A stretch of 64,000 nt of DNA from Deltaproteobacteria bacterium (GTDB lineage Bacteria > Desulfobacterota > Binatia > HRBIN30 > CADEER01): positions 186,001-250,000 of the forward strand of contig JAJCZJ010000020.1 of NCBI GenBank assembly GCA_029262455.1, written 5' to 3'. A program made the position numbers and the translations under genes. Of this stretch, positions 1 through 64,000 are shown in pieces (position 1 is the first letter of the stretch; each line of letters opens with the position of its first letter). The notes beneath the pieces are model-generated. The model was not told where the DNA came from and ran no database searches. It saw only the letters and a list, made by a program, of their open reading frames with translations.

Positions 1-2
1 TG

Positions 3-1406
3 CAACCGACACCGGTCGCCGAGCCGAAGCTGATCGCGCTGAACCGCGATCTGGCAGAGATGCTCGGACTCGACGCGAAAGCGCTCGAAGAGGAACTTGC
101 CAGCGGTCTGTTTTCGGGCAACTCGCTGCCCACGGGTGCAGACCCTATCGCGATGGCCTACTCAGGACATCAATTCGGCGGGTTCTCTCCCGTACTCGGC
201 GACGGCCGTGCCATCTTGCTTGGCGAGGTCGTCGGTAGCGACGGGGTGCGCCGCGACATCCAACTCAAGGGCTCGGGCCCGACACCATTTTCGCGCCGCG
301 GTGACGGCCGGTCGGCCCTCGGTCCGGTCCTGCGCGAATACATCGTATCCGAAGCCATGTACGCCCTGGGGGTTCCGACGACGCGGGCCCTGGCGGCGGT
401 ATCGACCGGCGAAATGGTAGTGCGCGAGCGACCGCAACCTGGCGGCATCTTCACGCGCGTCGCGCGCTCCCACATACGGGTCGGCACATTCCAATACTTT
501 CGCGCCCACGACGACCTCGACAATCTGCACAAGCTCCTCGACTACTCCATCCAGCGTCTCGACCCCGCCGCCGCCGAAGCCGAGAAACCTGCTCTCGCGT
601 TTTTCGAGGGCGTCATCGCGCGCCAGGCGGAGTTGGTTGCCACCTGGATGAGCTTTGGCTTCATCCACGGCGTGATGAACACCGACAACACCAGCATCTC
701 CGGTGAAACCATCGACTACGGCCCGTGTGCGTTTCTCGACTACTTCGATCCAGCCAAGGTGTTCAGCTCGATCGACCACCAAGGTCGCTACGCCTACAAC
801 AACCAACCGGCGATCGCGCAGTGGAATCTGGCTCGGCTTGCCGACACCCTGTTGCCGTTCCTCGGCGCCAAGGAAGCAGAGGCAATCGAAGAAGCCAAGG
901 CCGCTTTGTCGCGCTTTCCCGATCACTTTCAGGCGACGATGGATGCGCGCTTTGCCGCCAAGATTGGCTTGCCGACCAACGACGACGAAGCCGCCGCCCT
1001 GGTCGAGTCGCTTCTAAAGCTCATGCACCGTGACCGTGCCGACTTCACAAGAACGTTCCGCCGATTGGCCGACAAACCCGACGGCAGCGCCGGTCGCCTC
1101 GTTGAAGAGTTCGAGGACTTGGAGTCGATCAATCAATGGCTAGCAGAGTGGCAGGCACACTTGCAGCGCAAAGGAATCGAGTCTGACGACGCGGCGCGAC
1201 GAATGCGAGCAGCCAACCCCGCACGAATCCCGCGCAACCACCGAATCGAAGCGGTCATCGAAGCCGGGATCGACGACGACTTCGCCCCGTTCCACAAGCT
1301 GCATGCGGCATTGAAGGAACCCTACCTCGAACGCGCCGAGTTCGCCGAATACGAAAGTTCCCCAACTCCCGAGGAAGAAGTGCGAGAGACGTTTTGCGGG
1401 ACGTAG
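3..1406 (+). CDS. selO: Protein adenylyltransferase SelO (YdiU/UPF0061 family), 5' end cut by window edge
   Basis: SelO is a pseudokinase-fold enzyme that transfers AMP from ATP to Ser/Thr/Tyr residues of target proteins, linked in bacteria and mitochondria to redox stress. The frame is open from the first bases, and the residues before the ATG at 60 (PTPVAEPKLIALNRDLAE) match the usual SelO N-terminus, so the gene starts outside the window. Counting from that ATG, GHQFG lies at 36-40, the Gly-rich region (LKGSGPTPFSRRGDGRS) near 70-86, HGVMNTDN near 203-210 and the metal-binding DYGPC just after. The C-terminus ends in TFCGT, with Cys where eukaryotic SelO carries selenocysteine. The visible length of about 467 aa is close to the E. 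coli protein (478). It converges with the next gene. Confidence 0.94.
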   Translation, partial: QPTPVAEPKLIALNRDLAEMLGLDAKALEEELASGLFSGNSLPTGADPIAMAYSGHQFGGFSPVLGDGRAILLGEVVGSDGVRRDIQLKGSGPTPFSRRGDGRSALGPVLREYIVSEAMYALGVPTTRALAAVSTGEMVVRERPQPGGIFTRVARSHIRVGTFQYFRAHDDLDNLHKLLDYSIQRLDPAAAEAEKPALAFFEGVIARQAELVATWMSFGFIHGVMNTDNTSISGETIDYGPCAFLDYFDPAKVFSSIDHQGRYAYNNQPAIAQWNLARLADTLLPFLGAKEAEAIEEAKAALSRFPDHFQATMDARFAAKIGLPTNDDEAAALVESLLKLMHRDRADFTRTFRRLADKPDGSAGRLVEEFEDLESINQWLAEWQAHLQRKGIESDDAARRMRAANPARIPRNHRIEAVIEAGIDDDFAPFHKLHAALKEPYLERAEFAEYESSPTPEEEVRETFCGT

Positions 1407-1464
1407 TCGAAATCAGACAATAGGATAGGCGCCACCATGCGCGTGCGGGTCAGGCACGCTGCTG

Positions 1465-2856
1465 CTACCGAGGGAACTTCGCACGAAGATGACGCCGAAA
1501 TCGGTGCATCACGAACAAGTGGAGCTGCGCTTGCGTCACGAGATACACTGGCCACCATAAGCGCGGTGTGAAATCGTGTACCGAACACAGCAGGGTTCCA
1601 TCGCCAAGCACGGAGCGAAACTCGAAGCGCCCACGGTCGCTGCTGGTGGCGCAAAGCCATCCGCCGACGATCGAGTAGACGACGCGATCGTCACTCGAGC
1701 TCTCATCCCGACGGAAGTCGAGTAGAGTCGGACCACTCACGCTACCCAAACGCAGCGTCCAATGACCCTCCGAGTCTTGGCTAGAGCGGATCAAGGGCGA
1801 CAACTTTTCTCCGACCCACCGCATATATTCATCTGCTGCCTCGCCAGGGCCAAGCCGCGTGCCGACCATTCGTTGCACTGAACGAACCACTGGCGGACCG
1901 CTCGGGCGCCGATTGACGAATGCGCGGGGATTGTCGCGCGAAGGCTCGTCGATCGCTCCGCGGAGAGCCTCCACAATGGAGCGCGCCTCGACACCGCTCT
2001 CCTCCTGGAGCCGCCGATCTCGGGCCAGCATCTCATGCGACAGACTCTCGACGAGCGGCGCAGCGAGTGCCTTTGGAGCGCCCGTGACGAGAGTAAGCCA
2101 AAGGCGTGACAACCTCGGCGAGACAAAGGGAACGGTGAAGGTTCTCGGCCGACGACCGAGAAGACCACCGGCAGTAATCATGAGCTTGCGATAGGTGAGA
2201 ACCTCTTCGCAGCCTATGTCATAGACTTTGCCGAATGACTCGGCGCGGCCGAGCACCCACGGAATCAGCCCGAGCACTTCCGATTGGGCAATCGGCTGCG
2301 TCGGAGTGCTGGTCCACGCCGGGCACAACATCAGTGGTAGGCGCCGGGCGAGCCGAATCAAGATCTCGGTCGAAGATCCGCCGGGACCAATGATGAGCCC
2401 CGCCCGCAACACCGTTACCGGAACACCCCGACCAGCCAACACCTTTTCAACCTCGGCACGACTCAGCAAATGTCGCGAGAGATCTTCCAGCCGCTCGTCC
2501 TGCGGTAGGATCCCTCCGAGATAGACGATCTGGCGAACTCCCTCGGCCGCGCATGCTCGCGCGAAGTTGTCGGCTGCTTGAAGATCGAAGTCCTCAAAAC
2601 CCCCTTGAACGAGGTGATCCGACGGCAGCATTGAATGGACGAGATACACGGCCAGGTCTGCTCCGGCCACCGCCTGCCGTGCAGCACGGGCCGACAACAA
2701 GTCACAACGTCGCCATTCGAGGTTATCGGCGCCATCGCGTTCGCTACGCGACAACGCGATCACACGGTGCGACGTCGCCAGTGCGCGCACCAATGGCGAA
2801 CCGACGAAACCGGCGGCGCCTGCAACGACGACCGTAGTCGGCGACGGGTCTGTCAT
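1465..2856 (-). CDS. Atypical extended SDR, NAD(P)-binding epimerase/YbjT type with C-terminal DUF2867-like domain
   Basis: The N-terminal half is a Rossmann fold: a dinucleotide-binding GAAGFVGSP at residues 13-21, then an NmrA/YbjT-like core with YLVHSM and an ARACAAEGVRQIVYLGG strand-helix unit. No YxxxK catalytic pair is obvious, which is typical of atypical SDRs that bind NAD(P) as sensors or act on quinones and ubiquinone-like substrates. The last ~140 residues form a separate domain ending in a Trp/aromatic- and Arg-rich tail (RLWWPVYLVTQAQLHLFVMH), resembling the DUF2867 domain often fused to such SDRs. It is divergent from padR across a 206-bp gap, so the two may share a control region. 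Substrate unknown. Confidence 0.82.
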   Translation of the reverse strand: MTDPSPTTVVVAGAAGFVGSPLVRALATSHRVIALSRSERDGADNLEWRRCDLLSARAARQAVAGADLAVYLVHSMLPSDHLVQGGFEDFDLQAADNFARACAAEGVRQIVYLGGILPQDERLEDLSRHLLSRAEVEKVLAGRGVPVTVLRAGLIIGPGGSSTEILIRLARRLPLMLCPAWTSTPTQPIAQSEVLGLIPWVLGRAESFGKVYDIGCEEVLTYRKLMITAGGLLGRRPRTFTVPFVSPRLSRLWLTLVTGAPKALAAPLVESLSHEMLARDRRLQEESGVEARSIVEALRGAIDEPSRDNPRAFVNRRPSGPPVVRSVQRMVGTRLGPGEAADEYMRWVGEKLSPLIRSSQDSEGHWTLRLGSVSGPTLLDFRRDESSSDDRVVYSIVGGWLCATSSDRGRFEFRSVLGDGTLLCSVHDFTPRLWWPVYLVTQAQLHLFVMHRFRRHLRAKFPR

Positions 2857-3016
2857 AAGAAACGCCTCACTGCGCTAGGAGATCCACGAAGGACTTTCCC
2901 TCAAAACGACCAGTATGGACGCAAAATCGGCCCGGGAAAGCACTCAGGCACACTAATTTGAGAAAATTCGTCTCCCCTCGCCTTCGTCAATCGGCATGCC
3001 CACTGTCTGATTTCTC

Positions 3017-3057
3017 TTGACCAACAGCTCTGGCAGATCTATAGGACCGATATATCT
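3017..3057 (+). promoter_or_regulatory. Putative padR promoter with overlapping imperfect palindrome (candidate PadR operator)
   Basis: TTGACC at 3017-3022 could be a -35 and the CTATAG/TCTATA stretch at 3038-3044 a -10. An imperfect inverted repeat, AGATCTATA (3035-3043), 5 nt, GATATATCT (3049-3057), covers this -10 and ends 5 nt before the padR ATG. PadR proteins usually autoregulate by binding AT-rich palindromes at their own promoter, so this is a reasonable operator candidate. The match is by eye only. Confidence 0.35.
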
Positions 3058-3062
3058 ACTAG

Positions 3063-3704
3063 ATGGATCAACGGTCAAAAACACAATTTGCCGTTCTCGG
3101 ATTTCTCAGTGGCGGGCCCAAGTCGGGGTATGACATCAAGAAGTCTGTCGAGGGCAGTACCAGCAATTTCTGGCAGGAGAGTTTCGGGCAGATCTACCCC
3201 ATCCTCAAGCGCCTGACCGCCGAGGGGCTGGCCGAGCGCATCGAAGCACCGCGGACCGACGGCCGTGAGCGCCACGTCTACGCAGTCACCGCCGAAGGTC
3301 GACAGGCTCTGCGCAGCTGGATCGAAGAACCGACGAGCGCCGGGCCAATGCGCAACGAGCTTCTGCTCAAGACATTCTTTGGTCGGCGCGCCGGCCCGGC
3401 GGTGATCCGGCGCCAGATCGAGGAATACATCATCCGCCAACAGAGCGAGCTCGCGCACCTCATGGAGATTCGCGACGGGCTCGCAAGCTGCTCGAGCGAG
3501 CCGGACTATCCCTACTGGATCATGACCATCGAGTACGGAGAACTAGGACGTCAGGCGGGGATCGAGTGGGCAACACGAACCCTTGGGAAACTGAAGCGCT
3601 TGGAGGCAGTTCCGTCGGCCGCTGGGCCAACAAGAACGCGCAAAGTGGCGAAAAGCAAGAAGCAACAGCAAGCCACCGCGCGACAACAGGGAGGACGAGC
3701 ATGA
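3063..3704 (+). CDS. PadR family transcriptional regulator
   Basis: This is a 213-aa DNA-binding regulator. The N-terminal ~85 residues are the PadR winged helix-turn-helix (AVLGFLSGGPKSGYDIKKSV at the start, then the recognition region QIYPILKRLTAEGLAERIE and the wing around GRERHVYAVTAEGRQALRSW). Residues ~95-190 form the C-terminal helical dimerisation domain (PadR_C/Vir_C), and the tail from ~195 is a basic Lys/Arg/Gln-rich extension. PadR proteins are typically repressors released by phenolic acids or drugs. The stop overlaps the start of the carotenoid oxygenase by 4 nt (ATGA), so the two are translationally coupled and the oxygenase is its likely target. An inverted repeat just upstream may be its autoregulatory operator. 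Confidence 0.92.
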   Translation: MDQRSKTQFAVLGFLSGGPKSGYDIKKSVEGSTSNFWQESFGQIYPILKRLTAEGLAERIEAPRTDGRERHVYAVTAEGRQALRSWIEEPTSAGPMRNELLLKTFFGRRAGPAVIRRQIEEYIIRQQSELAHLMEIRDGLASCSSEPDYPYWIMTIEYGELGRQAGIEWATRTLGKLKRLEAVPSAAGPTRTRKVAKSKKQQQATARQQGGRA

Positions 3705-5164
3705 GATCGACACAACAGAGCCGTCTGAGCCGACGCGCGTTCCTGCGTGCATCGGCTTTCGCCGGTGCCGGGCTGGCAATGCCGACCGGCTGGATCGCCG
3801 GGTGTGGCAGCGACGATAGCGGGGAGATCGCAATCCCTCTGGAGGTCGATCCGAACACTCCTTGGTTTTTACAAAACAACTATCAACCAGTGCACGACGA
3901 AGTGACCGAGACCGATCTCGTCGTACGGGGGAACATCCCACGTTCGCTCGACGGGTTGTACGTACGCAACGGATCCAATCCCCAGAATTCCGACAATACG
4001 CATTGGTTCTTGGGCGACGGCATGTTGCACGGCGTCCGAATTCGCGACGGACAGGCGCTCTGGTATCGCAATCGTTATGCCCGCACTCCGCTGTTCAACG
4101 ACGGCCTCAACTCGATGGACGGAGGGGCGCCGATCCGGGGGAACAATCAGAGCAACGTCAGTGCAATCTACCACGCGGGCCGGCTACTCACATCGGGCGA
4201 AGTCGGCTTCCCGTACGAGTACGACCCGGAAGACCTTTCAACGGTCGGAGTCCACGACTTCGGAGGCAACCTAAACACAGCCTTCACCGCCCACCCAAAG
4301 ATCGATCCAGCGACTGGGTTTATGCACTTCTTCGGCTACGGCTTCGGTCCACCCTTCCTCACCTACCACGTCGCAGACGCATCGGGGGAGTTGATTTTAT
4401 CACAAGAAGTTCCCGCGCGCGGTGCTACGATGATGCACTCGTTCGCCATCACCGAAACCGACGTGATTTTTTGGGAGCTTCCCGTGCTATTCAAAGGCGA
4501 GCTGTTCGCTTCTACCGGTTGGCCGTTTGGTTGGGACGACGATTTCGGAGCACGCATCGGCATCATGCCTCTGGGTGGCCCAACCTCCGAAATACGCTGG
4601 GTCGAGATCGAGCCGTGCTACGTGTTCCACGAGCTCAATGCGTTTCGCGAGGGCGACGATGTCGTCATCGACGTGTGTCGCTTCGATCGAATGATGGACG
4701 GGGAGGAGCTCGGCGACATTGACTCACTTCTCACGCGATGGCGCGTAAACACCGGCGGAGATGCCCTGAGCTTCTCCGACCAGCGACTGGAAGATCAAAT
4801 CATGGACTTCCCGTTTCACGATCGTCGGTTTACAGGTCGCGCGAACCGCTACGGGTGGTTCACCTGGGTGCGCCGCCACCCCGACACCCTAGACTTCGCC
4901 GGCATCGCGATGCGCGATCACCAAGCACAGACCCTCGAGAGGTATGACCCAGGACCAAACAGTCACTGCGGCGAAGCGTTCTTTGTTCCGGAAGGTTCGG
5001 ACGAGGGCGACGGTTGGCTGCTGACGTTCCGGTACAATCGCGCCCGCAACACCAGCGACTTGATCATTCTCGACGCTATGAACGTCGCTCGGGGGCCGGT
5101 CGCAGAAATCAGGATGCCCCGCCGTGTACCCTTCGGTTTTCACGGACTGTGGGTGGCAGCATAG
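3701..5164 (+). CDS. Carotenoid oxygenase (RPE65/CCD family), Tat-exported, probable lipoprotein
   Basis: This is a non-haem Fe(II) dioxygenase of the seven-bladed propeller family that cleaves C=C bonds in carotenoids, apocarotenoids or stilbenes. I chose the ATG at 3701, which overlaps the padR stop, because it puts a Tat signal at the N-terminus: SRRAFLR at residues ~10-16, a hydrophobic stretch, then a lipobox-like IAGC. The four iron-binding His are visible: H198 (TAHPKID), H246 (MMHSFAI), H310 (FHELNAF) and H481 (GFHGLWV) of 487 residues. The position where lignostilbene dioxygenases carry a phenol-binding Lys reads LTSGE here, so an apocarotenoid substrate looks more likely than a stilbene. 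Export of a CCD by Tat is unusual. A strong hairpin follows the stop. Confidence 0.93.
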   Translation: MRSTQQSRLSRRAFLRASAFAGAGLAMPTGWIAGCGSDDSGEIAIPLEVDPNTPWFLQNNYQPVHDEVTETDLVVRGNIPRSLDGLYVRNGSNPQNSDNTHWFLGDGMLHGVRIRDGQALWYRNRYARTPLFNDGLNSMDGGAPIRGNNQSNVSAIYHAGRLLTSGEVGFPYEYDPEDLSTVGVHDFGGNLNTAFTAHPKIDPATGFMHFFGYGFGPPFLTYHVADASGELILSQEVPARGATMMHSFAITETDVIFWELPVLFKGELFASTGWPFGWDDDFGARIGIMPLGGPTSEIRWVEIEPCYVFHELNAFREGDDVVIDVCRFDRMMDGEELGDIDSLLTRWRVNTGGDALSFSDQRLEDQIMDFPFHDRRFTGRANRYGWFTWVRRHPDTLDFAGIAMRDHQAQTLERYDPGPNSHCGEAFFVPEGSDEGDGWLLTFRYNRARNTSDLIILDAMNVARGPVAEIRMPRRVPFGFHGLWVAA

Positions 5165-5168
5165 CCTG

Positions 5169-5209
5169 CACCGCCGCGACGGTTCGTCCCACGAAGTGCC
5201 GCGGCGGTG
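5169..5209 (+). terminator. Hairpin after the carotenoid oxygenase gene
   Basis: The hairpin begins 4 nt after the stop. CACCGCCGCG at 5169-5178 pairs perfectly with CGCGGCGGTG at 5200-5209, and inside it TTCGT/ACGAA (5183-5187/5191-5195) adds a second stem. There is no T-run after it, so it is either an atypical terminator or an mRNA 3'-end stabiliser. Confidence 0.55.
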
Positions 5210-5375
5210 ATTCGGCAGGAGCAGAGCATCGTCAAGCGCTGGAGCGCCGCCGATCTGGCCAGCACGACTTTCTCTTGGAGGGCTGTTGTCCAGCTGGTAC
5301 GGTTCGCGGAAGTCCGCTACTCCTGCCCGAGGTCGCGCCATGACATGTTTCCCACGAGGTCGGTCCCCAGCCCGC

Positions 5376-7205
5376 ATGCGCCATCTCAGCGTTCAAAGCC
5401 TCCTGGTCGCGCTGGCTTTGATCGTACCTCTCCCCCCCACGCTGGCCGGCGCAGCAACACCGCTGCAGTGCGAGCTCGAGGCCGCCAAAAGCTTGGCCAC
5501 TTGCGTTAAACGCGTCGTCTCGCAACACCGAAAGTGCTTCAATTCAATCTCACGAGCTTGCAGCGACGATGACGTAAGGATCGTTCGGCAGCTCGACAAG
5601 GTCTCGAACCGTCTCGCAGCTAAATGCGGATCAGACGCGAACGTTCAGCTTGCCGGCTTCACATCACTGACCCTGACCAGCCTCGATCAGAGAATCCGGG
5701 CCTCCTGTCTCGCCGAAGCGGATGCACTACTCGCGCGTTCCTTCGGCGGCCCGCACGCACCAACCTGGAGAACCGCGCCGCCGGAAAACAAGAAATGCAT
5801 GGACAGGGCCTTCGAACACGGCGCTAGACTAATGTGGGCGGCGAGTCGCACCAGAACCCGATGTATCGAGCGACAGCGAAAAACAGGCGCCTGTCGCTTG
5901 GATCGATCCCTCGCCCACCTATCGCGGCTCACATCGCGAACCAAAGATAGGATCGACGATGCTTGCGACCCCCTTTCGCTGCGCGACCTGATCGCAGTCG
6001 ATCCGACGAGCTTCGTCGATCGCGTCGACGCACAAGCCGAATGCATGACCGCCATCGCGCATCCTGATGTGGATCCACTGTCGCTCAACTGTGGCCCCCG
6101 CGACGCGATCACCGCACCTACCCGAGGCGAGTACTTGCGCATCGTTCTCGACGAAGCGGAATGGGGAACCCGCTGCGGCACAGGCAATCCGTATGCGTTT
6201 TGGATTCGATTAGCGCCGCCGGGCTTTCCGGTCGAAAATGTCGTCCTGCAAATGCAGGGCGGCGGGGCCTGCATCTTCGAGGACCAATGCAACAGCGTCA
6301 GTGCTGGGCTATTCAGCGCCACCGACAACAATCCCTCCTCCGGCGGCATCATGTCGAACAGTCCCACCGTGAGCCCGTTCGCCAACTGGACCAAAGTCTA
6401 TATGCCCTACTGCACACAAGACCTATTCATCGGCGGCGGCGGTACTAGCTCGTGGCCAAGCATTGACGTCGATCGCTGGGGCTCGATCAACCTGCGCGTC
6501 GCGCTGCGCTACCTGCGCGACGTCCTGTGGCGCGAGCTCGACAACGACAGCGACGGCTACATGCCGCACCGCATCAGGATGTTGTTTGGCGGCACTTCCG
6601 CCGGCGGCTTTGGCGCCCTCTACAATTACCACTACGTCCTGGACGACCTGCAGTGGGTACACTCCACCGCATGGGCCGACTCATCGTTGGCGCTCAGCAA
6701 CGGAGAGTTGATCGGCCTCGGGAGCCTGGGGCTGTTCATGTTCAGCGACAACACCAACGGCTGGAGGTCCCACAGCTACATGCCTCCCTACTGCAACCGG
6801 ATCAACTGCGGCATCGGCCCGGTGATCTATGCAACGTCGGCTCCGCGCCTCCTGCGTGAACCGGAACAACAGTTCCTCGTCGTGTCGAACCAAGTCGACA
6901 ACGTCCAGGTGAACACCAGCTTCTTCGACAGCACCGGGGAATGGATCAACGCCCTTCGGCAATCGTACTGCGACACCGCTGACACCAACGGCTTGCGCTA
7001 CTTCCTACCGGCAGCGACAGGCAGCAACCACACCATCGTCACCGACAACAGCGTATTCGCCGGAGCGCCAGTCGACGGCATCGAGATGCGAGATTGGCTC
7101 AACCTCGCCGTCTCCGACCCCGCCAACCTCACGGATGCAGTCGAGGAAGGCACCCTAGCGACGGCGATTTCAGGGGTCGCGCCCTTCCCTTGCGCCGTCG
7201 ACTGA
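5376..7205 (+). CDS. Secreted pectinacetylesterase/NOTUM-family hydrolase with two N-terminal four-Cys helical modules
   Basis: The C-terminal ~340 residues are a PAE/NOTUM-type alpha/beta hydrolase. MQGGGACIF is the oxyanion-hole region, the nucleophile is S408 in GGTSAGGFG, and the likely catalytic His is H552 in GSNHTIV. This family deacetylates pectin or, in NOTUM, removes lipid from proteins; the bacterial substrate is unknown. The start at 5376 (609 aa) is preferred over upstream ATGs at 5286 and 5340 because it begins a clean signal peptide (MRHLSVQSLLVALALIVPL, cleavage near AGA-A). Between signal and hydrolase, residues 32-84 and 141-197 carry two C-x21-C-x7/9-C-x21/23-C modules, rich in basic residues and predicted helical, each followed by a further Cys (C111, C223). 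They may be a binding or cell-surface module. Confidence 0.85.
   Translation: MRHLSVQSLLVALALIVPLPPTLAGAATPLQCELEAAKSLATCVKRVVSQHRKCFNSISRACSDDDVRIVRQLDKVSNRLAAKCGSDANVQLAGFTSLTLTSLDQRIRASCLAEADALLARSFGGPHAPTWRTAPPENKKCMDRAFEHGARLMWAASRTRTRCIERQRKTGACRLDRSLAHLSRLTSRTKDRIDDACDPLSLRDLIAVDPTSFVDRVDAQAECMTAIAHPDVDPLSLNCGPRDAITAPTRGEYLRIVLDEAEWGTRCGTGNPYAFWIRLAPPGFPVENVVLQMQGGGACIFEDQCNSVSAGLFSATDNNPSSGGIMSNSPTVSPFANWTKVYMPYCTQDLFIGGGGTSSWPSIDVDRWGSINLRVALRYLRDVLWRELDNDSDGYMPHRIRMLFGGTSAGGFGALYNYHYVLDDLQWVHSTAWADSSLALSNGELIGLGSLGLFMFSDNTNGWRSHSYMPPYCNRINCGIGPVIYATSAPRLLREPEQQFLVVSNQVDNVQVNTSFFDSTGEWINALRQSYCDTADTNGLRYFLPAATGSNHTIVTDNSVFAGAPVDGIEMRDWLNLAVSDPANLTDAVEEGTLATAISGVAPFPCAVD
5469..5627 (+). 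other. Four-cysteine helical module, copy 1 (inside the secreted esterase)
   Basis: Cys32, Cys54, Cys62 and Cys84 of the esterase give spacing C-x21-C-x7-C-x21-C. Cys54 lies in HRKCF and the last helix ends DKVSNRLAAKC. A fifth Cys follows at 111 in ASCLAEAD. Copies 2 and 3 are at 5796-5966 and 26130-26300. Confidence 0.6.
5796..5966 (+). other. Four-cysteine helical module, copy 2 (inside the secreted esterase)
   Basis: Cys141, Cys163, Cys173 and Cys197 give C-x21-C-x9-C-x23-C, identical in spacing to the copy at 26130-26300. Shared positions include R/K-C-I at the second Cys and a K/R-D-R/K-I-D pattern three to six residues before the last Cys (KDRIDDAC). A fifth Cys follows at 223. Confidence 0.6.
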
Positions 7206-7212
7206 TCGCAAC

Positions 7213-7236
7213 CTCGCCAGAGCACAACCTGGCGGG
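7213..7236. terminator. Small hairpin between convergent genes
   Basis: CGCCAG (7215-7220) pairs with CTGGCG (7229-7234) around an 8-nt loop, extended by a G-U pair and one C-G pair. It sits 8 nt after the esterase stop and 33 nt from the RTX gene stop, so it could end transcription from both sides. No T-run is present. Confidence 0.35.
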
Positions 7237-7269
7237 CGCGTCTCCGCGCTAGGAGGCTACCAATGGCGG

Positions 7270-10200
7270 CTATCGACGGAACCTGCGCCAGGCGATTCCG
7301 AGTAGGGCGAACAGTCCGGTCGCCAGACCGGTGATGGAGAGTGTCGGAGCCGGCGTGGTAAAGGGCTCACGGCATTCCCCTTCAGACGAAACGATGTTGC
7401 AGCTCTGGCCGCTGTCGCACATCGCAACGTTGCAGCAGACCCCGTCCGTACAGAATCCGCTGAGACATTCGGTGTCGAGGTCACACGTCTGGCCGAGCGT
7501 CTGCGGAATCGTTTCAAACTCGACCTGAACGACCCCGGGCGGGACCGTCCCGTCCGCAGTGATCAGTGTATCGCCAGGGGCAGCAGCAGGATCCCCGCCG
7601 CGTAGGTCCATCGAGGGTGTCCCCGTGGCGGCGCTGGCGTCGACCGTATCTCCCGGTTGGCCAGGCTCGTCACCCGCGTCGAGCACGATGTCCTCAACCT
7701 CCGTAAACGAGATTGGCTGATCGCCCGCACGTATGATCTGCGTATCGGCGACGGTATAGTTCTCCGCCGTAGCCGAGCCGTTGATCGTCAACAGATCACT
7801 TGCCGTGGGATCGCCTCCGGTGAAACTCATCGCAACTGGAACCGCGCCGGTGGGCAGGTTGACGGTAAAGATATCGTCGCCGTCATCCCCTAGGACGTCG
7901 ATCGTATTCAACTCGGTGACTCCCGTGAGGTCGTTCACAACAACGGTGTCCGCACCGTCGTCTCCTTCGAACATCCAAACTTCAATGTTTCTCGCGGTCA
8001 CAGTTGCCGCCTCCGTCGCTGCCACAGTGATCGTGAGGTCGGGAGCCTGCGAGTTGTCGAGCGTGTAGGAGCTGTCTCCAGGAGTGTCGCGCATCAGCAA
8101 CTTGTCAGATGCGCCGCCACCACCCCGCACTTCGTCGCTATCGTCGCCATCGTTCCAGAGAACCAGATCGCTGCCGGCACCGGCGGCGACCGTGTCGTCA
8201 CCGTCGCCACCGACCAGGGTGTCGTTACCGCCGTTACCGAGGAGCGAGTCGGTGCCGTCACCGCCGAGGATCGAGTCGGTATTACCGCCGCCGGCGATCG
8301 TGTCATTTCCCCCCTCGCCCATCAGGGTATCGGTGCCGCCGCCGCCGAGCAGAGAATCATCCTCGTCACCACCGAGGATGTTGTCGCTTGCCTCGGTGCC
8401 ACAAAGCGTGTCGTTCCCGGCGAGACCGACGAGAGTGTCACCGCCGCCACCACCTTCCAACGAGTCGTTGCCGGGCCCCCCGACCAGAGAATCGGATTGA
8501 TCACCACCACTCAGCGAATCATTGCCGCTCTCGCCGAGCAGCGTGTCATTTCCATCGCCGCCAACCAAGAGATCGTCCTCGTTGCCGCCTCGCAACTCGT
8601 CGTCACCGCCGCCGCCATCGAGCGAATCGGTCCCAGTTCCGCCAATCAGCAGATCCGCCTTCTCGAGTCCGAGCAGCGTATCGTTACCACCATCGGCGTC
8701 GAGGGTGTCGTTCCCGTCACCGCCGATGAGCAGGTCGTCGTTGGCATCACCCATCACAGAGTCGTCGCCATCACCGCCATCGAGCGTGTCGTTGCCGGCG
8801 AAACCGAGCAAAGTGTCAGCCCCGCCGCTGCCGAAAACGCTGTCATCGGCGGGGCCGGCATCGATGAAGTCCGCACCCGGACCACCGATGATGGTGTCAT
8901 TATTGTTTCCGCCGACCAGCGTGTCTCGACCTCCAGCGCCGACCATTGAGTCGTCGCCGTTGCCGCCAAGCAGTGAGTCGTCGTTCTCAGTCCCGCACAA
9001 CGTATCGTTGTTGTTGTTACCGAACAGCGTGTCGCCACCACCACCGCCTTCGAGCGAGTCATTGCCGTTGCCACCGTCGATCGAGTCGGCGCTATCCCCG
9101 CCAAATAGCGTATCATTGTGGTCGCCGCCGAGCAGCGTGTCGTTGCCGCCTCCCCCGATGAGAGAATCGTCATCGAGGCCACCGTTGATGAAGTCGTCGT
9201 TGCTACTACCTGAGATCGTGTCGTCGCCCTCGTCGCCGAGCAGGGTATCATTGCCTCCGCCGCCGATGATCGAGTCGTTGCCAAGGCCGCCATCGGCATC
9301 GTCGTCGGCAGCAGTGCCGCAAAGGGTATCGTTGCCGCCAAGTCCGGCGAGGGTATCGCCTCCGCCGCCGCCCTCTAGCGAGTCGTTGCCACCACCGCCA
9401 TCGAGCGAATCGCTGGCATCGCCGCCGTAGAGAGAATCGTTGCCAAAATCACCAAGCAAGGTGTCGCGATTGTCACCGCCGGCAAGGCTATCGTCGTTGG
9501 CCTGTCCATCGAGAACATCGGCACCTCCGCCACCCAGCAGCGTGTCGTTGCCGCTGCCGCCGACCAGGCTGTCATCGTTGTCCCCGCCGTCGAGCACGTC
9601 ATCGCCACCGCCACCAGCCAACGTGTCGTCGCCTCCACCACCGATCAGGCTGTCCGGCTGATTGCCACCATCGATCGAATCGTTGCCACCATCGCCGAAG
9701 AGCGTGTCGTTGCCGTTGCCTCCAAGCATGGAATCGCCAGAAGAGCCCCCAACCAACGAGTCGTTGTTGTTGCCACCGACTAGGGTGTCATTGCCGCCGG
9801 ATCCGAGCACCAAGTCATTGCCATTGTCGCCGACCAGGCTGTCATCGTTGCCGGTCCCACACAGTGTATCGTCACCCGACCCACCGATCAGTGTATCGCC
9901 ACCGCCGTCGCCCATGAGCGAATCATTGGCCGCACCACCCACTAGACTGTCGGCGCCAGCGCCACCGTTGATGGTGACGCCACTCGCGGCCACCGTCATT
10001 AGGGAGGCGTCGACGACATCGCCGCGATTCTCAGCGTTGACCGTGAGAGCCAGAGGGCCGGTACACGTGACGGTATTGGTTCCTCCGCCTACGCACGCAC
10101 CAGCTCCGGGGCCCGCAAGCGCGATCGTCTCCGCGGCGTCGGTTAGGAAGAATCCACTTCCGTTCGGCGTGATCGCAATGACGTTGGTGACGTTGTTCGC

Positions 10201-10527
10201 CGCGACGTAGTTGGCGTTGCCGGCACCGTCGAGGGTCAAGGTCGCGGCAAAGGCCGCGCCGCCGGGCGTCGCGAGGCAAATTGCGATGGCCAAAGCCGCC
10301 AACTCTCGCAGGGCGCGCTTGGGGAGCCGATGGGGCAGACGACGACGCAGGGAACGCTCGACGCGTGTCCGCAGCCGCTTCAGCAGATCTCGGCTGCCGG
10401 CTGCCTGCGGGGAACGAAAGTGCGGATCACGATCCAGGACGTCGCGCGTAGCGTCGATCGCCAGCCGCAACTCATCGCTATCCCGGTCAAATCCCCTGCT
10501 GCCCAACACACCATCACAATCAGCCAT
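7270..10527 (-). CDS. RTX (haemolysin-type Ca2+-binding) repeat protein with extended signal region and C-terminal membrane anchor
   Basis: This is a 1085-aa exported protein. The ATG at 10527 is preceded by GGAGGT at good spacing. The first ~70 residues form a charged extension ending in a basic stretch (SLRRRLPHRLPKR); a Sec h-region follows at ~75-87 with cleavage near AAFA-A (~94). Residues ~190-790 are tandem GGxGxDxL nonapeptides that fold as a Ca2+-loaded beta-roll. Residues ~800-1015 are a non-repeat domain. Residues ~1017-1052 are a Cys-rich stalk (ten Cys, including VCCNVAMC), and the last 25 residues are a hydrophobic helix followed by RRFRR after PAPT. This end looks like a PEP-CTERM/MYXO-CTERM type sorting signal, and type I secretion is less likely given the N-terminal signal. 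Probable surface adhesin or matrix protein; function unknown. Confidence 0.88.
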   Translation of the reverse strand: MADCDGVLGSRGFDRDSDELRLAIDATRDVLDRDPHFRSPQAAGSRDLLKRLRTRVERSLRRRLPHRLPKRALRELAALAIAICLATPGGAAFAATLTLDGAGNANYVAANNVTNVIAITPNGSGFFLTDAAETIALAGPGAGACVGGGTNTVTCTGPLALTVNAENRGDVVDASLMTVAASGVTINGGAGADSLVGGAANDSLMGDGGGDTLIGGSGDDTLCGTGNDDSLVGDNGNDLVLGSGGNDTLVGGNNNDSLVGGSSGDSMLGGNGNDTLFGDGGNDSIDGGNQPDSLIGGGGDDTLAGGGGDDVLDGGDNDDSLVGGSGNDTLLGGGGADVLDGQANDDSLAGGDNRDTLLGDFGNDSLYGGDASDSLDGGGGNDSLEGGGGGDTLAGLGGNDTLCGTAADDDADGGLGNDSIIGGGGNDTLLGDEGDDTISGSSNDDFINGGLDDDSLIGGGGNDTLLGGDHNDTLFGGDSADSIDGGNGNDSLEGGGGGDTLFGNNNNDTLCGTENDDSLLGGNGDDSMVGAGGRDTLVGGNNNDTIIGGPGADFIDAGPADDSVFGSGGADTLLGFAGNDTLDGGDGDDSVMGDANDDLLIGGDGNDTLDADGGNDTLLGLEKADLLIGGTGTDSLDGGGGDDELRGGNEDDLLVGGDGNDTLLGESGNDSLSGGDQSDSLVGGPGNDSLEGGGGGDTLVGLAGNDTLCGTEASDNILGGDEDDSLLGGGGTDTLMGEGGNDTIAGGGNTDSILGGDGTDSLLGNGGNDTLVGGDGDDTVAAGAGSDLVLWNDGDDSDEVRGGGGASDKLLMRDTPGDSSYTLDNSQAPDLTITVAATEAATVTARNIEVWMFEGDDGADTVVVNDLTGVTELNTIDVLGDDGDDIFTVNLPTGAVPVAMSFTGGDPTASDLLTINGSATAENYTVADTQIIRAGDQPISFTEVEDIVLDAGDEPGQPGDTVDASAATGTPSMDLRGGDPAAAPGDTLITADGTVPPGVVQVEFETIPQTLGQTCDLDTECLSGFCTDGVCCNVAMCDSGQSCNIVSSEGECREPFTTPAPTLSITGLATGLFALLGIAWRRFRR
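8165..9960 (-). repeat. Tandem RTX nonapeptide-coding repeats
   Basis: About 1.8 kb of degenerate 27-bp units encodes GGxGxDxLxG repeats, with recurrent longer blocks of the type GGNDSLEGGGGGDTL followed by LCGT(E/A). Repeats of larger period (several nonapeptides ending in DTLCGT) recur around 8400, 9000, 9320 and 9860, which points to growth by duplication of multi-repeat blocks. Confidence 0.85.
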
Positions 10528-10572
10528 CGTAGCACCTCCGCACCAGTCCGTCGCGAATTCACAAACCCGTGG

Positions 10573-10600
10573 AATATAGCGGTTTTTGTGTCAACGTCAA
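10573..10600 (-). promoter_or_regulatory. Sigma-70-type promoter for the RTX gene
   Basis: Read on the minus strand, TTGACG (10600-10595), a 16-nt spacer and TATATT (10578-10573) lie about 45 nt upstream of the start codon. This is the clearest -35/-10 pair I found in the window, and the surrounding DNA is visibly more AT-rich than its neighbours. Confidence 0.5.
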
Positions 10601-10636
10601 AACCCGATTTCTGGGATACAGGGGGTTCGGGAAAGT

Positions 10637-11776
10637 TCAGGAAGCCAGCACCTGCTCGTACGCTGTCCGGGTGGCAGCAGCGGCGTGCTGCCATGTATAG
10701 TGCCGGCGCAGCCGCTCGCGCAGAGCTTGCCTACGCCGCTGCGCAGCTTCCGTACCAAAGGCCGAAAGTGCGTGCTCAACCTGGGTCCGGATCGAGTCGC
10801 TGTCGGCCGGGTCACAGTAGAGCGCCAAATCCTGGTAAAACTCGAGCTCATACCCGGCGATACTGACCACCACCTCGCAGTCGGCCAGCGCAGCCTCCAT
10901 CGTGACCAAGCCACAGGTTTCGATCCAGCTGGGCAAGGCGTGTACGCGAGCAGCAGCGTAGGCCGATCGCAGCTCATCGTGTGAGATGTGGTCGAGTATG
11001 ACCAGTTGCCTGGGTCCGTAGCGCCGGCACCACTCGAGGTAGCGCTCCTGCAGATGACCACCGACCAAGACGAGAGGGACGTCGAGGTCGCGCATGGCCA
11101 GCGCCAGCATGAGCTGGTTCTTCGAGAGCTCGATACGGCCAACCTCGATGACGAAATTCTCGATGCCGTATCGGTCAATGAATGGTTGCGGGTCGGCCTC
11201 GGCAAAGACCTCGGCTTCGGCGGCGTACGGGATCACGCTAAACGGCTTGCCGGAAACCGCGAGCGTCTTGGCGAGACGGTCCATCTCCATGTAGCTGTTC
11301 GGCAGCAGTCGATCGACCTGCGCGACGATGCGGCGCTGCGCCTCGTCGTAGTTGGACCGAGGCCGGTTGCGCCGAGACGCTGTCCAGGTCGCCCCATCGG
11401 CGCGCTTGATCTCGAGCTCGCGGCGGCGGAACTGCGCCAGCAGTGACTCGAGCTCGGTCGGTGTGCGTTCTTGCGAGAAAATCATCTCCATAACCCGCGT
11501 ACCCCACAAAGCCGTGGAGGGGTCGAGGTAGATCGGGGAGAGCACGACCGGAATTCCGGAGCTGCGCAACGAAGCTACCTGCCGGGCGGTCACGTCGATG
11601 GTGCGCAAATTGAAGACATGGGCGATATCGAAGCCCCGCGTGTCGGGCTCGATGTCGAAACACTCGCTCACATCGAGCCCGTCTTCCCGCAAGACCCTTG
11701 CGGTTTCGCGCATCTGCGTGAGATCGCCGCCGCGAAATCGCTGCGACGCCGGAGTGTTGACCATCAGAACCTTCAC
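10637..11776 (-). CDS. Glycosyltransferase family 4 (GT-B fold)
   Basis: This is a 379-aa cytoplasmic GT-B enzyme that transfers sugars from nucleotide-sugar donors. The N-terminal acceptor domain begins MKVLMVNTPASQRFRGGD, with the glycine-rich start typical of GT4. The C-terminal donor half has FVIEVGRIELSKNQLMLALA (domain start), LVLVGG, and SWIETCGLVTMEAAL, the E-x7-E region that holds the nucleotide sugar. The start overlaps the stop of the upstream GT4 by 4 nt (ATGA), so the two are made together. A role in surface polysaccharide or glycan synthesis is inferred from this pairing. Donor and acceptor cannot be told from sequence. Confidence 0.88.
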   Translation of the reverse strand: MKVLMVNTPASQRFRGGDLTQMRETARVLREDGLDVSECFDIEPDTRGFDIAHVFNLRTIDVTARQVASLRSSGIPVVLSPIYLDPSTALWGTRVMEMIFSQERTPTELESLLAQFRRRELEIKRADGATWTASRRNRPRSNYDEAQRRIVAQVDRLLPNSYMEMDRLAKTLAVSGKPFSVIPYAAEAEVFAEADPQPFIDRYGIENFVIEVGRIELSKNQLMLALAMRDLDVPLVLVGGHLQERYLEWCRRYGPRQLVILDHISHDELRSAYAAARVHALPSWIETCGLVTMEAALADCEVVVSIAGYELEFYQDLALYCDPADSDSIRTQVEHALSAFGTEAAQRRRQALRERLRRHYTWQHAAAATRTAYEQVLAS

Positions 11777-12996
11777 GACTTGCCGCCCAAACCCGCCGCG
11801 ACTTCCTCGTAGAAGTCGGCGATCTGAGGGAACATGATGTCGCTGCTGTAGCTCTCGGCGATCGTCGCGGCGGCCTTCGCCCCCAGACGGCGCCGCAGTT
11901 GAGGGTCGCTCAATAGATCAAGAGCGGATCCCGCAAGGCCATCGACATCAAAGAAGTCGACGAGCAAGCCGTTGCTGCCATGGGCAATCACGTCGCGCAC
12001 CGGAGCGGTATCGGACGCCAAGATCGCGCAACCGCAGGCCATCGCATCCATCAAGGACCAACTGAGTACGAACGGTACGGTCAGGTAAACGTGAAGATCG
12101 CTGAGGCTCAGCAATTTGGCGAGGGTTTTCGGGCGCAACCGACCGAGAAATAGAATGCGGTCGAGGTCGTAGTCGTCTTGCGCCAGCACGTGGGCCTTGA
12201 AGCTTTTGCCGTCGATGTGCTTCTCGTCACCACCGTAGGCTATGCGATCCTCGCCGACGACGGCGAACAGAACATCCGGATCCCGGTCACAGATCTTCTT
12301 CGCGGCACGCATGAAGATGTCGAATCCGCGCATGCTCTCGAAGCCGCGCGAAACGTAGGTAATCAGTTTCGTACCAGGACCGAATCGGTGTTCCCCAACG
12401 CGCCGCTCGAGACCATCGTGCCGGAACCAAACGTCAGTCGGAATTCCATCATGCAAGACGCGGACTTTATCGCGGAACTCCGACGGCAGCACGCTCCTCT
12501 GAAACGGCGTCGGTGCGTAGCCGGCATCACAGTGCTCGAGATCGAGCAAGATCATCGCGTTGCGTGCGCGGCTGCGCAGGCGGTCGCGTTCGGCAACCGG
12601 AAAGTCGGCGCGGAAGTCGAGATCGCTGTTGTCCGGGCGGTAGTAGTATTCGAAGTAGTTGATCAGGCCCGCGTTCTTGAAACGGTCGCGCAGAAACAGC
12701 GTTGTCCCAAAGCCGGAGTGTCCGACGATGAGGTCGGGCGGGTCGCCATCAAGAGCGACCGCCGCCTGCCGGACAGCCTCGGCGTTCCAGATGCCGTTCT
12801 CGAACGTCCGCGAATAGTAGTGAGTTGCCTCGGTTGCGCCGCCCTTGGCCTTGTAATGCAACTTGCGGATGCCGGCCGTAACGGCCTCCGGAGTCTCGGA
12901 GAGAAAGGAGCAACGATGGCCGCGCTCCGAGATCAGTCGCGCCGCGATGTGGCCGAACTGAGCGGGGAAGTTCTTGTGAACGAAAAGAACGTGCAC
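11773..12996 (-). CDS. Glycosyltransferase family 4 with N-terminal Glyco_trans_4_3-like domain
   Basis: This is a 407-aa GT-B enzyme. The N-terminus MHVLFVHKNFPAQFGHIAARL is characteristic of a GT4 subgroup that lacks the common GxGG start but keeps the PAQFGH motif. The donor half contains ITYVSRGFESMRGFDIFMRA, FVVGEDR-like and LFLGRL segments, VLSWSLMDAMACGCAILASD (the sugar-nucleotide site with its acidic residue) and a C-terminal closing helix. It is the first gene of a two-gene unit with the GT4 at 10637-11776 (4-nt overlap), which points to two successive glycosyl additions on the same glycan. Confidence 0.88.
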   Translation of the reverse strand: MHVLFVHKNFPAQFGHIAARLISERGHRCSFLSETPEAVTAGIRKLHYKAKGGATEATHYYSRTFENGIWNAEAVRQAAVALDGDPPDLIVGHSGFGTTLFLRDRFKNAGLINYFEYYYRPDNSDLDFRADFPVAERDRLRSRARNAMILLDLEHCDAGYAPTPFQRSVLPSEFRDKVRVLHDGIPTDVWFRHDGLERRVGEHRFGPGTKLITYVSRGFESMRGFDIFMRAAKKICDRDPDVLFAVVGEDRIAYGGDEKHIDGKSFKAHVLAQDDYDLDRILFLGRLRPKTLAKLLSLSDLHVYLTVPFVLSWSLMDAMACGCAILASDTAPVRDVIAHGSNGLLVDFFDVDGLAGSALDLLSDPQLRRRLGAKAAATIAESYSSDIMFPQIADFYEEVAAGLGGKS

Positions 12997-13104
12997 GATC
13001 GCTCCACTAAGACCGAGAGGGTCCCGCTAAAAAGGACGCTACAACAAGAAGATGTCGCACATACCCCGCCCCCCTACCCTGTCCCGCAAAACCGGAAGTC
13101 GCTC

Positions 13105-13386
13105 TCAAAGGAACTCACACAGGTACGCCACCGGAACCTCGGCGCGGACGTCGAATCCGCTGGCTGCCTCGACTTCGAACGCTGTTCCCGCCGGGTAGAA
13201 GCGCCACTCGCTACTTCTGGCGAAGCGAACGCCCACTTCTCCGCTCACCACCGTCATACGCTCCGCGCCTTCGGTATCGAAATGGAACTCCCCGGCATCG
13301 ATTACGCCGATCGTATGACGGCGCCCCCTGCGCTCGAACCCGAGGCTCTGAACGCCACCCTCAAAGTACGTGTTGTGATTCAGCAT
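13105..13386 (-). CDS. ppnP: Pyrimidine/purine nucleoside phosphorylase PpnP (YaiE/DUF1255)
   Basis: This is a 93-aa cupin that splits nucleosides with phosphate into base and ribose-1-phosphate. It matches the whole family: N-terminal NTYFEGGVQSLGFE, then GVIDAGEFHFDTEGAERMTVVSGE, the W-R-F-Y-PAGTAFEVEA turn and the C-terminal AYLCEFL. Its length equals E. coli PpnP (94). It is not in an operon with a nucleoside gene here, but a nucleoside hydrolase lies at 40.2 kb. Confidence 0.93.
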   Translation of the reverse strand: MLNHNTYFEGGVQSLGFERRGRRHTIGVIDAGEFHFDTEGAERMTVVSGEVGVRFARSSEWRFYPAGTAFEVEAASGFDVRAEVPVAYLCEFL

Positions 13387-13582
13387 GAAGGGCGTTGTAG
13401 TCGAGGAACTCGGCGGAACGCAATCGCACGGAGATCCTCACGGTCGAGATGCCAAGTCCGTACAGGTCCGCATTCCGGCCGAACACCAATCGAAGGTCCC
13501 GGTCGGTGCATGCCCAACACCCATGCGGCCCCCCTCCCGACTGCGGTTGCGACCCGCGGCGAGCTTCGATAGGCCCTAGGAT

Positions 13583-14095
13583 ATGACTAATCCGATTGCA
13601 AAGTTCGATACGACCTTGGGCCAATTCGAAGCCGAAATCTTTGTCGACAAGATGCCGATCACGGGTGGAAACTTCGTCAAGCTGGCAAAGGAAGGCTTCT
13701 ACGACGGTCTTCACTTTCACCGCGTGATCCCCGACTTCATGAATCAGTTCGGTTGCCCGCACAGCAAGGACCCAAAAAGCAGTCGCGCCGGCACGGGTCA
13801 ATCGCCCTACGGTTCGATCGCCGACGAGCACCCTGACGATGTCAGGCTCTCCAATGAGCCCGGGACCCTTTCGATGGCGAATGCCGGCCCGAACTCCGGT
13901 AGCAGCCAGTTTTTCATCAATACGAGTCACAACGCCTACCTGGACTATTTTGCCAGTGGCAACTCGAAACACCCAGTATTCGGGTGCGTTACGAGCGGGA
14001 TGGATATTGTCACCGCGATCAACCGAACGCCCACCGACAGAAGCGATCGCCCAACCACGCCGGTCAAGGTGAACAGCATCACCGTATCCGAGTGA
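13583..14095 (+). CDS. Peptidyl-prolyl cis-trans isomerase, cyclophilin type (PpiB-like)
   Basis: This is a 170-aa single-domain cyclophilin that speeds Xaa-Pro isomerisation during folding. There is no signal peptide, so it is probably cytoplasmic. [13 protein letters not shown] holds the catalytic Arg, and [12 protein letters not shown] and [14 protein letters not shown] are the other family blocks. The usual FMIQGGD is changed to [13 protein letters not shown], with a small insertion, a variant common in non-enterobacterial PpiB proteins. It is divergent from ppnP and convergent with the MBL hydrolase (30-bp gap). Confidence 0.93.
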
Positions 14096-14125
14096 ACTAG
14101 CTCACGCCAAGATCGCTGCTGCGCA

Positions 14126-15016
14126 TCAACCACCGAGCGCGGCGGCGTGGTTATCGAGATCGTGGGACACGACCACAGAGAATGCACCCAGCTGGTCAAG
14201 CTCCCGAAGCCACTCTCGGAGACGCGCAGTCCTCTCCGTATCCTCCGGCACGAGCAGATAGCTGTAGATCCACGGCTTCGGCAGATCCTGATCGATGCTC
14301 GCCTTGTTGTTGGTGATGTCGCCGGAGAAAAGCAACACTCGATTCGCTAACGCGACCGCCCAAAGCGTTGACCCAGGAGTATGCCCGCCGAGCTGGAACG
14401 CCGCGACACCAGGGAAACGATCGTGCGAGACAAGACCGTCACCCGGTAACTCGATCATCTCCAAACAGGACGTCGATACGAGCTCAGCCCCTTCCGAGGT
14501 GTGAAGGTTCTGCAATTGTTTCTGACTCGTCGTTTGTAAGCCGACGGCGCCGGGGCCGCGGGCGGCGCAGAAGTCGCTGATACCCTGGCTATGGTCGATG
14601 TGCAGATGAGTGAAGCCGACACCCTGAACCCTAGCCACATCGTCGCCGAGCAGCTCGGCGAGCGTACCGTGAATGACCGCGGGCCCGAGCGCGCCGGAGA
14701 TCGTCTGCATCAACTCGCCGAACTCGGTCGCGCCGGCAGAGTCCATGCCAACATCGACCACAAACAGGTCCCCATTCGCCCATTCGATCACAACGGAATT
14801 GTGCGAAATCTGCCCCCTCGCGAGAGGCTGCTGCGATGTCGTAACAAAGCGCACCCCAACCGGCCCTCTGTCCGTGCGCAGGCTCAGCAGCTCCGACCGG
14901 CTCGGCAGCTCCGGCCCGACGCTGCGTACCTGCCAATGTGCCGGGATCAGCACTGCCAACCCGGCTGCCGCTGCGATGAGCAACAGAACGCCAACGATTC
15001 CTACAATCTTTCTCAT
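14126..15016 (-). CDS. Membrane-anchored metallo-beta-lactamase-fold hydrolase
   Basis: The ATG at 15016 gives an N-terminal signal anchor (MRKIVGIVGVLLLIAAAAGLA) and 296 residues; a GTG at 15034 is the alternative. Zinc ligands of the MBL fold are visible: THLHIDHSQG (HxHxDH), GGHTPGSTLWA, FSGDITNN and the final VVSHDLDNH. The catalytic domain should face the periplasm. The subgroup resembles quorum-quenching lactonases and related hydrolases, but the substrate cannot be named. Confidence 0.87.
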   Translation of the reverse strand: MRKIVGIVGVLLLIAAAAGLAVLIPAHWQVRSVGPELPSRSELLSLRTDRGPVGVRFVTTSQQPLARGQISHNSVVIEWANGDLFVVDVGMDSAGATEFGELMQTISGALGPAVIHGTLAELLGDDVARVQGVGFTHLHIDHSQGISDFCAARGPGAVGLQTTSQKQLQNLHTSEGAELVSTSCLEMIELPGDGLVSHDRFPGVAAFQLGGHTPGSTLWAVALANRVLLFSGDITNNKASIDQDLPKPWIYSYLLVPEDTERTARLREWLRELDQLGAFSVVVSHDLDNHAAALGG

Positions 15017-15130
15017 GCAGAAGATCACGCCCACCGAAGTGGGGCTTCGTCAAGAAAACGCCACCCAATTGCCTGGCCTCCGACGCGTCGCTAGCACCGA
15101 AAAATCGATTCTGGCAAAGTCCATCTCCGC

Positions 15131-16138
15131 ATGATCCACCCACGACTCAAAGAAGCGATCCTGGCGGCACTGATCGGAACACCACTGCTGATCGTCGCGA
15201 TCGAGGGCTCGTTGCGGTTGACCGGATTCACGCCCCGCCCGCGAGTTCGGGTCGATACCACCACTTGCTACACCGAGTTCGAACCGGGCGCTCACTACTA
15301 CGATCGGAACGGAGGTCTCGAACACGACCTGTGGCTGGATTCGAACGGATTCCGGGTACCGGGGGCCGTCGCCAGGGGTGAGGAAGCGGTGCCAAATGCA
15401 CGCTGTCGGATCCTGGCCCTCGGCGACTCCTTCACCGAGGGCTTGTACGTCGATGCCAGAGAGACCTGGCCCAATCAGCTCGGACGTATATTGAGCAAAC
15501 GCTATGACGTCCGGGTCGACAACGGTGGCTTCCGCGCCCACTCGATCGTCGCACAGCGTTTCGCTGCTCTCAGCCGCTGGCCCGAACTGCGCCACGATCT
15601 CGTCGTGCTCGAGCACACTGCGAACGACATCGAGGAACTCTTCCAAAATCGACGCGACGGCTGCGTCGGACCGCGTTTCCCATTCCTCGCCGACTTGCGG
15701 ATCTACGGCCTGGCACAAGAAGCCGCAATCCGGGTGCAGGCCCACCGACGCAAGTCCTCCGCGAGTTTAACGAAGGCGGAATGCTACACTTCCGCCGCAG
15801 GCTACCGCGAGCTGTTGCTCGAGACAGTCAGCGAAGTACGCAAGAGCGGACGCGCTTTCCTATTCGTTCGCATGGCGCCGTTCTTTTGTTCGGCCCTCCC
15901 CGAGAAGGGCCCGTTCTGGGAAGAATACCTCGCCGAGATCAAACAAAGCCTAGGCGCCCTCGGCGTCGAAACTCTCGACGTCTACGACGAGTTGATGAAG
16001 CCCCATCGGGACCTACGTCCCACAGACTCGCATCCAAACCCTGCCGCCTATTTCGCCATGGCCCAGAGAATCGCAGCGAAGATCGAAGCTGCGGAACTCC
16101 TCGAGCACTGCCGACTCCAGCCGAGAAGTAGCTATTGA
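15131..16138 (+). CDS. SGNH/GDSL hydrolase family protein, membrane-anchored
   Basis: This is a 335-aa protein with an N-terminal hydrophobic anchor (ILAALIGTPLLIVAIEG). SGNH blocks are in order: block I LALGDSFTEG, block II around NGGFRAHSI, block III VVLEHTANDIEE and block V DSHPNPAAY, giving the Ser-Asp-His triad. Family members are esterases, lipases or O-acetyl-group enzymes acting on envelope glycans. It is a distant paralogue of the SGNH protein at 41306-42472, which has the same layout. It is divergent from the MBL hydrolase (114-bp gap). Confidence 0.85.
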   Translation: MIHPRLKEAILAALIGTPLLIVAIEGSLRLTGFTPRPRVRVDTTTCYTEFEPGAHYYDRNGGLEHDLWLDSNGFRVPGAVARGEEAVPNARCRILALGDSFTEGLYVDARETWPNQLGRILSKRYDVRVDNGGFRAHSIVAQRFAALSRWPELRHDLVVLEHTANDIEELFQNRRDGCVGPRFPFLADLRIYGLAQEAAIRVQAHRRKSSASLTKAECYTSAAGYRELLLETVSEVRKSGRAFLFVRMAPFFCSALPEKGPFWEEYLAEIKQSLGALGVETLDVYDELMKPHRDLRPTDSHPNPAAYFAMAQRIAAKIEAAELLEHCRLQPRSSY

Positions 16139-16285
16139 TCGCCGGGCACCGCAGCGGAATCATCGTCGAGGATACGGTCCACTTTCTCGGCAAAGACCAA
16201 CGCGCCAGGCCGTATCTCGGCTAGCAGTCCGTGGCAGATAATTCCCCGGGCCTAGCAGTCAACGCCGAGGCAGGACGAGTAGCGA

Positions 16286-17116
16286 TCAACGGTTCAGACG
16301 CCGACGCGCCGCGAACGCGACGAACCTCTGCGAGACCGCTGCCGGCAAACGCGACACCAAGTCGAAGAGCACCGCGTCGGGGCCGACCAGCGTGCGCCTG
16401 CGATTCTTGCGAACCGCAGATAGGATCTTCTTGGCTGCCGCGGTCGGTGTAGTGATCGTTACTCTGTCGAAGTTTGCAGCAATCTCGTCTCGACTCATCC
16501 CAACCGCGCTGTCATCGATTCTCGCATCACGAGCGATATTTGTCCTGATGCCCCCTGGATGCACCGTCGTGGCCGACACCCCGCAGGGCTCGACCTCCAG
16601 CTCAATGCGCAACGCGTCGGTGAATCCTCGCACCGCGAACTTGGCTGCGTTGTAGGCAGATTGGGACGGGATGGCCATCAAACCGAAGACACTCGAGATA
16701 TTGACCACATGGCCTTCTCCAGAGGCTTTCAAGTAAGGCAAGAAGGCCCTCGTCCCGTGCACCACCCCCCAGAAGTTGATGTTCATCAACCACTCGAAGT
16801 CATCGTCGCTCATGGTGTCGATCGAGGCGAAGAGCGTGACGCCGGCATTGTTGAAGATGAGATTCACCGATCCGTGATCCGCGACCACCGTATCGGCCCA
16901 TGCAAAGACCGCATCACGGTCAGCTACGTCGAGTCGCACGGAGCTGACTTTTACGCCGCGGCCTTGCACGAGACCGACCGTCTCGGCCAAACCGGCCTCG
17001 TCGATATCGCTGAGCGCCAGGTCCGCCCCTCGAATCGCGAGTTCCACTGCCAGAGCACGCCCGATTCCAGAACCTGCCCCGGTGATCGCCGCGACCTTGC
17101 CTTCAAAGTCGTCCAT
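16286..17116 (-). CDS. Short-chain dehydrogenase/reductase (classical SDR)
   Basis: This is a 276-aa NAD(P)-dependent oxidoreductase. It has TGAGSGIGRAL (cofactor binding, ~14-24), NNAGV (~90), the catalytic Ser in NISSVFG, and YNAAK (the YxxxK pair). The C-terminal segment ILSAVRKNRRRTLVGPDAVLFDL is typical of the SDR subgroup near alcohol dehydrogenases of lipid or steroid metabolism. The gene lies 12 nt downstream of lgt on the same strand and may be cotranscribed with it. Substrate unknown. The 147-bp gap on its 3' side holds nothing recognisable. Confidence 0.9.
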   Translation of the reverse strand: MDDFEGKVAAITGAGSGIGRALAVELAIRGADLALSDIDEAGLAETVGLVQGRGVKVSSVRLDVADRDAVFAWADTVVADHGSVNLIFNNAGVTLFASIDTMSDDDFEWLMNINFWGVVHGTRAFLPYLKASGEGHVVNISSVFGLMAIPSQSAYNAAKFAVRGFTDALRIELEVEPCGVSATTVHPGGIRTNIARDARIDDSAVGMSRDEIAANFDRVTITTPTAAAKKILSAVRKNRRRTLVGPDAVLFDLVSRLPAAVSQRFVAFAARRRLNR

Positions 17117-17128
17117 GCAATCTCCGTA

Positions 17129-17980
17129 TCACGATCCGGCAAGGCGCGGAGTACCACGCTCAACCGCAGGACGCCGCCCGCGCTTGCGAGGCGATCGTCG
17201 GCGCTGCGGAGGCTCAGTCGATCGCTTCGCGCCGAAGATCCACAACCCCGCCGCGACGACAATCACACTGATACCCTGGGCGCCGGTGAGCCCCAAGAAC
17301 ACGACTTCGTTGGTGCGAACGAACTCCACGAAGAAACGCTCGACGCCAGCGAGCACCAGGTAAAGTCCGAACAAACGTCCGTCTTTGGCCCAGGGTTTCG
17401 TGCGCAGATGCCACAACAGCCACGCGGCTAGCCCCATGGCGATCATCTCGTAAACCGGCGTCGGGTGTACGGCTACATCGGTCGGGACCACGGCATTCGG
17501 GTACGCCATCGCCCACGGCACATCCGATGGAATCCCGTAGTCGCCGTCGCCGGCGAGCTGACAGCCGATCCGGCCGATCGCATAGGCTGCCGCCAACCCC
17601 GCGGCGAAAGAGTCGCAGAGATCCCAGAGACGCCGCTTGTGACGATGCGCAACGAACAGAACGGCAAACGCGCCACCCGCAACCCCGCCGTACCAGGTTA
17701 GCCCAGTGCTGCCGAAGAGGGTTCCGAGGGGGTTACGTTCAAGCTTCTCCAAGTGCTCGGCGACGTAGTATAAGCGCGCTCCGACGACCCCTCCGACGAT
17801 TGCCAAAACAGGGTAATCCTCGAACCTGGAAGACGGGATTCCCCTTCGCTCGAGTTCGCGCGATACCAGCCAACTTCCCGCGAGATAGGCCAAGGCGAGC
17901 ATCAGCCCGAAGCTGTGGATCTTGAAAAACCCAAAATCGACCAACACCGGATACATGGGCGGCATGCTGCCTGAGAGCAT
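17129..17980 (-). CDS. lgt: Prolipoprotein diacylglyceryl transferase Lgt
   Basis: Lgt moves diacylglyceryl from phosphatidylglycerol to the lipobox Cys of prolipoproteins, the first step of lipoprotein maturation in the inner membrane. The protein has about seven membrane segments and the signature GRIGCQLAGDGDYG, plus HPTPVYE and a C-terminal RFFVEFVRTNE with the conserved Arg and Glu. Cys replaces Asn in GRIGN and TWYGG replaces FHGG; both changes are usual in the delta-type subgroup. The start could be 17980 or the internal ATG at 17956 (MYPVLVDFG), which fits the family N-terminus better. Several predicted lipoproteins in the window are its likely clients. Confidence 0.92.
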   Translation of the reverse strand: MLSGSMPPMYPVLVDFGFFKIHSFGLMLALAYLAGSWLVSRELERRGIPSSRFEDYPVLAIVGGVVGARLYYVAEHLEKLERNPLGTLFGSTGLTWYGGVAGGAFAVLFVAHRHKRRLWDLCDSFAAGLAAAYAIGRIGCQLAGDGDYGIPSDVPWAMAYPNAVVPTDVAVHPTPVYEMIAMGLAAWLLWHLRTKPWAKDGRLFGLYLVLAGVERFFVEFVRTNEVVFLGLTGAQGISVIVVAAGLWIFGAKRSTEPPQRRRSPRKRGRRPAVERGTPRLAGS

Positions 17981-18028
17981 GCATCGATTGCAATCGGCGC
18001 AAGAGCTGCAGCCGCCGGTAGCTGCTCG

Positions 18029-18985
18029 TTAGCGAAAGGCACTCGGAGGTGGTGGGTCGCCGCGCAAGGCATGCAACGCGGCCGGTACCTCCATGCAACA
18101 ACAGATTGTCGCAAGGACGAACGCCAGCGGCTGGTGATATGATGCGACGCCGTACCGCGACCCGTTGGCTAGGCACATGCGGTAGCTGTTGAACAGCCGG
18201 CCCGCAAGATACGCCACAATCGACACCGGGCCTAGGCGAACCGTCCACGAGTACGGCACGCTATGGTCGATCTGCCGGCTTCGCACCATCCCGTAGCCTA
18301 GACTGCTGCGGATCTCTCGCTCGGCGCTCCAATCGTAGGCGTGCGTGACGACGACGGCCGGGTCGACACCCAGAGAGTGGCCCGCCCGCAGCATCGCTTG
18401 ACTGAGCAGACTCGACGAATGCGCAACTCGTCCGTCGCCGGCGTGCTCGAGGTAGACCTCCCGCAACGAAACCATGTTGTTCTCAGTGAGATGGCGACTG
18501 TAACCCGGGGCATCTGCGTCGATATACGAACGTGAAATCACATTCATCACGCGGCCGAGAACGCCCGAGGCGGGATAGAGAGTTCGACCACTGACCACAG
18601 CCGCACCGACACACCGATGTCGCGATTCCAAACACGCCCGCAGCCAACCGGGCTCGGGGACACAGTCGCCGTCGAGCAACGCAACCCAATCAGTACGTGA
18701 TTCCTGAACGCCCCGCTTCTTCAGCTCGCGCGCTTGATCCGATGCATCGTGGATCACCCGCAGCTCAGGCAGCAGGGACAGCGCGTCGGACGGCGTAGCC
18801 CCGCAGGTCGAAACCGACTCGACCAGGACATACTCCGCCGCCGCGCGAGACTCCTGCGCCGCCAAGGCTTCCAAAACTTCCCGGAGTCTTTGCGCACTCC
18901 CTACTGACTCGGCCTCGTAGTCGACAGTAATGACGACACTAATCTCCGGCTCAGTGCGGTCCCGTTGATCCGTCCCCGTCTCCAC
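18029..18985 (-). CDS. Glycosyltransferase family 2 (GT-A fold)
   Basis: This is a 318-aa protein. The GT-A core starts at ISVVITVDYEAES; the metal- and donor-binding acidic motif is ALLDGDCVPEPGWL (DxD-like D-G-D), followed by RTLYP and the acceptor-side E-N-N region in SRHLTENNMVSLREV. The C-terminal ~70 residues carry a hydrophobic segment with flanking aromatic residues (VRLGPVSIVAYLAGRLFNSY), suggesting membrane attachment. The 48-nt gap to lgt on the same strand suggests cotranscription. It is probably involved in a lipid-linked or surface glycan. Confidence 0.85.
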   Translation of the reverse strand: METGTDQRDRTEPEISVVITVDYEAESVGSAQRLREVLEALAAQESRAAAEYVLVESVSTCGATPSDALSLLPELRVIHDASDQARELKKRGVQESRTDWVALLDGDCVPEPGWLRACLESRHRCVGAAVVSGRTLYPASGVLGRVMNVISRSYIDADAPGYSRHLTENNMVSLREVYLEHAGDGRVAHSSSLLSQAMLRAGHSLGVDPAVVVTHAYDWSAEREIRSSLGYGMVRSRQIDHSVPYSWTVRLGPVSIVAYLAGRLFNSYRMCLANGSRYGVASYHQPLAFVLATICCCMEVPAALHALRGDPPPPSAFR

Positions 18986-19022
18986 TTTTCATACCACCCG
19001 GTTCCGGCTTCACGGCCGCACT

Positions 19023-19853
19023 TCAGGCCGGCAATTTCGTGCGCAAGTCGCGCGGGTAGGCGTTGATCCAAATATCCAGTTTGCCGCCGAGCTCGGGACG
19101 TTGCCGGTTCTCGGCGATCCCCTGCTTCGCCCAATCGGCCCACATGCCCCAAGGCGGCAGGAAGAAGTATCCTCCGCGCAGACCTCCAATGGCAACGTAG
19201 CACTTCTGAACGACGCAGACCGCGGTCAGGGCACAGATGAGCGCAGCCACCTGGTCGCGCTCGCGACATGTGTCGAACGCCGTCCATAGGTCATCGTCCG
19301 GCCAGTCTAGACGTTCGCGGAGTGCGACCAGCCGCTTTCCTTCCACACACTTTTCCAAAAGCCAGGAAAACTTCTCGCCGCGGCTTAGCGAAGGCCGCTT
19401 GGAGAAAACGTCATCACCGATCATGACGCTCAAAAACACCGCCGGTGACGCCTCGACCACCGAGGCGTTCGGAATGACATGCGGAAAGCGGAGCAGCTCA
19501 CGCGAAGTCGTGACATGCTTCAATACCTGCCCCAAACACTCACCTGCCGTATCGCGCAATGCCCGGCCGTTGCCCGCTGCGCCGCTCGCCGGTGGCTTGC
19601 AACGCTTCTGAAAGATCCCCAAAGAGAAGGTCCGTTCGACCCCCCGGGTCGAGGTCTCCAGAAATCCTGGGCCAACCACCGGCCCACCCAGTGCGATCAC
19701 GTCGCAGCGCCGAGGAAGGACCCGCCCACGCACCTCTCGGTCACTGTCGCTGGTTACGCGAGATACCAGAAACCTGACATCCCGCGTACGACAGAGGCCG
19801 ACCGACTTTCCGGACCGACTGACCCCGACATCCACTCCAGCCACCACCGTCAC
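19023..19853 (-). CDS. DUF429 family protein (predicted RNase H-fold nuclease)
   Basis: This is a 276-aa protein whose N-terminus VVAGVDVGVSRSGKSVGLC is the first beta-hairpin of an RNase H-like fold, with Asp in G-V-D-V-G. Further family blocks are DVIALGGPVVGPGFL (usually D-x-P at this place, here GGPVVGP), GVERTFSLGIF and the C-terminal FDTCRERDQVAALICALTA, where E-x-D-x-x-D/A acidic residues normally complete the site. The second acidic position is replaced (ALGGP for the usual IDAP), so catalytic competence is doubtful. Its biological role is unknown in all organisms I can recall. On its upstream side lies a secreted-protein remnant (19987-20222). Confidence 0.75.
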   Translation of the reverse strand: MTVVAGVDVGVSRSGKSVGLCRTRDVRFLVSRVTSDSDREVRGRVLPRRCDVIALGGPVVGPGFLETSTRGVERTFSLGIFQKRCKPPASGAAGNGRALRDTAGECLGQVLKHVTTSRELLRFPHVIPNASVVEASPAVFLSVMIGDDVFSKRPSLSRGEKFSWLLEKCVEGKRLVALRERLDWPDDDLWTAFDTCRERDQVAALICALTAVCVVQKCYVAIGGLRGGYFFLPPWGMWADWAKQGIAENRQRPELGGKLDIWINAYPRDLRTKLPA

Positions 19854-19986
19854 AGTGCTCGGTGCCTTCCTGGAAGTTGCGGTCGAACCATTCCCAACGA
19901 TCTCCCCGTTTGATCAAGATCTCGGATCGAACTCTAGCAATAGAACGCGACAGACCAAAGCCGAAGATCAAGTCTCCCAAAACGGA

Positions 19987-20222
19987 TCAGGCGCGCCGGA
20001 GCCGGAGCATGACGACCAGCGATCCTGCCGCAAGCCGCAGGATCGAGCGCGCCCCCGGGGCCGGAGCCGGTACTGGTTCGATCACAGCAGCAAAGCCAGG
20101 GCCTCCGATGTCGAAGATCTCTCCGTCCACCGCCGTGTCGTCACCCACCTCGCCATTGGTGAGGTGGAACTTCGCCATGCCGACGGCTGAGTCGAAGGGC
20201 AGAGCGTCAAAGGAAATCGGCC
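19987..20222 (-). pseudogene. C-terminal remnant of a choice-of-anchor (U-type) secreted protein with C-terminal sorting signal
   Basis: Directly behind the stop of the TPR-sulfatase gene a frame opens that reads PISFDALPFDSAVGMAKF, then HLTNGEVGDDTAVDGEI and FDIGGPGFA. This matches, as I know the family, the end of 'choice-of-anchor U' domains (LTDGGLGDD...VDGxIxDPGGPA). A Pro/Ala linker (EPVPAPAPG) and a short hydrophobic helix ending RLRRA follow, the layout of a PEP-CTERM-like sorting tail. Only ~78 residues exist: no matching N-terminus can sit upstream because the sulfatase CDS occupies it in another frame. An internal ATG at 20178 would allow a 63-aa product without a signal peptide, which makes no sense for such a tail. 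I read it as a truncated relic. Confidence 0.5.
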
Positions 20223-22673
20223 CTATTCTCGTTCGAGCAGCGGGCCGAAGTCGGCGTCTTGGGTGAAACGGTTGCGAAGTTCGTCACCACCGAGCTGGAG
20301 TGCCTTGTCGAGGTGCTCTTTGGCAACGGTTTCCCGGCCGGCTTTCAGCTCGACCCGGGCCAAGCGCAGCCACCAGGCGGCACTGTCCGGGTCGGCCTCC
20401 GCCACCTTGCGGAGAAGGTCGATCGCCTCATCGTAGCGCCCGGTTTCGATATAGCCCAGAGCCAGGTTGTTGTAGACGACACCCTGGGTCGGATTGAGCT
20501 CGAGGGCTCGCTGCAGCAGCTTGATTGCCTCGTCGTAGCGCTTTTCGCGCAGCAACAAGGTTCCGAGGTTGTAGTGCGCCTCGAAGTGTTTATCGGTGAG
20601 TTCGATGACGCGGCGATATGTGGTGATCGCGCGCCTCGTCTCCTTTTTTCGGTCGAAGTAACTGCCGAGGTTATTGAGGGCGGCGACGTGGTCGGGCTCC
20701 GATTCCAGGGCTCTGCGATAGAGGGCGAGCGCCTCGTCTTCGTTACCCTGCCCCTCGCGAATGACGCCAAGGTTGTACAGTGCATCGGCATTGCGCATGT
20801 CGATCTCCAGGGCGCGTTCGAGGGCGGCGGCGGCGTCCGTGTCCCGATTGTCCCGGTGATACGTATTGCTGAGGCCGATCAATGCCTTCACGTAGAGCGG
20901 GTCGCGGCGCAGCGCTTCTTCGTACCACTCGATCGCCTTCTCGGAGTTGCCGGACTCCTGGAAGAGCTCCGCGAACTCATTGGCCAGCTCCGGCGCACTG
21001 CGGTCGTGTTGGAGCGCCTGCTTGAGCAGATCGAAGGCCGTCACATAGTCGGCCTCGCGGCGGTGGATTCGCGCCAGCGCAATACGGCCTTGGTTGCGTC
21101 GTGGGTCGAGGGCAATGACGGTCTCGTATTGCTTCTTGGCTTCTTCGGTCTGCCCCTGCGACTGCAGAGCATTGCCGAGCGAGCTGTGGGCCATGACGTT
21201 GCCCGGGTCTTTCTCCAACACCGAGCGCAGGGCGGGGATGGCCTTGTCGAGTTCACGCGTGCGCATCAGGTTCTGTGCCGTTTGGAACTCTTCCCACAGG
21301 ACGATCTTATCCTTGGGGTCTGGCAAATCTCCTTCGACCCGTTCGCCACGGTCGTCGATGGCGTAGCCGAGAGCGGCGAGTCGCTCTCGCTCGACGGCGG
21401 TGAGCTCGCGCCGCGAACCTTCCAACGAACCGGTGCGCATCACGTCGGACGACAAATACTCGTCGAGCTTTGTCGACAGGCTTCCCGCTTCCGACGGCTT
21501 TTCCGCAAACAGGTTCTCGGTCTCACCGGGGTCTTTTGCGACATCGTAGAGCTCTTGTCGCGGGGCCCGGATGTACTTGTGGTCCGACCGGCGCACGCCG
21601 CGCAGCTCGGCCCAGCCGTTGTTGAAGTACGGCACCAGCGTCTCGACGTAAATGTCGCGCTCGGGAGCGTTGCTGCTGTTCATGAAGCCGACGAGGGATT
21701 GTCCGTCGAGGCCGTCGGGCACCGGGATACCGACCAGGTCGAGCGTCGTCGGCAGGATGTCCACCGTCGTGACCTGGCCGGCAACGCGTTTTCCGGCCGG
21801 AAGCGCGGGGTGCCGCATGATCAGGGGCACGCGCAGAGTGGCGTCGTAGAGCAACAAGGAGTGCGTCTTCTCGCCGTGCTCGCCGAGACTTTCGCCGTGG
21901 TCGGAGGTCAGGATGATCAAGGTGTCGTCGAGATGGCGCAGGCTGCGCAGTCCGTCGATGACACGTCCGACCTGGGCGTCGACGCCGGCGATCTCACCTT
22001 CGTACGGCTGGCCGTCGTAGAGGACGTCGAACGGCGGCGGCGGCTGGTAGTTGGCGTGCGGATCGAAATAGTGCAACCACAGGAAGAAGCGCTCGTCCTT
22101 GTTTTTCGCGAGCCAGGCGAGTCCTTGATCGGTCACGGTGCGACCCGGGCGCTCGTCGAACATGAACATCGGTGCGTCTTTGCCGCCGTGCAGGTTGTCG
22201 TCGTAACTCTGAAAGCCCTGGTCTAATCCGAACTTGGAGTCGAGAACGAAGGCTCCGATCACAGCTCCGGTGTTGAAGTCGTGGTTGCGCAGGATTTCGG
22301 CCATGGTTTCGACTTGGCGCGGTACTTGGAACGTGCCGTTGTTGCGAACGCCGTGATGGATTGGGTAGAGGCCGCTCAAGATCGAGGTATGGCTGGGCAG
22401 AGTGAGCGGTACCGGCGTGATGGCCGTTTCGAAGAGTACGCCTTTGGCAGCCATCGCATCGATGTTCGGAGTCTCGATATCCTCGTAGCCATAGGCGTGG
22501 ATCCGATCCGCCCGCGTCGTGTCGAGGGTGATGACGACGACATTGCGAATGTTCGCGCGGTCGACGCCGTCATCGCCAGATCGGCAGCCAAAGAATATGC
22601 CGAAAGCCGAGACGTAGAACGCCCACGTGTAGAGCGCGGCTCGCCGCCAAGTCGGAATTCGGTACGAGGGCAC
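20223..22673 (-). CDS. Alkaline-phosphatase/sulfatase-fold protein with C-terminal TPR array
   Basis: This is an 816-aa envelope protein. The N-terminal ~30 residues form a hydrophobic signal ending in FFGC, possibly a lipoprotein. Residues ~42-430 are a sulfatase-fold domain: ITLDTTRADRIHAYGY, the nucleophile region T91-L-P-S-H95, DPHANYQPPPPF, and the metal pair in TSDHGESLGEHGEKTH. Thr takes the place of the Cys/Ser that becomes formylglycine in true sulfatases, as in phosphoethanolamine or glycerophosphate transferases. Residues ~480-800 hold about nine TPR units (for example ALYNLGVIREGQGNEDEALA). RERLAALGYAIDD joins the halves. It lies 10 nt downstream of the gene at 22684-23214. A transferase or phosphohydrolase role on envelope glycans is my inference. 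Confidence 0.85.
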   Translation of the reverse strand: MPSYRIPTWRRAALYTWAFYVSAFGIFFGCRSGDDGVDRANIRNVVVITLDTTRADRIHAYGYEDIETPNIDAMAAKGVLFETAITPVPLTLPSHTSILSGLYPIHHGVRNNGTFQVPRQVETMAEILRNHDFNTGAVIGAFVLDSKFGLDQGFQSYDDNLHGGKDAPMFMFDERPGRTVTDQGLAWLAKNKDERFFLWLHYFDPHANYQPPPPFDVLYDGQPYEGEIAGVDAQVGRVIDGLRSLRHLDDTLIILTSDHGESLGEHGEKTHSLLLYDATLRVPLIMRHPALPAGKRVAGQVTTVDILPTTLDLVGIPVPDGLDGQSLVGFMNSSNAPERDIYVETLVPYFNNGWAELRGVRRSDHKYIRAPRQELYDVAKDPGETENLFAEKPSEAGSLSTKLDEYLSSDVMRTGSLEGSRRELTAVERERLAALGYAIDDRGERVEGDLPDPKDKIVLWEEFQTAQNLMRTRELDKAIPALRSVLEKDPGNVMAHSSLGNALQSQGQTEEAKKQYETVIALDPRRNQGRIALARIHRREADYVTAFDLLKQALQHDRSAPELANEFAELFQESGNSEKAIEWYEEALRRDPLYVKALIGLSNTYHRDNRDTDAAAALERALEIDMRNADALYNLGVIREGQGNEDEALALYRRALESEPDHVAALNNLGSYFDRKKETRRAITTYRRVIELTDKHFEAHYNLGTLLLREKRYDEAIKLLQRALELNPTQGVVYNNLALGYIETGRYDEAIDLLRKVAEADPDSAAWWLRLARVELKAGRETVAKEHLDKALQLGGDELRNRFTQDADFGPLLERE

Positions 22674-22683
22674 GAGCTAGCTT

Positions 22684-23214
22684 CTATGGACCGGCGAGAA
22701 AACCGACGTAGCCGGCGCCAGGACCTTCGACGACAAGCTCTCGAGCACATCGCCATCCCGGTGCGATGGGAGCTCCGTTTGGCGGGGTGGCGCTGCGCAC
22801 GCCGTCACACTCCACCCTGGTCGCCGACCAAACGGCGGTCACGACGACGACCTGGCCCGCGGGCGGCTGCAGTCTCAGCGTGCACGACTTACCCGTTGAG
22901 CAAGATTCACCCGCCGGCGCACCGCTGCTGAGCGCGGTCGAGGGCAAGGTTCGCACGTCGACAGTGCGCACCCGCGACTCCTTGTCACCGCGTTCGCCGC
23001 GACGCTTGTCGCGTTTCGCATGCCGCTCTGCCCGGATCGCCTCTTGTTCGGCCACCGGCAGCTTGAGGAACTCTTCACGTCGCTTCAACGCCTCTTCGCG
23101 GCGCTCCGCCACCCAGGTCTTTCGCGCCTCGGGCTCGCGCGGCGGCGAATCCTCAGCGACGGCGTTCGTCGCGAGGACCGCAGTGAGCAGAGAGCAGATC
23201 AGCCAATATCGCAT
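22684..23214 (-). CDS. Exported hypothetical protein: charged helix plus Cys-containing beta domain
   Basis: I chose the ATG at 23214: GGAGG lies 9 nt upstream and it opens a signal peptide (MRYWLICSLLTAVLATNAVAE). The mature 156 residues begin with a strongly charged helical segment (ERREEALKRREEFLKLP, then AERHAKRDKRRGERGDK), reminiscent of DUF3106-like periplasmic proteins, followed by a ~90-residue beta-rich domain with four Cys (ESCSTGKSCTLRL, VECDGV, WRCAREL). No known family is recognised. Same strand and 10 nt from the TPR-sulfatase gene, so the two are probably cotranscribed and act in the same compartment. Confidence 0.7.
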   Translation of the reverse strand: MRYWLICSLLTAVLATNAVAEDSPPREPEARKTWVAERREEALKRREEFLKLPVAEQEAIRAERHAKRDKRRGERGDKESRVRTVDVRTLPSTALSSGAPAGESCSTGKSCTLRLQPPAGQVVVVTAVWSATRVECDGVRSATPPNGAPIAPGWRCARELVVEGPGAGYVGFLAGP

Positions 23215-23330
23215 TATCACAAACCTCCAGGGCCCGGACTTATGGCACAATCCCCGAGCCGCTTCACACCCACCTACATGCCGCGACACGTCAAGCGAGG
23301 CATCCCCGCGTGAGATAGGCCCCCGTGTCG

Positions 23331-25136
23331 TTAGAAGGGCGCGGGTCCTCTTAAAACACATTCCCCGCGCTCCGAGACCGCCACCACTTCGTACAATCCG
23401 TAGCCCCCCTGCCGAAACACCGGCCGCAAATAGCTTGCCTGGAAGTCGATCCAGCTGCGGCGCTCGTCTTCATCGAGATTCTCCTTTAAGAATCGTACGA
23501 GCAGCTGCTCTGATGCCGCGATGTGAGTGACGCCTTCACTGCGCAACGTCCGGGCTACGCCGCAGCCATCGGCTGCGCCCAAGGCGGCGCGCAAACGCAC
23601 ACCCGAAGCGTAATAAATCTGATCGTAGACGAAAGGCGTTTCCCAATAGTACGAACGGTCTCCGAGAAACACATGGTAAGTGAGCGAGGTCGGCCCCAGA
23701 TTGGCGTTGGCATACTGCACGACGGGATATTCCGGAACGTATCGATGGATGAATTCCTCCCGCGTCCTCGTACCATTCAACAAAGCCAACGGGTCGACCT
23801 CGCGCCAGTACAGCGCGAAATGCGCGACATTGAAGAGCAGCGCCGCCACGCACAACGCCGCCACAATCGGAATGCCGGACTGGCGCTGCATCCTCGCAAG
23901 CGCCTCCACCGTGAGAATCGTCAGCGGGATCAGGATCACCACGAGATAGCGGGCGGCGAAATCGTGCGAGAAGAAGACTGCCGGCAAGAATATCGCCGCG
24001 ATCAACGCAAAGACACCGTCGCGTCGCGTCGCTTCACGGCGCAGTGCTCCGGCAAAGCCGAGTAGGTACAGCGGATTGAACACGCCGTCGAAGCGCTGCA
24101 TGTCGCCTTCTTTGCCGGTGATGAAGATGCGGATCGGGCTGAGTGCGATCTCGAGCCAGCTTTCTCCATACTGCCAACGCCGGCGACTCAGCGGGTCGAG
24201 TCGCGCCATTTCGTGAAACGAGCTGCCACCGAAGATCTCACCGAAAAAAGGAAACACCGGGTTGCCGGTCAGCATCCAATTCTTGACTAGCCACGGTAGA
24301 GCTGGGATCGCGGCGAAGCCGGCAAACACAACCGCAGAGCGCAGCGCCGGCTTGAGGCCGGAAGGCGCCGCCAAGAGGGTCACGCCGAGGGTCATGAAAG
24401 CAACCACCATGAGTCCGCTGTACTTCACGCCGACCACACACCCAGCGGCCAGCCCGGCGAGGATGAGCCACCGGAGGCGGTCGTTCTCGTGCCACCGCTG
24501 CACTGCGAAAAACGCGACGGCGGCGTAGAACAGAACCGCCAGGTCCACGTAGGCGCGCGTCGCCAGGATCGCCACCGTAGGCGTCGTGAGCAAAAGCACG
24601 GCCCCTGTTGCCGCGGCGCGCAAACCTACACTCCACGTCAGCATGCGAAAGACGAGCGCAACCGACGCGAGCCCATACAGCATGTGCAAGAGTTTGGTGG
24701 AGGTCGCGCTGCCGATAGCGAGCAGCGGCATGAACTGCAGCTCGAGCAGCATCGGGAAGTAGGAATACGCAATGCCCAACGATTCCTTGAAAATCCCCTC
24801 GCGCGAGAAGAGTTGAGGCATCGCAAGGTGGTAGGTTAGCTCATCGCGCGCCACTGGCGGCACCAAGCTGAGGACGACGAGCGCGGCGACGTACGCAAGC
24901 AAGACGAGAGCTAGCCCCCACCCAATACGGTCGCGGTGATTCCAAGTGCGGAACCCGACGAGCGTAACCGCGACCAACACCAAAGCCGCGAGCCCGGGAA
25001 TCACCAAGGCGATCGGAGAACCGACAAGAAGACCGACCCGGGCCGCAAAAAGGTCCGCTTCGGTAAGCAGCGCAACCGCGACCGAACACCAAAGGAGCAC
25101 CTCCAGGGCTGCTCCCCGATCCTGCGTTTCGGTCAT
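23331..25136 (-). CDS. Multi-pass membrane glycosyltransferase, GT-C fold (GT39/ArnT-like)
   Basis: This is a 601-aa protein with about 11-12 hydrophobic segments through residue ~430 and a soluble C-terminal part of ~170 residues. The first periplasmic loop carries ARDELTYHLAMPQLF, the D-E motif of GT-C enzymes that use polyprenyl-phosphate sugars, and SYFPMLLELQFMPLLA follows, typical of the GT39/PMT-like group. It would transfer a sugar from a lipid carrier to a lipid or protein acceptor on the periplasmic side. It heads a minus-strand run with the exported protein at 22684 and the TPR-sulfatase at 20223; the 116-bp gap after it allows separate promoters. Confidence 0.85.
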   Translation of the reverse strand: MTETQDRGAALEVLLWCSVAVALLTEADLFAARVGLLVGSPIALVIPGLAALVLVAVTLVGFRTWNHRDRIGWGLALVLLAYVAALVVLSLVPPVARDELTYHLAMPQLFSREGIFKESLGIAYSYFPMLLELQFMPLLAIGSATSTKLLHMLYGLASVALVFRMLTWSVGLRAAATGAVLLLTTPTVAILATRAYVDLAVLFYAAVAFFAVQRWHENDRLRWLILAGLAAGCVVGVKYSGLMVVAFMTLGVTLLAAPSGLKPALRSAVVFAGFAAIPALPWLVKNWMLTGNPVFPFFGEIFGGSSFHEMARLDPLSRRRWQYGESWLEIALSPIRIFITGKEGDMQRFDGVFNPLYLLGFAGALRREATRRDGVFALIAAIFLPAVFFSHDFAARYLVVILIPLTILTVEALARMQRQSGIPIVAALCVAALLFNVAHFALYWREVDPLALLNGTRTREEFIHRYVPEYPVVQYANANLGPTSLTYHVFLGDRSYYWETPFVYDQIYYASGVRLRAALGAADGCGVARTLRSEGVTHIAASEQLLVRFLKENLDEDERRSWIDFQASYLRPVFRQGGYGLYEVVAVSERGECVLRGPAPF

Positions 25137-25445
25137 TGCCGGTAGGCCTACCGGGATTGAGCGAAAGCGTCAATTGTCAGATGGCGGATGCCTGGGACAC
25201 AGTCCCTGCCTGCCAACCGCCGCGCCCCGAAGCGAGATCGGCACCTGCCGCTGTCGCGAAGCTGTCCAATTTTACAAGTGCAAACTCAATCAAGGCAACA
25301 CATTGACAGTCAAAGAGTCCTCATGGTAGCGCCGTAAGCATAGACGAGAGCGAGAGTTCGTTCTTCGCCGTCGACATCGCAACGCGACCTAGAACATCCA
25401 ACGCAGCCGGTTTGGGCTCGCCCCGACCGGATGAAAGGGGGAATC
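25137..25445. other. Intergenic region between divergent genes
   Basis: This is 309 bp between the GT-C gene (minus) and the secreted Cys-rich gene (plus). It should hold two promoters. A TTGACA at 25303-25308 lacks a good -10 partner, and on the minus strand TTGCCT followed after 18 nt by TAAAAT (25293-25264) is a weak candidate for the GT-C gene. AAAGGGGGAATC just before 25446 is a good ribosome binding site. I see no RNA gene or repeat. Confidence 0.4.
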
Positions 25446-26429
25446 ATGACACGCCCGAGCACAAGTGCGGCAATTCTCACGGCCTTGATGTTGAGTGCAC
25501 CAGCATTGGCTGACCCGCCACCACCGCCATCGCTTCCGACGACGTGCCCTACGGTTCAGTGCATGCGCGTCAACAGCGTCATCGACAATTTCGACGGAAC
25601 ATTCGATGTCGAATTCGAAACGTTCAACTGGTTCGACACCAATCCAGATACCGGCGTGAATCGTTTGATGATGTTTACCGGCAACTTCTTCAACAAGATT
25701 TGTATCGGTGGCAGCAACCCGGGCGACCGCCAGGTGGAAGTGATCGGTGCGTCGGCACCCGCTGGATGGACACTCGTCCGGGCCGACAACACCGTGGTGG
25801 TGTTTGAAACCACCTCGACAGCGTTTGAAATCCCAGAGCTCGACCTTTGCGACGCAAGCGTGATCGGAGGATGCATCAATGGGGGTGGTCCCGGAATATC
25901 GACCTGCGGCAATGAGCAGGGAGGTTTCGTTATCACTCTGAAGCCTAACATCCCGACCGGTAGCATTTGTTCTTGGACGGCCAACTGGCGCCATCTCGAC
26001 GAGTTCGGCTTGGACAACGGTGACGTCATGAACTTCGGATCCGTATCCTGGACCTTCGGTTCGCTCATCGAGGATTACTCCAACGTCGGCTACCCACCGG
26101 CCTCGTTCGGCGAGAGCGGCGTCGACAAATGCGCCCGGCTGGTTCAGAAAAAAGCGATCAACTACGCGCGCGCCCGGCTCAAACAGACGGCAAAGTGCAT
26201 CGACTCAATCAACAAAGGCAAAGTCTGCGATACCGTCAAGCGCGATCAAAAAATCAACAAAGCGAAAACGAAGATGGAAGATAAGATCGACCAGTTTTGC
26301 CTCACAGACGAGCAGGTCGCCAACATTGCCTGGTGTGGCACGACCATCGCCGGCTTGAAGACTTGCCTCGATGACGAAATCGTTTCCACAACCGACGCCG
26401 CAATCGCCGCAATGTACGGCCCACAGTGA
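25446..26429 (+). CDS. Secreted protein of unknown function with a C-terminal four-Cys helical module
   Basis: The start at 25446 has a purine-rich RBS and opens a signal peptide (MTRPSTSAAILTALMLSAPA, cleavage near ALA-D); an ATG at 25431 is also in frame. Of 327 residues, ~35-215 form a beta-rich domain with scattered Cys (for example CINGGGPGISTCGNEQGGFV) that I cannot assign. Residues 229-285 carry C-x21-C-x9-C-x23-C with a fifth Cys at 307; the spacing is identical to the second module of the esterase at 5376-7205. It is convergent with the RND pump, only 4 nt apart. Probably an extracellular or periplasmic structural or binding protein. Confidence 0.8.
   Translation: MTRPSTSAAILTALMLSAPALADPPPPPSLPTTCPTVQCMRVNSVIDNFDGTFDVEFETFNWFDTNPDTGVNRLMMFTGNFFNKICIGGSNPGDRQVEVIGASAPAGWTLVRADNTVVVFETTSTAFEIPELDLCDASVIGGCINGGGPGISTCGNEQGGFVITLKPNIPTGSICSWTANWRHLDEFGLDNGDVMNFGSVSWTFGSLIEDYSNVGYPPASFGESGVDKCARLVQKKAINYARARLKQTAKCIDSINKGKVCDTVKRDQKINKAKTKMEDKIDQFCLTDEQVANIAWCGTTIAGLKTCLDDEIVSTTDAAIAAMYGPQ
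26130..26300 (+). other. Four-cysteine helical module, copy 3
   Basis: Cys229, Cys251, Cys261 and Cys285 of the secreted protein give C-x21-C-x9-C-x23-C, the same spacing as the copy at 5796-5966. The helices are rich in Lys/Arg (KKAINYARARLKQTAKC; KTKMEDKIDQFC), and there is no CxxCH haem site. A fifth Cys follows in GLKTCLDDE. Confidence 0.6.
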
Positions 26430-26433
26430 GGCG

Positions 26434-29199
26434 TTATTGCGACGACATGTAACGTTCTGTCATCCGCTGCAGACGGTCACTCAGTATCCTCGTCATGTTC
26501 ACGAGAACCTTGGACGCGATACGGGGATTGCGACGCTGTAGTCTCTGGATGAAGTCTTCGTCGATGACCAGCGCCTCGACGTCGCCTACCGCGACGACGT
26601 CGGCGCTGCGTTCGTCGCGCCGCACCAAGGCCATTTCACCAAACGCCTCGCCCCGTCCCATCTGAGCGATCTTGCGACGCTGCTCACCGTCCGCAACCCA
26701 GACATCGGCCTTGCCGTCGATCATTACATACATTTCGCGACCGAGTTCCCCTTGACGAACGATCGCCTCACCCGGCGAGTAGCGTTGCAACTTGCCCATC
26801 AGCACGACAACGCGGGCCTGCGCGGCACGCAGACCCGCTAGCAACGGAATCGTGTCGGCCGGGTCGTCCCCCAACTTCACGCCGACCAAGTCCCACAACG
26901 TGATCACACGGGTGGTTGCCAACAGAGCCGGTAGAAGGATCAAGTTGGCAAGAAGCGCGGCGCCGAGGGTCAGCGCGGTCAACTCCCCGAAGGAACGGAT
27001 CGGTACGAAGCTTGAGAACGTGAAGGTCAGGAACCCGAGCAACAACGCAGCGGTGGTAAAGACGATGGGAACCCCTACCCCCTCCATCGTGTCTCGAAGC
27101 GCGGTTCGTTGGTCGACCCCCGTGCGCGCATTGCGGCTGAAGCTCGTCATGAAGTGGATGGTCGAGTCGACGGCCATGCCCAGGGCGATGGTCGCAATCA
27201 GACTGGTGCCGAGGTTGAGGTATATCCCCATCCAGCCGAGCATTCCGTAGAAAACAGCGATTGCCAGACAGTTGGGAAGAATGGCAAGCAAGCCGACTCG
27301 CGGCGACAGAAACATCACGGACATCACCGCGAAGATGACGAGAAGGGCCAGCGACAAGCTCCGGATCTGGCCCAGAAGCAACTCCGAAGCCGTCCCGATC
27401 ATCAGTACCAACGTTCCCGTCGGCGTGACGCGCAAGTGACCGGGGAAATTGTCCCGGACATAGTTCCGGATCTTAGCGAGAACCGCTTCCGTTGCCCGCG
27501 ACCCCGAGAGCGAGGTGCGAACTAGAATGTTGCCGGTCGAGAAATCTTCCGTGACGACATTGTCGAAGGATGCAGCGTTCTTGCGCACGAGCTTGACCAG
27601 CGGCTCTAGACTCGATGGATCGTTCCAAAATGGTTTGGGCTTCTCGAACGGAACCAAATTCCCGTCTTCGTCGATCGTGAAGTCTTCTTCGCCGCTGCGG
27701 TAACCACTTTCGATCAGCTCGAGGTAATCGACGAGCGAGATGCTTCCCGAAACCCCCGGAAGACCCTTCAAGAAAGTCTGCAGGTCTCGAATCTGCCGCA
27801 GCGTTTCCCAACGCGCCATCGGCTCGGGACGATCGCTTTCGATGACCAGGTAGAACGGGCTACTCCCGACGATGTGGTCGTTGATCGCCTTATTGTCGCG
27901 AATGACTCGCGACTCTGGATCGAAGTAGCCGAGAAAATCTGAATCTATCTGAATGCGGCTGACCCCGCTGAGAGTTCCGAGACTCAGGAGTAGCGCCACT
28001 GCGAGCACCGGCCAGCGAACATCGTATGCATACGAACCGAGTGCTCCCAAGCCAGCGCGTAGCGCACTCGCTGTCGGCGGCGCTACCGTAGTCGCGCTCG
28101 GAGACCGCCCCCAGCTCACGAGGATCGCGGGCAATAGGGTAAGACTCGACAGCGCCAGAAAGGCGATGCCGACGACGGCAAAGATGCCAAGGTCTCGAAT
28201 CGCAATGATGCTGTTCACACCGAGGGCCCCAAAACCGACAACCGTCGTGCCCGCGGAGATAAGTAGCGGTGACCAGACACGCGACAACGCTTGACGAACG
28301 GCCTCGTCGTGCGTCGGATCGATGGCAACACGCTCGTAGTACTGCGACAACACGTGGATCGCGTACGAGCTCCCGAGTACGAGCAGCAGTGGGGGCAGAA
28401 CGAAAGTGCCGAGGTTGATCGATTTTCCGGCCAGCACCATGACACCTAGCGTCCAAACAAGCGAAACGAGTACGGTAATCATCGGCGCGACGACGGCGCG
28501 CATGCGCCGGAAGGAAATCCAGAAGGTTGCCAACACCAAGGCCAGGGCAATCGGCGTAAACAAATAGAGGTCACGCCGCATGCTGGCCGTTGCCTCTTGC
28601 TTGACGTGAGCCGTGCCGGTGTAAAAGAGCTCCTCGGGACCAGCCTCGGCGTCGATGATGGCGCGAACCTTTTGATCGATACCGAGATCGGCGTACTGGG
28701 CATCGCCCAGGTTCTCAAAGAAAATATTAACTGCGCTGCCGGCAAGATCCGGTGCCACGAGATTGATTGCAAAGAGCGGAGTTGCCTTCAGAGTGCGTTC
28801 GAGATTGGCACGCTGTGTCGCAGTCGGCGGAATCTGCAGGATGAGTGGCGGTGGACTGAACGCATCTTGCGACGGGTCGACCGCATTGGTCAGGCTGATG
28901 ACCTGCTCGATGCCCTCGATCTTCCCCAAGGCACTCGTGATTCGTTGGATCTTCTCGAGCGTCCCCTTCGAGAAAAGGTCTGCCGCCCGAATCCCAACGA
29001 CACCAATCTCATCGCTGCCAAACGCATCGCGGACTTCCTCGTAGAAACGAACGTCCGGGCTGCCGGAAGGCATGATGTTGTCGAGCGAGCTCTCGATTCG
29101 CACCTGCACCGCGAATGCAAGAAAAAACAGGGTCAGGGCCGTAAAACACGCCAGGACCGTACGAGGCCGATCGACGACCCAACTCGCTAGAACAACCAT
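26434..29199 (-). CDS. MMPL/RND-family transporter fused to a C-terminal cyclic-nucleotide-binding domain
   Basis: This is a 921-aa inner-membrane protein. The RND core has a first TM helix (TVLACFTALTLFFLAFAV), a periplasmic loop with IMPSGSPDVRFYEE and EIGVVG, TM clusters near residues 205-360 and 610-740, and the second periplasmic loop between. The two-fold MMPL/SSD layout is that of hydrophobe and hopanoid (HpnN-like) exporters. From ~790 a CNBD/Crp-type beta-roll follows (LQRYSPGEAIVRQGELGREM, then the phosphate-binding cassette FGEMALVRRDERSADVVA), with the Glu and Arg needed to hold the nucleotide both present. This suggests gating of lipid export by cAMP or a similar ligand. Two acyl-CoA dehydrogenase genes lie upstream on the same strand. 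Confidence 0.9.
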   Translation of the reverse strand: MVVLASWVVDRPRTVLACFTALTLFFLAFAVQVRIESSLDNIMPSGSPDVRFYEEVRDAFGSDEIGVVGIRAADLFSKGTLEKIQRITSALGKIEGIEQVISLTNAVDPSQDAFSPPPLILQIPPTATQRANLERTLKATPLFAINLVAPDLAGSAVNIFFENLGDAQYADLGIDQKVRAIIDAEAGPEELFYTGTAHVKQEATASMRRDLYLFTPIALALVLATFWISFRRMRAVVAPMITVLVSLVWTLGVMVLAGKSINLGTFVLPPLLLVLGSSYAIHVLSQYYERVAIDPTHDEAVRQALSRVWSPLLISAGTTVVGFGALGVNSIIAIRDLGIFAVVGIAFLALSSLTLLPAILVSWGRSPSATTVAPPTASALRAGLGALGSYAYDVRWPVLAVALLLSLGTLSGVSRIQIDSDFLGYFDPESRVIRDNKAINDHIVGSSPFYLVIESDRPEPMARWETLRQIRDLQTFLKGLPGVSGSISLVDYLELIESGYRSGEEDFTIDEDGNLVPFEKPKPFWNDPSSLEPLVKLVRKNAASFDNVVTEDFSTGNILVRTSLSGSRATEAVLAKIRNYVRDNFPGHLRVTPTGTLVLMIGTASELLLGQIRSLSLALLVIFAVMSVMFLSPRVGLLAILPNCLAIAVFYGMLGWMGIYLNLGTSLIATIALGMAVDSTIHFMTSFSRNARTGVDQRTALRDTMEGVGVPIVFTTAALLLGFLTFTFSSFVPIRSFGELTALTLGAALLANLILLPALLATTRVITLWDLVGVKLGDDPADTIPLLAGLRAAQARVVVLMGKLQRYSPGEAIVRQGELGREMYVMIDGKADVWVADGEQRRKIAQMGRGEAFGEMALVRRDERSADVVAVGDVEALVIDEDFIQRLQRRNPRIASKVLVNMTRILSDRLQRMTERYMSSQ

Positions 29200-29288
29200 A
29201 GATCAAGTAGCCGTATAGTCTGCGCATCCGACAAACGCCAAGGCACCTGTCGCTGTTCGGCCCTCTGTCGCTCTGCCGTTGCTGCGTA

Positions 29289-30452
29289 CTATTCTGGTAT
29301 CTCCAGCACGCGCTTGGCGATCACGTTGAGCTGCACCTCGTTCGTGCCGCCCCAGATCGAGTCGGCGCGGGTCGTCAGCCACGCCCGGGTTCGCTCGAGA
29401 TGGGTGTCTTCAAACCCTGGCCCTGACCAGCCCAAGCCTTGCGTCCCAAGAGCCAGCATCGCCAGGTTCTGTTCACCTTGCACCATGTTGGCCCAGCGGT
29501 ACTTGCCGAGGGATCCGATATCGCGCGCCGTCTGTCCGGCGCGGGCTTCCTCCCTGGCGCGTCGCATCGTCAGCTTGAGCGCTTTCGCCTCGATCTCCTG
29601 TTGGGCAAGTCGCTGGCGAAGCTGTGGATCCGCGAGCACACCGTTCTCGACGCCCACTTCACGCTTCACGAAGTCGGCCAGCGTCTCTTTCATGGCGCCG
29701 GTAATTCCTCCTTCGCTTCCTCCGTCCGTCGTGCGTTCGTGTTGGAGGAGCCGCTTGGCAATCGTCCATCCACCGTTGACAGGCCCCACCACGTGCTTGG
29801 CCTGCGCGCGCGCGCCATCAAAGAACACTTGCGAGAAGTCCGCGCTGCCGTCGATCAATGTCAGCGGCGAAACCTCGACGCCGGGCTGATGCATGGGAAA
29901 GAGGATGAAGCTGATCCCCTCGTGCTTCGGCGCGGCCAGATCGGTCCGCACGAGGCAGAAAATCCAGTCAGCTTTGTCGGCACCGGTCGTCCAGATCTTC
30001 TGGCCGGTGATTACATAATCGTCGCCGTCCCTAACAGCTCGGGTCTGCAAGCTCGCGAGGTCCGAGCCGGCGCCCGGCTCGCTGTAGCCCTGGCACCAGA
30101 CGACTTCGTGTCGAGAGATCTGCGGCAGGAACTCCTGCTTCTGCTCGTCCGTGCCGAATTCGAGCAGCGTTGGACCCAACATCATCGTCCCGAACGAAGT
30201 AATCATCGGCGCGCGGATGGCCTTGAGCTCGGCCTTCAAGGCCGCAGCATGCTTGCGGTCGAGCCCGCCACCGCCATACTCGGTAGGCCATTCGGGGGTA
30301 ATCCAACCACGCGAAACCAGCGCCTCGGTCCATTTCCGCAAGGAGTCCTTCGGAAGCCCCTTTCGACTGCCTACACGAAGCTCTTGCGGAAGATTCTTTT
30401 CGAGCCAGCTGCGGACCTCTTGCCGGAACTCTTCAATCGATGTCGATGACAT
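29289..30452 (-). CDS. Acyl-CoA dehydrogenase (second of an adjacent pair)
   Basis: This is an FAD flavoenzyme that desaturates acyl-CoA thioesters at the alpha-beta bond. I chose the ATG at 30452 (387 aa): AGAGGAGA lies upstream, and the longer ATG at 30527 would overlap the previous gene by 50 nt. Family blocks are WCQGYSEPGAGSDLASLQTR (flavin/substrate loop), VITGQKIWTTGADKADW and the C-terminal WGGTNEVQLNVIAKRVL. It is separated by 22 nt from the other ACAD. Adjacent unequal ACAD genes of this size are known in steroid and bile-acid side-chain degradation, where they form alpha2beta2 enzymes (ChsE type). That is a possible reading, not shown. Confidence 0.92.
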   Translation of the reverse strand: MSSTSIEEFRQEVRSWLEKNLPQELRVGSRKGLPKDSLRKWTEALVSRGWITPEWPTEYGGGGLDRKHAAALKAELKAIRAPMITSFGTMMLGPTLLEFGTDEQKQEFLPQISRHEVVWCQGYSEPGAGSDLASLQTRAVRDGDDYVITGQKIWTTGADKADWIFCLVRTDLAAPKHEGISFILFPMHQPGVEVSPLTLIDGSADFSQVFFDGARAQAKHVVGPVNGGWTIAKRLLQHERTTDGGSEGGITGAMKETLADFVKREVGVENGVLADPQLRQRLAQQEIEAKALKLTMRRAREEARAGQTARDIGSLGKYRWANMVQGEQNLAMLALGTQGLGWSGPGFEDTHLERTRAWLTTRADSIWGGTNEVQLNVIAKRVLEIPE

Positions 30453-30474
30453 GAGATTGTCTCCTCTAACCGAA

Positions 30475-31614
30475 TCAGTAGCCACGGAGCCCAGCGAACC
30501 GGTTCCGGTGATAGTTGGCGTCGCCAAGGGTCAGCTCGGCTGCTTTGAGGCGCTTGGCAAAAAGTCCGATCTCTTCTTCGTCGGTCATGCCAATCCCGCC
30601 GTGCATCTGGATCGCTTCGCCGCCGATCAGATGGGCAACATCCGAGCAACGCGCCTTCGCCGCGCTGGCGCACTCGGCGACATCGTCGCGTCCGTCGTCG
30701 ATGGCGCTCTGCGCATCGAGCACAACCGAACGAGCGAATTCGATCTCGCCAAACATGTGCGCGGCACGATGGCGCAAGGCCTGGAACGTGCCAATCTTCA
30801 CCCCGAACTGTTCTCGCATCTTCAAGTACTCGAGGGTGCGCTCAAAGGCTTCTTCGAAGCTACCGACCATCTCGGCACACAATCCGATCGTCGCTCGATC
30901 AAAGACCGCGTCGAGAAGCGCGGCGCCGCAATCGACTTCGCCGAGCACGCGCTCAGCGTCGACCGCAACATCATCGAACTTGATATACGCTGCGTTGCGA
31001 CCGTCGAGCAGCTCGCTGCGTTCGACTGTCACACCAGGCGTATCGGCATCGACAACCAGAACCGTGAGGCCAGCTCGCTCCCCCGACGATCCAGCGGTAC
31101 GTGCGACGGTCACGATTTGATCCGACACGTGGCCATCGAGGACAAAACGTTTCTCGCCGCGAACTCGAAAGCCCCCGCCATCACTCGCCGCACTGGTACT
31201 GACGGCATACGGAGCGAACCGTCCTTGCTCTTGGAAGGCCAGACAGAGAGTCCGCTCGCCGCTGCTCACCTTCGGAAGCAACTCCTCCTGGAGCTTGTCG
31301 CTGCCGCCGATCAGAAGGGCATTGCCACCCAGAAGTACGGTTGACACGAACGGCTCGGGGGCCAACACGCGGCCACACTCCCGCAGCACAACCCCAAGTG
31401 CACTGTAGCCCATATCGGCACCGCCGACAGATTCCGGAAACGTAATACCAATCCAGCCAAGCCCGCCCATTTCCCGCCAGAGCTCACGGCTGTATCCAGT
31501 GGTGTCCTGCGAATCACGAAGCCGCCGCATCCGCTCGACAGGCGACTTCTCGTCAAAGAAACTCTTCGCCATGTTGCGTAGGATGAGTTGATCTTCAGTC
31601 AGTATCAGTCCCAT
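30475..31614 (-). CDS. Acyl-CoA dehydrogenase (first of an adjacent pair)
   Basis: This is a 379-aa FAD flavoenzyme. The ATG at 31614 (MGLILTEDQLILRNMAKSFF) fits the family N-terminus and has GAGGAAAAGGG upstream; the in-frame ATG at 31668 adds a non-conserved basic tail. Recognisable parts are FPESVGGADMGYSALG (ACAD_N), CLAFQEQGRFAP (shortened middle-domain loop), and QMHGGIGMTDEEEIGLFAKR near the C-terminus. The middle domain is degenerate compared with its partner (no E-P-x-x-G-S-D), which fits a non-catalytic or regulatory subunit of a hetero-oligomeric ACAD. It is transcribed first in the two-gene unit, before the RND pump. Confidence 0.9.
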   Translation of the reverse strand: MGLILTEDQLILRNMAKSFFDEKSPVERMRRLRDSQDTTGYSRELWREMGGLGWIGITFPESVGGADMGYSALGVVLRECGRVLAPEPFVSTVLLGGNALLIGGSDKLQEELLPKVSSGERTLCLAFQEQGRFAPYAVSTSAASDGGGFRVRGEKRFVLDGHVSDQIVTVARTAGSSGERAGLTVLVVDADTPGVTVERSELLDGRNAAYIKFDDVAVDAERVLGEVDCGAALLDAVFDRATIGLCAEMVGSFEEAFERTLEYLKMREQFGVKIGTFQALRHRAAHMFGEIEFARSVVLDAQSAIDDGRDDVAECASAAKARCSDVAHLIGGEAIQMHGGIGMTDEEEIGLFAKRLKAAELTLGDANYHRNRFAGLRGY

Positions 31615-31831
31615 ACGTGCCCTTTTCCTCTTGCGGCCGGCATTCAACGTCAGCCATTGCCGCCGCAAAGTCTCGAAATTTCCCCTGCCCCCCCCCGGGC
31701 GCGTTGGGGGTGAGTTGTCTTCGTGCGCCGCTCAGCATTGTTTCACAGACCATGCCGCAATCCGTTCAGGGGGGAGTAAGCCATCTATTGCATACCAAAA
31801 AACATCACCGAAACCTTCAACTTCCTAAGAG

Positions 31832-32464
31832 CTACCGACGAAGCGCCTCGCGCCAACCGAAGCCACATCCGATCAGACCAAGGACTAAAGCCAGGACCAG
31901 GCGTGGATCTCCCAGTTGAGACCAAGGGTCGATCGGGAACGCGACGGTCTTGCGCATCGCCGCGACCTTGAACTCGTGGGAGCCGGCGAACGCCGGATTC
32001 ATGGCAATCTCGAGCATGTCGCGCCGGCTCCGATAGCGCATACCCGCCCCAGTGGTCCACCGCTCCATCCCCTCAGCGTTCATGAGGTCCATGGCCGAGT
32101 TGGCCGCCCGCCCGTAGAGCACCGGGTGGCATGCGCGGGCAATGAGCGCTGGGGCCATGTACGCCATGTACTTGGCGAGCACTTCGTCGCTGGACTCGCC
32201 GGGCTCCACGCCCTCGATCTGCAGCGGCGTATCGTACATGTCGATCACATTGACCATCACGAAGTCGTCCCCGGTATCTTCCTCCATGAACTTGCGCAGC
32301 ATCGCCACTCTTTCGGACGATGGCGGGGGCACTCGGCTCTCGATCTGCGATAGATAGAGTTTGATCTCCGAGTCCGTGAGGGGGCCTTTGAAGGACGTGT
32401 ACCAAGAAAAAAACACTACGTAGAGCCCAATCAAGACCAGCCAGATCCATCGCGTGCGTGTCAC
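31832..32464 (-). CDS. Small membrane protein with a DUF1330/EthD-like alpha+beta-barrel domain
   Basis: This is a 210-aa protein with an N-terminal TM helix (WIWLVLIGLYVVFFSWYT) and a second near the C-terminus (PRLVLALVLGLIGCGFG). Between them, DDFVMVNVIDMYD, HPVLYGRAANSAMD, RYRSRRDMLEIAMNP and HEFKVAAMRKTVAFPI follow the pattern of dimeric alpha+beta barrels such as DUF1330 (MVNxLxF ... RYPSRxxFLxMxxDPxY ... HRxAAL). In known members the domain is soluble; here it is framed by membrane helices and would face the periplasm. The function is unknown. The 217 bp between it and the ACAD gene holds no further gene. Confidence 0.65.
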   Translation of the reverse strand: MTRTRWIWLVLIGLYVVFFSWYTSFKGPLTDSEIKLYLSQIESRVPPPSSERVAMLRKFMEEDTGDDFVMVNVIDMYDTPLQIEGVEPGESSDEVLAKYMAYMAPALIARACHPVLYGRAANSAMDLMNAEGMERWTTGAGMRYRSRRDMLEIAMNPAFAGSHEFKVAAMRKTVAFPIDPWSQLGDPRLVLALVLGLIGCGFGWREALRR

Positions 32465-32932
32465 GTTCTTTTCCCCCAGAATTCAGCGAACACGGCTTCT
32501 ACGCTTTTATCCATGAATCCAAGAACAGCGACGCGCCCTGCAAGAAGCATCCGAATCACCGAAGTGCTTACGCTAGGAATTGCCACTGCCCATGTCAATA
32601 TCAACCATGCGCGAGAGGGCCTTCCAGTGCACTCTTCGATGCCAGGGGCAAGCGGAAAGGATAGTCCGCAACGAGGCCGGCCGGGCTTGTATTATCCATC
32701 GACGTCGGGCGTACTTGGGACTTGATGCACGCAACGATAATCACTGCGGCGCCGCAGCCGGAACAACTTGCCGAACAGCGTTCGGCTTCGCACCGACTGT
32801 GAGGGACCGCTGATCGGGTACAAACTCGCGCCAAACGCGAGTTGACCGCCGAGCGCCAAAGGCAACGACGAATCGTCGATGCACTTTCGGAATTGCACAG
32901 CGTGCGGCCCACCTGACACGCCTCGTCGTCAA
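32465..32932. other. Intergenic region upstream of tamA, with a short perfect inverted repeat
   Basis: This is 468 bp between divergent genes with no convincing reading frame on either strand. AACTCGCG (32823-32830), CCAAA, CGCGAGTT (32836-32843) is a perfect 8-bp inverted repeat about 90 nt before the tamA start, and CGACGA-A-TCGTCG near 32866-32878 is a second small palindrome. They could be operator sites for tamAB. No promoter can be placed with confidence. Confidence 0.35.
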
Positions 32933-34762
32933 ATGAAGTACAGAATCTTAGTCGTGCTGGCAATTGCGCACGCCTCGATCGCCAGCGCTGAGTTCACTCC
33001 AGTCAGTCTGGACGAGTTCGAGGTCGACGTCGAATGGCGGGTCGCCAAGATCACCTTCGTCGGCAACGATGCGATTCCGGCAGACGACCTTCACGAGGCG
33101 ATCCTGACGAAAAAACGTGCCTGGTACGCGCCCTGGCGAAGCCGCCCAGTCTTCGACGCCGTCACCTTCGAAGCCGACCGGGACCGAATCCTCCGTCTCT
33201 ACGAAAGTCGCGGCTACTACACGACAAAGATCGAGCACGAACTAATCGCCGACCGCGACAATTCCCTGGTCAACGCGACTCTGCGGATCACGGAAGGCCC
33301 CGCCGTTACCGTTCGACAGATCTCGTTGCCCGAGGCGGGGACGAACGGGCAAGGGCAACGGGAAGTGCGTGAACGACTACCGCTCAAGGTTGGCGACGTC
33401 TTCGATGAAGAACTCTACCAGCGAGGCGAAAAGTTCGTGCGCGCATATTATCTGGACAAAGGCTACGCCCACGTCGAAACGAACCGCAGCGCCGCAGTCG
33501 ACCTTGAAGCAGACCTTGCAGATATCGAGTACAGAGCCGAATCCGGCCCGCCGACCTTCTTCGGCGACACCCAGGTCGTCGGCGTCGAAAACGTCGCCCC
33601 CGAGCTCGTCAGTCGCGAGATCCGCTACGACATCGGTGAGCAGTTTTCACTGGAGAAACTCGAAGAAACACGGGCCCGCGTCCTCGCCCTCGAGCTGTTT
33701 CGCTCGGTTCGCATGAAACCGCAGACCGAAGGCACTCCGGCCCAAGTGCCGATCGTGATCGAGGTTGAGGAAGGCGAGCCGCGTGACGTCCGGATCGGCG
33801 CCGGGTTCGGGACCGGTGAAGGGGTGCGTGGCCAGCTGCAGTGGCGCCATCGAAACTGGTTCGGTGGCGGCCGACAACTCCTTCTCTCGATTCGCGCTTC
33901 GCAAATTACCAACGAAGCCGACGCGACATTCATTCAGCCACACCTTTTCTCCTCGCCCGTACATCGTGGAATCATCTCCCTGCAGGTATTCGAGGAAGAT
34001 GAAGCGACCTTCACGCTGTCTGCGATTCGGCTCACGCCCCGTATCGAGCATCAGCTGACACAGACTGTCACCGCGAACATCGGATATCGCATCGAGTACG
34101 GCCGAATGAGCAGCGTAGACGATCCGACCATCAACGGCATCGGTGGGTTTCGACGCGGCGGAGTCCTTTCAGGTCCGACCGGGAGCCTGCTCTGGGATAC
34201 GACGATCAACCCTCTCAATCCTCAGGGCGGGCATGTCGCTGGAGTCGAAATCCTCCAGGCCGGCGAGCTGTGGGGCGGCAAGTTCAATTTCTGGCGTGTG
34301 GTTTTCGATTTTCGCAAGTACCAAGCCATCGGTTGGCAAACTGTCGCCGCCATGCGCCTCCGACTCGGCCTCGCCGACGCCATTGGATCGATTGAGAACT
34401 TGCCGCTGTTCGAACGCTTCTACGCTGGCGGCGAACGCGGCGTGCGCGGCTACGCTCGTCGCCGACTTGGCCCGCTGGGCGACAGCGACCGGCCGCTCGG
34501 CGGACGCAGTCTCTTCGAAGGATCCCTCGAGATGCGCCGCCCGATCTGGGGCGACCTTGGGGGCGCAGTCTTCGTGGACTTTGGCCAGGTTTCCCTTGAC
34601 GCTTTCGATCCACCCGTTTCAGACCTGGAGTACGCGGTCGGTGGCGGCATCACATACAGCACACCCATCGGTCCGCTGCGCCTCGACCTTGGCATTCCAC
34701 TCGAGCCTCCGCCTGGCGACGCTTCGTGGCAGATTCACTTCAGCATCGGACACTTTTTCTAA
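32933..34762 (+). CDS. tamA: Omp85-family outer membrane assembly protein, TamA-like
   Basis: This is a 609-aa protein with a signal peptide (MKYRILVVLAIAHASIASA) if started at the ATG at 32933; the ATG at 32879 would bury the signal. Three POTRA domains occupy ~35-260 (ITFVGNDAIPADDLHEAIL; RITEGPAVTVRQISLPEA; EVEEGEPRDVRIGAGFGTGE at the end). The 16-strand barrel fills the rest, with the conserved FYAGGERGVRGYARRRLGP loop (the VRGF-type L6 motif) and a C-terminal IHFSIGHFF ending in Phe. With TamB, encoded 29 nt downstream, it inserts some outer-membrane proteins and bridges the envelope for lipid movement. Confidence 0.88.
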   Translation: MKYRILVVLAIAHASIASAEFTPVSLDEFEVDVEWRVAKITFVGNDAIPADDLHEAILTKKRAWYAPWRSRPVFDAVTFEADRDRILRLYESRGYYTTKIEHELIADRDNSLVNATLRITEGPAVTVRQISLPEAGTNGQGQREVRERLPLKVGDVFDEELYQRGEKFVRAYYLDKGYAHVETNRSAAVDLEADLADIEYRAESGPPTFFGDTQVVGVENVAPELVSREIRYDIGEQFSLEKLEETRARVLALELFRSVRMKPQTEGTPAQVPIVIEVEEGEPRDVRIGAGFGTGEGVRGQLQWRHRNWFGGGRQLLLSIRASQITNEADATFIQPHLFSSPVHRGIISLQVFEEDEATFTLSAIRLTPRIEHQLTQTVTANIGYRIEYGRMSSVDDPTINGIGGFRRGGVLSGPTGSLLWDTTINPLNPQGGHVAGVEILQAGELWGGKFNFWRVVFDFRKYQAIGWQTVAAMRLRLGLADAIGSIENLPLFERFYAGGERGVRGYARRRLGPLGDSDRPLGGRSLFEGSLEMRRPIWGDLGGAVFVDFGQVSLDAFDPPVSDLEYAVGGGITYSTPIGPLRLDLGIPLEPPPGDASWQIHFSIGHFF

Positions 34763-34791
34763 GAACTCAGCGGACAAGACGGAACTCACTT

Positions 34792-37700
34792 GTGATTCGA
34801 GCGCTTCGAATATTTTTCACCATCGTCATCGTCGGCGTCATTGCGCTCGGCACGGCGGCCTATCTCTATAGTCAAACCGACTCTTTTCGCGATTTCGCTC
34901 TCGACCAGATCGTCGCCGCCACCGATGGAGCCCTCGCCGGCGAGGTGAGCGCAGAAGCCCTCGACGGTTCGATCTGGAGCAGGCTCGTCCTGCGCGGGCT
35001 GACGATTCGTCACGACGGGCACGAGCTGGTGCGTCTACCATCGTTGACCCTGCAGTACTCGCTCGCTTCAATCGTCTCGGGGAGGCTGCGAATCGGACTT
35101 GTCGAACTCGACGGGGTCATCGTCCGCGCCACACAAGACAATGACGGCGAGTGGGATCTCCTCAAGGCGACCGCGACCGCTGAACCATCGCCCGAACCAG
35201 TGGAAGACGAGCAAAGCTCCGGGGGCCTGCCCTTCGCAATCGACATCGCATCGATTCACATCGTCGACGGACTCATTGAGGTAACCCCGTTCTCCCAAGA
35301 CCCGCGACAATTTTCGCTCGGCCGCGTCAACGTCGAAAGCGGACTGGAGATCGACGCCGATCAACTTCGCGCCGAGATTGCTCGACTCAGCACCCAACTC
35401 ACCTCCCGGGATCTGCCACCTGTCGATCTCCAATCGCAACTCACCTACGTCCAGTCCACGGATCGGTCGAGCGTCACTATCGACAAGATCCAGCTCACGA
35501 CCGCCCAATCGAAACTCACCGCCAGCGGTGAGATGTCTGACCTCGACGCGCAGAACTTCGAGGCACGCCTCACCTGGGCCCTGAACGACAAAGAACTCCG
35601 GAGCTGGGTGCCGACCTGGCCGCTCCACGTCAAACTCGACGGCAATGGAAAGGCGCAGGGGAGCTCCGGCACTATCGTCGGAGAGGTCGATCTGACGGCC
35701 GCAAACGCAAGCGCCAAGCTCAACGCTCAGGTCAACAACAGCGGCGCGGAACCGGTATTCGACGCCGCGTTGCGCTTCGAGCGCATCGAGCCTGCCGTGT
35801 TGTTCGCATTGCAAGATTTCGCCGGCTCATTGAGCGGCAACGCCACCGCCAAGGGGACGGGATCGGACACCGCCACAATGGTCGCAGATCTAAAAGTTGA
35901 TGGCAGCGACTTAGCCTACGCGGAGATGAACTTTGGTAACCTCACCGCCGAGGTCGCCCTCCGCGAGGAACGGGCCGACATCCGCGCCAACCTCAGCGCC
36001 AACGGCAGCGCAGCCCTGACCGGCTCGATCCATATCGCCGACAACCGTTACGATCTGGCCCTCGACATCAACGACTTCGACGTCGCCAGCGTGTCTGCCG
36101 ATGCGGCCGCAGCCGGCGGGGCCTTGAACATGACGGCCACAGTCGAAGGAAGTGGAATTTCCCCCGAACAAGCAGATGCCCGCGTCGCCATGGATATCAC
36201 GCCATCGAAAGTCGGGCCGGTCGATATCGACAGCGCCCGCCTGCGCGCCAGTGTCGCCGGGGCCGATGTTCGCATCGCAGAATTGGTCGTCCACGCCAGC
36301 GATAGCACGCTCAATGCGTCGGGTTCGCTGCTCGATCTCACAGCGACACCGCAAGCCGACTTCGACATCGACCTCCGCGTCAGCTCGCTCGGCCCGTGGA
36401 TGGCCCTCGCTGATCAACGCGGTAGTGGAGCCCTGCAACTCGACGCGCAAGTGAAGGGGCCGACGGATCATCTGGGTCTTAGTGCGCGCGCAGACCTGTC
36501 GCAACTCTCGGCGGTTGGCATCAAGGTCGGAGAATCGCAGATTCGTGCCGACCTGGAAGGGATCGGCGCGGCACAACCGACCGGCAACATCCTGTTGAGC
36601 GCCAAGGACCTCGACCTCGGGACTGAACTCTCGACGCTGAATCTGAAAGCAGTCATTCCGCCCGGCGATAAGCCGATGGCCGACATCGATCTCGACGCGA
36701 CAACCAAAGACGGCTTAGACCAATCTCTTCGTGCTCGAGTCGAATTCGACGATCCGCGTTTGCTCGTCGAGGTGAAGGACCTCTCGCTCGGGACGCCACG
36801 CGGAAAATGGCAATTGGCGGCGCCGGCGCGCGTCGTCCGCGATGGACAGAAGATCCAGGTCGAGGATATGCGCTTGAGCAGCGCAGAGCAGCGCTTGGTC
36901 GCCGGCGGCGCTCTCAGCAACGACATCAGCGACGTGCTGCGGATTCGAATCGACAACGTGTCGCTGGAATCATTCGCCGATCTGGCGAGTGATTCGGTTG
37001 AAGAACTCGCCGGCATGCTAGAAGCCGAGGTCGAGATCAGGGGACCGCTCGATGCCATCAAACCCTCCGGCACGGTGCGCCTGAGCAGCGGTCGCGCGAA
37101 ACTTCTGGCTACCGGAACCACCATCGAGGACATCGAATTCGACACGGTGATGACGCCGGAGAGCGTCGAGGTTCGACGACTATCGGCAAAGTCTGGGGAA
37201 GGCACGATCGAAGCCACTGCGGTCATCGCGCTCGCCGACTACCAGCCCGACGGCATCGAAGCAAAAGTCACGGCCAAGCAGTGGCCGGCGATCGATTCGA
37301 ATCGGTACAAGGCCGTCGTCGACGCCGACATCAACGCCAGCGGATCGCTCGATGCCCCCGCGGTCGGCGGTGAGATCAGCATCTACGACGCCAATCTGCG
37401 CCCCGATCTAGATCTCCCGGGCAACAGCGGGCCGCCGCCGCGCGACAAGACCATCGTCGTCGTGCAAGAGGAGCGCGAGCGAGAGAAGGCGGCACTTGCG
37501 GCCGATGCCAGCCCTGTCGAGGACGAGACGGAGAACTCCGAGGCATTCATCAACACGACAATCGACATGAACGTCAAAGTCGGCCCGAACGTATGGGTGA
37601 AGAACGACGACACCTCAGTCGAACTCGCCGGGGAAGTTCGCGTGAGTAAGAAGTCCGGCAATGAAGACGTGCGCCTCGTCGGCGACGTAGACATCGTGCG

Positions 37701-38259
37701 CGGCTGGATCCTCCTTTACGGTCGTCGATTCGAGCCGCGCAACAGCACGATTCGCTTTACAGGCGGCCAGGAGATCGACCCAACGCTCGACATTCAACTG
37801 GTTACACGGACCAGAGAATACACTGTCACGACAGTCGTGGGAGGTACCGCCGCAGAGCCTGCGTTGAGCTTCGAGAGCGACCCGCGCCTAGAGGAAGCCG
37901 ACGTGCTGGCGGTGATCATGTTCGGGAAACCGGTCAGCGACCTCGGCGGCGGCGAGCAGGTGGCTCTCGAGCAGCAGGCGGCAGAATTCGCGTCCGGCTA
38001 CCTCGCGAGCCAGGTAGGACAACAACTTGGTGATGCCTTTGGCTTCCAAATATCCGAACTCGACGTCATTGGCGGTCGCGTCGGCGTCGGGCGGTATCTG
38101 ACGCCCAAGACCTACGTCTCGATCGTCCAGGATATCGCCGGCAAAGCCGCCCGTGAAATCCGCGTCGACTACTACTTCAACCGCAGCTGGACCGCCCGCA
38201 CTCAATCTGACTCGGAGGGAGAAAGTGGTGTCGATCTCTTCTGGCAGAAAAAGTACTGA
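34792..38259 (+). CDS. tamB: Translocation and assembly module inner-membrane subunit TamB
   Basis: This is an AsmA-like/TamB protein anchored in the inner membrane and spanning the periplasm as a beta-taco groove that carries lipids, working with TamA. I place the start at the GTG at 34792 (1155 aa), 29 nt after the tamA stop, because it begins directly before the single TM helix (ALRIFFTIVIVGVIALGTAA). The long middle part is made of repeated amphipathic strands. The C-terminal DUF490 block is clear: VRGWILLYGRRFEPRNSTIR, EADVLAVIMFGKPVSDL, and VGRYLTPKTYVSIVQD, ending GVDLFWQKKY. It is shorter than E. coli TamB (1259). Confidence 0.9.
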   Translation: MIRALRIFFTIVIVGVIALGTAAYLYSQTDSFRDFALDQIVAATDGALAGEVSAEALDGSIWSRLVLRGLTIRHDGHELVRLPSLTLQYSLASIVSGRLRIGLVELDGVIVRATQDNDGEWDLLKATATAEPSPEPVEDEQSSGGLPFAIDIASIHIVDGLIEVTPFSQDPRQFSLGRVNVESGLEIDADQLRAEIARLSTQLTSRDLPPVDLQSQLTYVQSTDRSSVTIDKIQLTTAQSKLTASGEMSDLDAQNFEARLTWALNDKELRSWVPTWPLHVKLDGNGKAQGSSGTIVGEVDLTAANASAKLNAQVNNSGAEPVFDAALRFERIEPAVLFALQDFAGSLSGNATAKGTGSDTATMVADLKVDGSDLAYAEMNFGNLTAEVALREERADIRANLSANGSAALTGSIHIADNRYDLALDINDFDVASVSADAAAAGGALNMTATVEGSGISPEQADARVAMDITPSKVGPVDIDSARLRASVAGADVRIAELVVHASDSTLNASGSLLDLTATPQADFDIDLRVSSLGPWMALADQRGSGALQLDAQVKGPTDHLGLSARADLSQLSAVGIKVGESQIRADLEGIGAAQPTGNILLSAKDLDLGTELSTLNLKAVIPPGDKPMADIDLDATTKDGLDQSLRARVEFDDPRLLVEVKDLSLGTPRGKWQLAAPARVVRDGQKIQVEDMRLSSAEQRLVAGGALSNDISDVLRIRIDNVSLESFADLASDSVEELAGMLEAEVEIRGPLDAIKPSGTVRLSSGRAKLLATGTTIEDIEFDTVMTPESVEVRRLSAKSGEGTIEATAVIALADYQPDGIEAKVTAKQWPAIDSNRYKAVVDADINASGSLDAPAVGGEISIYDANLRPDLDLPGNSGPPPRDKTIVVVQEEREREKAALAADASPVEDETENSEAFINTTIDMNVKVGPNVWVKNDDTSVELAGEVRVSKKSGNEDVRLVGDVDIVRGWILLYGRRFEPRNSTIRFTGGQEIDPTLDIQLVTRTREYTVTTVVGGTAAEPALSFESDPRLEEADVLAVIMFGKPVSDLGGGEQVALEQQAAEFASGYLASQVGQQLGDAFGFQISELDVIGGRVGVGRYLTPKTYVSIVQDIAGKAAREIRVDYYFNRSWTARTQSDSEGESGVDLFWQKKY

Positions 38260-38295
38260 CCCGATGCTGACACGCGTACATATCAGTTGTCGGCG

Positions 38296-38829
38296 CTACG
38301 GTTTTCTCCATGCATAGCTTCCGGAACCGTCGAGTACACCAACGTGAGCTCCGCCGGCGCCCTGCATCAAGGCAACGCGTTCGCGCCCCTCGGAGTCCGA
38401 CAAGATGAGCGCCGGACCCTGATCAATGGCTGTGAGCATGGCTCGGGTGCGACCACGATTGTCGCGCATGGCCAGAGTCGGTCCGGCGCTGTCGACGTTG
38501 AGAGTCGTACCGACCTGAGACGACTCTCCGTACAGAGCGAGTCCCGGCCCACTCCGATCGACGCTCAACACGGCACGCGGTCGCCCCTCTTCGTCGAGCA
38601 GACTCACGCCGGCACGGGCATTGATCAGAATGCGCAGCTTGCCCCGATCGTCGTGCAGGTGAATCGACTTGGCGACAACCGTATCCGGAGGGACGGGCTT
38701 GTCGGTTAGAGCGAGAGTGACCAACGCGGCGACCAACACGAGCAACGCGTTTGATCGACGTCTCGTGCGGCAGAGCGATCGTTCGAGTTGGGCGAGGCGG
38801 TGTTCGACTGAGTTGTCCGACAGTTGCAT
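38296..38829 (-). CDS. Membrane-anchored protein with short Gly/Asp beta-strand repeats
   Basis: This is a 178-aa protein from the ATG at 38829, preceded by AGGAGAT; longer forms would read into the palindromic repeat upstream. One TM helix (NALLVLVAALVTLALT) is followed by about five units of ~22 residues with the pattern GxxLxLxDxxGRxRAxL (KSIHLHDDRGKLRILI; VSLLDEEGRPRAVLSV; TLAMRDNRGRTRAML; ALILSDSEGRERVAL). Similar repeats occur in uncharacterised proteins of several bacterial phyla and probably build a small beta-solenoid. It is convergent with tamB (36-bp gap). Confidence 0.65.
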   Translation of the reverse strand: MQLSDNSVEHRLAQLERSLCRTRRRSNALLVLVAALVTLALTDKPVPPDTVVAKSIHLHDDRGKLRILINARAGVSLLDEEGRPRAVLSVDRSGPGLALYGESSQVGTTLNVDSAGPTLAMRDNRGRTRAMLTAIDQGPALILSDSEGRERVALMQGAGGAHVGVLDGSGSYAWRKP

Positions 38830-38939
38830 CGCTATCTCCTGGTTTTCGGATGAGTTCTTGGCCACGGGGAGAACGGATGAACCTAGCCCGGCCGCTGGCC
38901 GGAACCAAACCTTCTCGCGAGTGCCGAAGCGCTTTTTCA

Positions 38940-39033
38940 AACCGCAGATAAACGCCGATGAACGCTGAGAACCTTCGCTACTCCAGTTTGGGCGTTGCCC
39001 GCGGTCTGCGTTGATCGGCGTGCATCTGCGGTT
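38940..39033. repeat. Imperfect inverted repeat (REP-like palindromic element, 26-nt arms)
   Basis: The left arm 38940-38965 (AACCGCAGATAAACGCCGAT then GAACGC) and the right arm 39008-39033 are inverted copies with 3 mismatches in 26, separated by 42 nt. The CCGCAGAT-xACGCxGATxAACGC word belongs to a dispersed palindrome I know from intergenic regions of several environmental bacterial phyla. It ends 1 nt before the stop codon of the sterol-desaturase gene and lies in the 5' region of the gene at 38296-38829. Confidence 0.7.
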
Positions 39034-39034
39034 T

Positions 39035-40033
39035 CTATTCTTGCAACCTCGAACCGTCGCCCCCGCGCGGCGCGCTCGAAAAACTTTGAGCCGGGATCCG
39101 ATCACGGATTCGTTCCCAGCGAAACGGAGACATGATCTGGGCCCACCAGGTCATCGGAAACGTCGGAAGGTCCGCAATGCCAATTTCTATCGGCGGCTTG
39201 CGATCGGTCGGCAAGAAGCGGGTGCCAAACACCGTATCCCACACACTAACCGTCTGGCCGTAGTTGTGGTCCGCCTCTTCGAGAGTTTTGGAGTGATGCC
39301 AGCGGTGCAGCTCGGCCATGCTGAAGAAGTAGTTCAGTGGCCCAAGACGCAGTTGAAGATTGGCGTGCTGGAAGATGCCGTGCACGGCAGTGACCAGAGT
39401 AAATAGAGCCAACACATCGACTCCGCACCCCAGCAACACCAGCAGTCCGTAAGACGGAACGAACGTCAGCAGTGTATCAATCGGGTGAAAGCGGCCCGCG
39501 TTCAGCCAATACAGGCGCGGCGCGCTGTGGTGAGTGGCGTGAAAGCGCCAGAGCCCTTCCCACTCGTGCTCCCAACGGTGAACCCAATAGCCAGGCAGCT
39601 CACCAACGACGAGCGCAAGCACCACCTGGCCAAGCAGTGGCCATTGGCTCGGCCACAAGCCAAACCCGATGCGCCGCGATAGCCACCCGCCAACCAACAC
39701 ACCGACCGCCAGCACCAGGGGGGTCGAGAGCGTCACTAACAATCCAATCGTAATACTGTGCGCCGCATCAACCCCAACGTCGTCGTGCGGTTTGTTCCAG
39801 CTGCGGTGGTAGGGATAGACGTGCTCGAGAATCGCGACCACAGCGAACGCTGTGAGCTGCGGAAACAGGATTGCTACCGGTTCTGAGGTGCCGCTGCCGA
39901 TCAGATAGATCGACCACGCCACGGCTGCAGTCATCACAATCGGAAACACCGTCCACTGAAAGACGATCGGCGCAACACGCCCGTGGCTCACTGCGCTACC
40001 CACCTTCCCACTGGTTTCTTCTTCGACCATCAA
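39035..40033 (-). CDS. Sterol desaturase/fatty acid hydroxylase superfamily protein
   Basis: This is a 332-aa integral membrane di-iron enzyme with about six hydrophobic segments. The eight-His metal signature is present: HRWEHEW (HxxxH), FHATHHS (HxxHH), a lone HANLQLRLG, and ELHRWHHSK (HxxHH) toward the C-terminus. Family members hydroxylate or desaturate sterols, fatty acids, carotenoids or ether lipids using O2. The substrate cannot be named here; lipid oxidation genes elsewhere in the window make a lipid plausible. The stop codon abuts the palindromic repeat at 38940-39033. It is divergent from the nucleoside hydrolase. Confidence 0.92.
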   Translation of the reverse strand: MMVEEETSGKVGSAVSHGRVAPIVFQWTVFPIVMTAAVAWSIYLIGSGTSEPVAILFPQLTAFAVVAILEHVYPYHRSWNKPHDDVGVDAAHSITIGLLVTLSTPLVLAVGVLVGGWLSRRIGFGLWPSQWPLLGQVVLALVVGELPGYWVHRWEHEWEGLWRFHATHHSAPRLYWLNAGRFHPIDTLLTFVPSYGLLVLLGCGVDVLALFTLVTAVHGIFQHANLQLRLGPLNYFFSMAELHRWHHSKTLEEADHNYGQTVSVWDTVFGTRFLPTDRKPPIEIGIADLPTFPMTWWAQIMSPFRWERIRDRIPAQSFSSAPRGGDGSRLQE

Positions 40034-40183
40034 GTACCTAGCTCCAAGAAGACGGAGAATGGCAGGTTGCCAGTGAAAGAATCAACGCTTCGCCAACCCT
40101 CGTTCGTTCAACGGCTGAACCCGGCCCCCGGGCAAGCGCTTTCACCGACCAGCTCGACGCGCTACTACAGTGGGCAACCGGCC

Positions 40184-41173
40184 ATGAGAATTGTCATCGA
40201 TACCGACCCGGCCATGGGATCACTCGGGGGCGACCCCGAGGACAGCTTCGCCATCATCCTCGCACTCAACTCCCCAGAGCTCCGGGTCGACGGGATTACG
40301 GTCGTGCAAGGGAACGTTCCGGCCGAACACGGCTACGCCAACACCCTGTACCTGCTCTCGCTGATCGGGCGCGGCGATGTCCCCGTGCACCGCGGTGTCT
40401 GCGAGCCTCTCAACTCAGCACGCAGCGACCAACGGGCTTGGCTTGCACAGCGCGGATCTTTGCCGAGGATCGCCCCTGACGCCGAGCCGGCGCACGGCGA
40501 TCCGCACGCAGTCGACTTTCTCATCCAGACGATCCTCGACAATCCCAACGAGATCACTCTCGTGGCGATAGGCCCACTCTCGAATATCGCCATGGCAATC
40601 CAACGCGAACCGACGATCATCACCAAGGTCGCCGGGATCGTCGCGATGGGCGGCAACGCAACCGTCCCAGGCAACATCACTCCGCTTGCCGAATTCAACT
40701 TCTGGGCCGACCCGGAAGCCGCTTCCGTCGTCTTCGAGTCAGGAGCCAGAATCACCATGGTCGGGCTCGACGTGTGCGAGCAAACACATCTGCAAGAGGA
40801 TTCCATCCGCGCCCTACAGGTGAGTCCGCACCAACTGGCCAAGTTCGTCGGTGACGCAGTGGCACCGTTCATCGATCTACGACGAACGTTGTTGGACTCA
40901 CCCGATCTTCATCTCTACGACTCGCTCGCGGTGGCGGCGGCGTTCCGCCCCGAGTTGCTGGAGACGAAACCGGCGTTCGTAGCCATTGAGACCGAAGGTC
41001 GTCGCACCCAGGGTGCGACGGTTGCCTACCTGGACCCGATCACGCGCTTATGGGAGACCAGTGAACCGAACACAGACGTCGCCCTCGCAGTCGACACAGA
41101 CGCATTCGAGCGGCTGTTTAAGGAACGAGTGATCGACGCTCTGCTAGCAGATAGCCACCGAACACCAGAATAA
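40184..41173 (+). CDS. Nucleoside hydrolase (IunH/Rih family)
   Basis: This is a 329-aa Ca2+-dependent N-glycosidase that splits nucleosides to base and ribose. The ATG at 40184 begins MRIVIDTDPAMG, the first beta-strand with the Ca2+-binding DTDP; in-frame starts further upstream (39983, 40079) add unrelated sequence. The second Asp pair is displaced by a short insertion (GGDPEDSFAI instead of DTDPGxDDA), a known variant. Other blocks are VVQGNVPAEHGYAN, LVAIGPLSNIAMAIQ, VAMGGNATVPGN, AEFNFWADPEAA and the active-site YDSLAVAAAF. There is no signal peptide. With ppnP it would feed nucleoside salvage. Confidence 0.9.
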   Translation: MRIVIDTDPAMGSLGGDPEDSFAIILALNSPELRVDGITVVQGNVPAEHGYANTLYLLSLIGRGDVPVHRGVCEPLNSARSDQRAWLAQRGSLPRIAPDAEPAHGDPHAVDFLIQTILDNPNEITLVAIGPLSNIAMAIQREPTIITKVAGIVAMGGNATVPGNITPLAEFNFWADPEAASVVFESGARITMVGLDVCEQTHLQEDSIRALQVSPHQLAKFVGDAVAPFIDLRRTLLDSPDLHLYDSLAVAAAFRPELLETKPAFVAIETEGRRTQGATVAYLDPITRLWETSEPNTDVALAVDTDAFERLFKERVIDALLADSHRTPE

Positions 41174-41305
41174 GCGGGGTCGACTCATTCCGCGGCGAGA
41201 GCCTCGCGACGATATTCGCAGTTCAGACAGCGTGCATCGCTCGATTGAACTTGTCGCTCGACGTCGATTTCTCCTGTTAGCGCGACGCCGAAGCGGCTAG
41301 AACAG

Positions 41306-42472
41306 CTACGATGTCGCGCCAGACTCCGCGCAGGGAATCGCGCGTCGCAGAGGCCCTGCAACAACTCTCGCAGCGAGCGCATGCCCCTCGGCGGTCCAGT
41401 GGGTGTCGTTCATGTACAAGCAACGCTCGTCAGCGAGAAAGGCTGGAAGCAGATCAATCACGGGCAATCCTTCTCTGTCGAACGCCTCACGGAGATATCG
41501 CTGCGGCATCTGGAAGTCGAATTCTCGAGCCCGCTTTCGTCTTACCACTCTCTTTTGGAGATCCCGGTTGATCTGATTCTCGTCAGGGAGCAATACGATG
41601 ATGGGTTGCTCGCCAGCTGGACTGAGTTCTTTGATCCGGAGCATCTGGTCAATGCTGCTGTAGGACCTGTTCTTCTGAATATCGAGGTCGGCTAGGTGGA
41701 CTTCGACACGCTTCTTTTGGATGCGGAGATACCCCGTCGGGAACGTGTGGCAGTTCGCGCGCTTCGCACTGAAGTTGGCAGGCGATTTCAAGAACGCCAG
41801 GCGCGCGAGATTGAAACGCTCGGTCAGCCAAACCTTCGCCCCGATCTTGGAAGATCTCGCAGCTTTTAGGCTGATCCGACGGCCCTGCATCGCCGTTCTC
41901 AGCCCTATTTCATTGGTCACTCGGTCGTGAGCGTCGTTACCAACGAAGAATCCGACGAGCACCAGATCAGGCTCGTAGTGCCGCCCATAGTGCTCGTAGT
42001 ACTGGGCGTACTGAAATGGCTTCCATCCTCCAACCGCCGTGTTGACCACCTCGATGTGAGGACTACACTCCTGCTTGAGGATTTCTTCCAACAGCTGAGG
42101 GTAGGCTTCTTCCTGGCGCACATTCGCGCCGACGGTGAAGGAATCGCCCAGAATCAGAATGCGAAAAACTCCTTCCGGTTTCTCGATCGAAACCTCGTCG
42201 TCGCGGTGACCTTGCGAATTCGAACGTGCTGGGATGCCGCCCTGGAAGTGACCAAGACTGTTCGGCCGCAACCGGTATCCCAATAGCGGGTCGGCCTCGA
42301 AGTACATGTTGCGCTCGATCGAGTGCGGAATCGGGGAAAATAGCGAGAGCCCGATCTCCAGCAAGGCCACGGTGGCGACAGCGCTCAGAAGCGGAAGTGC
42401 CAGCAGGACGCAACGAGTTCGAGGCGTCGCTCGATGGGTTCCCTCGCCAAGGGAACTACTCGACATAGCCAA
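41306..42472 (-). CDS. SGNH/GDSL hydrolase-like protein, membrane-anchored, coupled to a phosphatase-fold gene
   Basis: This is a 388-aa protein. An N-terminal anchor (CVLLALPLLSAVATVALLEIGLSLF) precedes GYRLRPNSLGHF and the SGNH blocks ILILGDSFTVG, NTAVGGWKPFQ, FFVGNDAHD and DTHWTAEGH. The layout is that of AlgX/DltD-like and O-acylation-related SGNH proteins of the envelope. Its start codon lies inside the end of the upstream gene (17-nt overlap, or 11 nt if the second ATG at 42466 is used), so the two are translated together. It is a paralogue of the protein at 15131-16138, with about the same order of parts. Confidence 0.85.
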   Translation of the reverse strand: MAMSSSSLGEGTHRATPRTRCVLLALPLLSAVATVALLEIGLSLFSPIPHSIERNMYFEADPLLGYRLRPNSLGHFQGGIPARSNSQGHRDDEVSIEKPEGVFRILILGDSFTVGANVRQEEAYPQLLEEILKQECSPHIEVVNTAVGGWKPFQYAQYYEHYGRHYEPDLVLVGFFVGNDAHDRVTNEIGLRTAMQGRRISLKAARSSKIGAKVWLTERFNLARLAFLKSPANFSAKRANCHTFPTGYLRIQKKRVEVHLADLDIQKNRSYSSIDQMLRIKELSPAGEQPIIVLLPDENQINRDLQKRVVRRKRAREFDFQMPQRYLREAFDREGLPVIDLLPAFLADERCLYMNDTHWTAEGHALAARVVAGPLRRAIPCAESGATS

Positions 42473-45400
42473 GCGCCCTCATATGCTCGATCGCGCTTTC
42501 GCGCGCCTCGTCCGAAATCTCGCTTGAGGACTCTGCAACCGGGACTCGCCGCCCCGCCTCGCCGGACGAAACATAGTAGAGACGAATCGCGCAAGACTCC
42601 CCAGGTCTATCCGACTGCCTCGGGAGTGAGGGGACCACAATCTCGCTGACACCCGTTGTCACCATATCACCGTCTACCCTCTCGCCATGCGCTCCCAAGA
42701 AGATGTCACATTTCGTCTGCGAGATTTTTCCAAACGACACGTTGACTTCGTCACTGTCGATTCGGAACCCGATCAACCTCCTCTCGCTGTACAGGCCGAG
42801 ATTGAAGGTGTACCCCATGCCCCCACCATGTCGGGTCGGGCGCACAACGTCCCGTGGTCGTCGCACTCCCATCTCGAAAAGGTGTACAGGTTCGTCAAAC
42901 TCGATCGTGCCTTTGACCGAACTCTGCCCCGATCCGCCCAGCGTCGTCACGTCGACAACGACCATCCCCAGAAAGGCACTCGAGAGATGCCCATCGAGAT
43001 CAGCCAAGAGGCCCTCGGCAACCGCCGGCTTCTCCGAAGCGACATTGTTCTTTTCGCCCGGGTCGCTCTCCAAATCGTAGAGTTCGTGGGAACCATCGAA
43101 CAGGTTGTAGTGGTTCGCCAGGATCTTAAATCGCCCCCGCGACGCCGCGATACCAAGGCGGTTGCGGGGAGCCTGATTGGATAGGACCTCGTAAAAAATC
43201 GGGCGCGCATCGAGATCGTGCGGCGCTCCGGCGATCGCGGGAACAAGGGAGTGGCCATCGAAGTCAGCGGCGGCTTCGATTCCCATGATGTCGAGAACGG
43301 TGGGAACAATGTCCACCAGGCTCACCGGAGCGGACGATTCAACCGGCGTATCGAGACCTGGGACCAGGAAGAGCAATGGCACGCGCAGATACTCATCGTA
43401 AAAGCCATATCCGTGCTCGCCACTAAACTGGTCGGGGAAATGTTCGCCAAACGGTTCGCCGTGATCGCTCGTGATGACGACCAGGGTACTCCGACGCAGT
43501 CCGAGTCGGTCGATTTGAGCGATCGTCGCTTCGAGAAACGAGTCGACCAGCAGCAGTCCACTGTCATACAAGTCGCTCATCATTGCGACCTTGTGGACAC
43601 CAGTCCGGCGGAGAAGTTCTTGCCTTTTCCCCAGCTCTCCCGCGGTCCGCAAACGATTGTCGGCACGGTGCAAGAGTTCCCGATACCTACGACAACGCAG
43701 GCCCTTGTCCGCCGACTCGTCGCAGCGTGCCAGTTCGACGCCCTTGTACGGAAGATGGGCAGCGTAGGTATGAAGGAACAAGAAGAAGTTCCGGTCCCGA
43801 TTCACCTCTAGCCACTTCCCAGCGCGTTCCGACTTGGAAACGAGTTCATCGAAATAATCGAGTGGTCGGGTCGGGTCAGGGCTGCCAGGGCTGTCATACA
43901 CAGAGAAGCCGTTCTGCAGACCAAGCTCTCCCAACGTGCCGCCCGCTGACGAGAAGGCCATCGTGGCATACCCGCGGGACCGAAGAATCGAAGCAAGAGT
44001 CGGCAGACTTGGGTCGAGGGGTGGAAGCGATCGGCGATCTCGGTACCATTCCGCAATCCGAGCACGGGTGGCATTGACGTGCAGCTGCAAGGGGGTGCGG
44101 CCGGCCATCATCGCTAAATGCGAAGGAGGTGTCCACGTCGAAGTACTGCGCGCGTTGTCAAATTTCGCTGTACCAGATCGCTCGACGAGTTTCTCGAGAA
44201 ATGGAGTCGTTGGACGTTCATAGCCGAACGAGCTCAAGCGGTCTGTCCGCACCGTGTCGACCGAAATCACGATGAGATTGAGATCGCGGCCGCGGCGTGC
44301 AAGCTCGACCCTCGGGCCACTGAGCAGGCCCTTCGCGCCTCCGCGATCGACCTGCCCTTCCAGATGGCCGAAATCGAAGGTCACGTCGATATGCTCGCCC
44401 GCGTATCCGGAAAGGTCCACCGCGTAATCGTTCCACCGCCCGAGTTGATCCGGCAGAGACTCTAGGTCGGATTCACTCGAAAGCACGATCTCGTCAATCG
44501 ACACCGGCTGACCGTCGTGTGTCTTTTCGATTGTCAGCTCTAACGCCCGCACCAAAGACTTGGGCAACAAGTGCCATTGGTGCAGCGAACGGTTCGCGTG
44601 GTCGATCGTGAGAGCTTCGGTAGAAGTGACTCCATCTGAACTAGCCGATGCGATGATCCTTGCCGGAACACCGCGATCGCGATCGCCGGTGGCATCAGTG
44701 CCGATCGAGAACGCTTCCAGCACGGTCGGTTCAACCAATTCCAGGCGGATGGTCGTCGGCCCATCAGTCGGCGAAGTCCACGCATCTCCAAATCGCCCAT
44801 CCGACAGTGTCTCGGCATCTGCGCTGGGCGGATCGGTAACGACACGCGAGATTTCAACGGGTCGCCGACGCCCGAGATTGGAGAACGTCGTTTCCAACAC
44901 ACGGGTCGTGCCCGATGCCGAGGCGACACTGACTTTTAGATCGACAGCGGCCCCCGGATTCTGAATCGGCGTCGTCGACGCGCCGAAGCTCATCTTCGCG
45001 TCGACAGGTACGCCCTCGATGCGAAACGATAAGCGCCCGGGCAGCGGCACCTGCTTACCGTCGGAGTGGATCTGCGAACCCAGGCGCTGATGCCGCTCCG
45101 TCGGTGCCGAGGACAGGGGAAGTCTTTGTTGGAAATCGATCCAATCAAACAGAACCGACCGCCCCGGAACTTCTGCGTCCTGCGTTTCGGTACGTGCGTA
45201 GTCAAAACGGAGCACATCTGCACCAGCCACACTGAGCCCAGGAGGAACGAACAACTCAGCAATCTTCCATTCCCCATCGCCAAGCGCGAAGGAGCCGACA
45301 TCGCGGCCGTTCCAAGAAACGCGCACGATTTGGCCCGGGATCGAAGTCCGCGCACGGACCAACAGACGCCCTTCGGAATCGCCGTACTTCGGAAATCTGA

Positions 45401-45899
45401 TCTCTGATCGCAGCCCGACCGCCCAGCAGACCGAGAGATCACCGTCGCCGGGAGACGAGAGCCGCTCGAAACGAGACCACCCCTCGGCTAGATAGTCCCC
45501 GTCGCGCTCCTCCATGTGGAGTCTTCTCACGAAGGCATGACTCGCCGAGACTAGGGTCACCTCAGGGAGGGTCTCGGCCTGACCGGAGAGGGACCGCGCC
45601 CACGACGGCCGAGCCGGACCCGCCCCCCCGGCTGACTCATGGCGCGACTCGATCGAGTCACGGCAAGAGGAAGTGACGATGAGAGCACAGAGGGTCAGTA
45701 CCACGAACGACCCGGAGCAGCGTAGTGGCTCGGACCCGCGCAAGTACGGAGCCCCGCTCGCTCCAGACAACAGCCGCAGACCTCGAAAAGCACAAGAGTC
45801 GATCAACCGCCGGTATCCTCTCGCCAAGTCAGTACTCAATAAACGCTCGGAGCAAACCCAATACCGATTCGAGCGCATCGAGTAAAATGACAGGCACAT
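42456..45899 (-). CDS. Large alkaline-phosphatase/sulfatase-fold protein with N-terminal beta-sandwich domains, predicted lipoprotein
   Basis: This is an 1147-aa protein. A hydrophobic segment ending VTSSC at ~80 looks like a lipobox, so the ~60 residues before it either belong to a long signal or the start lies further in; no better start codon is visible. Residues ~110-490 resemble beta-sandwich, carbohydrate-binding-like domains. The catalytic fold runs ~500-920: LIVISVDTVRTDRLSSFGYE, T590-P-P-S-H, LHTYAAHLPY, ITSDHGEPFGEHF. Thr sits at the nucleophile site, which argues against a formylglycine sulfatase. The last ~170 residues form another beta domain, and the protein ends RALGYVE, a motif (LxxLGY) shared with the two other phosphatase-fold proteins here. 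It is coupled to an SGNH hydrolase. Confidence 0.82.
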   Translation of the reverse strand: MCLSFYSMRSNRYWVCSERLLSTDLARGYRRLIDSCAFRGLRLLSGASGAPYLRGSEPLRCSGSFVVLTLCALIVTSSCRDSIESRHESAGGAGPARPSWARSLSGQAETLPEVTLVSASHAFVRRLHMEERDGDYLAEGWSRFERLSSPGDGDLSVCWAVGLRSEIRFPKYGDSEGRLLVRARTSIPGQIVRVSWNGRDVGSFALGDGEWKIAELFVPPGLSVAGADVLRFDYARTETQDAEVPGRSVLFDWIDFQQRLPLSSAPTERHQRLGSQIHSDGKQVPLPGRLSFRIEGVPVDAKMSFGASTTPIQNPGAAVDLKVSVASASGTTRVLETTFSNLGRRRPVEISRVVTDPPSADAETLSDGRFGDAWTSPTDGPTTIRLELVEPTVLEAFSIGTDATGDRDRGVPARIIASASSDGVTSTEALTIDHANRSLHQWHLLPKSLVRALELTIEKTHDGQPVSIDEIVLSSESDLESLPDQLGRWNDYAVDLSGYAGEHIDVTFDFGHLEGQVDRGGAKGLLSGPRVELARRGRDLNLIVISVDTVRTDRLSSFGYERPTTPFLEKLVERSGTAKFDNARSTSTWTPPSHLAMMAGRTPLQLHVNATRARIAEWYRDRRSLPPLDPSLPTLASILRSRGYATMAFSSAGGTLGELGLQNGFSVYDSPGSPDPTRPLDYFDELVSKSERAGKWLEVNRDRNFFLFLHTYAAHLPYKGVELARCDESADKGLRCRRYRELLHRADNRLRTAGELGKRQELLRRTGVHKVAMMSDLYDSGLLLVDSFLEATIAQIDRLGLRRSTLVVITSDHGEPFGEHFPDQFSGEHGYGFYDEYLRVPLLFLVPGLDTPVESSAPVSLVDIVPTVLDIMGIEAAADFDGHSLVPAIAGAPHDLDARPIFYEVLSNQAPRNRLGIAASRGRFKILANHYNLFDGSHELYDLESDPGEKNNVASEKPAVAEGLLADLDGHLSSAFLGMVVVDVTTLGGSGQSSVKGTIEFDEPVHLFEMGVRRPRDVVRPTRHGGGMGYTFNLGLYSERRLIGFRIDSDEVNVSFGKISQTKCDIFLGAHGERVDGDMVTTGVSEIVVPSLPRQSDRPGESCAIRLYYVSSGEAGRRVPVAESSSEISDEARESAIEHMRALGYVE

Positions 45900-45942
45900 C
45901 CCGCGCGATAGAATCAGGCCCGCCGCGTAGCGAATCGGCTCT

Positions 45943-47379
45943 TCACTCGGCGACCAGAGTCTTCGCTGCGCCTAGCCCAGCCGCGAACCCGCTCGACCAA
46001 GCCCACTGAAAATTGAATCCGCCAAGTCGCCCGGTGGCGTCGATCACTTCACCACAGCAAAAGATGTGCTCGCGGATTCGGCTCTCCAGTGTGGCCGGAA
46101 AGAGTTCCCTGAGGCTGACTCCCCCGCTCGTCACTTCAGCTTTTGCATAGCCTTCGCACGAATCGAGGTGCAGATCCGTTTGTGTAAGGGCCAGCCAAAG
46201 CCCCCTCCGCATACCGCCATCGAGTTGCTTGACCGGAAGGGTCGGATCGATACCGGCCTGTCGCAAGAGTCCATGCAACAGATTGCGCGGAAGCCGTTCG
46301 GCAAGGGCATTTCCCACCGATCGATCGCGCCGTGCGAGAACGGAGTGGATCTGAGCCTCAAACATAACGCGCGACGGGGGTCGGGGCACATCTCGCGATG
46401 CCAGTGATGCGCCAGGAGGCTTCGGCAGCGCGAGGTACGGTCCCCAAGCTCCCTCGGGACACGTCAAGCTCCAGAAATCCGCCCGCAACTCAATGGTGGC
46501 CCCTCCCTCCAGCGCGCGCCCGCAGGGTCCGCTGACATCGAACGGAGCCGGGCCTGTCGCCCCTTTGTGCGAGATCAGCATACTACCAGCCGCCCGAGCC
46601 AACGGCCGAAATTTCTTGCCAACACGCTCTTCGGCAGCGGTTCCTGACCGAGCTGCCGTCAACACAGCGGGAACGGTCAACCCAGCCAAACCACGGACCG
46701 GGCTCGTTGGTTTCAAAACGAGCGACGTCAGGCCTGGAACCGTAGGCAACACGCCGTGACCGAGTCGAGCCAGTAGCCCGAAGCCGAACCCGCGCGAGCC
46801 GGTCTTCGGCAAGCTCTTACCGCCCGTGGCAATGATCACCCGGCGAGCAAACCATGGCCTGCGGTCGGACACTGCTACTGCCAGTCCACCGTCGGCCGGT
46901 TCGACACTGCTCACCACCGCCGGAGCTATCATCGGAATACTGGCTTCACGGACCGCCTCCAGCAGAACATCAAGGACATCGCGTGCCCGATTGGAACGCG
47001 GAAAGACCTTACCAAGCGGCTCTTCGTACAGTGGGCAGCCGCGGCTCTCAAAGAACGTGCGGATCGAGTCCGGCGGGAATCCGCGCAGGATTCGACGAAC
47101 CAGATGTGGAGCATCAGTGTCGTAGTCGTGCTCATCGACAAATGCGTTGGTCACGTTGCAACGACCGCCCCCAGAAACCAGAATCTTCAATCCAATGCGT
47201 GCAACATTGTTCAACACAACGACGTCCGGCGCATCGCGCGGCGGCCGCCGTCGGCGACCATCGGCACCGAGCGCACCACGCGCCGCAAGGGCAGCCAGTA
47301 GTCCAGCTGCACCCGCGCCTACGACAAGGATGTCACAGCGGCGATCCGGACGTTGGGAAGGGGAAATTACATCCAACAA
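45943..47379 (-). CDS. HI0933-like flavoprotein (NAD(P)/FAD-dependent oxidoreductase, YhiN/BaiN family)
   Basis: This is a 478-aa soluble flavoenzyme. The FAD-binding Rossmann start ILVVGAGAAGLLAALAARGA carries the GxGxxG dinucleotide fold, and the family signature follows: KILVSGGGRCNVTNA. FGFGLLARLGHGVLPTVPGL and the C-terminal TSGGVSLRELFP, FCCGEVIDATGRLGGFNFQWAWSSG complete the match. An Arg/Pro-rich insertion (GADGRRRRPPRDAPD) lies between the first two strands. Members reduce diverse substrates (for example 3-oxo-Delta4 bile acids in BaiN); the substrate here is unknown. It lies 43 nt upstream of the phosphatase-fold gene on the same strand. Confidence 0.9.
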   Translation of the reverse strand: MLDVISPSQRPDRRCDILVVGAGAAGLLAALAARGALGADGRRRRPPRDAPDVVVLNNVARIGLKILVSGGGRCNVTNAFVDEHDYDTDAPHLVRRILRGFPPDSIRTFFESRGCPLYEEPLGKVFPRSNRARDVLDVLLEAVREASIPMIAPAVVSSVEPADGGLAVAVSDRRPWFARRVIIATGGKSLPKTGSRGFGFGLLARLGHGVLPTVPGLTSLVLKPTSPVRGLAGLTVPAVLTAARSGTAAEERVGKKFRPLARAAGSMLISHKGATGPAPFDVSGPCGRALEGGATIELRADFWSLTCPEGAWGPYLALPKPPGASLASRDVPRPPSRVMFEAQIHSVLARRDRSVGNALAERLPRNLLHGLLRQAGIDPTLPVKQLDGGMRRGLWLALTQTDLHLDSCEGYAKAEVTSGGVSLRELFPATLESRIREHIFCCGEVIDATGRLGGFNFQWAWSSGFAAGLGAAKTLVAE

Positions 47380-47851
47380 GAGTCGCCTCTAGCCCAGGGC
47401 TAAACGCTTGATAGCGTTGCAATCAACAACCCACCACTCGAGGGGGCGCCACTCTCCTGCTCCCCGAAATCCCGAAAACAGGGACTTGTCGATTTTCCTA
47501 GCGTGCTCCATCTCTCCGACGACTAGCACTGTGGAGTCGCTTGAAGCCACTCTGCGAGTAAGACGTACGGCCGACACGTTCCCGAGCAGGTGAAGCCGAG
47601 GACTCGAATTCTTCCATGAGTTCCGCTAGGTGATGGAGGGGAGGGGCATCTTGAGCGCTGAACATGGGGGACTTGACGCGTTTGATCTTCACCCAGGGGT
47701 TGGAGCACCGCATTCGCGTGATTAGGCTTGCCGTCGTTACCCTAGTCGCCACGGCCAAAGCGGTCCAGATCTCCGAGCAGACGGAGGAGCCCATCGCCGA
47801 AGCCGAGCCGTTGCCCCGGCCCGATGTCGAGCACGAAATGCGGCCCAGCTA
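47380..47851. other. Intergenic region before the potassium channel, no assigned gene
   Basis: This is 472 bp between divergent genes. Several short frames cross it but none shows a family match. The stretch 47408-47660 is low in recognisable signals. I see no tRNA-like cloverleaf, terminator or tandem repeat. Part of it (47664-47852) could encode a small peptide, described separately. Confidence 0.4.
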
Positions 47852-47852
47852 A
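47664..47852 (+). CDS. Possible small protein upstream of the potassium channel
   Basis: This is a 62-aa frame whose TAA stop overlaps the channel start codon (TAATG), an arrangement seen in translational coupling. It has a weakly hydrophobic middle (VIRLAVVTLVATAKAV) and an acidic, Pro-rich tail. No homologue is recognised, and the start codon lacks a strong RBS. It may equally be a leader or a chance frame. Confidence 0.2.
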   Translation: MGDLTRLIFTQGLEHRIRVIRLAVVTLVATAKAVQISEQTEEPIAEAEPLPRPDVEHEMRPS

Positions 47853-49369
47853 TGGAACACCGTAAGGGTTGGTTCGCCCTCGTAAGAGCCGCCTTCCACG
47901 AGCAAGAGACACCAACGTATCGAGTCGTCGGCGGGATCATCTGGGGACTGATCATAGTCTCGATCGTCTTGCTTGCGCTCGACGCCGCATTACCCGAAGA
48001 GACCCGACTTCGCCCGCTACTCAGGGCCGCGGACATCGGTATCCTAGCCTTGTTCGCGCTGGAGCTTTTCCTTCGCGTCTTAACCTACGAGCCACCGGAT
48101 CTGAAGATTTTCAGACGTCCTCCGCTGGGGCGCACACGAGTGCATGTTTTTGGACGCCTTCGCTTTCTGATGCAGCCGCTTCAGCTAATGGATCTCGTGA
48201 CGGTGCTGGCTCTCATCCCGGCGTTGCGTGGTCTGCGCGTACTCCGGCTACTCCGCCTTCTGCGGACGGCGCGCATGTTCCGATACGGCAATCCGTTCTC
48301 CGGTCTCGCCCATGCCTTCGAGCGTGATCGGCTCCTGTTCGCACTCGCATTTTCGTTCCTGATTCTCCAGGTCGTATTGGGCGGTGTGAGCCTGTTTCTG
48401 ATCGAAGCCAGGAGCAATCCCGATCTGGCTTCGCTGGCCGATTCGGCTTGGTATGCCCTCGTGACAATCACGACCGTGGGTTTCGGAGACATCACTCCGA
48501 GAACGGGGCTCGGCCGAATCGTTTCGAGCGTTCTGATGATCGGAGGCATGTTCTCGCTGGCAATGTTCGCTGGTATCGTGAGTCACAGTCTGCTGCACGC
48601 GGTGCTCAGCGTGCGTGAGGAGCAATTCCGGATGGGAAATTACGCAAATCACATCGTTGTGTGTGGCTATGAAGAGGGCATGCACCTCCTTCTCGATGCA
48701 CTACTCGAGGAGCACGACACAGAAGAGAACAAGATCGTCGTATTCGCGGACATCGATCGCCCTGCGGACGTTCCCCCGGAGCTGTACTGGATCCGGGGAG
48801 ACGCCACGAAAGAGAGCGAACTCGACAAAGTCCGCATCGGGAGAGCCTCCGCGGTACTCGTAGCTGGTCCACGTCGCTTGAGTCCCCAACAAGCGGACGC
48901 ACTGACGCTACTAACCCTGTTCACAATCCGATCTTACTTGGCAAAACAGCAAGCGACAGCGCGACGACACGAGGCAGTCTACGTAGTCGCCGAGATTCTT
49001 GATTCGGAGAACGTTGAACACGCCCGGGCGGCGGGAGCGGACGAAGTGATCGAGACTCGACGAATCGGATTCTCACTGCTCGCGCATTCGATCGCCCACC
49101 ACGGGACCGCGGACACTTTAAGCGAAATGGTCCTGAGGGGTCGCAACACGCTGTTCGTTGGGGATCTGCCGAAGGAGATCGTCGCGACGACATTCGGGGA
49201 AATGGCTCGGGCCCTCGACCTACGAGAGCGCGGCGGCATCGTCCTCGGTGTGACGAATAGCAAAACTGGAGAAGACCATTTGAACCCGAGCGACGATCTT
49301 GCCCTCGACCCGAATATGAAGGTCCTGTACCTGGCGCCGGACCGCATCCTCGAGACCGAGACGAGCTGA
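47852..49369 (+). CDS. Voltage-gated-type K+ channel with C-terminal RCK/TrkA-N domain
   Basis: This is a 505-aa inner-membrane channel. TM helices S1-S4 span ~25-155 (GGIIWGLIIVSIVLLALDA; ALFALELFLRVLTYE; a basic S4-like LRGLRVLRLLRLLRTARMF), S5 is around LLFALAFSFLILQVVLGG, and the pore carries the K+ selectivity filter in TITTVGFGDITPRTG (~205-219). S6 follows (MIGGMFSLAMFAGIVSHSLL). From ~255 a TrkA-N Rossmann domain begins (NHIVVCGYEEGMHLLLDAL), with D/E at strand ends for ligand binding, and a degenerate second half to the C-terminus. It would control K+ conductance in response to a nucleotide or ion. Confidence 0.92.
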   Translation: MEHRKGWFALVRAAFHEQETPTYRVVGGIIWGLIIVSIVLLALDAALPEETRLRPLLRAADIGILALFALELFLRVLTYEPPDLKIFRRPPLGRTRVHVFGRLRFLMQPLQLMDLVTVLALIPALRGLRVLRLLRLLRTARMFRYGNPFSGLAHAFERDRLLFALAFSFLILQVVLGGVSLFLIEARSNPDLASLADSAWYALVTITTVGFGDITPRTGLGRIVSSVLMIGGMFSLAMFAGIVSHSLLHAVLSVREEQFRMGNYANHIVVCGYEEGMHLLLDALLEEHDTEENKIVVFADIDRPADVPPELYWIRGDATKESELDKVRIGRASAVLVAGPRRLSPQQADALTLLTLFTIRSYLAKQQATARRHEAVYVVAEILDSENVEHARAAGADEVIETRRIGFSLLAHSIAHHGTADTLSEMVLRGRNTLFVGDLPKEIVATTFGEMARALDLRERGGIVLGVTNSKTGEDHLNPSDDLALDPNMKVLYLAPDRILETETS

Positions 49370-49565
49370 TCGCTAACAGGGTCTACTACACCCTCGGAAT
49401 GCTCTGCGCAGACTGCTCAGGGCGTGCCAGGATGGAAGATCCGCAACCGAAGGGGTCGGTCGCACCGAACTCCGCCGCCAGAGGACCTGCATTCGGCACC
49501 CGTCCAAACGACCCCAACGGGACACTAGGCTAGCATTCTGGCGCGAGTGCCCTAATAAAGCTCTC

Positions 49566-50849
49566 GTGAACCAAAAATACATCCGTGACGTCCGCGAGCT
49601 GTCGGACACGATGATTACCTTGCAGCAGCCGATCCGCGTACTCGACGCAGTCCAGTGGGACGACGGCATACGCGAAGCCTTCTTCGAATCGCAGGGCCGC
49701 GAGCTACCACGTGTTGACGACTCATACTATCGGGATCGCCGCCCGCTGCGCTTCGATCCCGAGGCGAAGACAGGCGAGTTGTATGAGTTCAAGAGCAGCG
49801 TCGAGACACGCCTCGGACGCACCGACCCCGTCGGCGCGCTGCTGTTGCGGATGACCGGCGAGTATCTCGAGATCGTCGAGATGCTCAAAGCCCGCGGCAC
49901 AATGGAGTTCAGCTCGCGATCAAACCTGCTGTACGGCCACGCCAGCGCGCGCGAAACGGATGCCGGCCCCTGCCTCGACGAGTTGGCTCATCAACTCGTG
50001 GAAACTCTCGATCGCATCGGCGCCACCGACGACAAAGACCCAGAGACCACCTACAGCGGCACCGATGCGGTGGCGATCCTTCAAGAGCGGCTCGATCGAG
50101 TGTTCGACTCCCCTGAAGCTCGCGTCCGCGTCTCCGCCAGCGACGGAATCGCCGCGGACGCGGCAGCCGGTGCCGATAAAATCAAGTTACGCGCGGACGC
50201 GCGCTTTACAGACCGTGAGCTGCGGCTACTCGAGGTGCACGAGGGATGGGTGCACATTGGGACAACGCTCAATGGCAGTCAGCAACGAACTTGCACCTTC
50301 CTCTCGAAAGGGACGCCAGCGTCAACGATCACCCAAGAGGGTCTCGCGGTCTTTATGGAAGTCGCCGCGATGGTCTCGTACCCCGAGCGGGTTCGCAAGA
50401 TTGCGAACCGCGTACGCGCGATCTCGCTCGCCGAGGGCGGCGCGGACTTCATCGAAGTCGTACGATTCTTCCAGGACGAGGGTAAGTCTCTGCGAGACGG
50501 CTACGCCCATGCAGAGCGCGTGTTCCGAGGCAGCTTGCCGAATGGTGGGCCCTTTACCAAGGACTTGTCCTACCTGCGCGGCTTCGTCCGCGTCCAAGCC
50601 GCGCTCGCAGATGCCGTTCGAAAGGGACAGGTTGAGCGACTACCACTGCTGTTCTGCGGTAAGGTGGCCACTGAGGATCTCGCGTCGATCCACACCCTGA
50701 TCGAAACAGGTCTGGTCGAACGGCCACGGTATCTGCCGCCGCAGTTTACCGACCCGCACGCCCTAACGGCGTGGCTCTGTTTCGCCAACTACGTCAGCTT
50801 GGTTCCAATGGAGAGTCTGATCGATGCGCCGCCCAGCGCGGGCATTTGA
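49566..50849 (+). CDS. QEGLA-motif protein (DUF1704, flavohaemoglobin expression-modulating family)
   Basis: This is a 427-aa protein from a GTG at 49566 (an ATG at 49611 is a shorter alternative). The defining motifs are H225-E-G-W-V-H230, where a HExxH-like set of residues could bind zinc, and T-Q257-E-G-L-A, followed by EGGADFIEVVRFF. Members are predicted metallo-hydrolases related to tyrosine carboxypeptidase (MATCAP-type) folds; the family name comes from an effect on flavohaemoglobin levels, and the true activity in bacteria is unknown. It lies between the K+ channel and an MFS transporter on the plus strand. Confidence 0.85.
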   Translation: MNQKYIRDVRELSDTMITLQQPIRVLDAVQWDDGIREAFFESQGRELPRVDDSYYRDRRPLRFDPEAKTGELYEFKSSVETRLGRTDPVGALLLRMTGEYLEIVEMLKARGTMEFSSRSNLLYGHASARETDAGPCLDELAHQLVETLDRIGATDDKDPETTYSGTDAVAILQERLDRVFDSPEARVRVSASDGIAADAAAGADKIKLRADARFTDRELRLLEVHEGWVHIGTTLNGSQQRTCTFLSKGTPASTITQEGLAVFMEVAAMVSYPERVRKIANRVRAISLAEGGADFIEVVRFFQDEGKSLRDGYAHAERVFRGSLPNGGPFTKDLSYLRGFVRVQAALADAVRKGQVERLPLLFCGKVATEDLASIHTLIETGLVERPRYLPPQFTDPHALTAWLCFANYVSLVPMESLIDAPPSAGI

Positions 50850-50888
50850 GCAACCCCAGAGAATCCGTCCCCCCGCTTTTTGAACTCC

Positions 50889-52265
50889 ATGCCCGCCAAC
50901 ACCGCTTCGACCGATTCGACCCAACGCGACCTACACGCCATCACCCGTGATGGCGTCTTCTTCAGCATTATGGTCGGCCTCGGAGAAACCTACGTGCCCG
51001 CGTTCGCGATCGCCATCGGCCTTGGGGACGTACTGGCGGGACTGATATCGACCTTGCCAATGCTGATCGGCGCCTGCCTCCAGCTGGTGACTCCGCGCGC
51101 CGTTCGCTGGACACGATCGTACCGACGTTGGGTTGTGATTTGCGCAGCCGTTCAAGCATTCAGCTTCGCACCGCTCGTGGTCGGCGCGCTCGCCGGCAAG
51201 GTTCACCTCGCATGGGTTGCTGTCGCTACCGTTACCTACTGGGCGGCTGGAATGTCGGCGGGGCCCCCTTGGAATACATGGGTATCAACGCTTGTCCCGG
51301 TCGAGACACGGGCAACGTTCTTCGCGTACCGCGCTCGGGCTTGCCAAGTCGCATTGGTCATCGGACTGCTCCTAGGAGGCTGGAGTCTCGATTTCGGCCG
51401 TGACAGGGGCGTCGTCTTGCCTGTCTTCGCCTCTCTCTTTGCTGCAGCGCTCGTAGCTCGATTGGTTTCGACCCGCTATCTCGCGTCGCAAAGCGAACGG
51501 CCAGGAATCATCAGCGAGCACAAAGTGCTCGGACCGAAAGGCGTATGGCGCACCCTTCGCGGCGCCGACTCGCTCAGAGTGTTGCGCTATTTGCTCATCA
51601 TGCAAGCGGCGGCCCACATCGCAGCGCCATACTTCACACCCTACATGCTCCTGGATCTGGCAATGCCCTATGACGAGTTCATGGCGCTGACTGCGGCTGC
51701 GTTTGTCGCACGCATCGGGATCCTGCCCCTGCTCGGCCGAGTAGCCTCACGCCACCAAGCGCGTCGCGTACTGTGGATCGGCGGGCTGGGAATCGTGCCA
51801 TTGCCAGCACTTTGGCTACTTTCAGACAATTTCATCTACTTGCTGGCTGTGCAGATCGCTGCTGGCTGCGCCTGGGCAGCGATCGAGCTCGCGACCACCC
51901 TATCGTACTTCGAGGGGATCAAAGAGGAGGAACGCACCAGTATTCTATCGACGTTCAATCTCGCCAACGCCTTCGCCATCGCCATCGGCTCATTGATCGG
52001 CGCCCTGATTCTCCGTCGATTCGAAGCGTCCCAATCCGCCTACGTATACTTGTTCGCAACATCGTCGGCCATGCGACTGTTCGCGGCCATCCTACTACCA
52101 GGGACTCCAACAGCTTCCAGACTATCCACGACAGTGCTCCGCACGTTGGCCCTCCGTCCCGGCGGTGTCGCCGTTCAGCGCCCTGTGACAGCCAGCCTCG
52201 AAGACACTGCGCCAGTAGCTTCCGACCCGCCGCGCAACCGCGAGAGCGGTGCGCAACCCGAATGA
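50889..52265 (+). CDS. MFS transporter
   Basis: This is a 458-aa inner-membrane carrier with about 12 TM segments, from FFSIMVGLGETYVPAFAIAI to YVYLFATSSAMRLFAAIL. The ATG at 50889 is used; a TTG at 50880 would add three residues. The cytoplasmic loop between the halves is short, and the C-terminus has a Pro/Arg-rich tail. EGIKEEERTSILSTFNLANA before TM11 is characteristic of a poorly studied MFS subgroup common in environmental bacteria. No substrate signature is visible. It lies 39 nt after the QEGLA gene and may be cotranscribed. Confidence 0.85.
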   Translation: MPANTASTDSTQRDLHAITRDGVFFSIMVGLGETYVPAFAIAIGLGDVLAGLISTLPMLIGACLQLVTPRAVRWTRSYRRWVVICAAVQAFSFAPLVVGALAGKVHLAWVAVATVTYWAAGMSAGPPWNTWVSTLVPVETRATFFAYRARACQVALVIGLLLGGWSLDFGRDRGVVLPVFASLFAAALVARLVSTRYLASQSERPGIISEHKVLGPKGVWRTLRGADSLRVLRYLLIMQAAAHIAAPYFTPYMLLDLAMPYDEFMALTAAAFVARIGILPLLGRVASRHQARRVLWIGGLGIVPLPALWLLSDNFIYLLAVQIAAGCAWAAIELATTLSYFEGIKEEERTSILSTFNLANAFAIAIGSLIGALILRRFEASQSAYVYLFATSSAMRLFAAILLPGTPTASRLSTTVLRTLALRPGGVAVQRPVTASLEDTAPVASDPPRNRESGAQPE

Positions 52266-52379
52266 ATCGCCCTCTCACAATCGAAGTGGCCGGCAAAGAA
52301 CAGAACCAAGGCAGCTTTTGCCCTGGGCCGCTGGTGTCGTTGTCGAAGCTGTGAAAAACTCTCTTCCGGGAGACCTCCA

Positions 52380-53174
52380 TTGCCAAACGACGAACACGCT
52401 CGCCCCAGCGGCGCGACCGAAGAACCGTTATATGACGTCGCCATTCCAACTCCGACGCACGCCGAACGAGCCCGCACGCTCGCAGTACAATCGGCCACCG
52501 GCACCCTATGCACCATCACTCAGGCGCCCGCTGGGTACCCCTACGGATCGTTTGTGACCGTAGCCCTCGAGCAGGGAAGTCCAACGTTCTTGATCAGTGG
52601 TCTAGCCGAACACACTAAAAACCTCGCCAAGGATCCGCGCTCTTCGCTGTTGATGGCCGAATCGCAAGCCGCAGACCCTTTGGCAAACGGTCGGGTCACC
52701 TTGCTCGGACCCTGCACAAGAGTTGTGGAGGACGGAGCGGCGCGCTCGGCATTCCTCGAAACCCACCCAAACGCGGCCTACTACGCCGACTTCCGCGACT
52801 TCGCGTTCTGGCAGCTCGCAGTCGAGTCAGTCCGCTATATCGGCGGTTACGGCCGCATGTCTTGGGTATCGAAAGAGGACTGGTACGAGGCCACTCCAGA
52901 TCCGCTAGCCGACGCAGCCCAGGGGATCGTCGACCATATGAACGACGACCACGCCGACGCCTTGGTCACCTACTGCCTCGCACGCTCGAGAGCCACCGAG
53001 GTCTCCAGCGCAACCATGACCGGGGTCGACCGCTACGGTTTTGAAATGTCAGCGGCAACGCCGAAAGGTCCGCGACCGATTCGCGTCGCATTTCCTCATA
53101 CAGTTTCAACATCCACGGAAGTCCGAAAGGTCTTGGTCTCCATGTTGCGCGAATCACGCGAAGGCATTGGCTGA
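52380..53174 (+). CDS. HugZ-like pyridoxamine-phosphate-oxidase-fold protein with DUF2470 domain
   Basis: This is a 264-aa protein from a TTG at 52380 with GGGAGA upstream. Residues ~25-165 are a split-barrel flavin/haem-binding domain (TGTLCTITQAPAGYPYGSFV, LISGLAEHTKNLAKDPRSSL, and RYIGGYGRMSWVS). Residues ~180-262 are DUF2470 (IVDHMNDDHADALVTYCLA, with the H-M-N-D-D-H-x-D-A signature). This pair is found in HugZ haem oxygenases and in plant haem-binding regulators. Whether it degrades haem or only binds it cannot be told. The DDN-like F420 protein follows after 41 nt, on the same strand. Confidence 0.88.
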   Translation: MPNDEHARPSGATEEPLYDVAIPTPTHAERARTLAVQSATGTLCTITQAPAGYPYGSFVTVALEQGSPTFLISGLAEHTKNLAKDPRSSLLMAESQAADPLANGRVTLLGPCTRVVEDGAARSAFLETHPNAAYYADFRDFAFWQLAVESVRYIGGYGRMSWVSKEDWYEATPDPLADAAQGIVDHMNDDHADALVTYCLARSRATEVSSATMTGVDRYGFEMSAATPKGPRPIRVAFPHTVSTSTEVRKVLVSMLRESREGIG

Positions 53175-53215
53175 TTCAGCATAACGATCGCCTCTCGACT
53201 CCCCAAGGACGACAG

Positions 53216-53629
53216 ATGTACGACTGGGATACGCTCAACCCGAAGGTGATTGCCGAGTTCCGCGCCAACGGCGGGAAGGTCGAGCAATTCGGCAACCTGC
53301 CTGTCGTCATTCTCCATACGATTGGAGCACGAAGCGGAAAGGTTCGTGAGATCCCTCTCATCGTCGTCATTGACGGAGGCCAGACGCTGATCTTCGGCAC
53401 CAAAGCCGGAGCCCAGAAACATCCAGCTTGGTATTTCAATTTGAAGGCAAAGCCCCGAATCGATGTCGAGATGGGGGATGAGCGATATTCCGCCGACATC
53501 GTCGAGTTGCCAAGAGCGGAAGCCGGCGAGATTTTGCGCCGCCAGGCCGAGAAACTCCCGCAACTCGCGGAGTACGTACGGGCCGCGTCGCCGCGCAGAA
53601 TCCCGGTGTTCTCGATCAAGCGCATTTGA
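53216..53629 (+). CDS. Deazaflavin (F420)-dependent nitroreductase-family protein (DDN/DUF385)
   Basis: This is a 137-aa split-barrel protein. VVILHTIGARSGKVREIPLI carries the F420-binding T-x-G-R-x-S-G-x-x-R core, followed by IVVIDGGQTLIFGTKAGAQK and HPAWYFNLKAKP (H-P-x-W-Y-x-N-L), all family hallmarks. Such enzymes use reduced F420 to reduce quinones, lipids or nitro compounds. No F420 synthesis gene (Fbi) is in the window, so cofactor supply elsewhere in the genome is implied. It lies immediately after the HugZ-like gene. Confidence 0.9.
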   Translation: MYDWDTLNPKVIAEFRANGGKVEQFGNLPVVILHTIGARSGKVREIPLIVVIDGGQTLIFGTKAGAQKHPAWYFNLKAKPRIDVEMGDERYSADIVELPRAEAGEILRRQAEKLPQLAEYVRAASPRRIPVFSIKRI

Positions 53630-53775
53630 TCCGGTCCCTGGAGACAGGGTACGGGCTACAAAGTAGCTACCCCCAGATCCGCCGGTGAGATCCGCCGGCC
53701 ACCCCCTTTAACCCGAGGTGTGTACCCCATAGCCTGCGCCCTGCGCCCTGCACCCAAATCGAAGGAGAATTTCAA

Positions 53776-54957
53776 ATGCGCGAAGCTGTTATTGTCTCAA
53801 CCGCACGCACCGGACTCGCCAAGTCTCACCGTGGCGGATTCAACAACACGGGTGGCGTGGCCATGGCCGGCCACGCGATCAAGCACTCGATCGAGCGCGC
53901 CGGCGTCGACCCGGCCGAAGTCGAGGAAGTCGTCCTCGGCTGTGGGACTCCGCAAGGAACCACCGGCAACAACGTCGGCCGGTTGGCAGCAATCAAGGCC
54001 GGCTGCCCAGTGACGACGACCGGAGTCACCGTCAGTCGTCACTGTTCGTCAGGCCTCAACGCGATCGCGACCGCGGCCGGCCGCATTATCGTCGATGGCT
54101 GTCCCGTCGTAGTCGGAGCGGGTGTCGAGTCGATCACGCACAGCTTGACCGGTACCGGCTTCACTCTCCAGGTCGACAAGCCGCTCGCTCAACAATATCC
54201 CGGACTGTGGATGCCGATGATCGAGACTGCCGATATCGTCGCCGCGCGCTACAACGTCAGTCGCGCATACCAGGACGAGTACTCGCTCGAGAGCCAGAAG
54301 CGCACCGCGGCCGCCCAGGATGCCGGTCTGTACGAACACGAGATCGTGCCGATGGCGACGACGATGATCGTCAAAGACAAGGCAACAGGCGAAACTTCGG
54401 AAGTCGAGTACACGGTCAACAAGGACGAGTGCAACCGCCCCAACACGACGCTCGAAGGTCTTTCGAAGCTGAAGCCGATTCGCGGCGAAGATCAGTTCAT
54501 CACCGCCGGCAACGCCTCACAATTGTCCGATGGAGCGGCATCTGTGGTCATGATGGAAGCCGGCGAAGCCAGCAAACGCGGCCTCGACCCATTGGGAGCA
54601 TTCCGCGGATTTGCAGTCGCCGGCTGTGAACCGGACGAAATGGGTATCGGCCCGGTGTACGCGGTGCCAAAGCTCCTCGATCGGGCTGGGCTCAAAGTCG
54701 ACGACATCGACCTCTGGGAGCTCAACGAAGCCTTCGCCAGCCAGTGTCTCTATTGCCGTGACACCCTCGGCATCGATCCCGAGAAGTACAACGTCAACGG
54801 CGGTTCGATCTCCGTCGGTCATCCGTTCGGCATGACCGGAGCGCGCTGCGTCGGGCACCTACTGCTCGAAGGCAAGCGCCGCAAGGCAAAATGGGGCGTC
54901 GTAACGATGTGCATCGGCGGCGGTCAGGGTGCCGCAGGACTCTTCGAGATCTTCTAG
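53776..54957 (+). CDS. Acetyl-CoA acyltransferase (thiolase)
   Basis: This is a 393-aa thiolase that forms or cleaves 3-ketoacyl-CoA. All catalytic residues are present: nucleophile C90 in SRHCSSGLNA, H349 in VGHPFGMTGAR and C379 in MCIGGGQGAAG; NEAFASQ supplies the Asn-containing loop. The start ATG has GGAGAA 7 nt upstream. The length fits degradative thiolase (FadA-like) or acetyl-CoA acetyltransferase. A strong hairpin follows the stop. With the two acyl-CoA dehydrogenases it fits beta-oxidation-type metabolism, though it lies 22 kb away. Confidence 0.95.
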   Translation: MREAVIVSTARTGLAKSHRGGFNNTGGVAMAGHAIKHSIERAGVDPAEVEEVVLGCGTPQGTTGNNVGRLAAIKAGCPVTTTGVTVSRHCSSGLNAIATAAGRIIVDGCPVVVGAGVESITHSLTGTGFTLQVDKPLAQQYPGLWMPMIETADIVAARYNVSRAYQDEYSLESQKRTAAAQDAGLYEHEIVPMATTMIVKDKATGETSEVEYTVNKDECNRPNTTLEGLSKLKPIRGEDQFITAGNASQLSDGAASVVMMEAGEASKRGLDPLGAFRGFAVAGCEPDEMGIGPVYAVPKLLDRAGLKVDDIDLWELNEAFASQCLYCRDTLGIDPEKYNVNGGSISVGHPFGMTGARCVGHLLLEGKRRKAKWGVVTMCIGGGQGAAGLFEIF

Positions 54958-54970
54958 TCACTCGATTCCG

Positions 54971-55010
54971 ACGCTGGTGCCGCACGCGACCGTGCATGCG
55001 GCACCGGCGT
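54971..55010 (+). terminator. Hairpin after the thiolase gene
   Basis: ACGCTGGTGCCGCA (54971-54984) pairs with TGCGGCACCGGCGT (54997-55010) in a 14-bp stem with one T-G pair and a 12-nt loop, 13 nt after the thiolase stop. There is no T-run. It argues that the next gene starts downstream of here. Confidence 0.6.
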
Positions 55011-55081
55011 CGCCCGATCGAGGCCACCCTCGGTGGGGGGGGCGCTCGCACTCACGCCCCCCATCCGGTACGTCTGATCTC

Positions 55082-55462
55082 TTGGACTCTCAGACAAGCA
55101 CCGAATACGACTGCGTCGCCTGTGGGCGCTGCTGCTACTACAACGCGCCGAACTACGTGCTCCTCTACCCCGAGGACATCTCGGATTTCGGTCCCGCCGC
55201 GATCGCCAAACACACGGTAAAATCGACCCTCTCCGCCAATTCGCTACGCCCGGGAGAAGACGGCTCCGAGATCTACATGAGGATGGAGAACGGCCACTGC
55301 TGCGCACTCGATGTGAACCCGGGTGTCAGCTACGCCTGCTCGATCTACAAGGACCGCCCGCTGCTTTGCCGCATGTACGAACCGGGCAGTGTCGACTGTC
55401 TCGACGCCAGGAAGCGACCGACACAAGAGATGCCGCCAGAGCCCAAGACGAGCGGCAACTAG
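55082..55462 (+). CDS. YkgJ-family cysteine cluster protein
   Basis: This is a small soluble protein with the CxxCxxCC-type cluster motif, CVACGRCCYYNAP near the N-terminus, then GHCCALD, YACSIYKDRPLLCRMYEP and VDCLDA: eight to nine Cys likely binding a zinc or Fe-S cluster. The start is uncertain: a TTG at 55082 is used (126 aa), because the frame upstream to 54929 runs through the thiolase 3' end and its hairpin. The role of the family is unknown. Its stop overlaps the stop of the convergent gene by 4 nt. Confidence 0.82.
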   Translation: MDSQTSTEYDCVACGRCCYYNAPNYVLLYPEDISDFGPAAIAKHTVKSTLSANSLRPGEDGSEIYMRMENGHCCALDVNPGVSYACSIYKDRPLLCRMYEPGSVDCLDARKRPTQEMPPEPKTSGN

Positions 55463-55845
55463 CAGTCCGCAGGACGCTTGCGCGTTTTGGCCAACAGACG
55501 GGCAGCCACGAAAGTGAACAGAGTGCCGAAGAACCCTGCCGCGATTTCGCGCCAACTCATCGTTGACCAATAGAAGACCGAGTAGCCTGCGAAACAAACG
55601 AAGTAAGCGCCAAAGATGTACTCCGCGATGCGACTACGGCGAAACAGCGCGATCATGCCAACCAAGGTAAGAGTCGCAAACACCGCCAGGATCGCCGCGC
55701 TCCACAAGTCTCCGCTGGAATATAGGTGCGCCGCAAAAAACACTGCGGCAACAACCGCGAAAACCCACGGGAGAACGACTTCCACCAGAGTCAGCCAGCC
55801 TTCGATGCCAAGCTTCTCGGGACCCTCGTTCGTGCCGTTTTCCAT
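55459..55845 (-). CDS. Four-helix inner-membrane protein, DUF2569-like
   Basis: This is a 128-aa protein with four TM helices at about 20-42 (VEVVLPWVFAVVAAVFFAAH), 47-68, 75-95 and 103-120, and short charged ends. The start EKLGIEGWLTLVEV resembles the GxGGWL opening of DUF2569/YdgK membrane proteins, though the match is short. The function is unknown. Single gene, convergent with the YkgJ gene. Confidence 0.65.
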   Translation of the reverse strand: MENGTNEGPEKLGIEGWLTLVEVVLPWVFAVVAAVFFAAHLYSSGDLWSAAILAVFATLTLVGMIALFRRSRIAEYIFGAYFVCFAGYSVFYWSTMSWREIAAGFFGTLFTFVAARLLAKTRKRPADC

Positions 55846-55916
55846 CGCTCAGCTATTCAACCGTCGTACCGCCCGCCGAGACTATCTTAGGCAAATTAGT
55901 GGTTCAGGACACCGAC

Positions 55917-56465
55917 CTATAGACCCAGCTCGGCCACCCACGTCCGCAGGGCCGGCAAGGCATCGTCCCCCCAGGCCGCTGTGGCACGCGCCCGGCAGAA
56001 TTCGGCGAACAGGTGATCGAGGACGCCGATCGCATCCTCAATATCCGCAAGCCGCAAGAACAGGTCATTCTCGAATGCCGCACGGCGGTCGTCCGATGGT
56101 CCTGGGTCACGGTCTCCGAGCGGGGGACAGCGCATGGAGTCGTAGGTCAGCAGGCCGCCGTCGAGTGTCAGCTCCCAGCGCCGTTCTCCACGAGTGATCG
56201 ACAGTCGGGCCCGATCGAGCAGCTTGCCACGACGGAGCCCGGCACCGAGCTCTGGGCGAATATCGCCCTCATCTACGAGTGACAACTGGGCGCCTGGGTC
56301 GCCGCCGGCCTCGAGGACGATTCGATTCCCGAGCGAAAGCTCGACGATTTCGCCTTCGATCTCGATGCGGCCGCCCTCCTCTTCGAGCCGTCCAACCAGC
56401 CACGTAAGGAATTCGCGGCCCAAAAAGCGCTTGGACTCGACGACGGCGAGAAACGTCTCCTTCAC
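55917..56465 (-). CDS. Partner protein of RdgC (C-terminal half of delta-type RdgC)
   Basis: This is a 182-aa soluble protein. FLGREFLTWLVGRLEEEGG near the N-terminus, SLGNRIVLEAGGDPG, RGERRWELTLDGGLLTYDSM and the C-terminal LDHLFAEFCRARATAAW plus ALRTWVAELGL follow the layout I recall from the region that comes after the RdgC core in delta-type genomes. The start overlaps the RdgC stop by 4 nt (ATGA), so the two are coupled; together they add up to about 411 aa. It probably forms one RdgC-like DNA-binding complex. The assignment is by pattern and genomic position. Confidence 0.55.
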   Translation of the reverse strand: MKETFLAVVESKRFLGREFLTWLVGRLEEEGGRIEIEGEIVELSLGNRIVLEAGGDPGAQLSLVDEGDIRPELGAGLRRGKLLDRARLSITRGERRWELTLDGGLLTYDSMRCPPLGDRDPGPSDDRRAAFENDLFLRLADIEDAIGVLDHLFAEFCRARATAAWGDDALPALRTWVAELGL

Positions 56466-57151
56466 AACAGCTCCGTCTCCTGCAACAGCACACCTTGGCC
56501 ATTGCCGTTCATTGCTGGAGCGGCGGGATCGACAGCGCCCGGAACCAGACGCGAGGGCTCGACCTCGCGCACTCCATCGACAATCTCGTCGGAAACACCG
56601 ACTCGCTCGGCAGCCAAATACGGGATCATCGGAATCGGTGCGACGCCAAAAGTCTCGCGAAAGAGCGTCGAGAACTTCTCGCGCGCGCCCTTAGACTTTC
56701 CGCTGAAATAGACCGCTTCGGTTTCGAGATTCCAGGCGCATTCGAAGAGCTTGGGGTTGGGCAAAGCGCGCGCCAGTAGGGTCGACTCCACGTCTTCCTT
56801 GATCTCGCGCTTGGTGTGCCGACTGAGTCGCTCGACGCCTTGCTCCAGCATCCGCGATTCCTCCAAGCGCCGCCGTTCGATCCAGGCCAACTTCGAAGGC
56901 ACCGTGCGGGTGTCGAAGCGGAAGCCGACGACCAGGTACTGTTGAAAAAACAGGTCGGTCACATCGAACTCGGTCACCAGCGGATCATGCATCGTCACCC
57001 AACCGAAGGCGTCCGACTTCGGCATTCCGACTTCATCGTGATCCCGGAAGGCATGCGCGGACACCGCGTCCGCAATCGCGATACGGTCGATATTCTTAGG
57101 CGGCTTCGCGTGCAGCCGGACGATTGTCGAAGTAGCAGAAAGAAATCCCAT
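56462..57151 (-). CDS. rdgC: RdgC-family recombination-associated protein
   Basis: RdgC forms a ring on double-stranded DNA and limits RecA-driven recombination. This 229-aa protein starts at the ATG at 57151 (MGFLSATSTIVRLHAKPP); an in-frame start at 57211 adds 20 residues unlike the family. GWVTMHDPLVTEFDVTD, QQYLVVGFRFDTRTVPSKL and the long charged helix RLSRHTKREIKEDVESTLLA with the ALPNPKLFEC turn match the RdgC core (compare W-V-P-P and RKLKKTEKDSLKDEV in E. coli). A short C-terminal Pro/Ala/Gly tail follows where E. coli RdgC (303 aa) continues; that part may be supplied by the next gene, which overlaps by 4 nt. Confidence 0.78.
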   Translation of the reverse strand: MGFLSATSTIVRLHAKPPKNIDRIAIADAVSAHAFRDHDEVGMPKSDAFGWVTMHDPLVTEFDVTDLFFQQYLVVGFRFDTRTVPSKLAWIERRRLEESRMLEQGVERLSRHTKREIKEDVESTLLARALPNPKLFECAWNLETEAVYFSGKSKGAREKFSTLFRETFGVAPIPMIPYLAAERVGVSDEIVDGVREVEPSRLVPGAVDPAAPAMNGNGQGVLLQETELL

Positions 57152-57261
57152 GGGGGCCGCGAAGTAGCACCGTCCATCGGAGGCATGCAAGGCCTGGGGG
57201 CGGGTTGACACCGATTTTCCTCAGCCAGGTTCTTCGGCCGAGTTCAAACGCGAGGGTGGTG

Positions 57262-58638
57262 TCAATTCTGGTTTCGGTTGTCGGAGCGATCAGCGTCTGG
57301 GGCGTAGCCGAGATTGCGGAGTACCTGGAGGTCCTGTTCTTCCAGACGGGGCGCGTCGGCCGCCGGCCGGTCGAGCGACTCCTTCCACTCGCTCAAGGCT
57401 CCCTTGAGTCGCTCGACTACGGTCGGATAAATATTGGCTACGTCGTCGAGTTCTTCCGGGTCGACCGAGAGATTGTAGAGCTCAAAGTGCACACCCTCAC
57501 CGCGCGGGTCCCAAGTTGGCTGTCCGGACCACAAACGGTCGTTACTCTTCGGCGTACGCATCAGCAGCTTCCAGCGCCGATCGCGGACAGCCAATTCGTG
57601 GTGCCCGTCCTCGAAATAGTAGCGGCTGTGGAACGACATAGCACGCTGGAGACGACGTTCTTTCCCCTCGAGGAGTTGCACGAGACTCTCGCCCCGCGTC
57701 CCAGCTTCTACTGGGATCCCGGCGAGATCGAGAATCGTCGTTCGCACGTCGAATAGATCCACCGGCTCCCGAACCCGGCCCGGCTCGGCGATCATTGGCG
57801 CGTCAATGATCAGAGGGACATTGAGAACCTCGTCGTACATGACGTTCTGATGCCCTTGAACACCGTGCTCCCCGAAGGCCTCACCGTGGTCCGCTGTAAA
57901 AATGAAGAGAATGTCATCCCAATCGCCTCGCGCCTGCAGGTGCGCCACGATGTCGCCGAAGCTGGCATCCACCCTCCGAACCTCAGCATCATAGGGTAAC
58001 GAATCTGGCTCGAGGTACGGATTGTCTGCCGAATACGGCAAGTGCGGATCCATGTCATGAACCCACAAGAAGAAACGATCGTGGGAGTTCTCTTCAATCC
58101 AACGTAGCGCCTCTTGCTCGGGAACCGCAAAGGCGATTTTGTGCTCACCCTCCTCCGCCAAGTCGTACTCGTCCGGGTAGACCTCGTCGAAACCGCGCGT
58201 AAAGCCCATCTCCGGCTGCAACAAGACCGAATGGCTGTTGAACTGCGCGGTTCGGTACCCCTCGCCCTGCAAAATCTCGGCGAGGGTCGCCCACTGGGAA
58301 GGGATGCCGGTCTCGTTCGTGTAAATCGCCATCTCGCTCGGATACCTGCCCGTAAAAAACGCCGCCAACGAAGGCACGGTCCAGGGCGACGGCGCCGAAG
58401 CGCGGTCAAATACGACTGCGTCGCGCGCCCACGCATCGATATGCGGCGATGTTGTCGCGGCATCGTAGCCATAGACGCCGAGACGACCGGCTCGCAGTGT
58501 ATCGACAGTGAATAGGACAATCTTGTCGGCATGCCATCGCGCCGGCCCTACCGCCGAGCGATTTGAACTCAGTCGGGCGTAGCCCAGCACACCTACAATC
58601 GTTGCGATCAGCACGACCGCTAAGCTCCGAAACCACAT
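57262..58638 (-). CDS. Alkaline-phosphatase/sulfatase-fold protein, membrane-anchored
   Basis: This is a 458-aa protein from the ATG at 58638, which opens a signal anchor (MWFRSLAVVLIATIVGVLG). The catalytic fold: IVLFTVDTLRAGRLGVYGYD (metal Asp), T87-V-P-S90 followed by Leu where sulfatases have Arg, DMDPHLPYSADNPY, and FTADHGEAFGEHGVQGHQN (metal Asp-His). Thr sits at the nucleophile site, so it may be a transferase or phosphohydrolase. The C-terminus has VLRNLGYAPDADR, the LxxLGY motif common to the three phosphatase-fold proteins of the window. It is divergent from the lipoxygenase and 110 bp upstream of rdgC. Confidence 0.87.
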   Translation of the reverse strand: MWFRSLAVVLIATIVGVLGYARLSSNRSAVGPARWHADKIVLFTVDTLRAGRLGVYGYDAATTSPHIDAWARDAVVFDRASAPSPWTVPSLAAFFTGRYPSEMAIYTNETGIPSQWATLAEILQGEGYRTAQFNSHSVLLQPEMGFTRGFDEVYPDEYDLAEEGEHKIAFAVPEQEALRWIEENSHDRFFLWVHDMDPHLPYSADNPYLEPDSLPYDAEVRRVDASFGDIVAHLQARGDWDDILFIFTADHGEAFGEHGVQGHQNVMYDEVLNVPLIIDAPMIAEPGRVREPVDLFDVRTTILDLAGIPVEAGTRGESLVQLLEGKERRLQRAMSFHSRYYFEDGHHELAVRDRRWKLLMRTPKSNDRLWSGQPTWDPRGEGVHFELYNLSVDPEELDDVANIYPTVVERLKGALSEWKESLDRPAADAPRLEEQDLQVLRNLGYAPDADRSDNRNQN

Positions 58639-58961
58639 CACCGCAATTCTATTTCGCCACCGGATACCCGGGACCGCAGTGGCATACCACAAAGCGATCC
58701 GCGATCTCCACAGCCGACTTCTATTGCCCTCTCCGGCGACGCCCTGAGTTTACACACGGAAAAACATGCGTCACCCGTACCGCCTCTCGCAATTTGCGGG
58801 TCGAAAGGAATCGGAGGTATGCCGGATCCTACGTACATTCCCTAAAGCCGTTGCACTTGAAAGCAACCGACAAAGTGTGGAGCACTCAGGCGAGCCGACA
58901 GGCCTCAGACTTCGCCCACACGCACACGGTCTGCCAACGATCACCTCACAAGGAGGCCCCA
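58639..58961. other. Intergenic region between the phosphatase-fold gene and the lipoxygenase
   Basis: This is 323 bp that must hold two divergent promoters. An AGGAGG at 58951-58956 sits 5 nt before the lipoxygenase ATG, the strongest ribosome binding site in the window. Frames crossing it are not conserved-looking. No clear -35/-10 pair, hairpin or repeat was found. Confidence 0.4.
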
Positions 58962-60851
58962 ATGAGTGAGTTTACCACGCCCGCGAACACTTCCGACTCC
59001 GACAAGCAGAAGCGCGAAGAGGAACTCGAACTCAACCGCGAAATGTACGAGTTTGACCAGACCTATCTACCGCCGATCTCTACGCTCAAATTGCATCGTG
59101 AGGGGACCGACCTGGAAGCCGTCGGGATGGCCGCTGCCGAGCCAAAGTCCGGCGCAGAGATCATGCTACCGGACCATCTCCTGAGGGCTGTTGAGATGAT
59201 CGCCGGGGACGACTCCGCAGAGGAAGAGGTGATCAAGACGGTCGCAGAGACCGAGCATGTCGTCGAAGTGGCGGAGGCAGACCTCGAAGGAATTTTCGGC
59301 CCCGCGGTCGCCGAGTACGACAAAGACACGGGCGTGCCGAAACAAGAAGTTCCACCGCTGTTCAGCTATCTGCTGCCGCGGGGCGTGAACAACTTCCTCT
59401 CGGAAAGAAAGCGCAAGAAGCTAATCGCCAACTCACCCCCCTTGAACAATCCGCCGGACTACCAGGCGTACCTCGAACCATTCAGCGATATCGACAAGTT
59501 CAACGGCTTTTCTGACATCACCAGCATTTGGGATCAGGACTCGATCTTCGGCTGGCAGCGACTCGCCGGCGTGAACCCCCGAGTGATCCAAGCACTGAAC
59601 GCGGAGAAGTTGACGACCTTGCTCGAAAAAATGCCCCTCAAGGATGAGCACATCGCTGCCATAGCCGGTGCCGGTGCAACCTTGGACGGCGAAGTGGCAA
59701 GCAACCGCCTCTACTACAGCGATTACGCTCTTCTCGATGGGTTACCGATGCAAGCCGGCCGGCATTTACACCCCTGCATCGGAGTTTTCTGGTCAAACGC
59801 TGCAGGCAACCAATTGCTGCCGGTGGCCATCCAACTAACTCAAACTCCGGGTCGCGTAAGAACCCCAGCCGACGCTGATTGGGAGATGGCGCGGCTGCAC
59901 TTCCAGGTCGCCGACTTCAACTACCACGAGATGGGAACACACCTCAGCGAGGCCCACTTCGCACAAGAGGCCTTCGTCATCGGAGCGCGGCGCAACCTAC
60001 CCAACAAACATCCAATCGGGGCTTTCCTGTACCAAATCTATTTCGCACTGCTCTACAACAACACCCTCGGGCGGCTGCAGTTGGTCAATAAAGGGGGATT
60101 TGTCGAGAAGATGATGGCCGGTGAACTCGAGACCGGCAGCCTCGCCATTGTAAGCCGGTTCTACCGCGACGAGTGGAAGTGGGACGATTGGAATCTCGAC
60201 ACCTTCCTCACGAATCAGGGCACAACCGATACGACGGCCCTGCCCACCTATCCCTACCGCGACGACGGCCTACCTCTCTACAAGGCGATTCAGAAGTTCA
60301 CCGCGGCCTACGTGGCGGCATGGTACGACCAGGATTCTGACGTTCAGGCTGACAACCAAATCAAGGATTGGGTCGCCGACCTCGTCGCGCCCGACAAAGG
60401 CAACTTGGCAGTCAAAGGTTTCCCCACCGCTATTACGACTCGCGGCGGTCTAGCCGAGGTTCTCGCACGCCTCGCATGGCAGGCAAGCGCCGGCCACGGC
60501 GGGATCAACTACAGCCAGTACCAGTACTTCGCCTGGGTCCCCAACTCGCCGGGCGCCGCCTACAGCGACGATGCTCCGTTTATGGCGGCTCTACCCGCGG
60601 GAACGCCAACCGCCTACCAATTGAACATCTTGAATGTCCTCACCTACAAGATCTTTGGCCGACTCGGAGAGTACGATAGCAGCTTCAGCAGTGGTCTGAA
60701 CAACGACGCCAAGGGTGCCGTCAACGATTTCAGGAACGCCCTCAAGGGTCTCTCTGACGCAGTGGCTAGCCGCAACGCAACCTTCCCCCGTACGTCTCTG
60801 ACGTATCCATGGCTCGACCCAGCACAGCTCCCGAACAGCACCAACATCTGA
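58962..60851 (+). CDS. Lipoxygenase (non-haem iron dioxygenase)
   Basis: This is a 629-aa enzyme that adds O2 to polyunsaturated fatty acids. Iron ligands of the family are all in place: H322 and H327 in NYHEMGTH (H-x4-H), H512 and N516 in AGHGGIN, and the C-terminal Ile629 whose carboxylate binds iron. HLSEAHFAQEAFVIGARRNL and KHPIGAFLYQIYF follow the plant/animal core order. No signal peptide or PLAT domain is seen; the first ~110 residues are an acidic helical extension. Lipoxygenases are scattered and uncommon in bacteria, mostly in Proteobacteria, cyanobacteria and myxobacteria. A near-consensus RBS precedes it and a perfect 23-bp hairpin follows, so it is a monocistronic, well-expressed gene. 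Confidence 0.93.
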   Translation: MSEFTTPANTSDSDKQKREEELELNREMYEFDQTYLPPISTLKLHREGTDLEAVGMAAAEPKSGAEIMLPDHLLRAVEMIAGDDSAEEEVIKTVAETEHVVEVAEADLEGIFGPAVAEYDKDTGVPKQEVPPLFSYLLPRGVNNFLSERKRKKLIANSPPLNNPPDYQAYLEPFSDIDKFNGFSDITSIWDQDSIFGWQRLAGVNPRVIQALNAEKLTTLLEKMPLKDEHIAAIAGAGATLDGEVASNRLYYSDYALLDGLPMQAGRHLHPCIGVFWSNAAGNQLLPVAIQLTQTPGRVRTPADADWEMARLHFQVADFNYHEMGTHLSEAHFAQEAFVIGARRNLPNKHPIGAFLYQIYFALLYNNTLGRLQLVNKGGFVEKMMAGELETGSLAIVSRFYRDEWKWDDWNLDTFLTNQGTTDTTALPTYPYRDDGLPLYKAIQKFTAAYVAAWYDQDSDVQADNQIKDWVADLVAPDKGNLAVKGFPTAITTRGGLAEVLARLAWQASAGHGGINYSQYQYFAWVPNSPGAAYSDDAPFMAALPAGTPTAYQLNILNVLTYKIFGRLGEYDSSFSSGLNNDAKGAVNDFRNALKGLSDAVASRNATFPRTSLTYPWLDPAQLPNSTNI

Positions 60852-60862
60852 ACTAACAGCCT

Positions 60863-60914
60863 GCGACTGCGTGTATCGCACCGCCAATCCGGGCGGTGCG
60901 ATACACGCAGTCGC
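60863..60914 (+). terminator. Perfect 23-bp hairpin after the lipoxygenase gene
   Basis: The arms 60863-60885 and 60892-60914 are exact reverse complements over 23 bp with a 6-nt loop (AATCCG), 11 nt after the lipoxygenase stop. No T-run follows, which is odd for an intrinsic terminator; the strength points to a transcription end or to an mRNA 3' protector. Confidence 0.65.
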
Positions 60915-60986
60915 GTCGCCAGACCCTGGGCGTCGGATGCGCCCCTCCGATTGCTTCTCGTGGCGGATCCAGCAAGCTAGCGGGCA

Positions 60987-62393
60987 ATGACCGCCCACAG
61001 CCGTGACTCTGCCCCAGCCGATCGGCCGCCCGCTGTTCTCGTCGGAGTGCAACTACAGGGCGTGTCTGACGAGTCTGTCGATCGCTCGCTGAACGAGCTC
61101 GAGAGGCTCGCCGAGACCCTCGGCTTGCGGGTCATCGGACGCGTGACCCAGAAGCGGCGCGGCGCGGGCGCCAGCACCGTCCTCGGCCGAGGCAAGCTCA
61201 TGGAGCTTGCGCAATACACCGGTGGACCCGGCTTCGTACCTCGCTACGCGCCCCCTGGTTCGCGGGCTGAGGTCGACGTCAAATCTGTCGAGGACCGAGA
61301 TACGGCCGACGCAGAAGAAGATAGGGACGACGCTGAGAACGCCGCGGAACGACCGAAGCAGGCGGTGACGGTTCTCGTCGACCAGGACCTGCGTCCGACG
61401 CAGATGCGCAATCTCGAACAAGCGACTGGCGTCGAAGTCCTCGACCGTTCAATGGTCATCCTGTCGATTTTTCAGCGCCACGCACGCACCCGCGAGGCAA
61501 AGATTCAGGTCGAAATCGCACGCCTCTTATACATGGCGCCGCGGCTGCGGCAGGCCGGGGCAGACACCGAGCGGCAGCGCGGCGGTGTCGGCGGTAAGGG
61601 CGCCGGCGAGTCGGCGCTCGAATTGGGTCGTCGGGAAACTCGTGATCGGATAGCCGAGTTGCGGCGCAACCTCGTCGTCGTCCAGCGCGAGGCCGCAACC
61701 CAGCGCAGTCGCCGCACCACGAGCGACACCAACAGCGTTGCGCTCATCGGATACACCAACGCCGGCAAGTCTCGGCTCATGCGCGCGCTGACAGACGACC
61801 CGATCTACATTGCCGATCAGCTGTTCGCGACCCTCGACACGACGGTGCGCGTCCTCATGCCAGAGACCCGCCCACGCATTCTAATCTCCGACACGGTCGG
61901 ATTCATCAAAGACTTGCCCCATGACCTCGTTGCCTCATTCCGGTCGACTCTCGAAGAGGCCAAGGACGCCGATCTACACCTCCACGTGCTGGACGCCTCT
62001 GATCCTGATGTCCGCAACCAGTACGGCGTGACGCGCCAGGTACTCGCAGATATCGGAGCCTCCGATCACCCTCGCTTATTGATTCTCAACAAGAGCGACC
62101 TCCTCACCAACGATCAGCGCGAGGCACTTGCTAGCGACTTCCCAGAAGCAATCATCATGTCGGCGCGGGCAGCGGATGACGTCACCGCGTTGCACAAACA
62201 CATCCAAGAGTTCTTCGAGCGATCGATGGAAGAAGCGGACTTCTTCGTACCCTACGATCGGCAAGCACGTGTCGGCCGACTGCACGAGAGCTGTCGCGTC
62301 GTCGAAGAACGCTACGACGAAGACGGCGCGCACGTCCGCGTACGCGCGCCCGAGTCGGTGCTGGGCAGACTGCGCCGAGAGTTCCAGAGCTAA
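60987..62393 (+). CDS. hflX: GTPase HflX
   Basis: This is a ribosome-binding GTPase that splits stalled or hibernating 70S ribosomes, especially in heat and antibiotic stress. It is 468 aa. The N-terminal HflX domain carries GASTVLGRGKLMEL, VLVDQDLRPTQMRNLEQATG, LDRSMVILSIFQRHARTREA and the RGGVGGKGAGESALE loop. The G domain: G1 GYTNAGKS (~253-260), G3 DTVGFIKDLPHDLVASFRST, G4 NKSD. A 30-residue acidic insertion (AEEDRDDAENAAERP) in the N-domain is unusual. The ATG at 60987 is preferred. Confidence 0.95.
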   Translation: MTAHSRDSAPADRPPAVLVGVQLQGVSDESVDRSLNELERLAETLGLRVIGRVTQKRRGAGASTVLGRGKLMELAQYTGGPGFVPRYAPPGSRAEVDVKSVEDRDTADAEEDRDDAENAAERPKQAVTVLVDQDLRPTQMRNLEQATGVEVLDRSMVILSIFQRHARTREAKIQVEIARLLYMAPRLRQAGADTERQRGGVGGKGAGESALELGRRETRDRIAELRRNLVVVQREAATQRSRRTTSDTNSVALIGYTNAGKSRLMRALTDDPIYIADQLFATLDTTVRVLMPETRPRILISDTVGFIKDLPHDLVASFRSTLEEAKDADLHLHVLDASDPDVRNQYGVTRQVLADIGASDHPRLLILNKSDLLTNDQREALASDFPEAIIMSARAADDVTALHKHIQEFFERSMEEADFFVPYDRQARVGRLHESCRVVEERYDEDGAHVRVRAPESVLGRLRREFQS

Positions 62394-62452
62394 AACTAGG
62401 AAGATCTAAAACCGATTCCTCAACACATCGCCCAGCTCGCCGACCGTTGTTA

Positions 62453-63985
62453 TCAGGCCGGAACGCCCAAGAAGTCGCGCCAACGCTGTAACGACAGGAA
62501 CTCACGCCAAGTCTGTGGCCCATCGCCTTGTTGAAACGCCCAGCGCCGCGGGCCGAGGTTTTCGTCCATCTCTACCTTGGCCATCTGAATCGGATTGGAG
62601 GCGAGCTGGCAGCGTACTTCCTGTGGATCAATCTCGTACAGCCGCGCCGCGTTGAGCCCCAGAATCTTCGCCTTGATCTCCGGCGTAAGCTCCGGATACC
62701 CGTAGGTCTCCTGGAATTCCTCCGAAATTTCGAACGCTCGGAAGGCTTCGATCTGCGGCTGCGGCGATCCGAACCACGTGCACTCCGACCCCCAGAGGAC
62801 ATTGTCCTCACCCAAGTTCTTCACGAGCTTGCCGATCAAATGCTGCGCCTGCACTGCATCGAAGCTTGCCAGGACCCACGCCGACCCGAGCTCGGCGAAG
62901 ACATTCTTGCCCTTGAGGTCATGGTCGAGAACCGTGCGCACCAAGCTGTCGGTACCGTCTCCCGCCGGATCGTAGGGCCCAATGCGAACACCGGGGCGAA
63001 CACCCGAGTGGTAGATGATGAAACTCGCATCCGGATGCTTGATCGCAGCCCGCCCGGCGTCAATCGGATCGTTGTGGGCGAGATCAAAGCCGGGGAACTG
63101 CGGACCCTTGTGCGCACAGATGAGCGGCCTACCGAGCTCCTTGCACTTGTTGATAAAGGGGTCGGCGACGATCGGATCGTCCAACCACCACGGCTCCCGC
63201 GAACCGGGCGCCCACGGGGGATAGCACTTCCAACCGTGGTTGCCGTACTCCTCGTGAACGCGATCCATCATCGCCGATTGCAAGTCCCAGCGGTCGTTGG
63301 GCGCGACCTGGCAGTGCTGAATGACTCGCTGGCTCATCGCCGAGTTGTTGAAGAAATCACGCCAGTAGGCCATGCCCTCGTTGCTGTTCAGGTTCGTACA
63401 GAGCGTCGCATCGTCGCAAATCGGCGACGGAAAACCCGACAAGACGGCCACCGAGGTATCACTGCCCATGAGTACTTGATCGACGTAGGCCATTGGCCCG
63501 ATGCAATCCGCACGCGGCTCCAGATCACAGGGGTAGAACGTGATCCCATTGGCAAATTGCTCGCCGAAATACGTGCCTCCCGGATGACGCTCCGACCATC
63601 GCTCTTCGTCTTCAATGTGGTGGGTTTGTAGATCGAGAATGAACTCGTCACCGGACAGGATTTCATTGGTCTCGGTGCAGTCCATCTCGCCCGGGTTGGG
63701 GACATTGAAGCCGCCATCGTCGTCGCCACACCCCGAGGCGAGGTTGATCGCCCATAGCGAGGCGGCCATCCCCATTGAGCTGGCGAGGAATTGCCGTCGA
63801 TCCATGCCACGCCGAGCCGCCTGCTCATCGGCTACTCTCAGGATCAAGTCGCGAATCTTACGGTCTCTCGGTGTCTGCTCGAGAAAGAACTCGCCGTTCG
63901 ACTTGTTTCCGAGAAGGATAGGCGGCTCGAGTGGAGCCTCCACATCGGTCTTCTTCTTCATGTCGAGCCACGGATATCGCTTCAT
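62453..63985 (-). CDS. Tat-exported amidohydrolase (amidohydrolase_2, TIM-barrel metal hydrolase)
   Basis: This is a 510-aa protein. A Tat motif appears only at ~62 (MDRRQFLASSMGMAASLWAI, then LASGCGDDD, a possible lipobox) after a charged extension that includes PPILLGNKSNGEF. The ATG at 63985 has GGGGAGG upstream, so the long N-terminus is likely real. The TIM barrel begins at FILDLQTHHIEDEE (metal His pair, HxH in amidohydrolase_2), followed by ICAHKG, FIIYHSG and NVLWGSECTWFGSPQPQIEA (conserved G-S-D/E-C-x-W), and ends in NAARLYEIDP. Substrates in this family include aromatic acids and decarboxylation products; it cannot be narrowed here. It is convergent with hflX. Confidence 0.9.
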   Translation of the reverse strand: MKRYPWLDMKKKTDVEAPLEPPILLGNKSNGEFFLEQTPRDRKIRDLILRVADEQAARRGMDRRQFLASSMGMAASLWAINLASGCGDDDGGFNVPNPGEMDCTETNEILSGDEFILDLQTHHIEDEERWSERHPGGTYFGEQFANGITFYPCDLEPRADCIGPMAYVDQVLMGSDTSVAVLSGFPSPICDDATLCTNLNSNEGMAYWRDFFNNSAMSQRVIQHCQVAPNDRWDLQSAMMDRVHEEYGNHGWKCYPPWAPGSREPWWLDDPIVADPFINKCKELGRPLICAHKGPQFPGFDLAHNDPIDAGRAAIKHPDASFIIYHSGVRPGVRIGPYDPAGDGTDSLVRTVLDHDLKGKNVFAELGSAWVLASFDAVQAQHLIGKLVKNLGEDNVLWGSECTWFGSPQPQIEAFRAFEISEEFQETYGYPELTPEIKAKILGLNAARLYEIDPQEVRCQLASNPIQMAKVEMDENLGPRRWAFQQGDGPQTWREFLSLQRWRDFLGVPA

Positions 63986-64000
63986 GAGAGCCTCCCCTTC

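Follow-up and report, generated by a model that had tools for sequence, protein, structure and literature searches.

Here, we describe a cysteine-rich module shared by two otherwise unrelated exported proteins that are encoded in a 64,000-nucleotide stretch of DNA from a bacterium of the class Binatia (the window): a pectin-acetylesterase/Notum-like esterase (P0001), which carries the module twice, and a second exported protein (P0002), which carries it once (Table 1). Profile searches (E ≤ 0.001) identified the module in at least 32 distinct ORFs of this genome, and it is joined to many different partner domains. Altogether, we suggest that these exported proteins share a family of disulfide-stapled three-helix modules that likely retains them at the cell envelope, mainly by a cationic hairpin; as a complete explanation, we give this about an even chance. 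The family is apparently large and undescribed, and would provide names and boundaries for a good share of the exported proteins of an uncultured lineage.

Table 1. Positions in the window of the two genes and of the parts of their products.
Feature	Coordinates	Strand	Basis
P0001 gene, exported pectin-acetylesterase/Notum-like esterase, 609 aa, two N-terminal modules	5376..7205	+	translation, PF03283, Notum fold
P0001 signal peptide region, ~residues 1-27, without lipobox	5376..5456	+	sequence; pLDDT <50 at 1-23
P0001 module unit 1, residues 28-126; helices 29-58, 67-84, 100-123	5457..5753	+	Cys pattern, AlphaFold2
P0001 module unit 2, residues 136-230; helices 136-170, 175-197, 210-228	5781..6065	+	Cys pattern, AlphaFold2
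P0001 catalytic domain, residues 250-600, pectin-acetylesterase/Notum fold, G-x-S-A-G at 406-410	6123..7175	+	
P0002 gene, second exported protein, 327 aa	25446..26429	+	translation
P0002 N-terminal region, residues 24-220, cysteines present, no family match seen	25515..26105	+	
P0002 module, residues 221-327; helices 5-36, 43-64, 81-104 (module numbering)	26106..26426	+	model, profile matches, shuffles

The first-pass annotation had noticed three four-cysteine stretches (5469-5627, 5796-5966 and 26130-26300), which were exact on recount, and the C-x21-C-x9-C-x23-C spacing said to be identical in unit 2 of P0001 and in P0002 was present in both translations. The cysteine set was nevertheless incomplete: the four-cysteine patterns and a "fifth" cysteine stand, while C43 of unit 1 and C297 of P0002, which lies between Cys4 and the "fifth" cysteine, had been omitted. 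Based on the translations, the cysteines are C32, C43, C54, C62, C84 and C111 in unit 1; C141, C163, C173, C197 and C223 in unit 2; and C229, C251, C261, C285, C297 and C307 in the P0002 module. Neither translation contains the CxxCH site of multihaem cytochromes.

Residue shuffling produced the exact 21/9/23 spacing 10 times in 20000 for P0001 and 11 times in 20000 for P0002. Looser spacing arose in ~5% of shuffles (1051/20000 and 1024/20000, respectively), so that it is weak evidence on its own. This frequency, and the weak sequence likeness between the two units within the esterase (the unit 2 profile matched unit 1 with an i-E of 0.45), speak for a coincidence between unrelated helical cysteine-rich regions; we give this reading almost no weight because profile matches and shuffle tests both contradict it. 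Among the 411 ORFs of the window, profiles of the two esterase units (45 rows each, without P0002) matched the P0002 module, with E = 3e-9 for unit 2 and E = 2e-6 for unit 1, and a profile of the type B form of the module (8 rows, without window sequences) matched it with E = 2e-7; against the whole genome, this last profile still matched P0002 at 4.8e-5. For each of the three profiles, 0/1000 cysteine-preserving shuffles reached the real score. These sequence comparisons show that the units of P0001 and the P0002 module are homologous and not merely alike in spacing. Direct profile-profile comparisons of type B with the type A seeds (36% probability) and with the tandem form (2.7%) were weak; type B is linked to both through P0002.

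AlphaFold2 predicts three long helices in the same order in each unit, with a mean pLDDT of 90.8 for the esterase model and 90.3 for the P0002 module (77.6 to 90.3 over five P0002 models). The helical hairpin proposed in the first-pass annotation is supported by the predicted helix positions, which put Cys1 and Cys4 at its open end and Cys2 and Cys3 at its turn; what had been missed is the third helix. The unit is thus predicted to be a three-helix module of ~95-107 residues rather than a two-helix hairpin. In 11 type A seeds, Cys1-x21-Cys2 is constant and the loop length varies, making 21/9/23 one variant among others; the Cys1-Cys2 spacing is x21 in type A and x13 in type B, while Cys3-Cys4 ranges from ~x18 to x26. 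A search of the PDB with the P0002 module gave no match at E ≤ 0.001 (best Foldseek E 1.6), its best VIA Z of 7.7 is no higher than ordinary arrangements of helices can give, and a viral structure library gave no match at E ≤ 0.001.

From cysteine conservation and a handful of joint losses, we infer that a Cys1-Cys4 disulfide closes the open end of the antiparallel hairpin of helices 1 and 2 and a Cys2-Cys3 disulfide its turn. Further disulfides may lie on helix 3, which comes next. The cysteines of unit 1 are kept in the 47-row alignment except in a few rows. C32 and C84 are lost together in L157, and both Cys2 and Cys3 are missing from unit 1 of L016 and from tandem unit 2 of L029; against the scheme, the second tandem unit of L075 lacks Cys2 and keeps Cys3. 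C43, the extra cysteine of helix 1, probably pairs with the "fifth" cysteine, C111, on helix 3. These two are lost together in the L141 protein and, after realignment by eye, in L169; however, L140 and L142, likewise realigned by eye, lost C43 and kept C111. L128 lacks C223 as its only loss, and L136-L139 have no C223. A Fisher p of 5.5e-6 for joint loss of Cys2 and Cys3 in type B was set aside because only one of the four rows, unit 1 of L016, is plain, the other three being cases of shifted cysteines or P0002 itself.

The catalytic part of P0001 belongs to the pectin acetylesterase/Notum family. PF03283 matches residues 255-537 (E = 2.3e-12; 47.2 bits against a cut-off of 26.6), and residues 251-597 superpose on Drosophila Notum (4uzk) with a VIA Z of 33.7, an rmsd of 2.7 over 309 residues and 21% identity. 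S408, which lies in the G-x-S-A-G motif, D508 and H552 are invariant in 11 esterase rows, and we take them to be the catalytic triad. Neither match extends over the N-terminal module pair; with the whole esterase as query, the VIA comparison bears on residues 250-597.

The further homologues anticipated in the first-pass annotation exist in large numbers. Besides the ORFs of this genome, profile searches found type B in 49 of 145 genomes of the class, the tandem form in 47/145 and either subfamily in 51/145; copy numbers per genome are lower bounds. Type B was found in 0/8 esterase-bearing genomes reached through other loci, a search run without a positive control, and matches in three genomes of a phylum sample (G136, G026 and G185) resemble chance ones, on a reading of G136 and G026 by eye. 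The idea of a mobile export-compartment module is supported: modules are found at either end of a protein or inside it, alone or in repeats, and accompany many unrelated domains. Among 61 type B proteins, Lcl_C is the commonest partner (30/61), and others include GH16, PETase-like, metallo-beta-lactamase fold and F5/8 type C domains; among 58 tandem/type A proteins, the partners include DUF4215 (18/58) as well as GH19, CBM_2, DUF1800 and MAM. We suggest that the lineage multiplied the module and, by shuffling, attached it to dozens of exported proteins, both enzymes and surface proteins.

Hairpin cores are positively charged in 69 of 70 type B and in 40 and 42 of 43 tandem units. For 81/94 non-esterase proteins that could be tested, the charge of the module exceeds that of at least 95% of downstream windows of the same size, a comparison uncontrolled for helical content. 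Over the whole best match, the net charge is ≤0 in 42/118 non-lipobox, non-esterase proteins, so that the hairpin cores are where the positive charge lies. In the esterases, charge follows the lipobox: modules are net negative in 16/16 rows with a lipobox and net positive in 20/20 rows (19 distinct) without one. These counts come from a lipobox rule that was made broader, and a row filter that was corrected, following the first run, which changed the lipobox rows from 9/27 to 16/36; under the strict rule, 8/28 "non-lipobox" rows are negative. The test dropped 11/47 rows (three without an N-terminus, one duplicate and seven without the esterase motif) and kept the duplicate pair L165/L131, so that 35/36 rows are different. 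On the tree, the pattern comprises three changes, two of them on well-supported branches, and an independent-pairs test cannot reach significance with these; the association in the aligned esterases comes down to two to three independent switches. The catalytic domain of lipobox esterases is more acidic too. Outside the esterases, lipoboxes are too rare to test (3/121), and on visual inspection two of these are probably chance matches.

The least certain step in our explanation is function. We propose an accessory domain, stabilised by oxidation, that would hold its partner at the cell envelope, mainly through a cationic hairpin that could bind anionic surface polymers or lipids; copies on lipid-anchored esterases may have lost their positive charge. 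A bolder form, in which the cationic module is the lineage's general means of surface retention, stands in for a lipid anchor, turns acidic once a lipobox is gained and has been shuffled onto dozens of proteins per genome, is tentative, and we would sooner bet against it than for it. The charge-for-lipid pattern is a directly testable idea of how exported proteins stay on the cell.

Three other functions have to be weighed against envelope retention. The modules could be passive stabilising spacers, i.e., oxidised helical blocks that resist proteolysis and distance the partner from the surface without binding a ligand. Their free position and repeat number are consistent with this, as are the span of net charge in the esterase module pairs, from +17 to -21, and the type A seeds, in which little of the core is invariant besides the cysteines. 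A passive role, however, needs neither positive hairpin cores nor modules that stand out in charge from the sequence downstream, and we regard a mere spacer as unlikely, if a serious contender. The partner hydrolases (GH16, GH19, pectin-acetylesterase-like and PETase-like), together with CBM_2, could instead point to a substrate-binding domain that, like a carbohydrate-binding module, takes hydrolases to extracellular polymers; this we consider rather improbable, given that Lcl_C, which type B accompanies most often, is no hydrolase and that one module sits on very different enzymes. Lastly, the N-terminal pair could be an esterase-specific pro-domain, folding aid or lid, as might be expected from the invariance of the first ten cysteines of P0001 and of R121, G125 and P126 of the linker in 11 esterase rows. 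Because the module pair occurs without the esterase motif in L136-L142, and single modules are C-terminal in P0002 and also follow GH16, we hold this to be very unlikely. Retention at the envelope by a cationic hairpin is our preferred reading.

In line with the first-pass view that no named family fits, Pfam and NCBIfam searches with the two proteins and with members such as L016 placed weak, sub-cut-off matches over the module, e.g., NF008915 on P0002 (E 0.028) and DUF5799 on L016 (E 0.2). The Pfam/NCBIfam names among the families listed for 61 and 58 members, which for one member set were 25 of 68 families, read as partner domains. DUF7943 (PF25639) aligns weakly with residues 233-309 of P0002 (E 0.16), and the P0002 module is its sole match in this genome; at 12.2 bits for the protein and 13.4 bits in the genome against a cut-off of 27, it was rejected as the family of the module. 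PHROGs gave weak matches only (best E 0.023). Judged by titles and abstract openings, no paper describing the module was found in the open-licence literature searched, and a term search of the Binatota genome paper (PMC8262859) found none of four terms.

Among known systems, DUF4215/cysteine-rich acidic repeats (TIGR02232, PF13948), partners in the tandem/type A proteins, are also small cysteine-rich units; they have a spacing like x10/x10/x3 and lie outside the modules where placed (L013, L014 and L016). CHCH/twin CX9C proteins are disulfide-bonded helical hairpins with nested disulfides (Cys45-Cys76 and Cys55-Cys66 in CHCHD1), a CX9C in each helix and MIA40-dependent mitochondrial import (PMC12114033). 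By contrast, the module has no C-x9-C in each helix, the two cysteines of helix 1 being spaced by x21 or x13, and its proteins carry a signal peptide. Alpha-hairpinins are short plant peptides that form an antiparallel hairpin of two helices with two CxxxC motifs and Cys1-Cys4 and Cys2-Cys3 disulfides, occur singly or in long cassettes, and are reported to need a cluster of positive residues for contact with carbohydrates and fungal-wall polymers of negative charge (PMC7191063). The module lacks a CxxxC in each helix and has 21/9/23 spacing and variants in exported bacterial multidomain proteins; its predicted helices and cysteine places would allow such a hairpin with these disulfides, but a third helix is predicted as well.

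The N-terminal part of P0001, an exported pectin-acetylesterase/Notum-like esterase, and the C terminus of P0002, a second exported protein, carry related cysteine-stapled units of ~95-107 residues (table). The translations of both genes match those stated for them, and the positions and spacings of the hairpin cysteines Cys1-Cys4 in the first-pass annotation, which proposed a four-cysteine module common to both proteins, were exact on recount; its inventory omitted C43 (P0001 unit 1) and C297 (P0002). As it had also noted, no CxxCH motif is visible on reading either translation.

Features of the window that bear the module or lie around it
Feature	Coordinates	Strand	Details
PadR-type regulator	3063-3704		Precedes carotenoid oxygenase gene
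RPE65-like carotenoid oxygenase	3566-5164	+	PF03055, E 6e-112; upstream of P0001
P0001	5376-7205	+	609 aa
P0001 unit 1	residues 28-126		C32-x21-C54-x7-C62-x21-C84; predicted helices 29-58, 67-84, 100-123
P0001 unit 2	residues 136-230		C141-x21-C163-x9-C173-x23-C197; predicted helices 136-170, 175-197, 210-228
RTX protein	7270-10527	-	23 RTX calcium-binding repeat stretches; convergent to P0001 gene
Sulfatase-TPR protein	20223-22673	-	Single ORF; sulfatase domain, then many tetratricopeptide repeats
P0002	25446-26429	+	327 aa
P0002 module	residues 221-327		C229-x21-C251-x9-C261-x23-C285; predicted helices 5-36, 43-64, 81-104 (module numbering)
MMPL-type transporter	26434-29199	-	C-terminal cyclic-nucleotide-binding domain; adjoins P0002

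Residue shuffles of the two proteins gave the exact 21/9/23 spacing in 10 and 11 of 20,000 cases. Sequence profiles make the stronger case against chance: among 411 window ORFs, the P0002 module was matched by profiles of unit 1 (E 2e-6) and unit 2 (3e-9; 45 rows each, P0002 excluded) and of a further form, type B (2e-7; eight rows, window sequences excluded), and with the cysteines fixed and all other residues shuffled, none of 1,000 decoys reached the real score with any of the three. The unit 1 profile scored 22.2 bits over 99 residues at the C terminus of P0002 versus 8.9 bits for the hairpin core (helices 1 and 2) alone, and therefore helix 3 is part of the shared unit. The mutual similarity of units 1 and 2 is weak.

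AlphaFold2 models are consistent with the antiparallel hairpin suggested earlier. Mean pLDDT was 90.8 for P0001 (25-row alignment; block means of 85 to 98 across residues 31-230) and 90.3 for the P0002 module, whose 17-row alignment has other rows in the hairpin only; the prediction of helix 3 there had no aligned rows behind it. Helix 1 carries Cys1 in its first turns, and Cys4 marks the end of helix 2 or lies just beyond it; both are predicted to lie at the opposite end of the hairpin from Cys2, close to where helix 1 finishes, and Cys3, within the turn. In the esterase alignment (47 rows), the first ten cysteines are near-invariant. Because C32 and C84 are lost together in L157, and C43 and C111 in L141 and, once realigned by eye, L169 (all module-bearing loci), this handful of events fits pairing of C32 with C84, C43 with C111 and, by remainder, C54 with C62 in unit 1. 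L140/L142 lost C43 only. In the other forms of the module, described below, Cys2 and Cys3 are lost together in unit 1 of L016 and, for L029, in the second of its tandem units; L075 lost Cys2 and kept Cys3. The events are few here too.

With the P0002 module as query, a search of the same genome found ten places at E ≤ 10, P0002 included, and profile searches gave 21 and 23 at E ≤ 1. Summed over separate searches, at least 32 distinct module ORFs were found at E ≤ 0.001 (10, then 4, 16 and 2 more). From their sequences we see three forms: type A (Cys1-x21-Cys2, a loop of x9-x23 and x22-x24 before Cys4; 11 seeds), which includes the P0002 module and P0001 unit 2 and in which the loop shrinks to x4 among esterase homologues; a tandem pair of ~245 residues that has a cysteine-rich tail; and type B, for which C-x13-C-x19-C-x18..21-C is typical. 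Types A and B are linked because the type B profile matches P0002 (E 4.8e-5, whole genome); their direct profile-profile comparison is weak. Of three further esterase paralogues (C50:67633, C53:78716 and C90:7641), two are lipoprotein-like with acidic modules.

Across 145 class genomes, the esterase N-terminal part was matched in 28, type B in 49 and the tandem form in 47, the last two together covering 51. In the phylum sample of 297 genomes, type A was matched in seven (six in the same class) and type B in eight (five in the class); of the matches outside the class, the type B module of G132 is convincing by eye and the remaining ones look like chance. Among named genomes scanned with the esterase, 29 loci were matched, four of them only within a portion of the catalytic domain. 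L147/L148 (Candidatus Binatia bacterium PL24a_bin.3) have sequences in common with G349, which belongs to the same genus as the window, and L150-L153, of the same class, are Deltaproteobacteria by name and Myxococcota in tree labels. The phylum to which L164 (Myxococcales SG8_38) belongs has type A matches in 5 of 235 genomes, with 14 in one of them.

Partner domains vary. Lcl_C occurs in 30 of 61 type B proteins, PETase-like and metallo-beta-lactamase folds in two each, and GH16, choice-of-anchor I, alkyl sulfatase dimerisation, F5/8 type C and pentapeptide repeats in one each. DUF4215 is present in 18 of the 58 scanned tandem or type A non-esterase proteins (59 gathered), besides beta-helix, MAM, DUF1800, GH19 and CBM_2; because many ORFs end at locus edges, some partners were missed. 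By a simple rule, 109/143 ORFs have a signal-like hydrophobic segment near the N terminus. In L136-L139 and L141, from other class genomes, an esterase-type pair precedes a different large domain, and C223 and the esterase motif are both missing.

Hairpin cores are net positive in 69/70 type B modules and in 40/43 and 42/43 tandem units, and in 81 of the 94 non-esterase proteins that offer sufficient sequence, the module exceeds at least 95% of equal downstream windows in positive charge; over the whole best match, net charge is ≤0 in 42 of 118 non-lipobox, non-esterase proteins. By a lipobox rule broadened after the first run, the module pair is net negative in 16/16 lipobox esterases and net positive in 20/20 others (19 distinct; 36 rows), a pattern repeated by two esterases of each kind within the genome itself. 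The catalytic domain shifts in charge the same way. Because the esterase tree requires three changes, two on supported branches, the tie between module charge and lipobox state is suggestive only. For alpha-hairpinins, the review PMC7191063 describes a positive cluster needed for contact with negative wall polymers. Based on this analogy, the module charge and the lipobox pattern, we suggest that retention in the envelope is the most likely single role, about evenly balanced against all others combined, among which the module may serve as a spacer or in substrate binding.

The body of P0001 has a Notum fold (Z 33.7). The P0002 module alone gave nothing in the PDB at E ≤ 0.001, and its best Z in VIA, 7.7, is too low for a meaningful match of a helical bundle. 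Consistent with the earlier view that no named family fits, we saw none from Pfam or NCBIfam that covers the module among the families listed for the window proteins and the scanned module-bearing proteins, and no published description was found in the titles and abstract starts of open-licence literature. Compared with stapled hairpins elsewhere, the module is of a familiar kind, as disulfide-stapled helical hairpins are already known.
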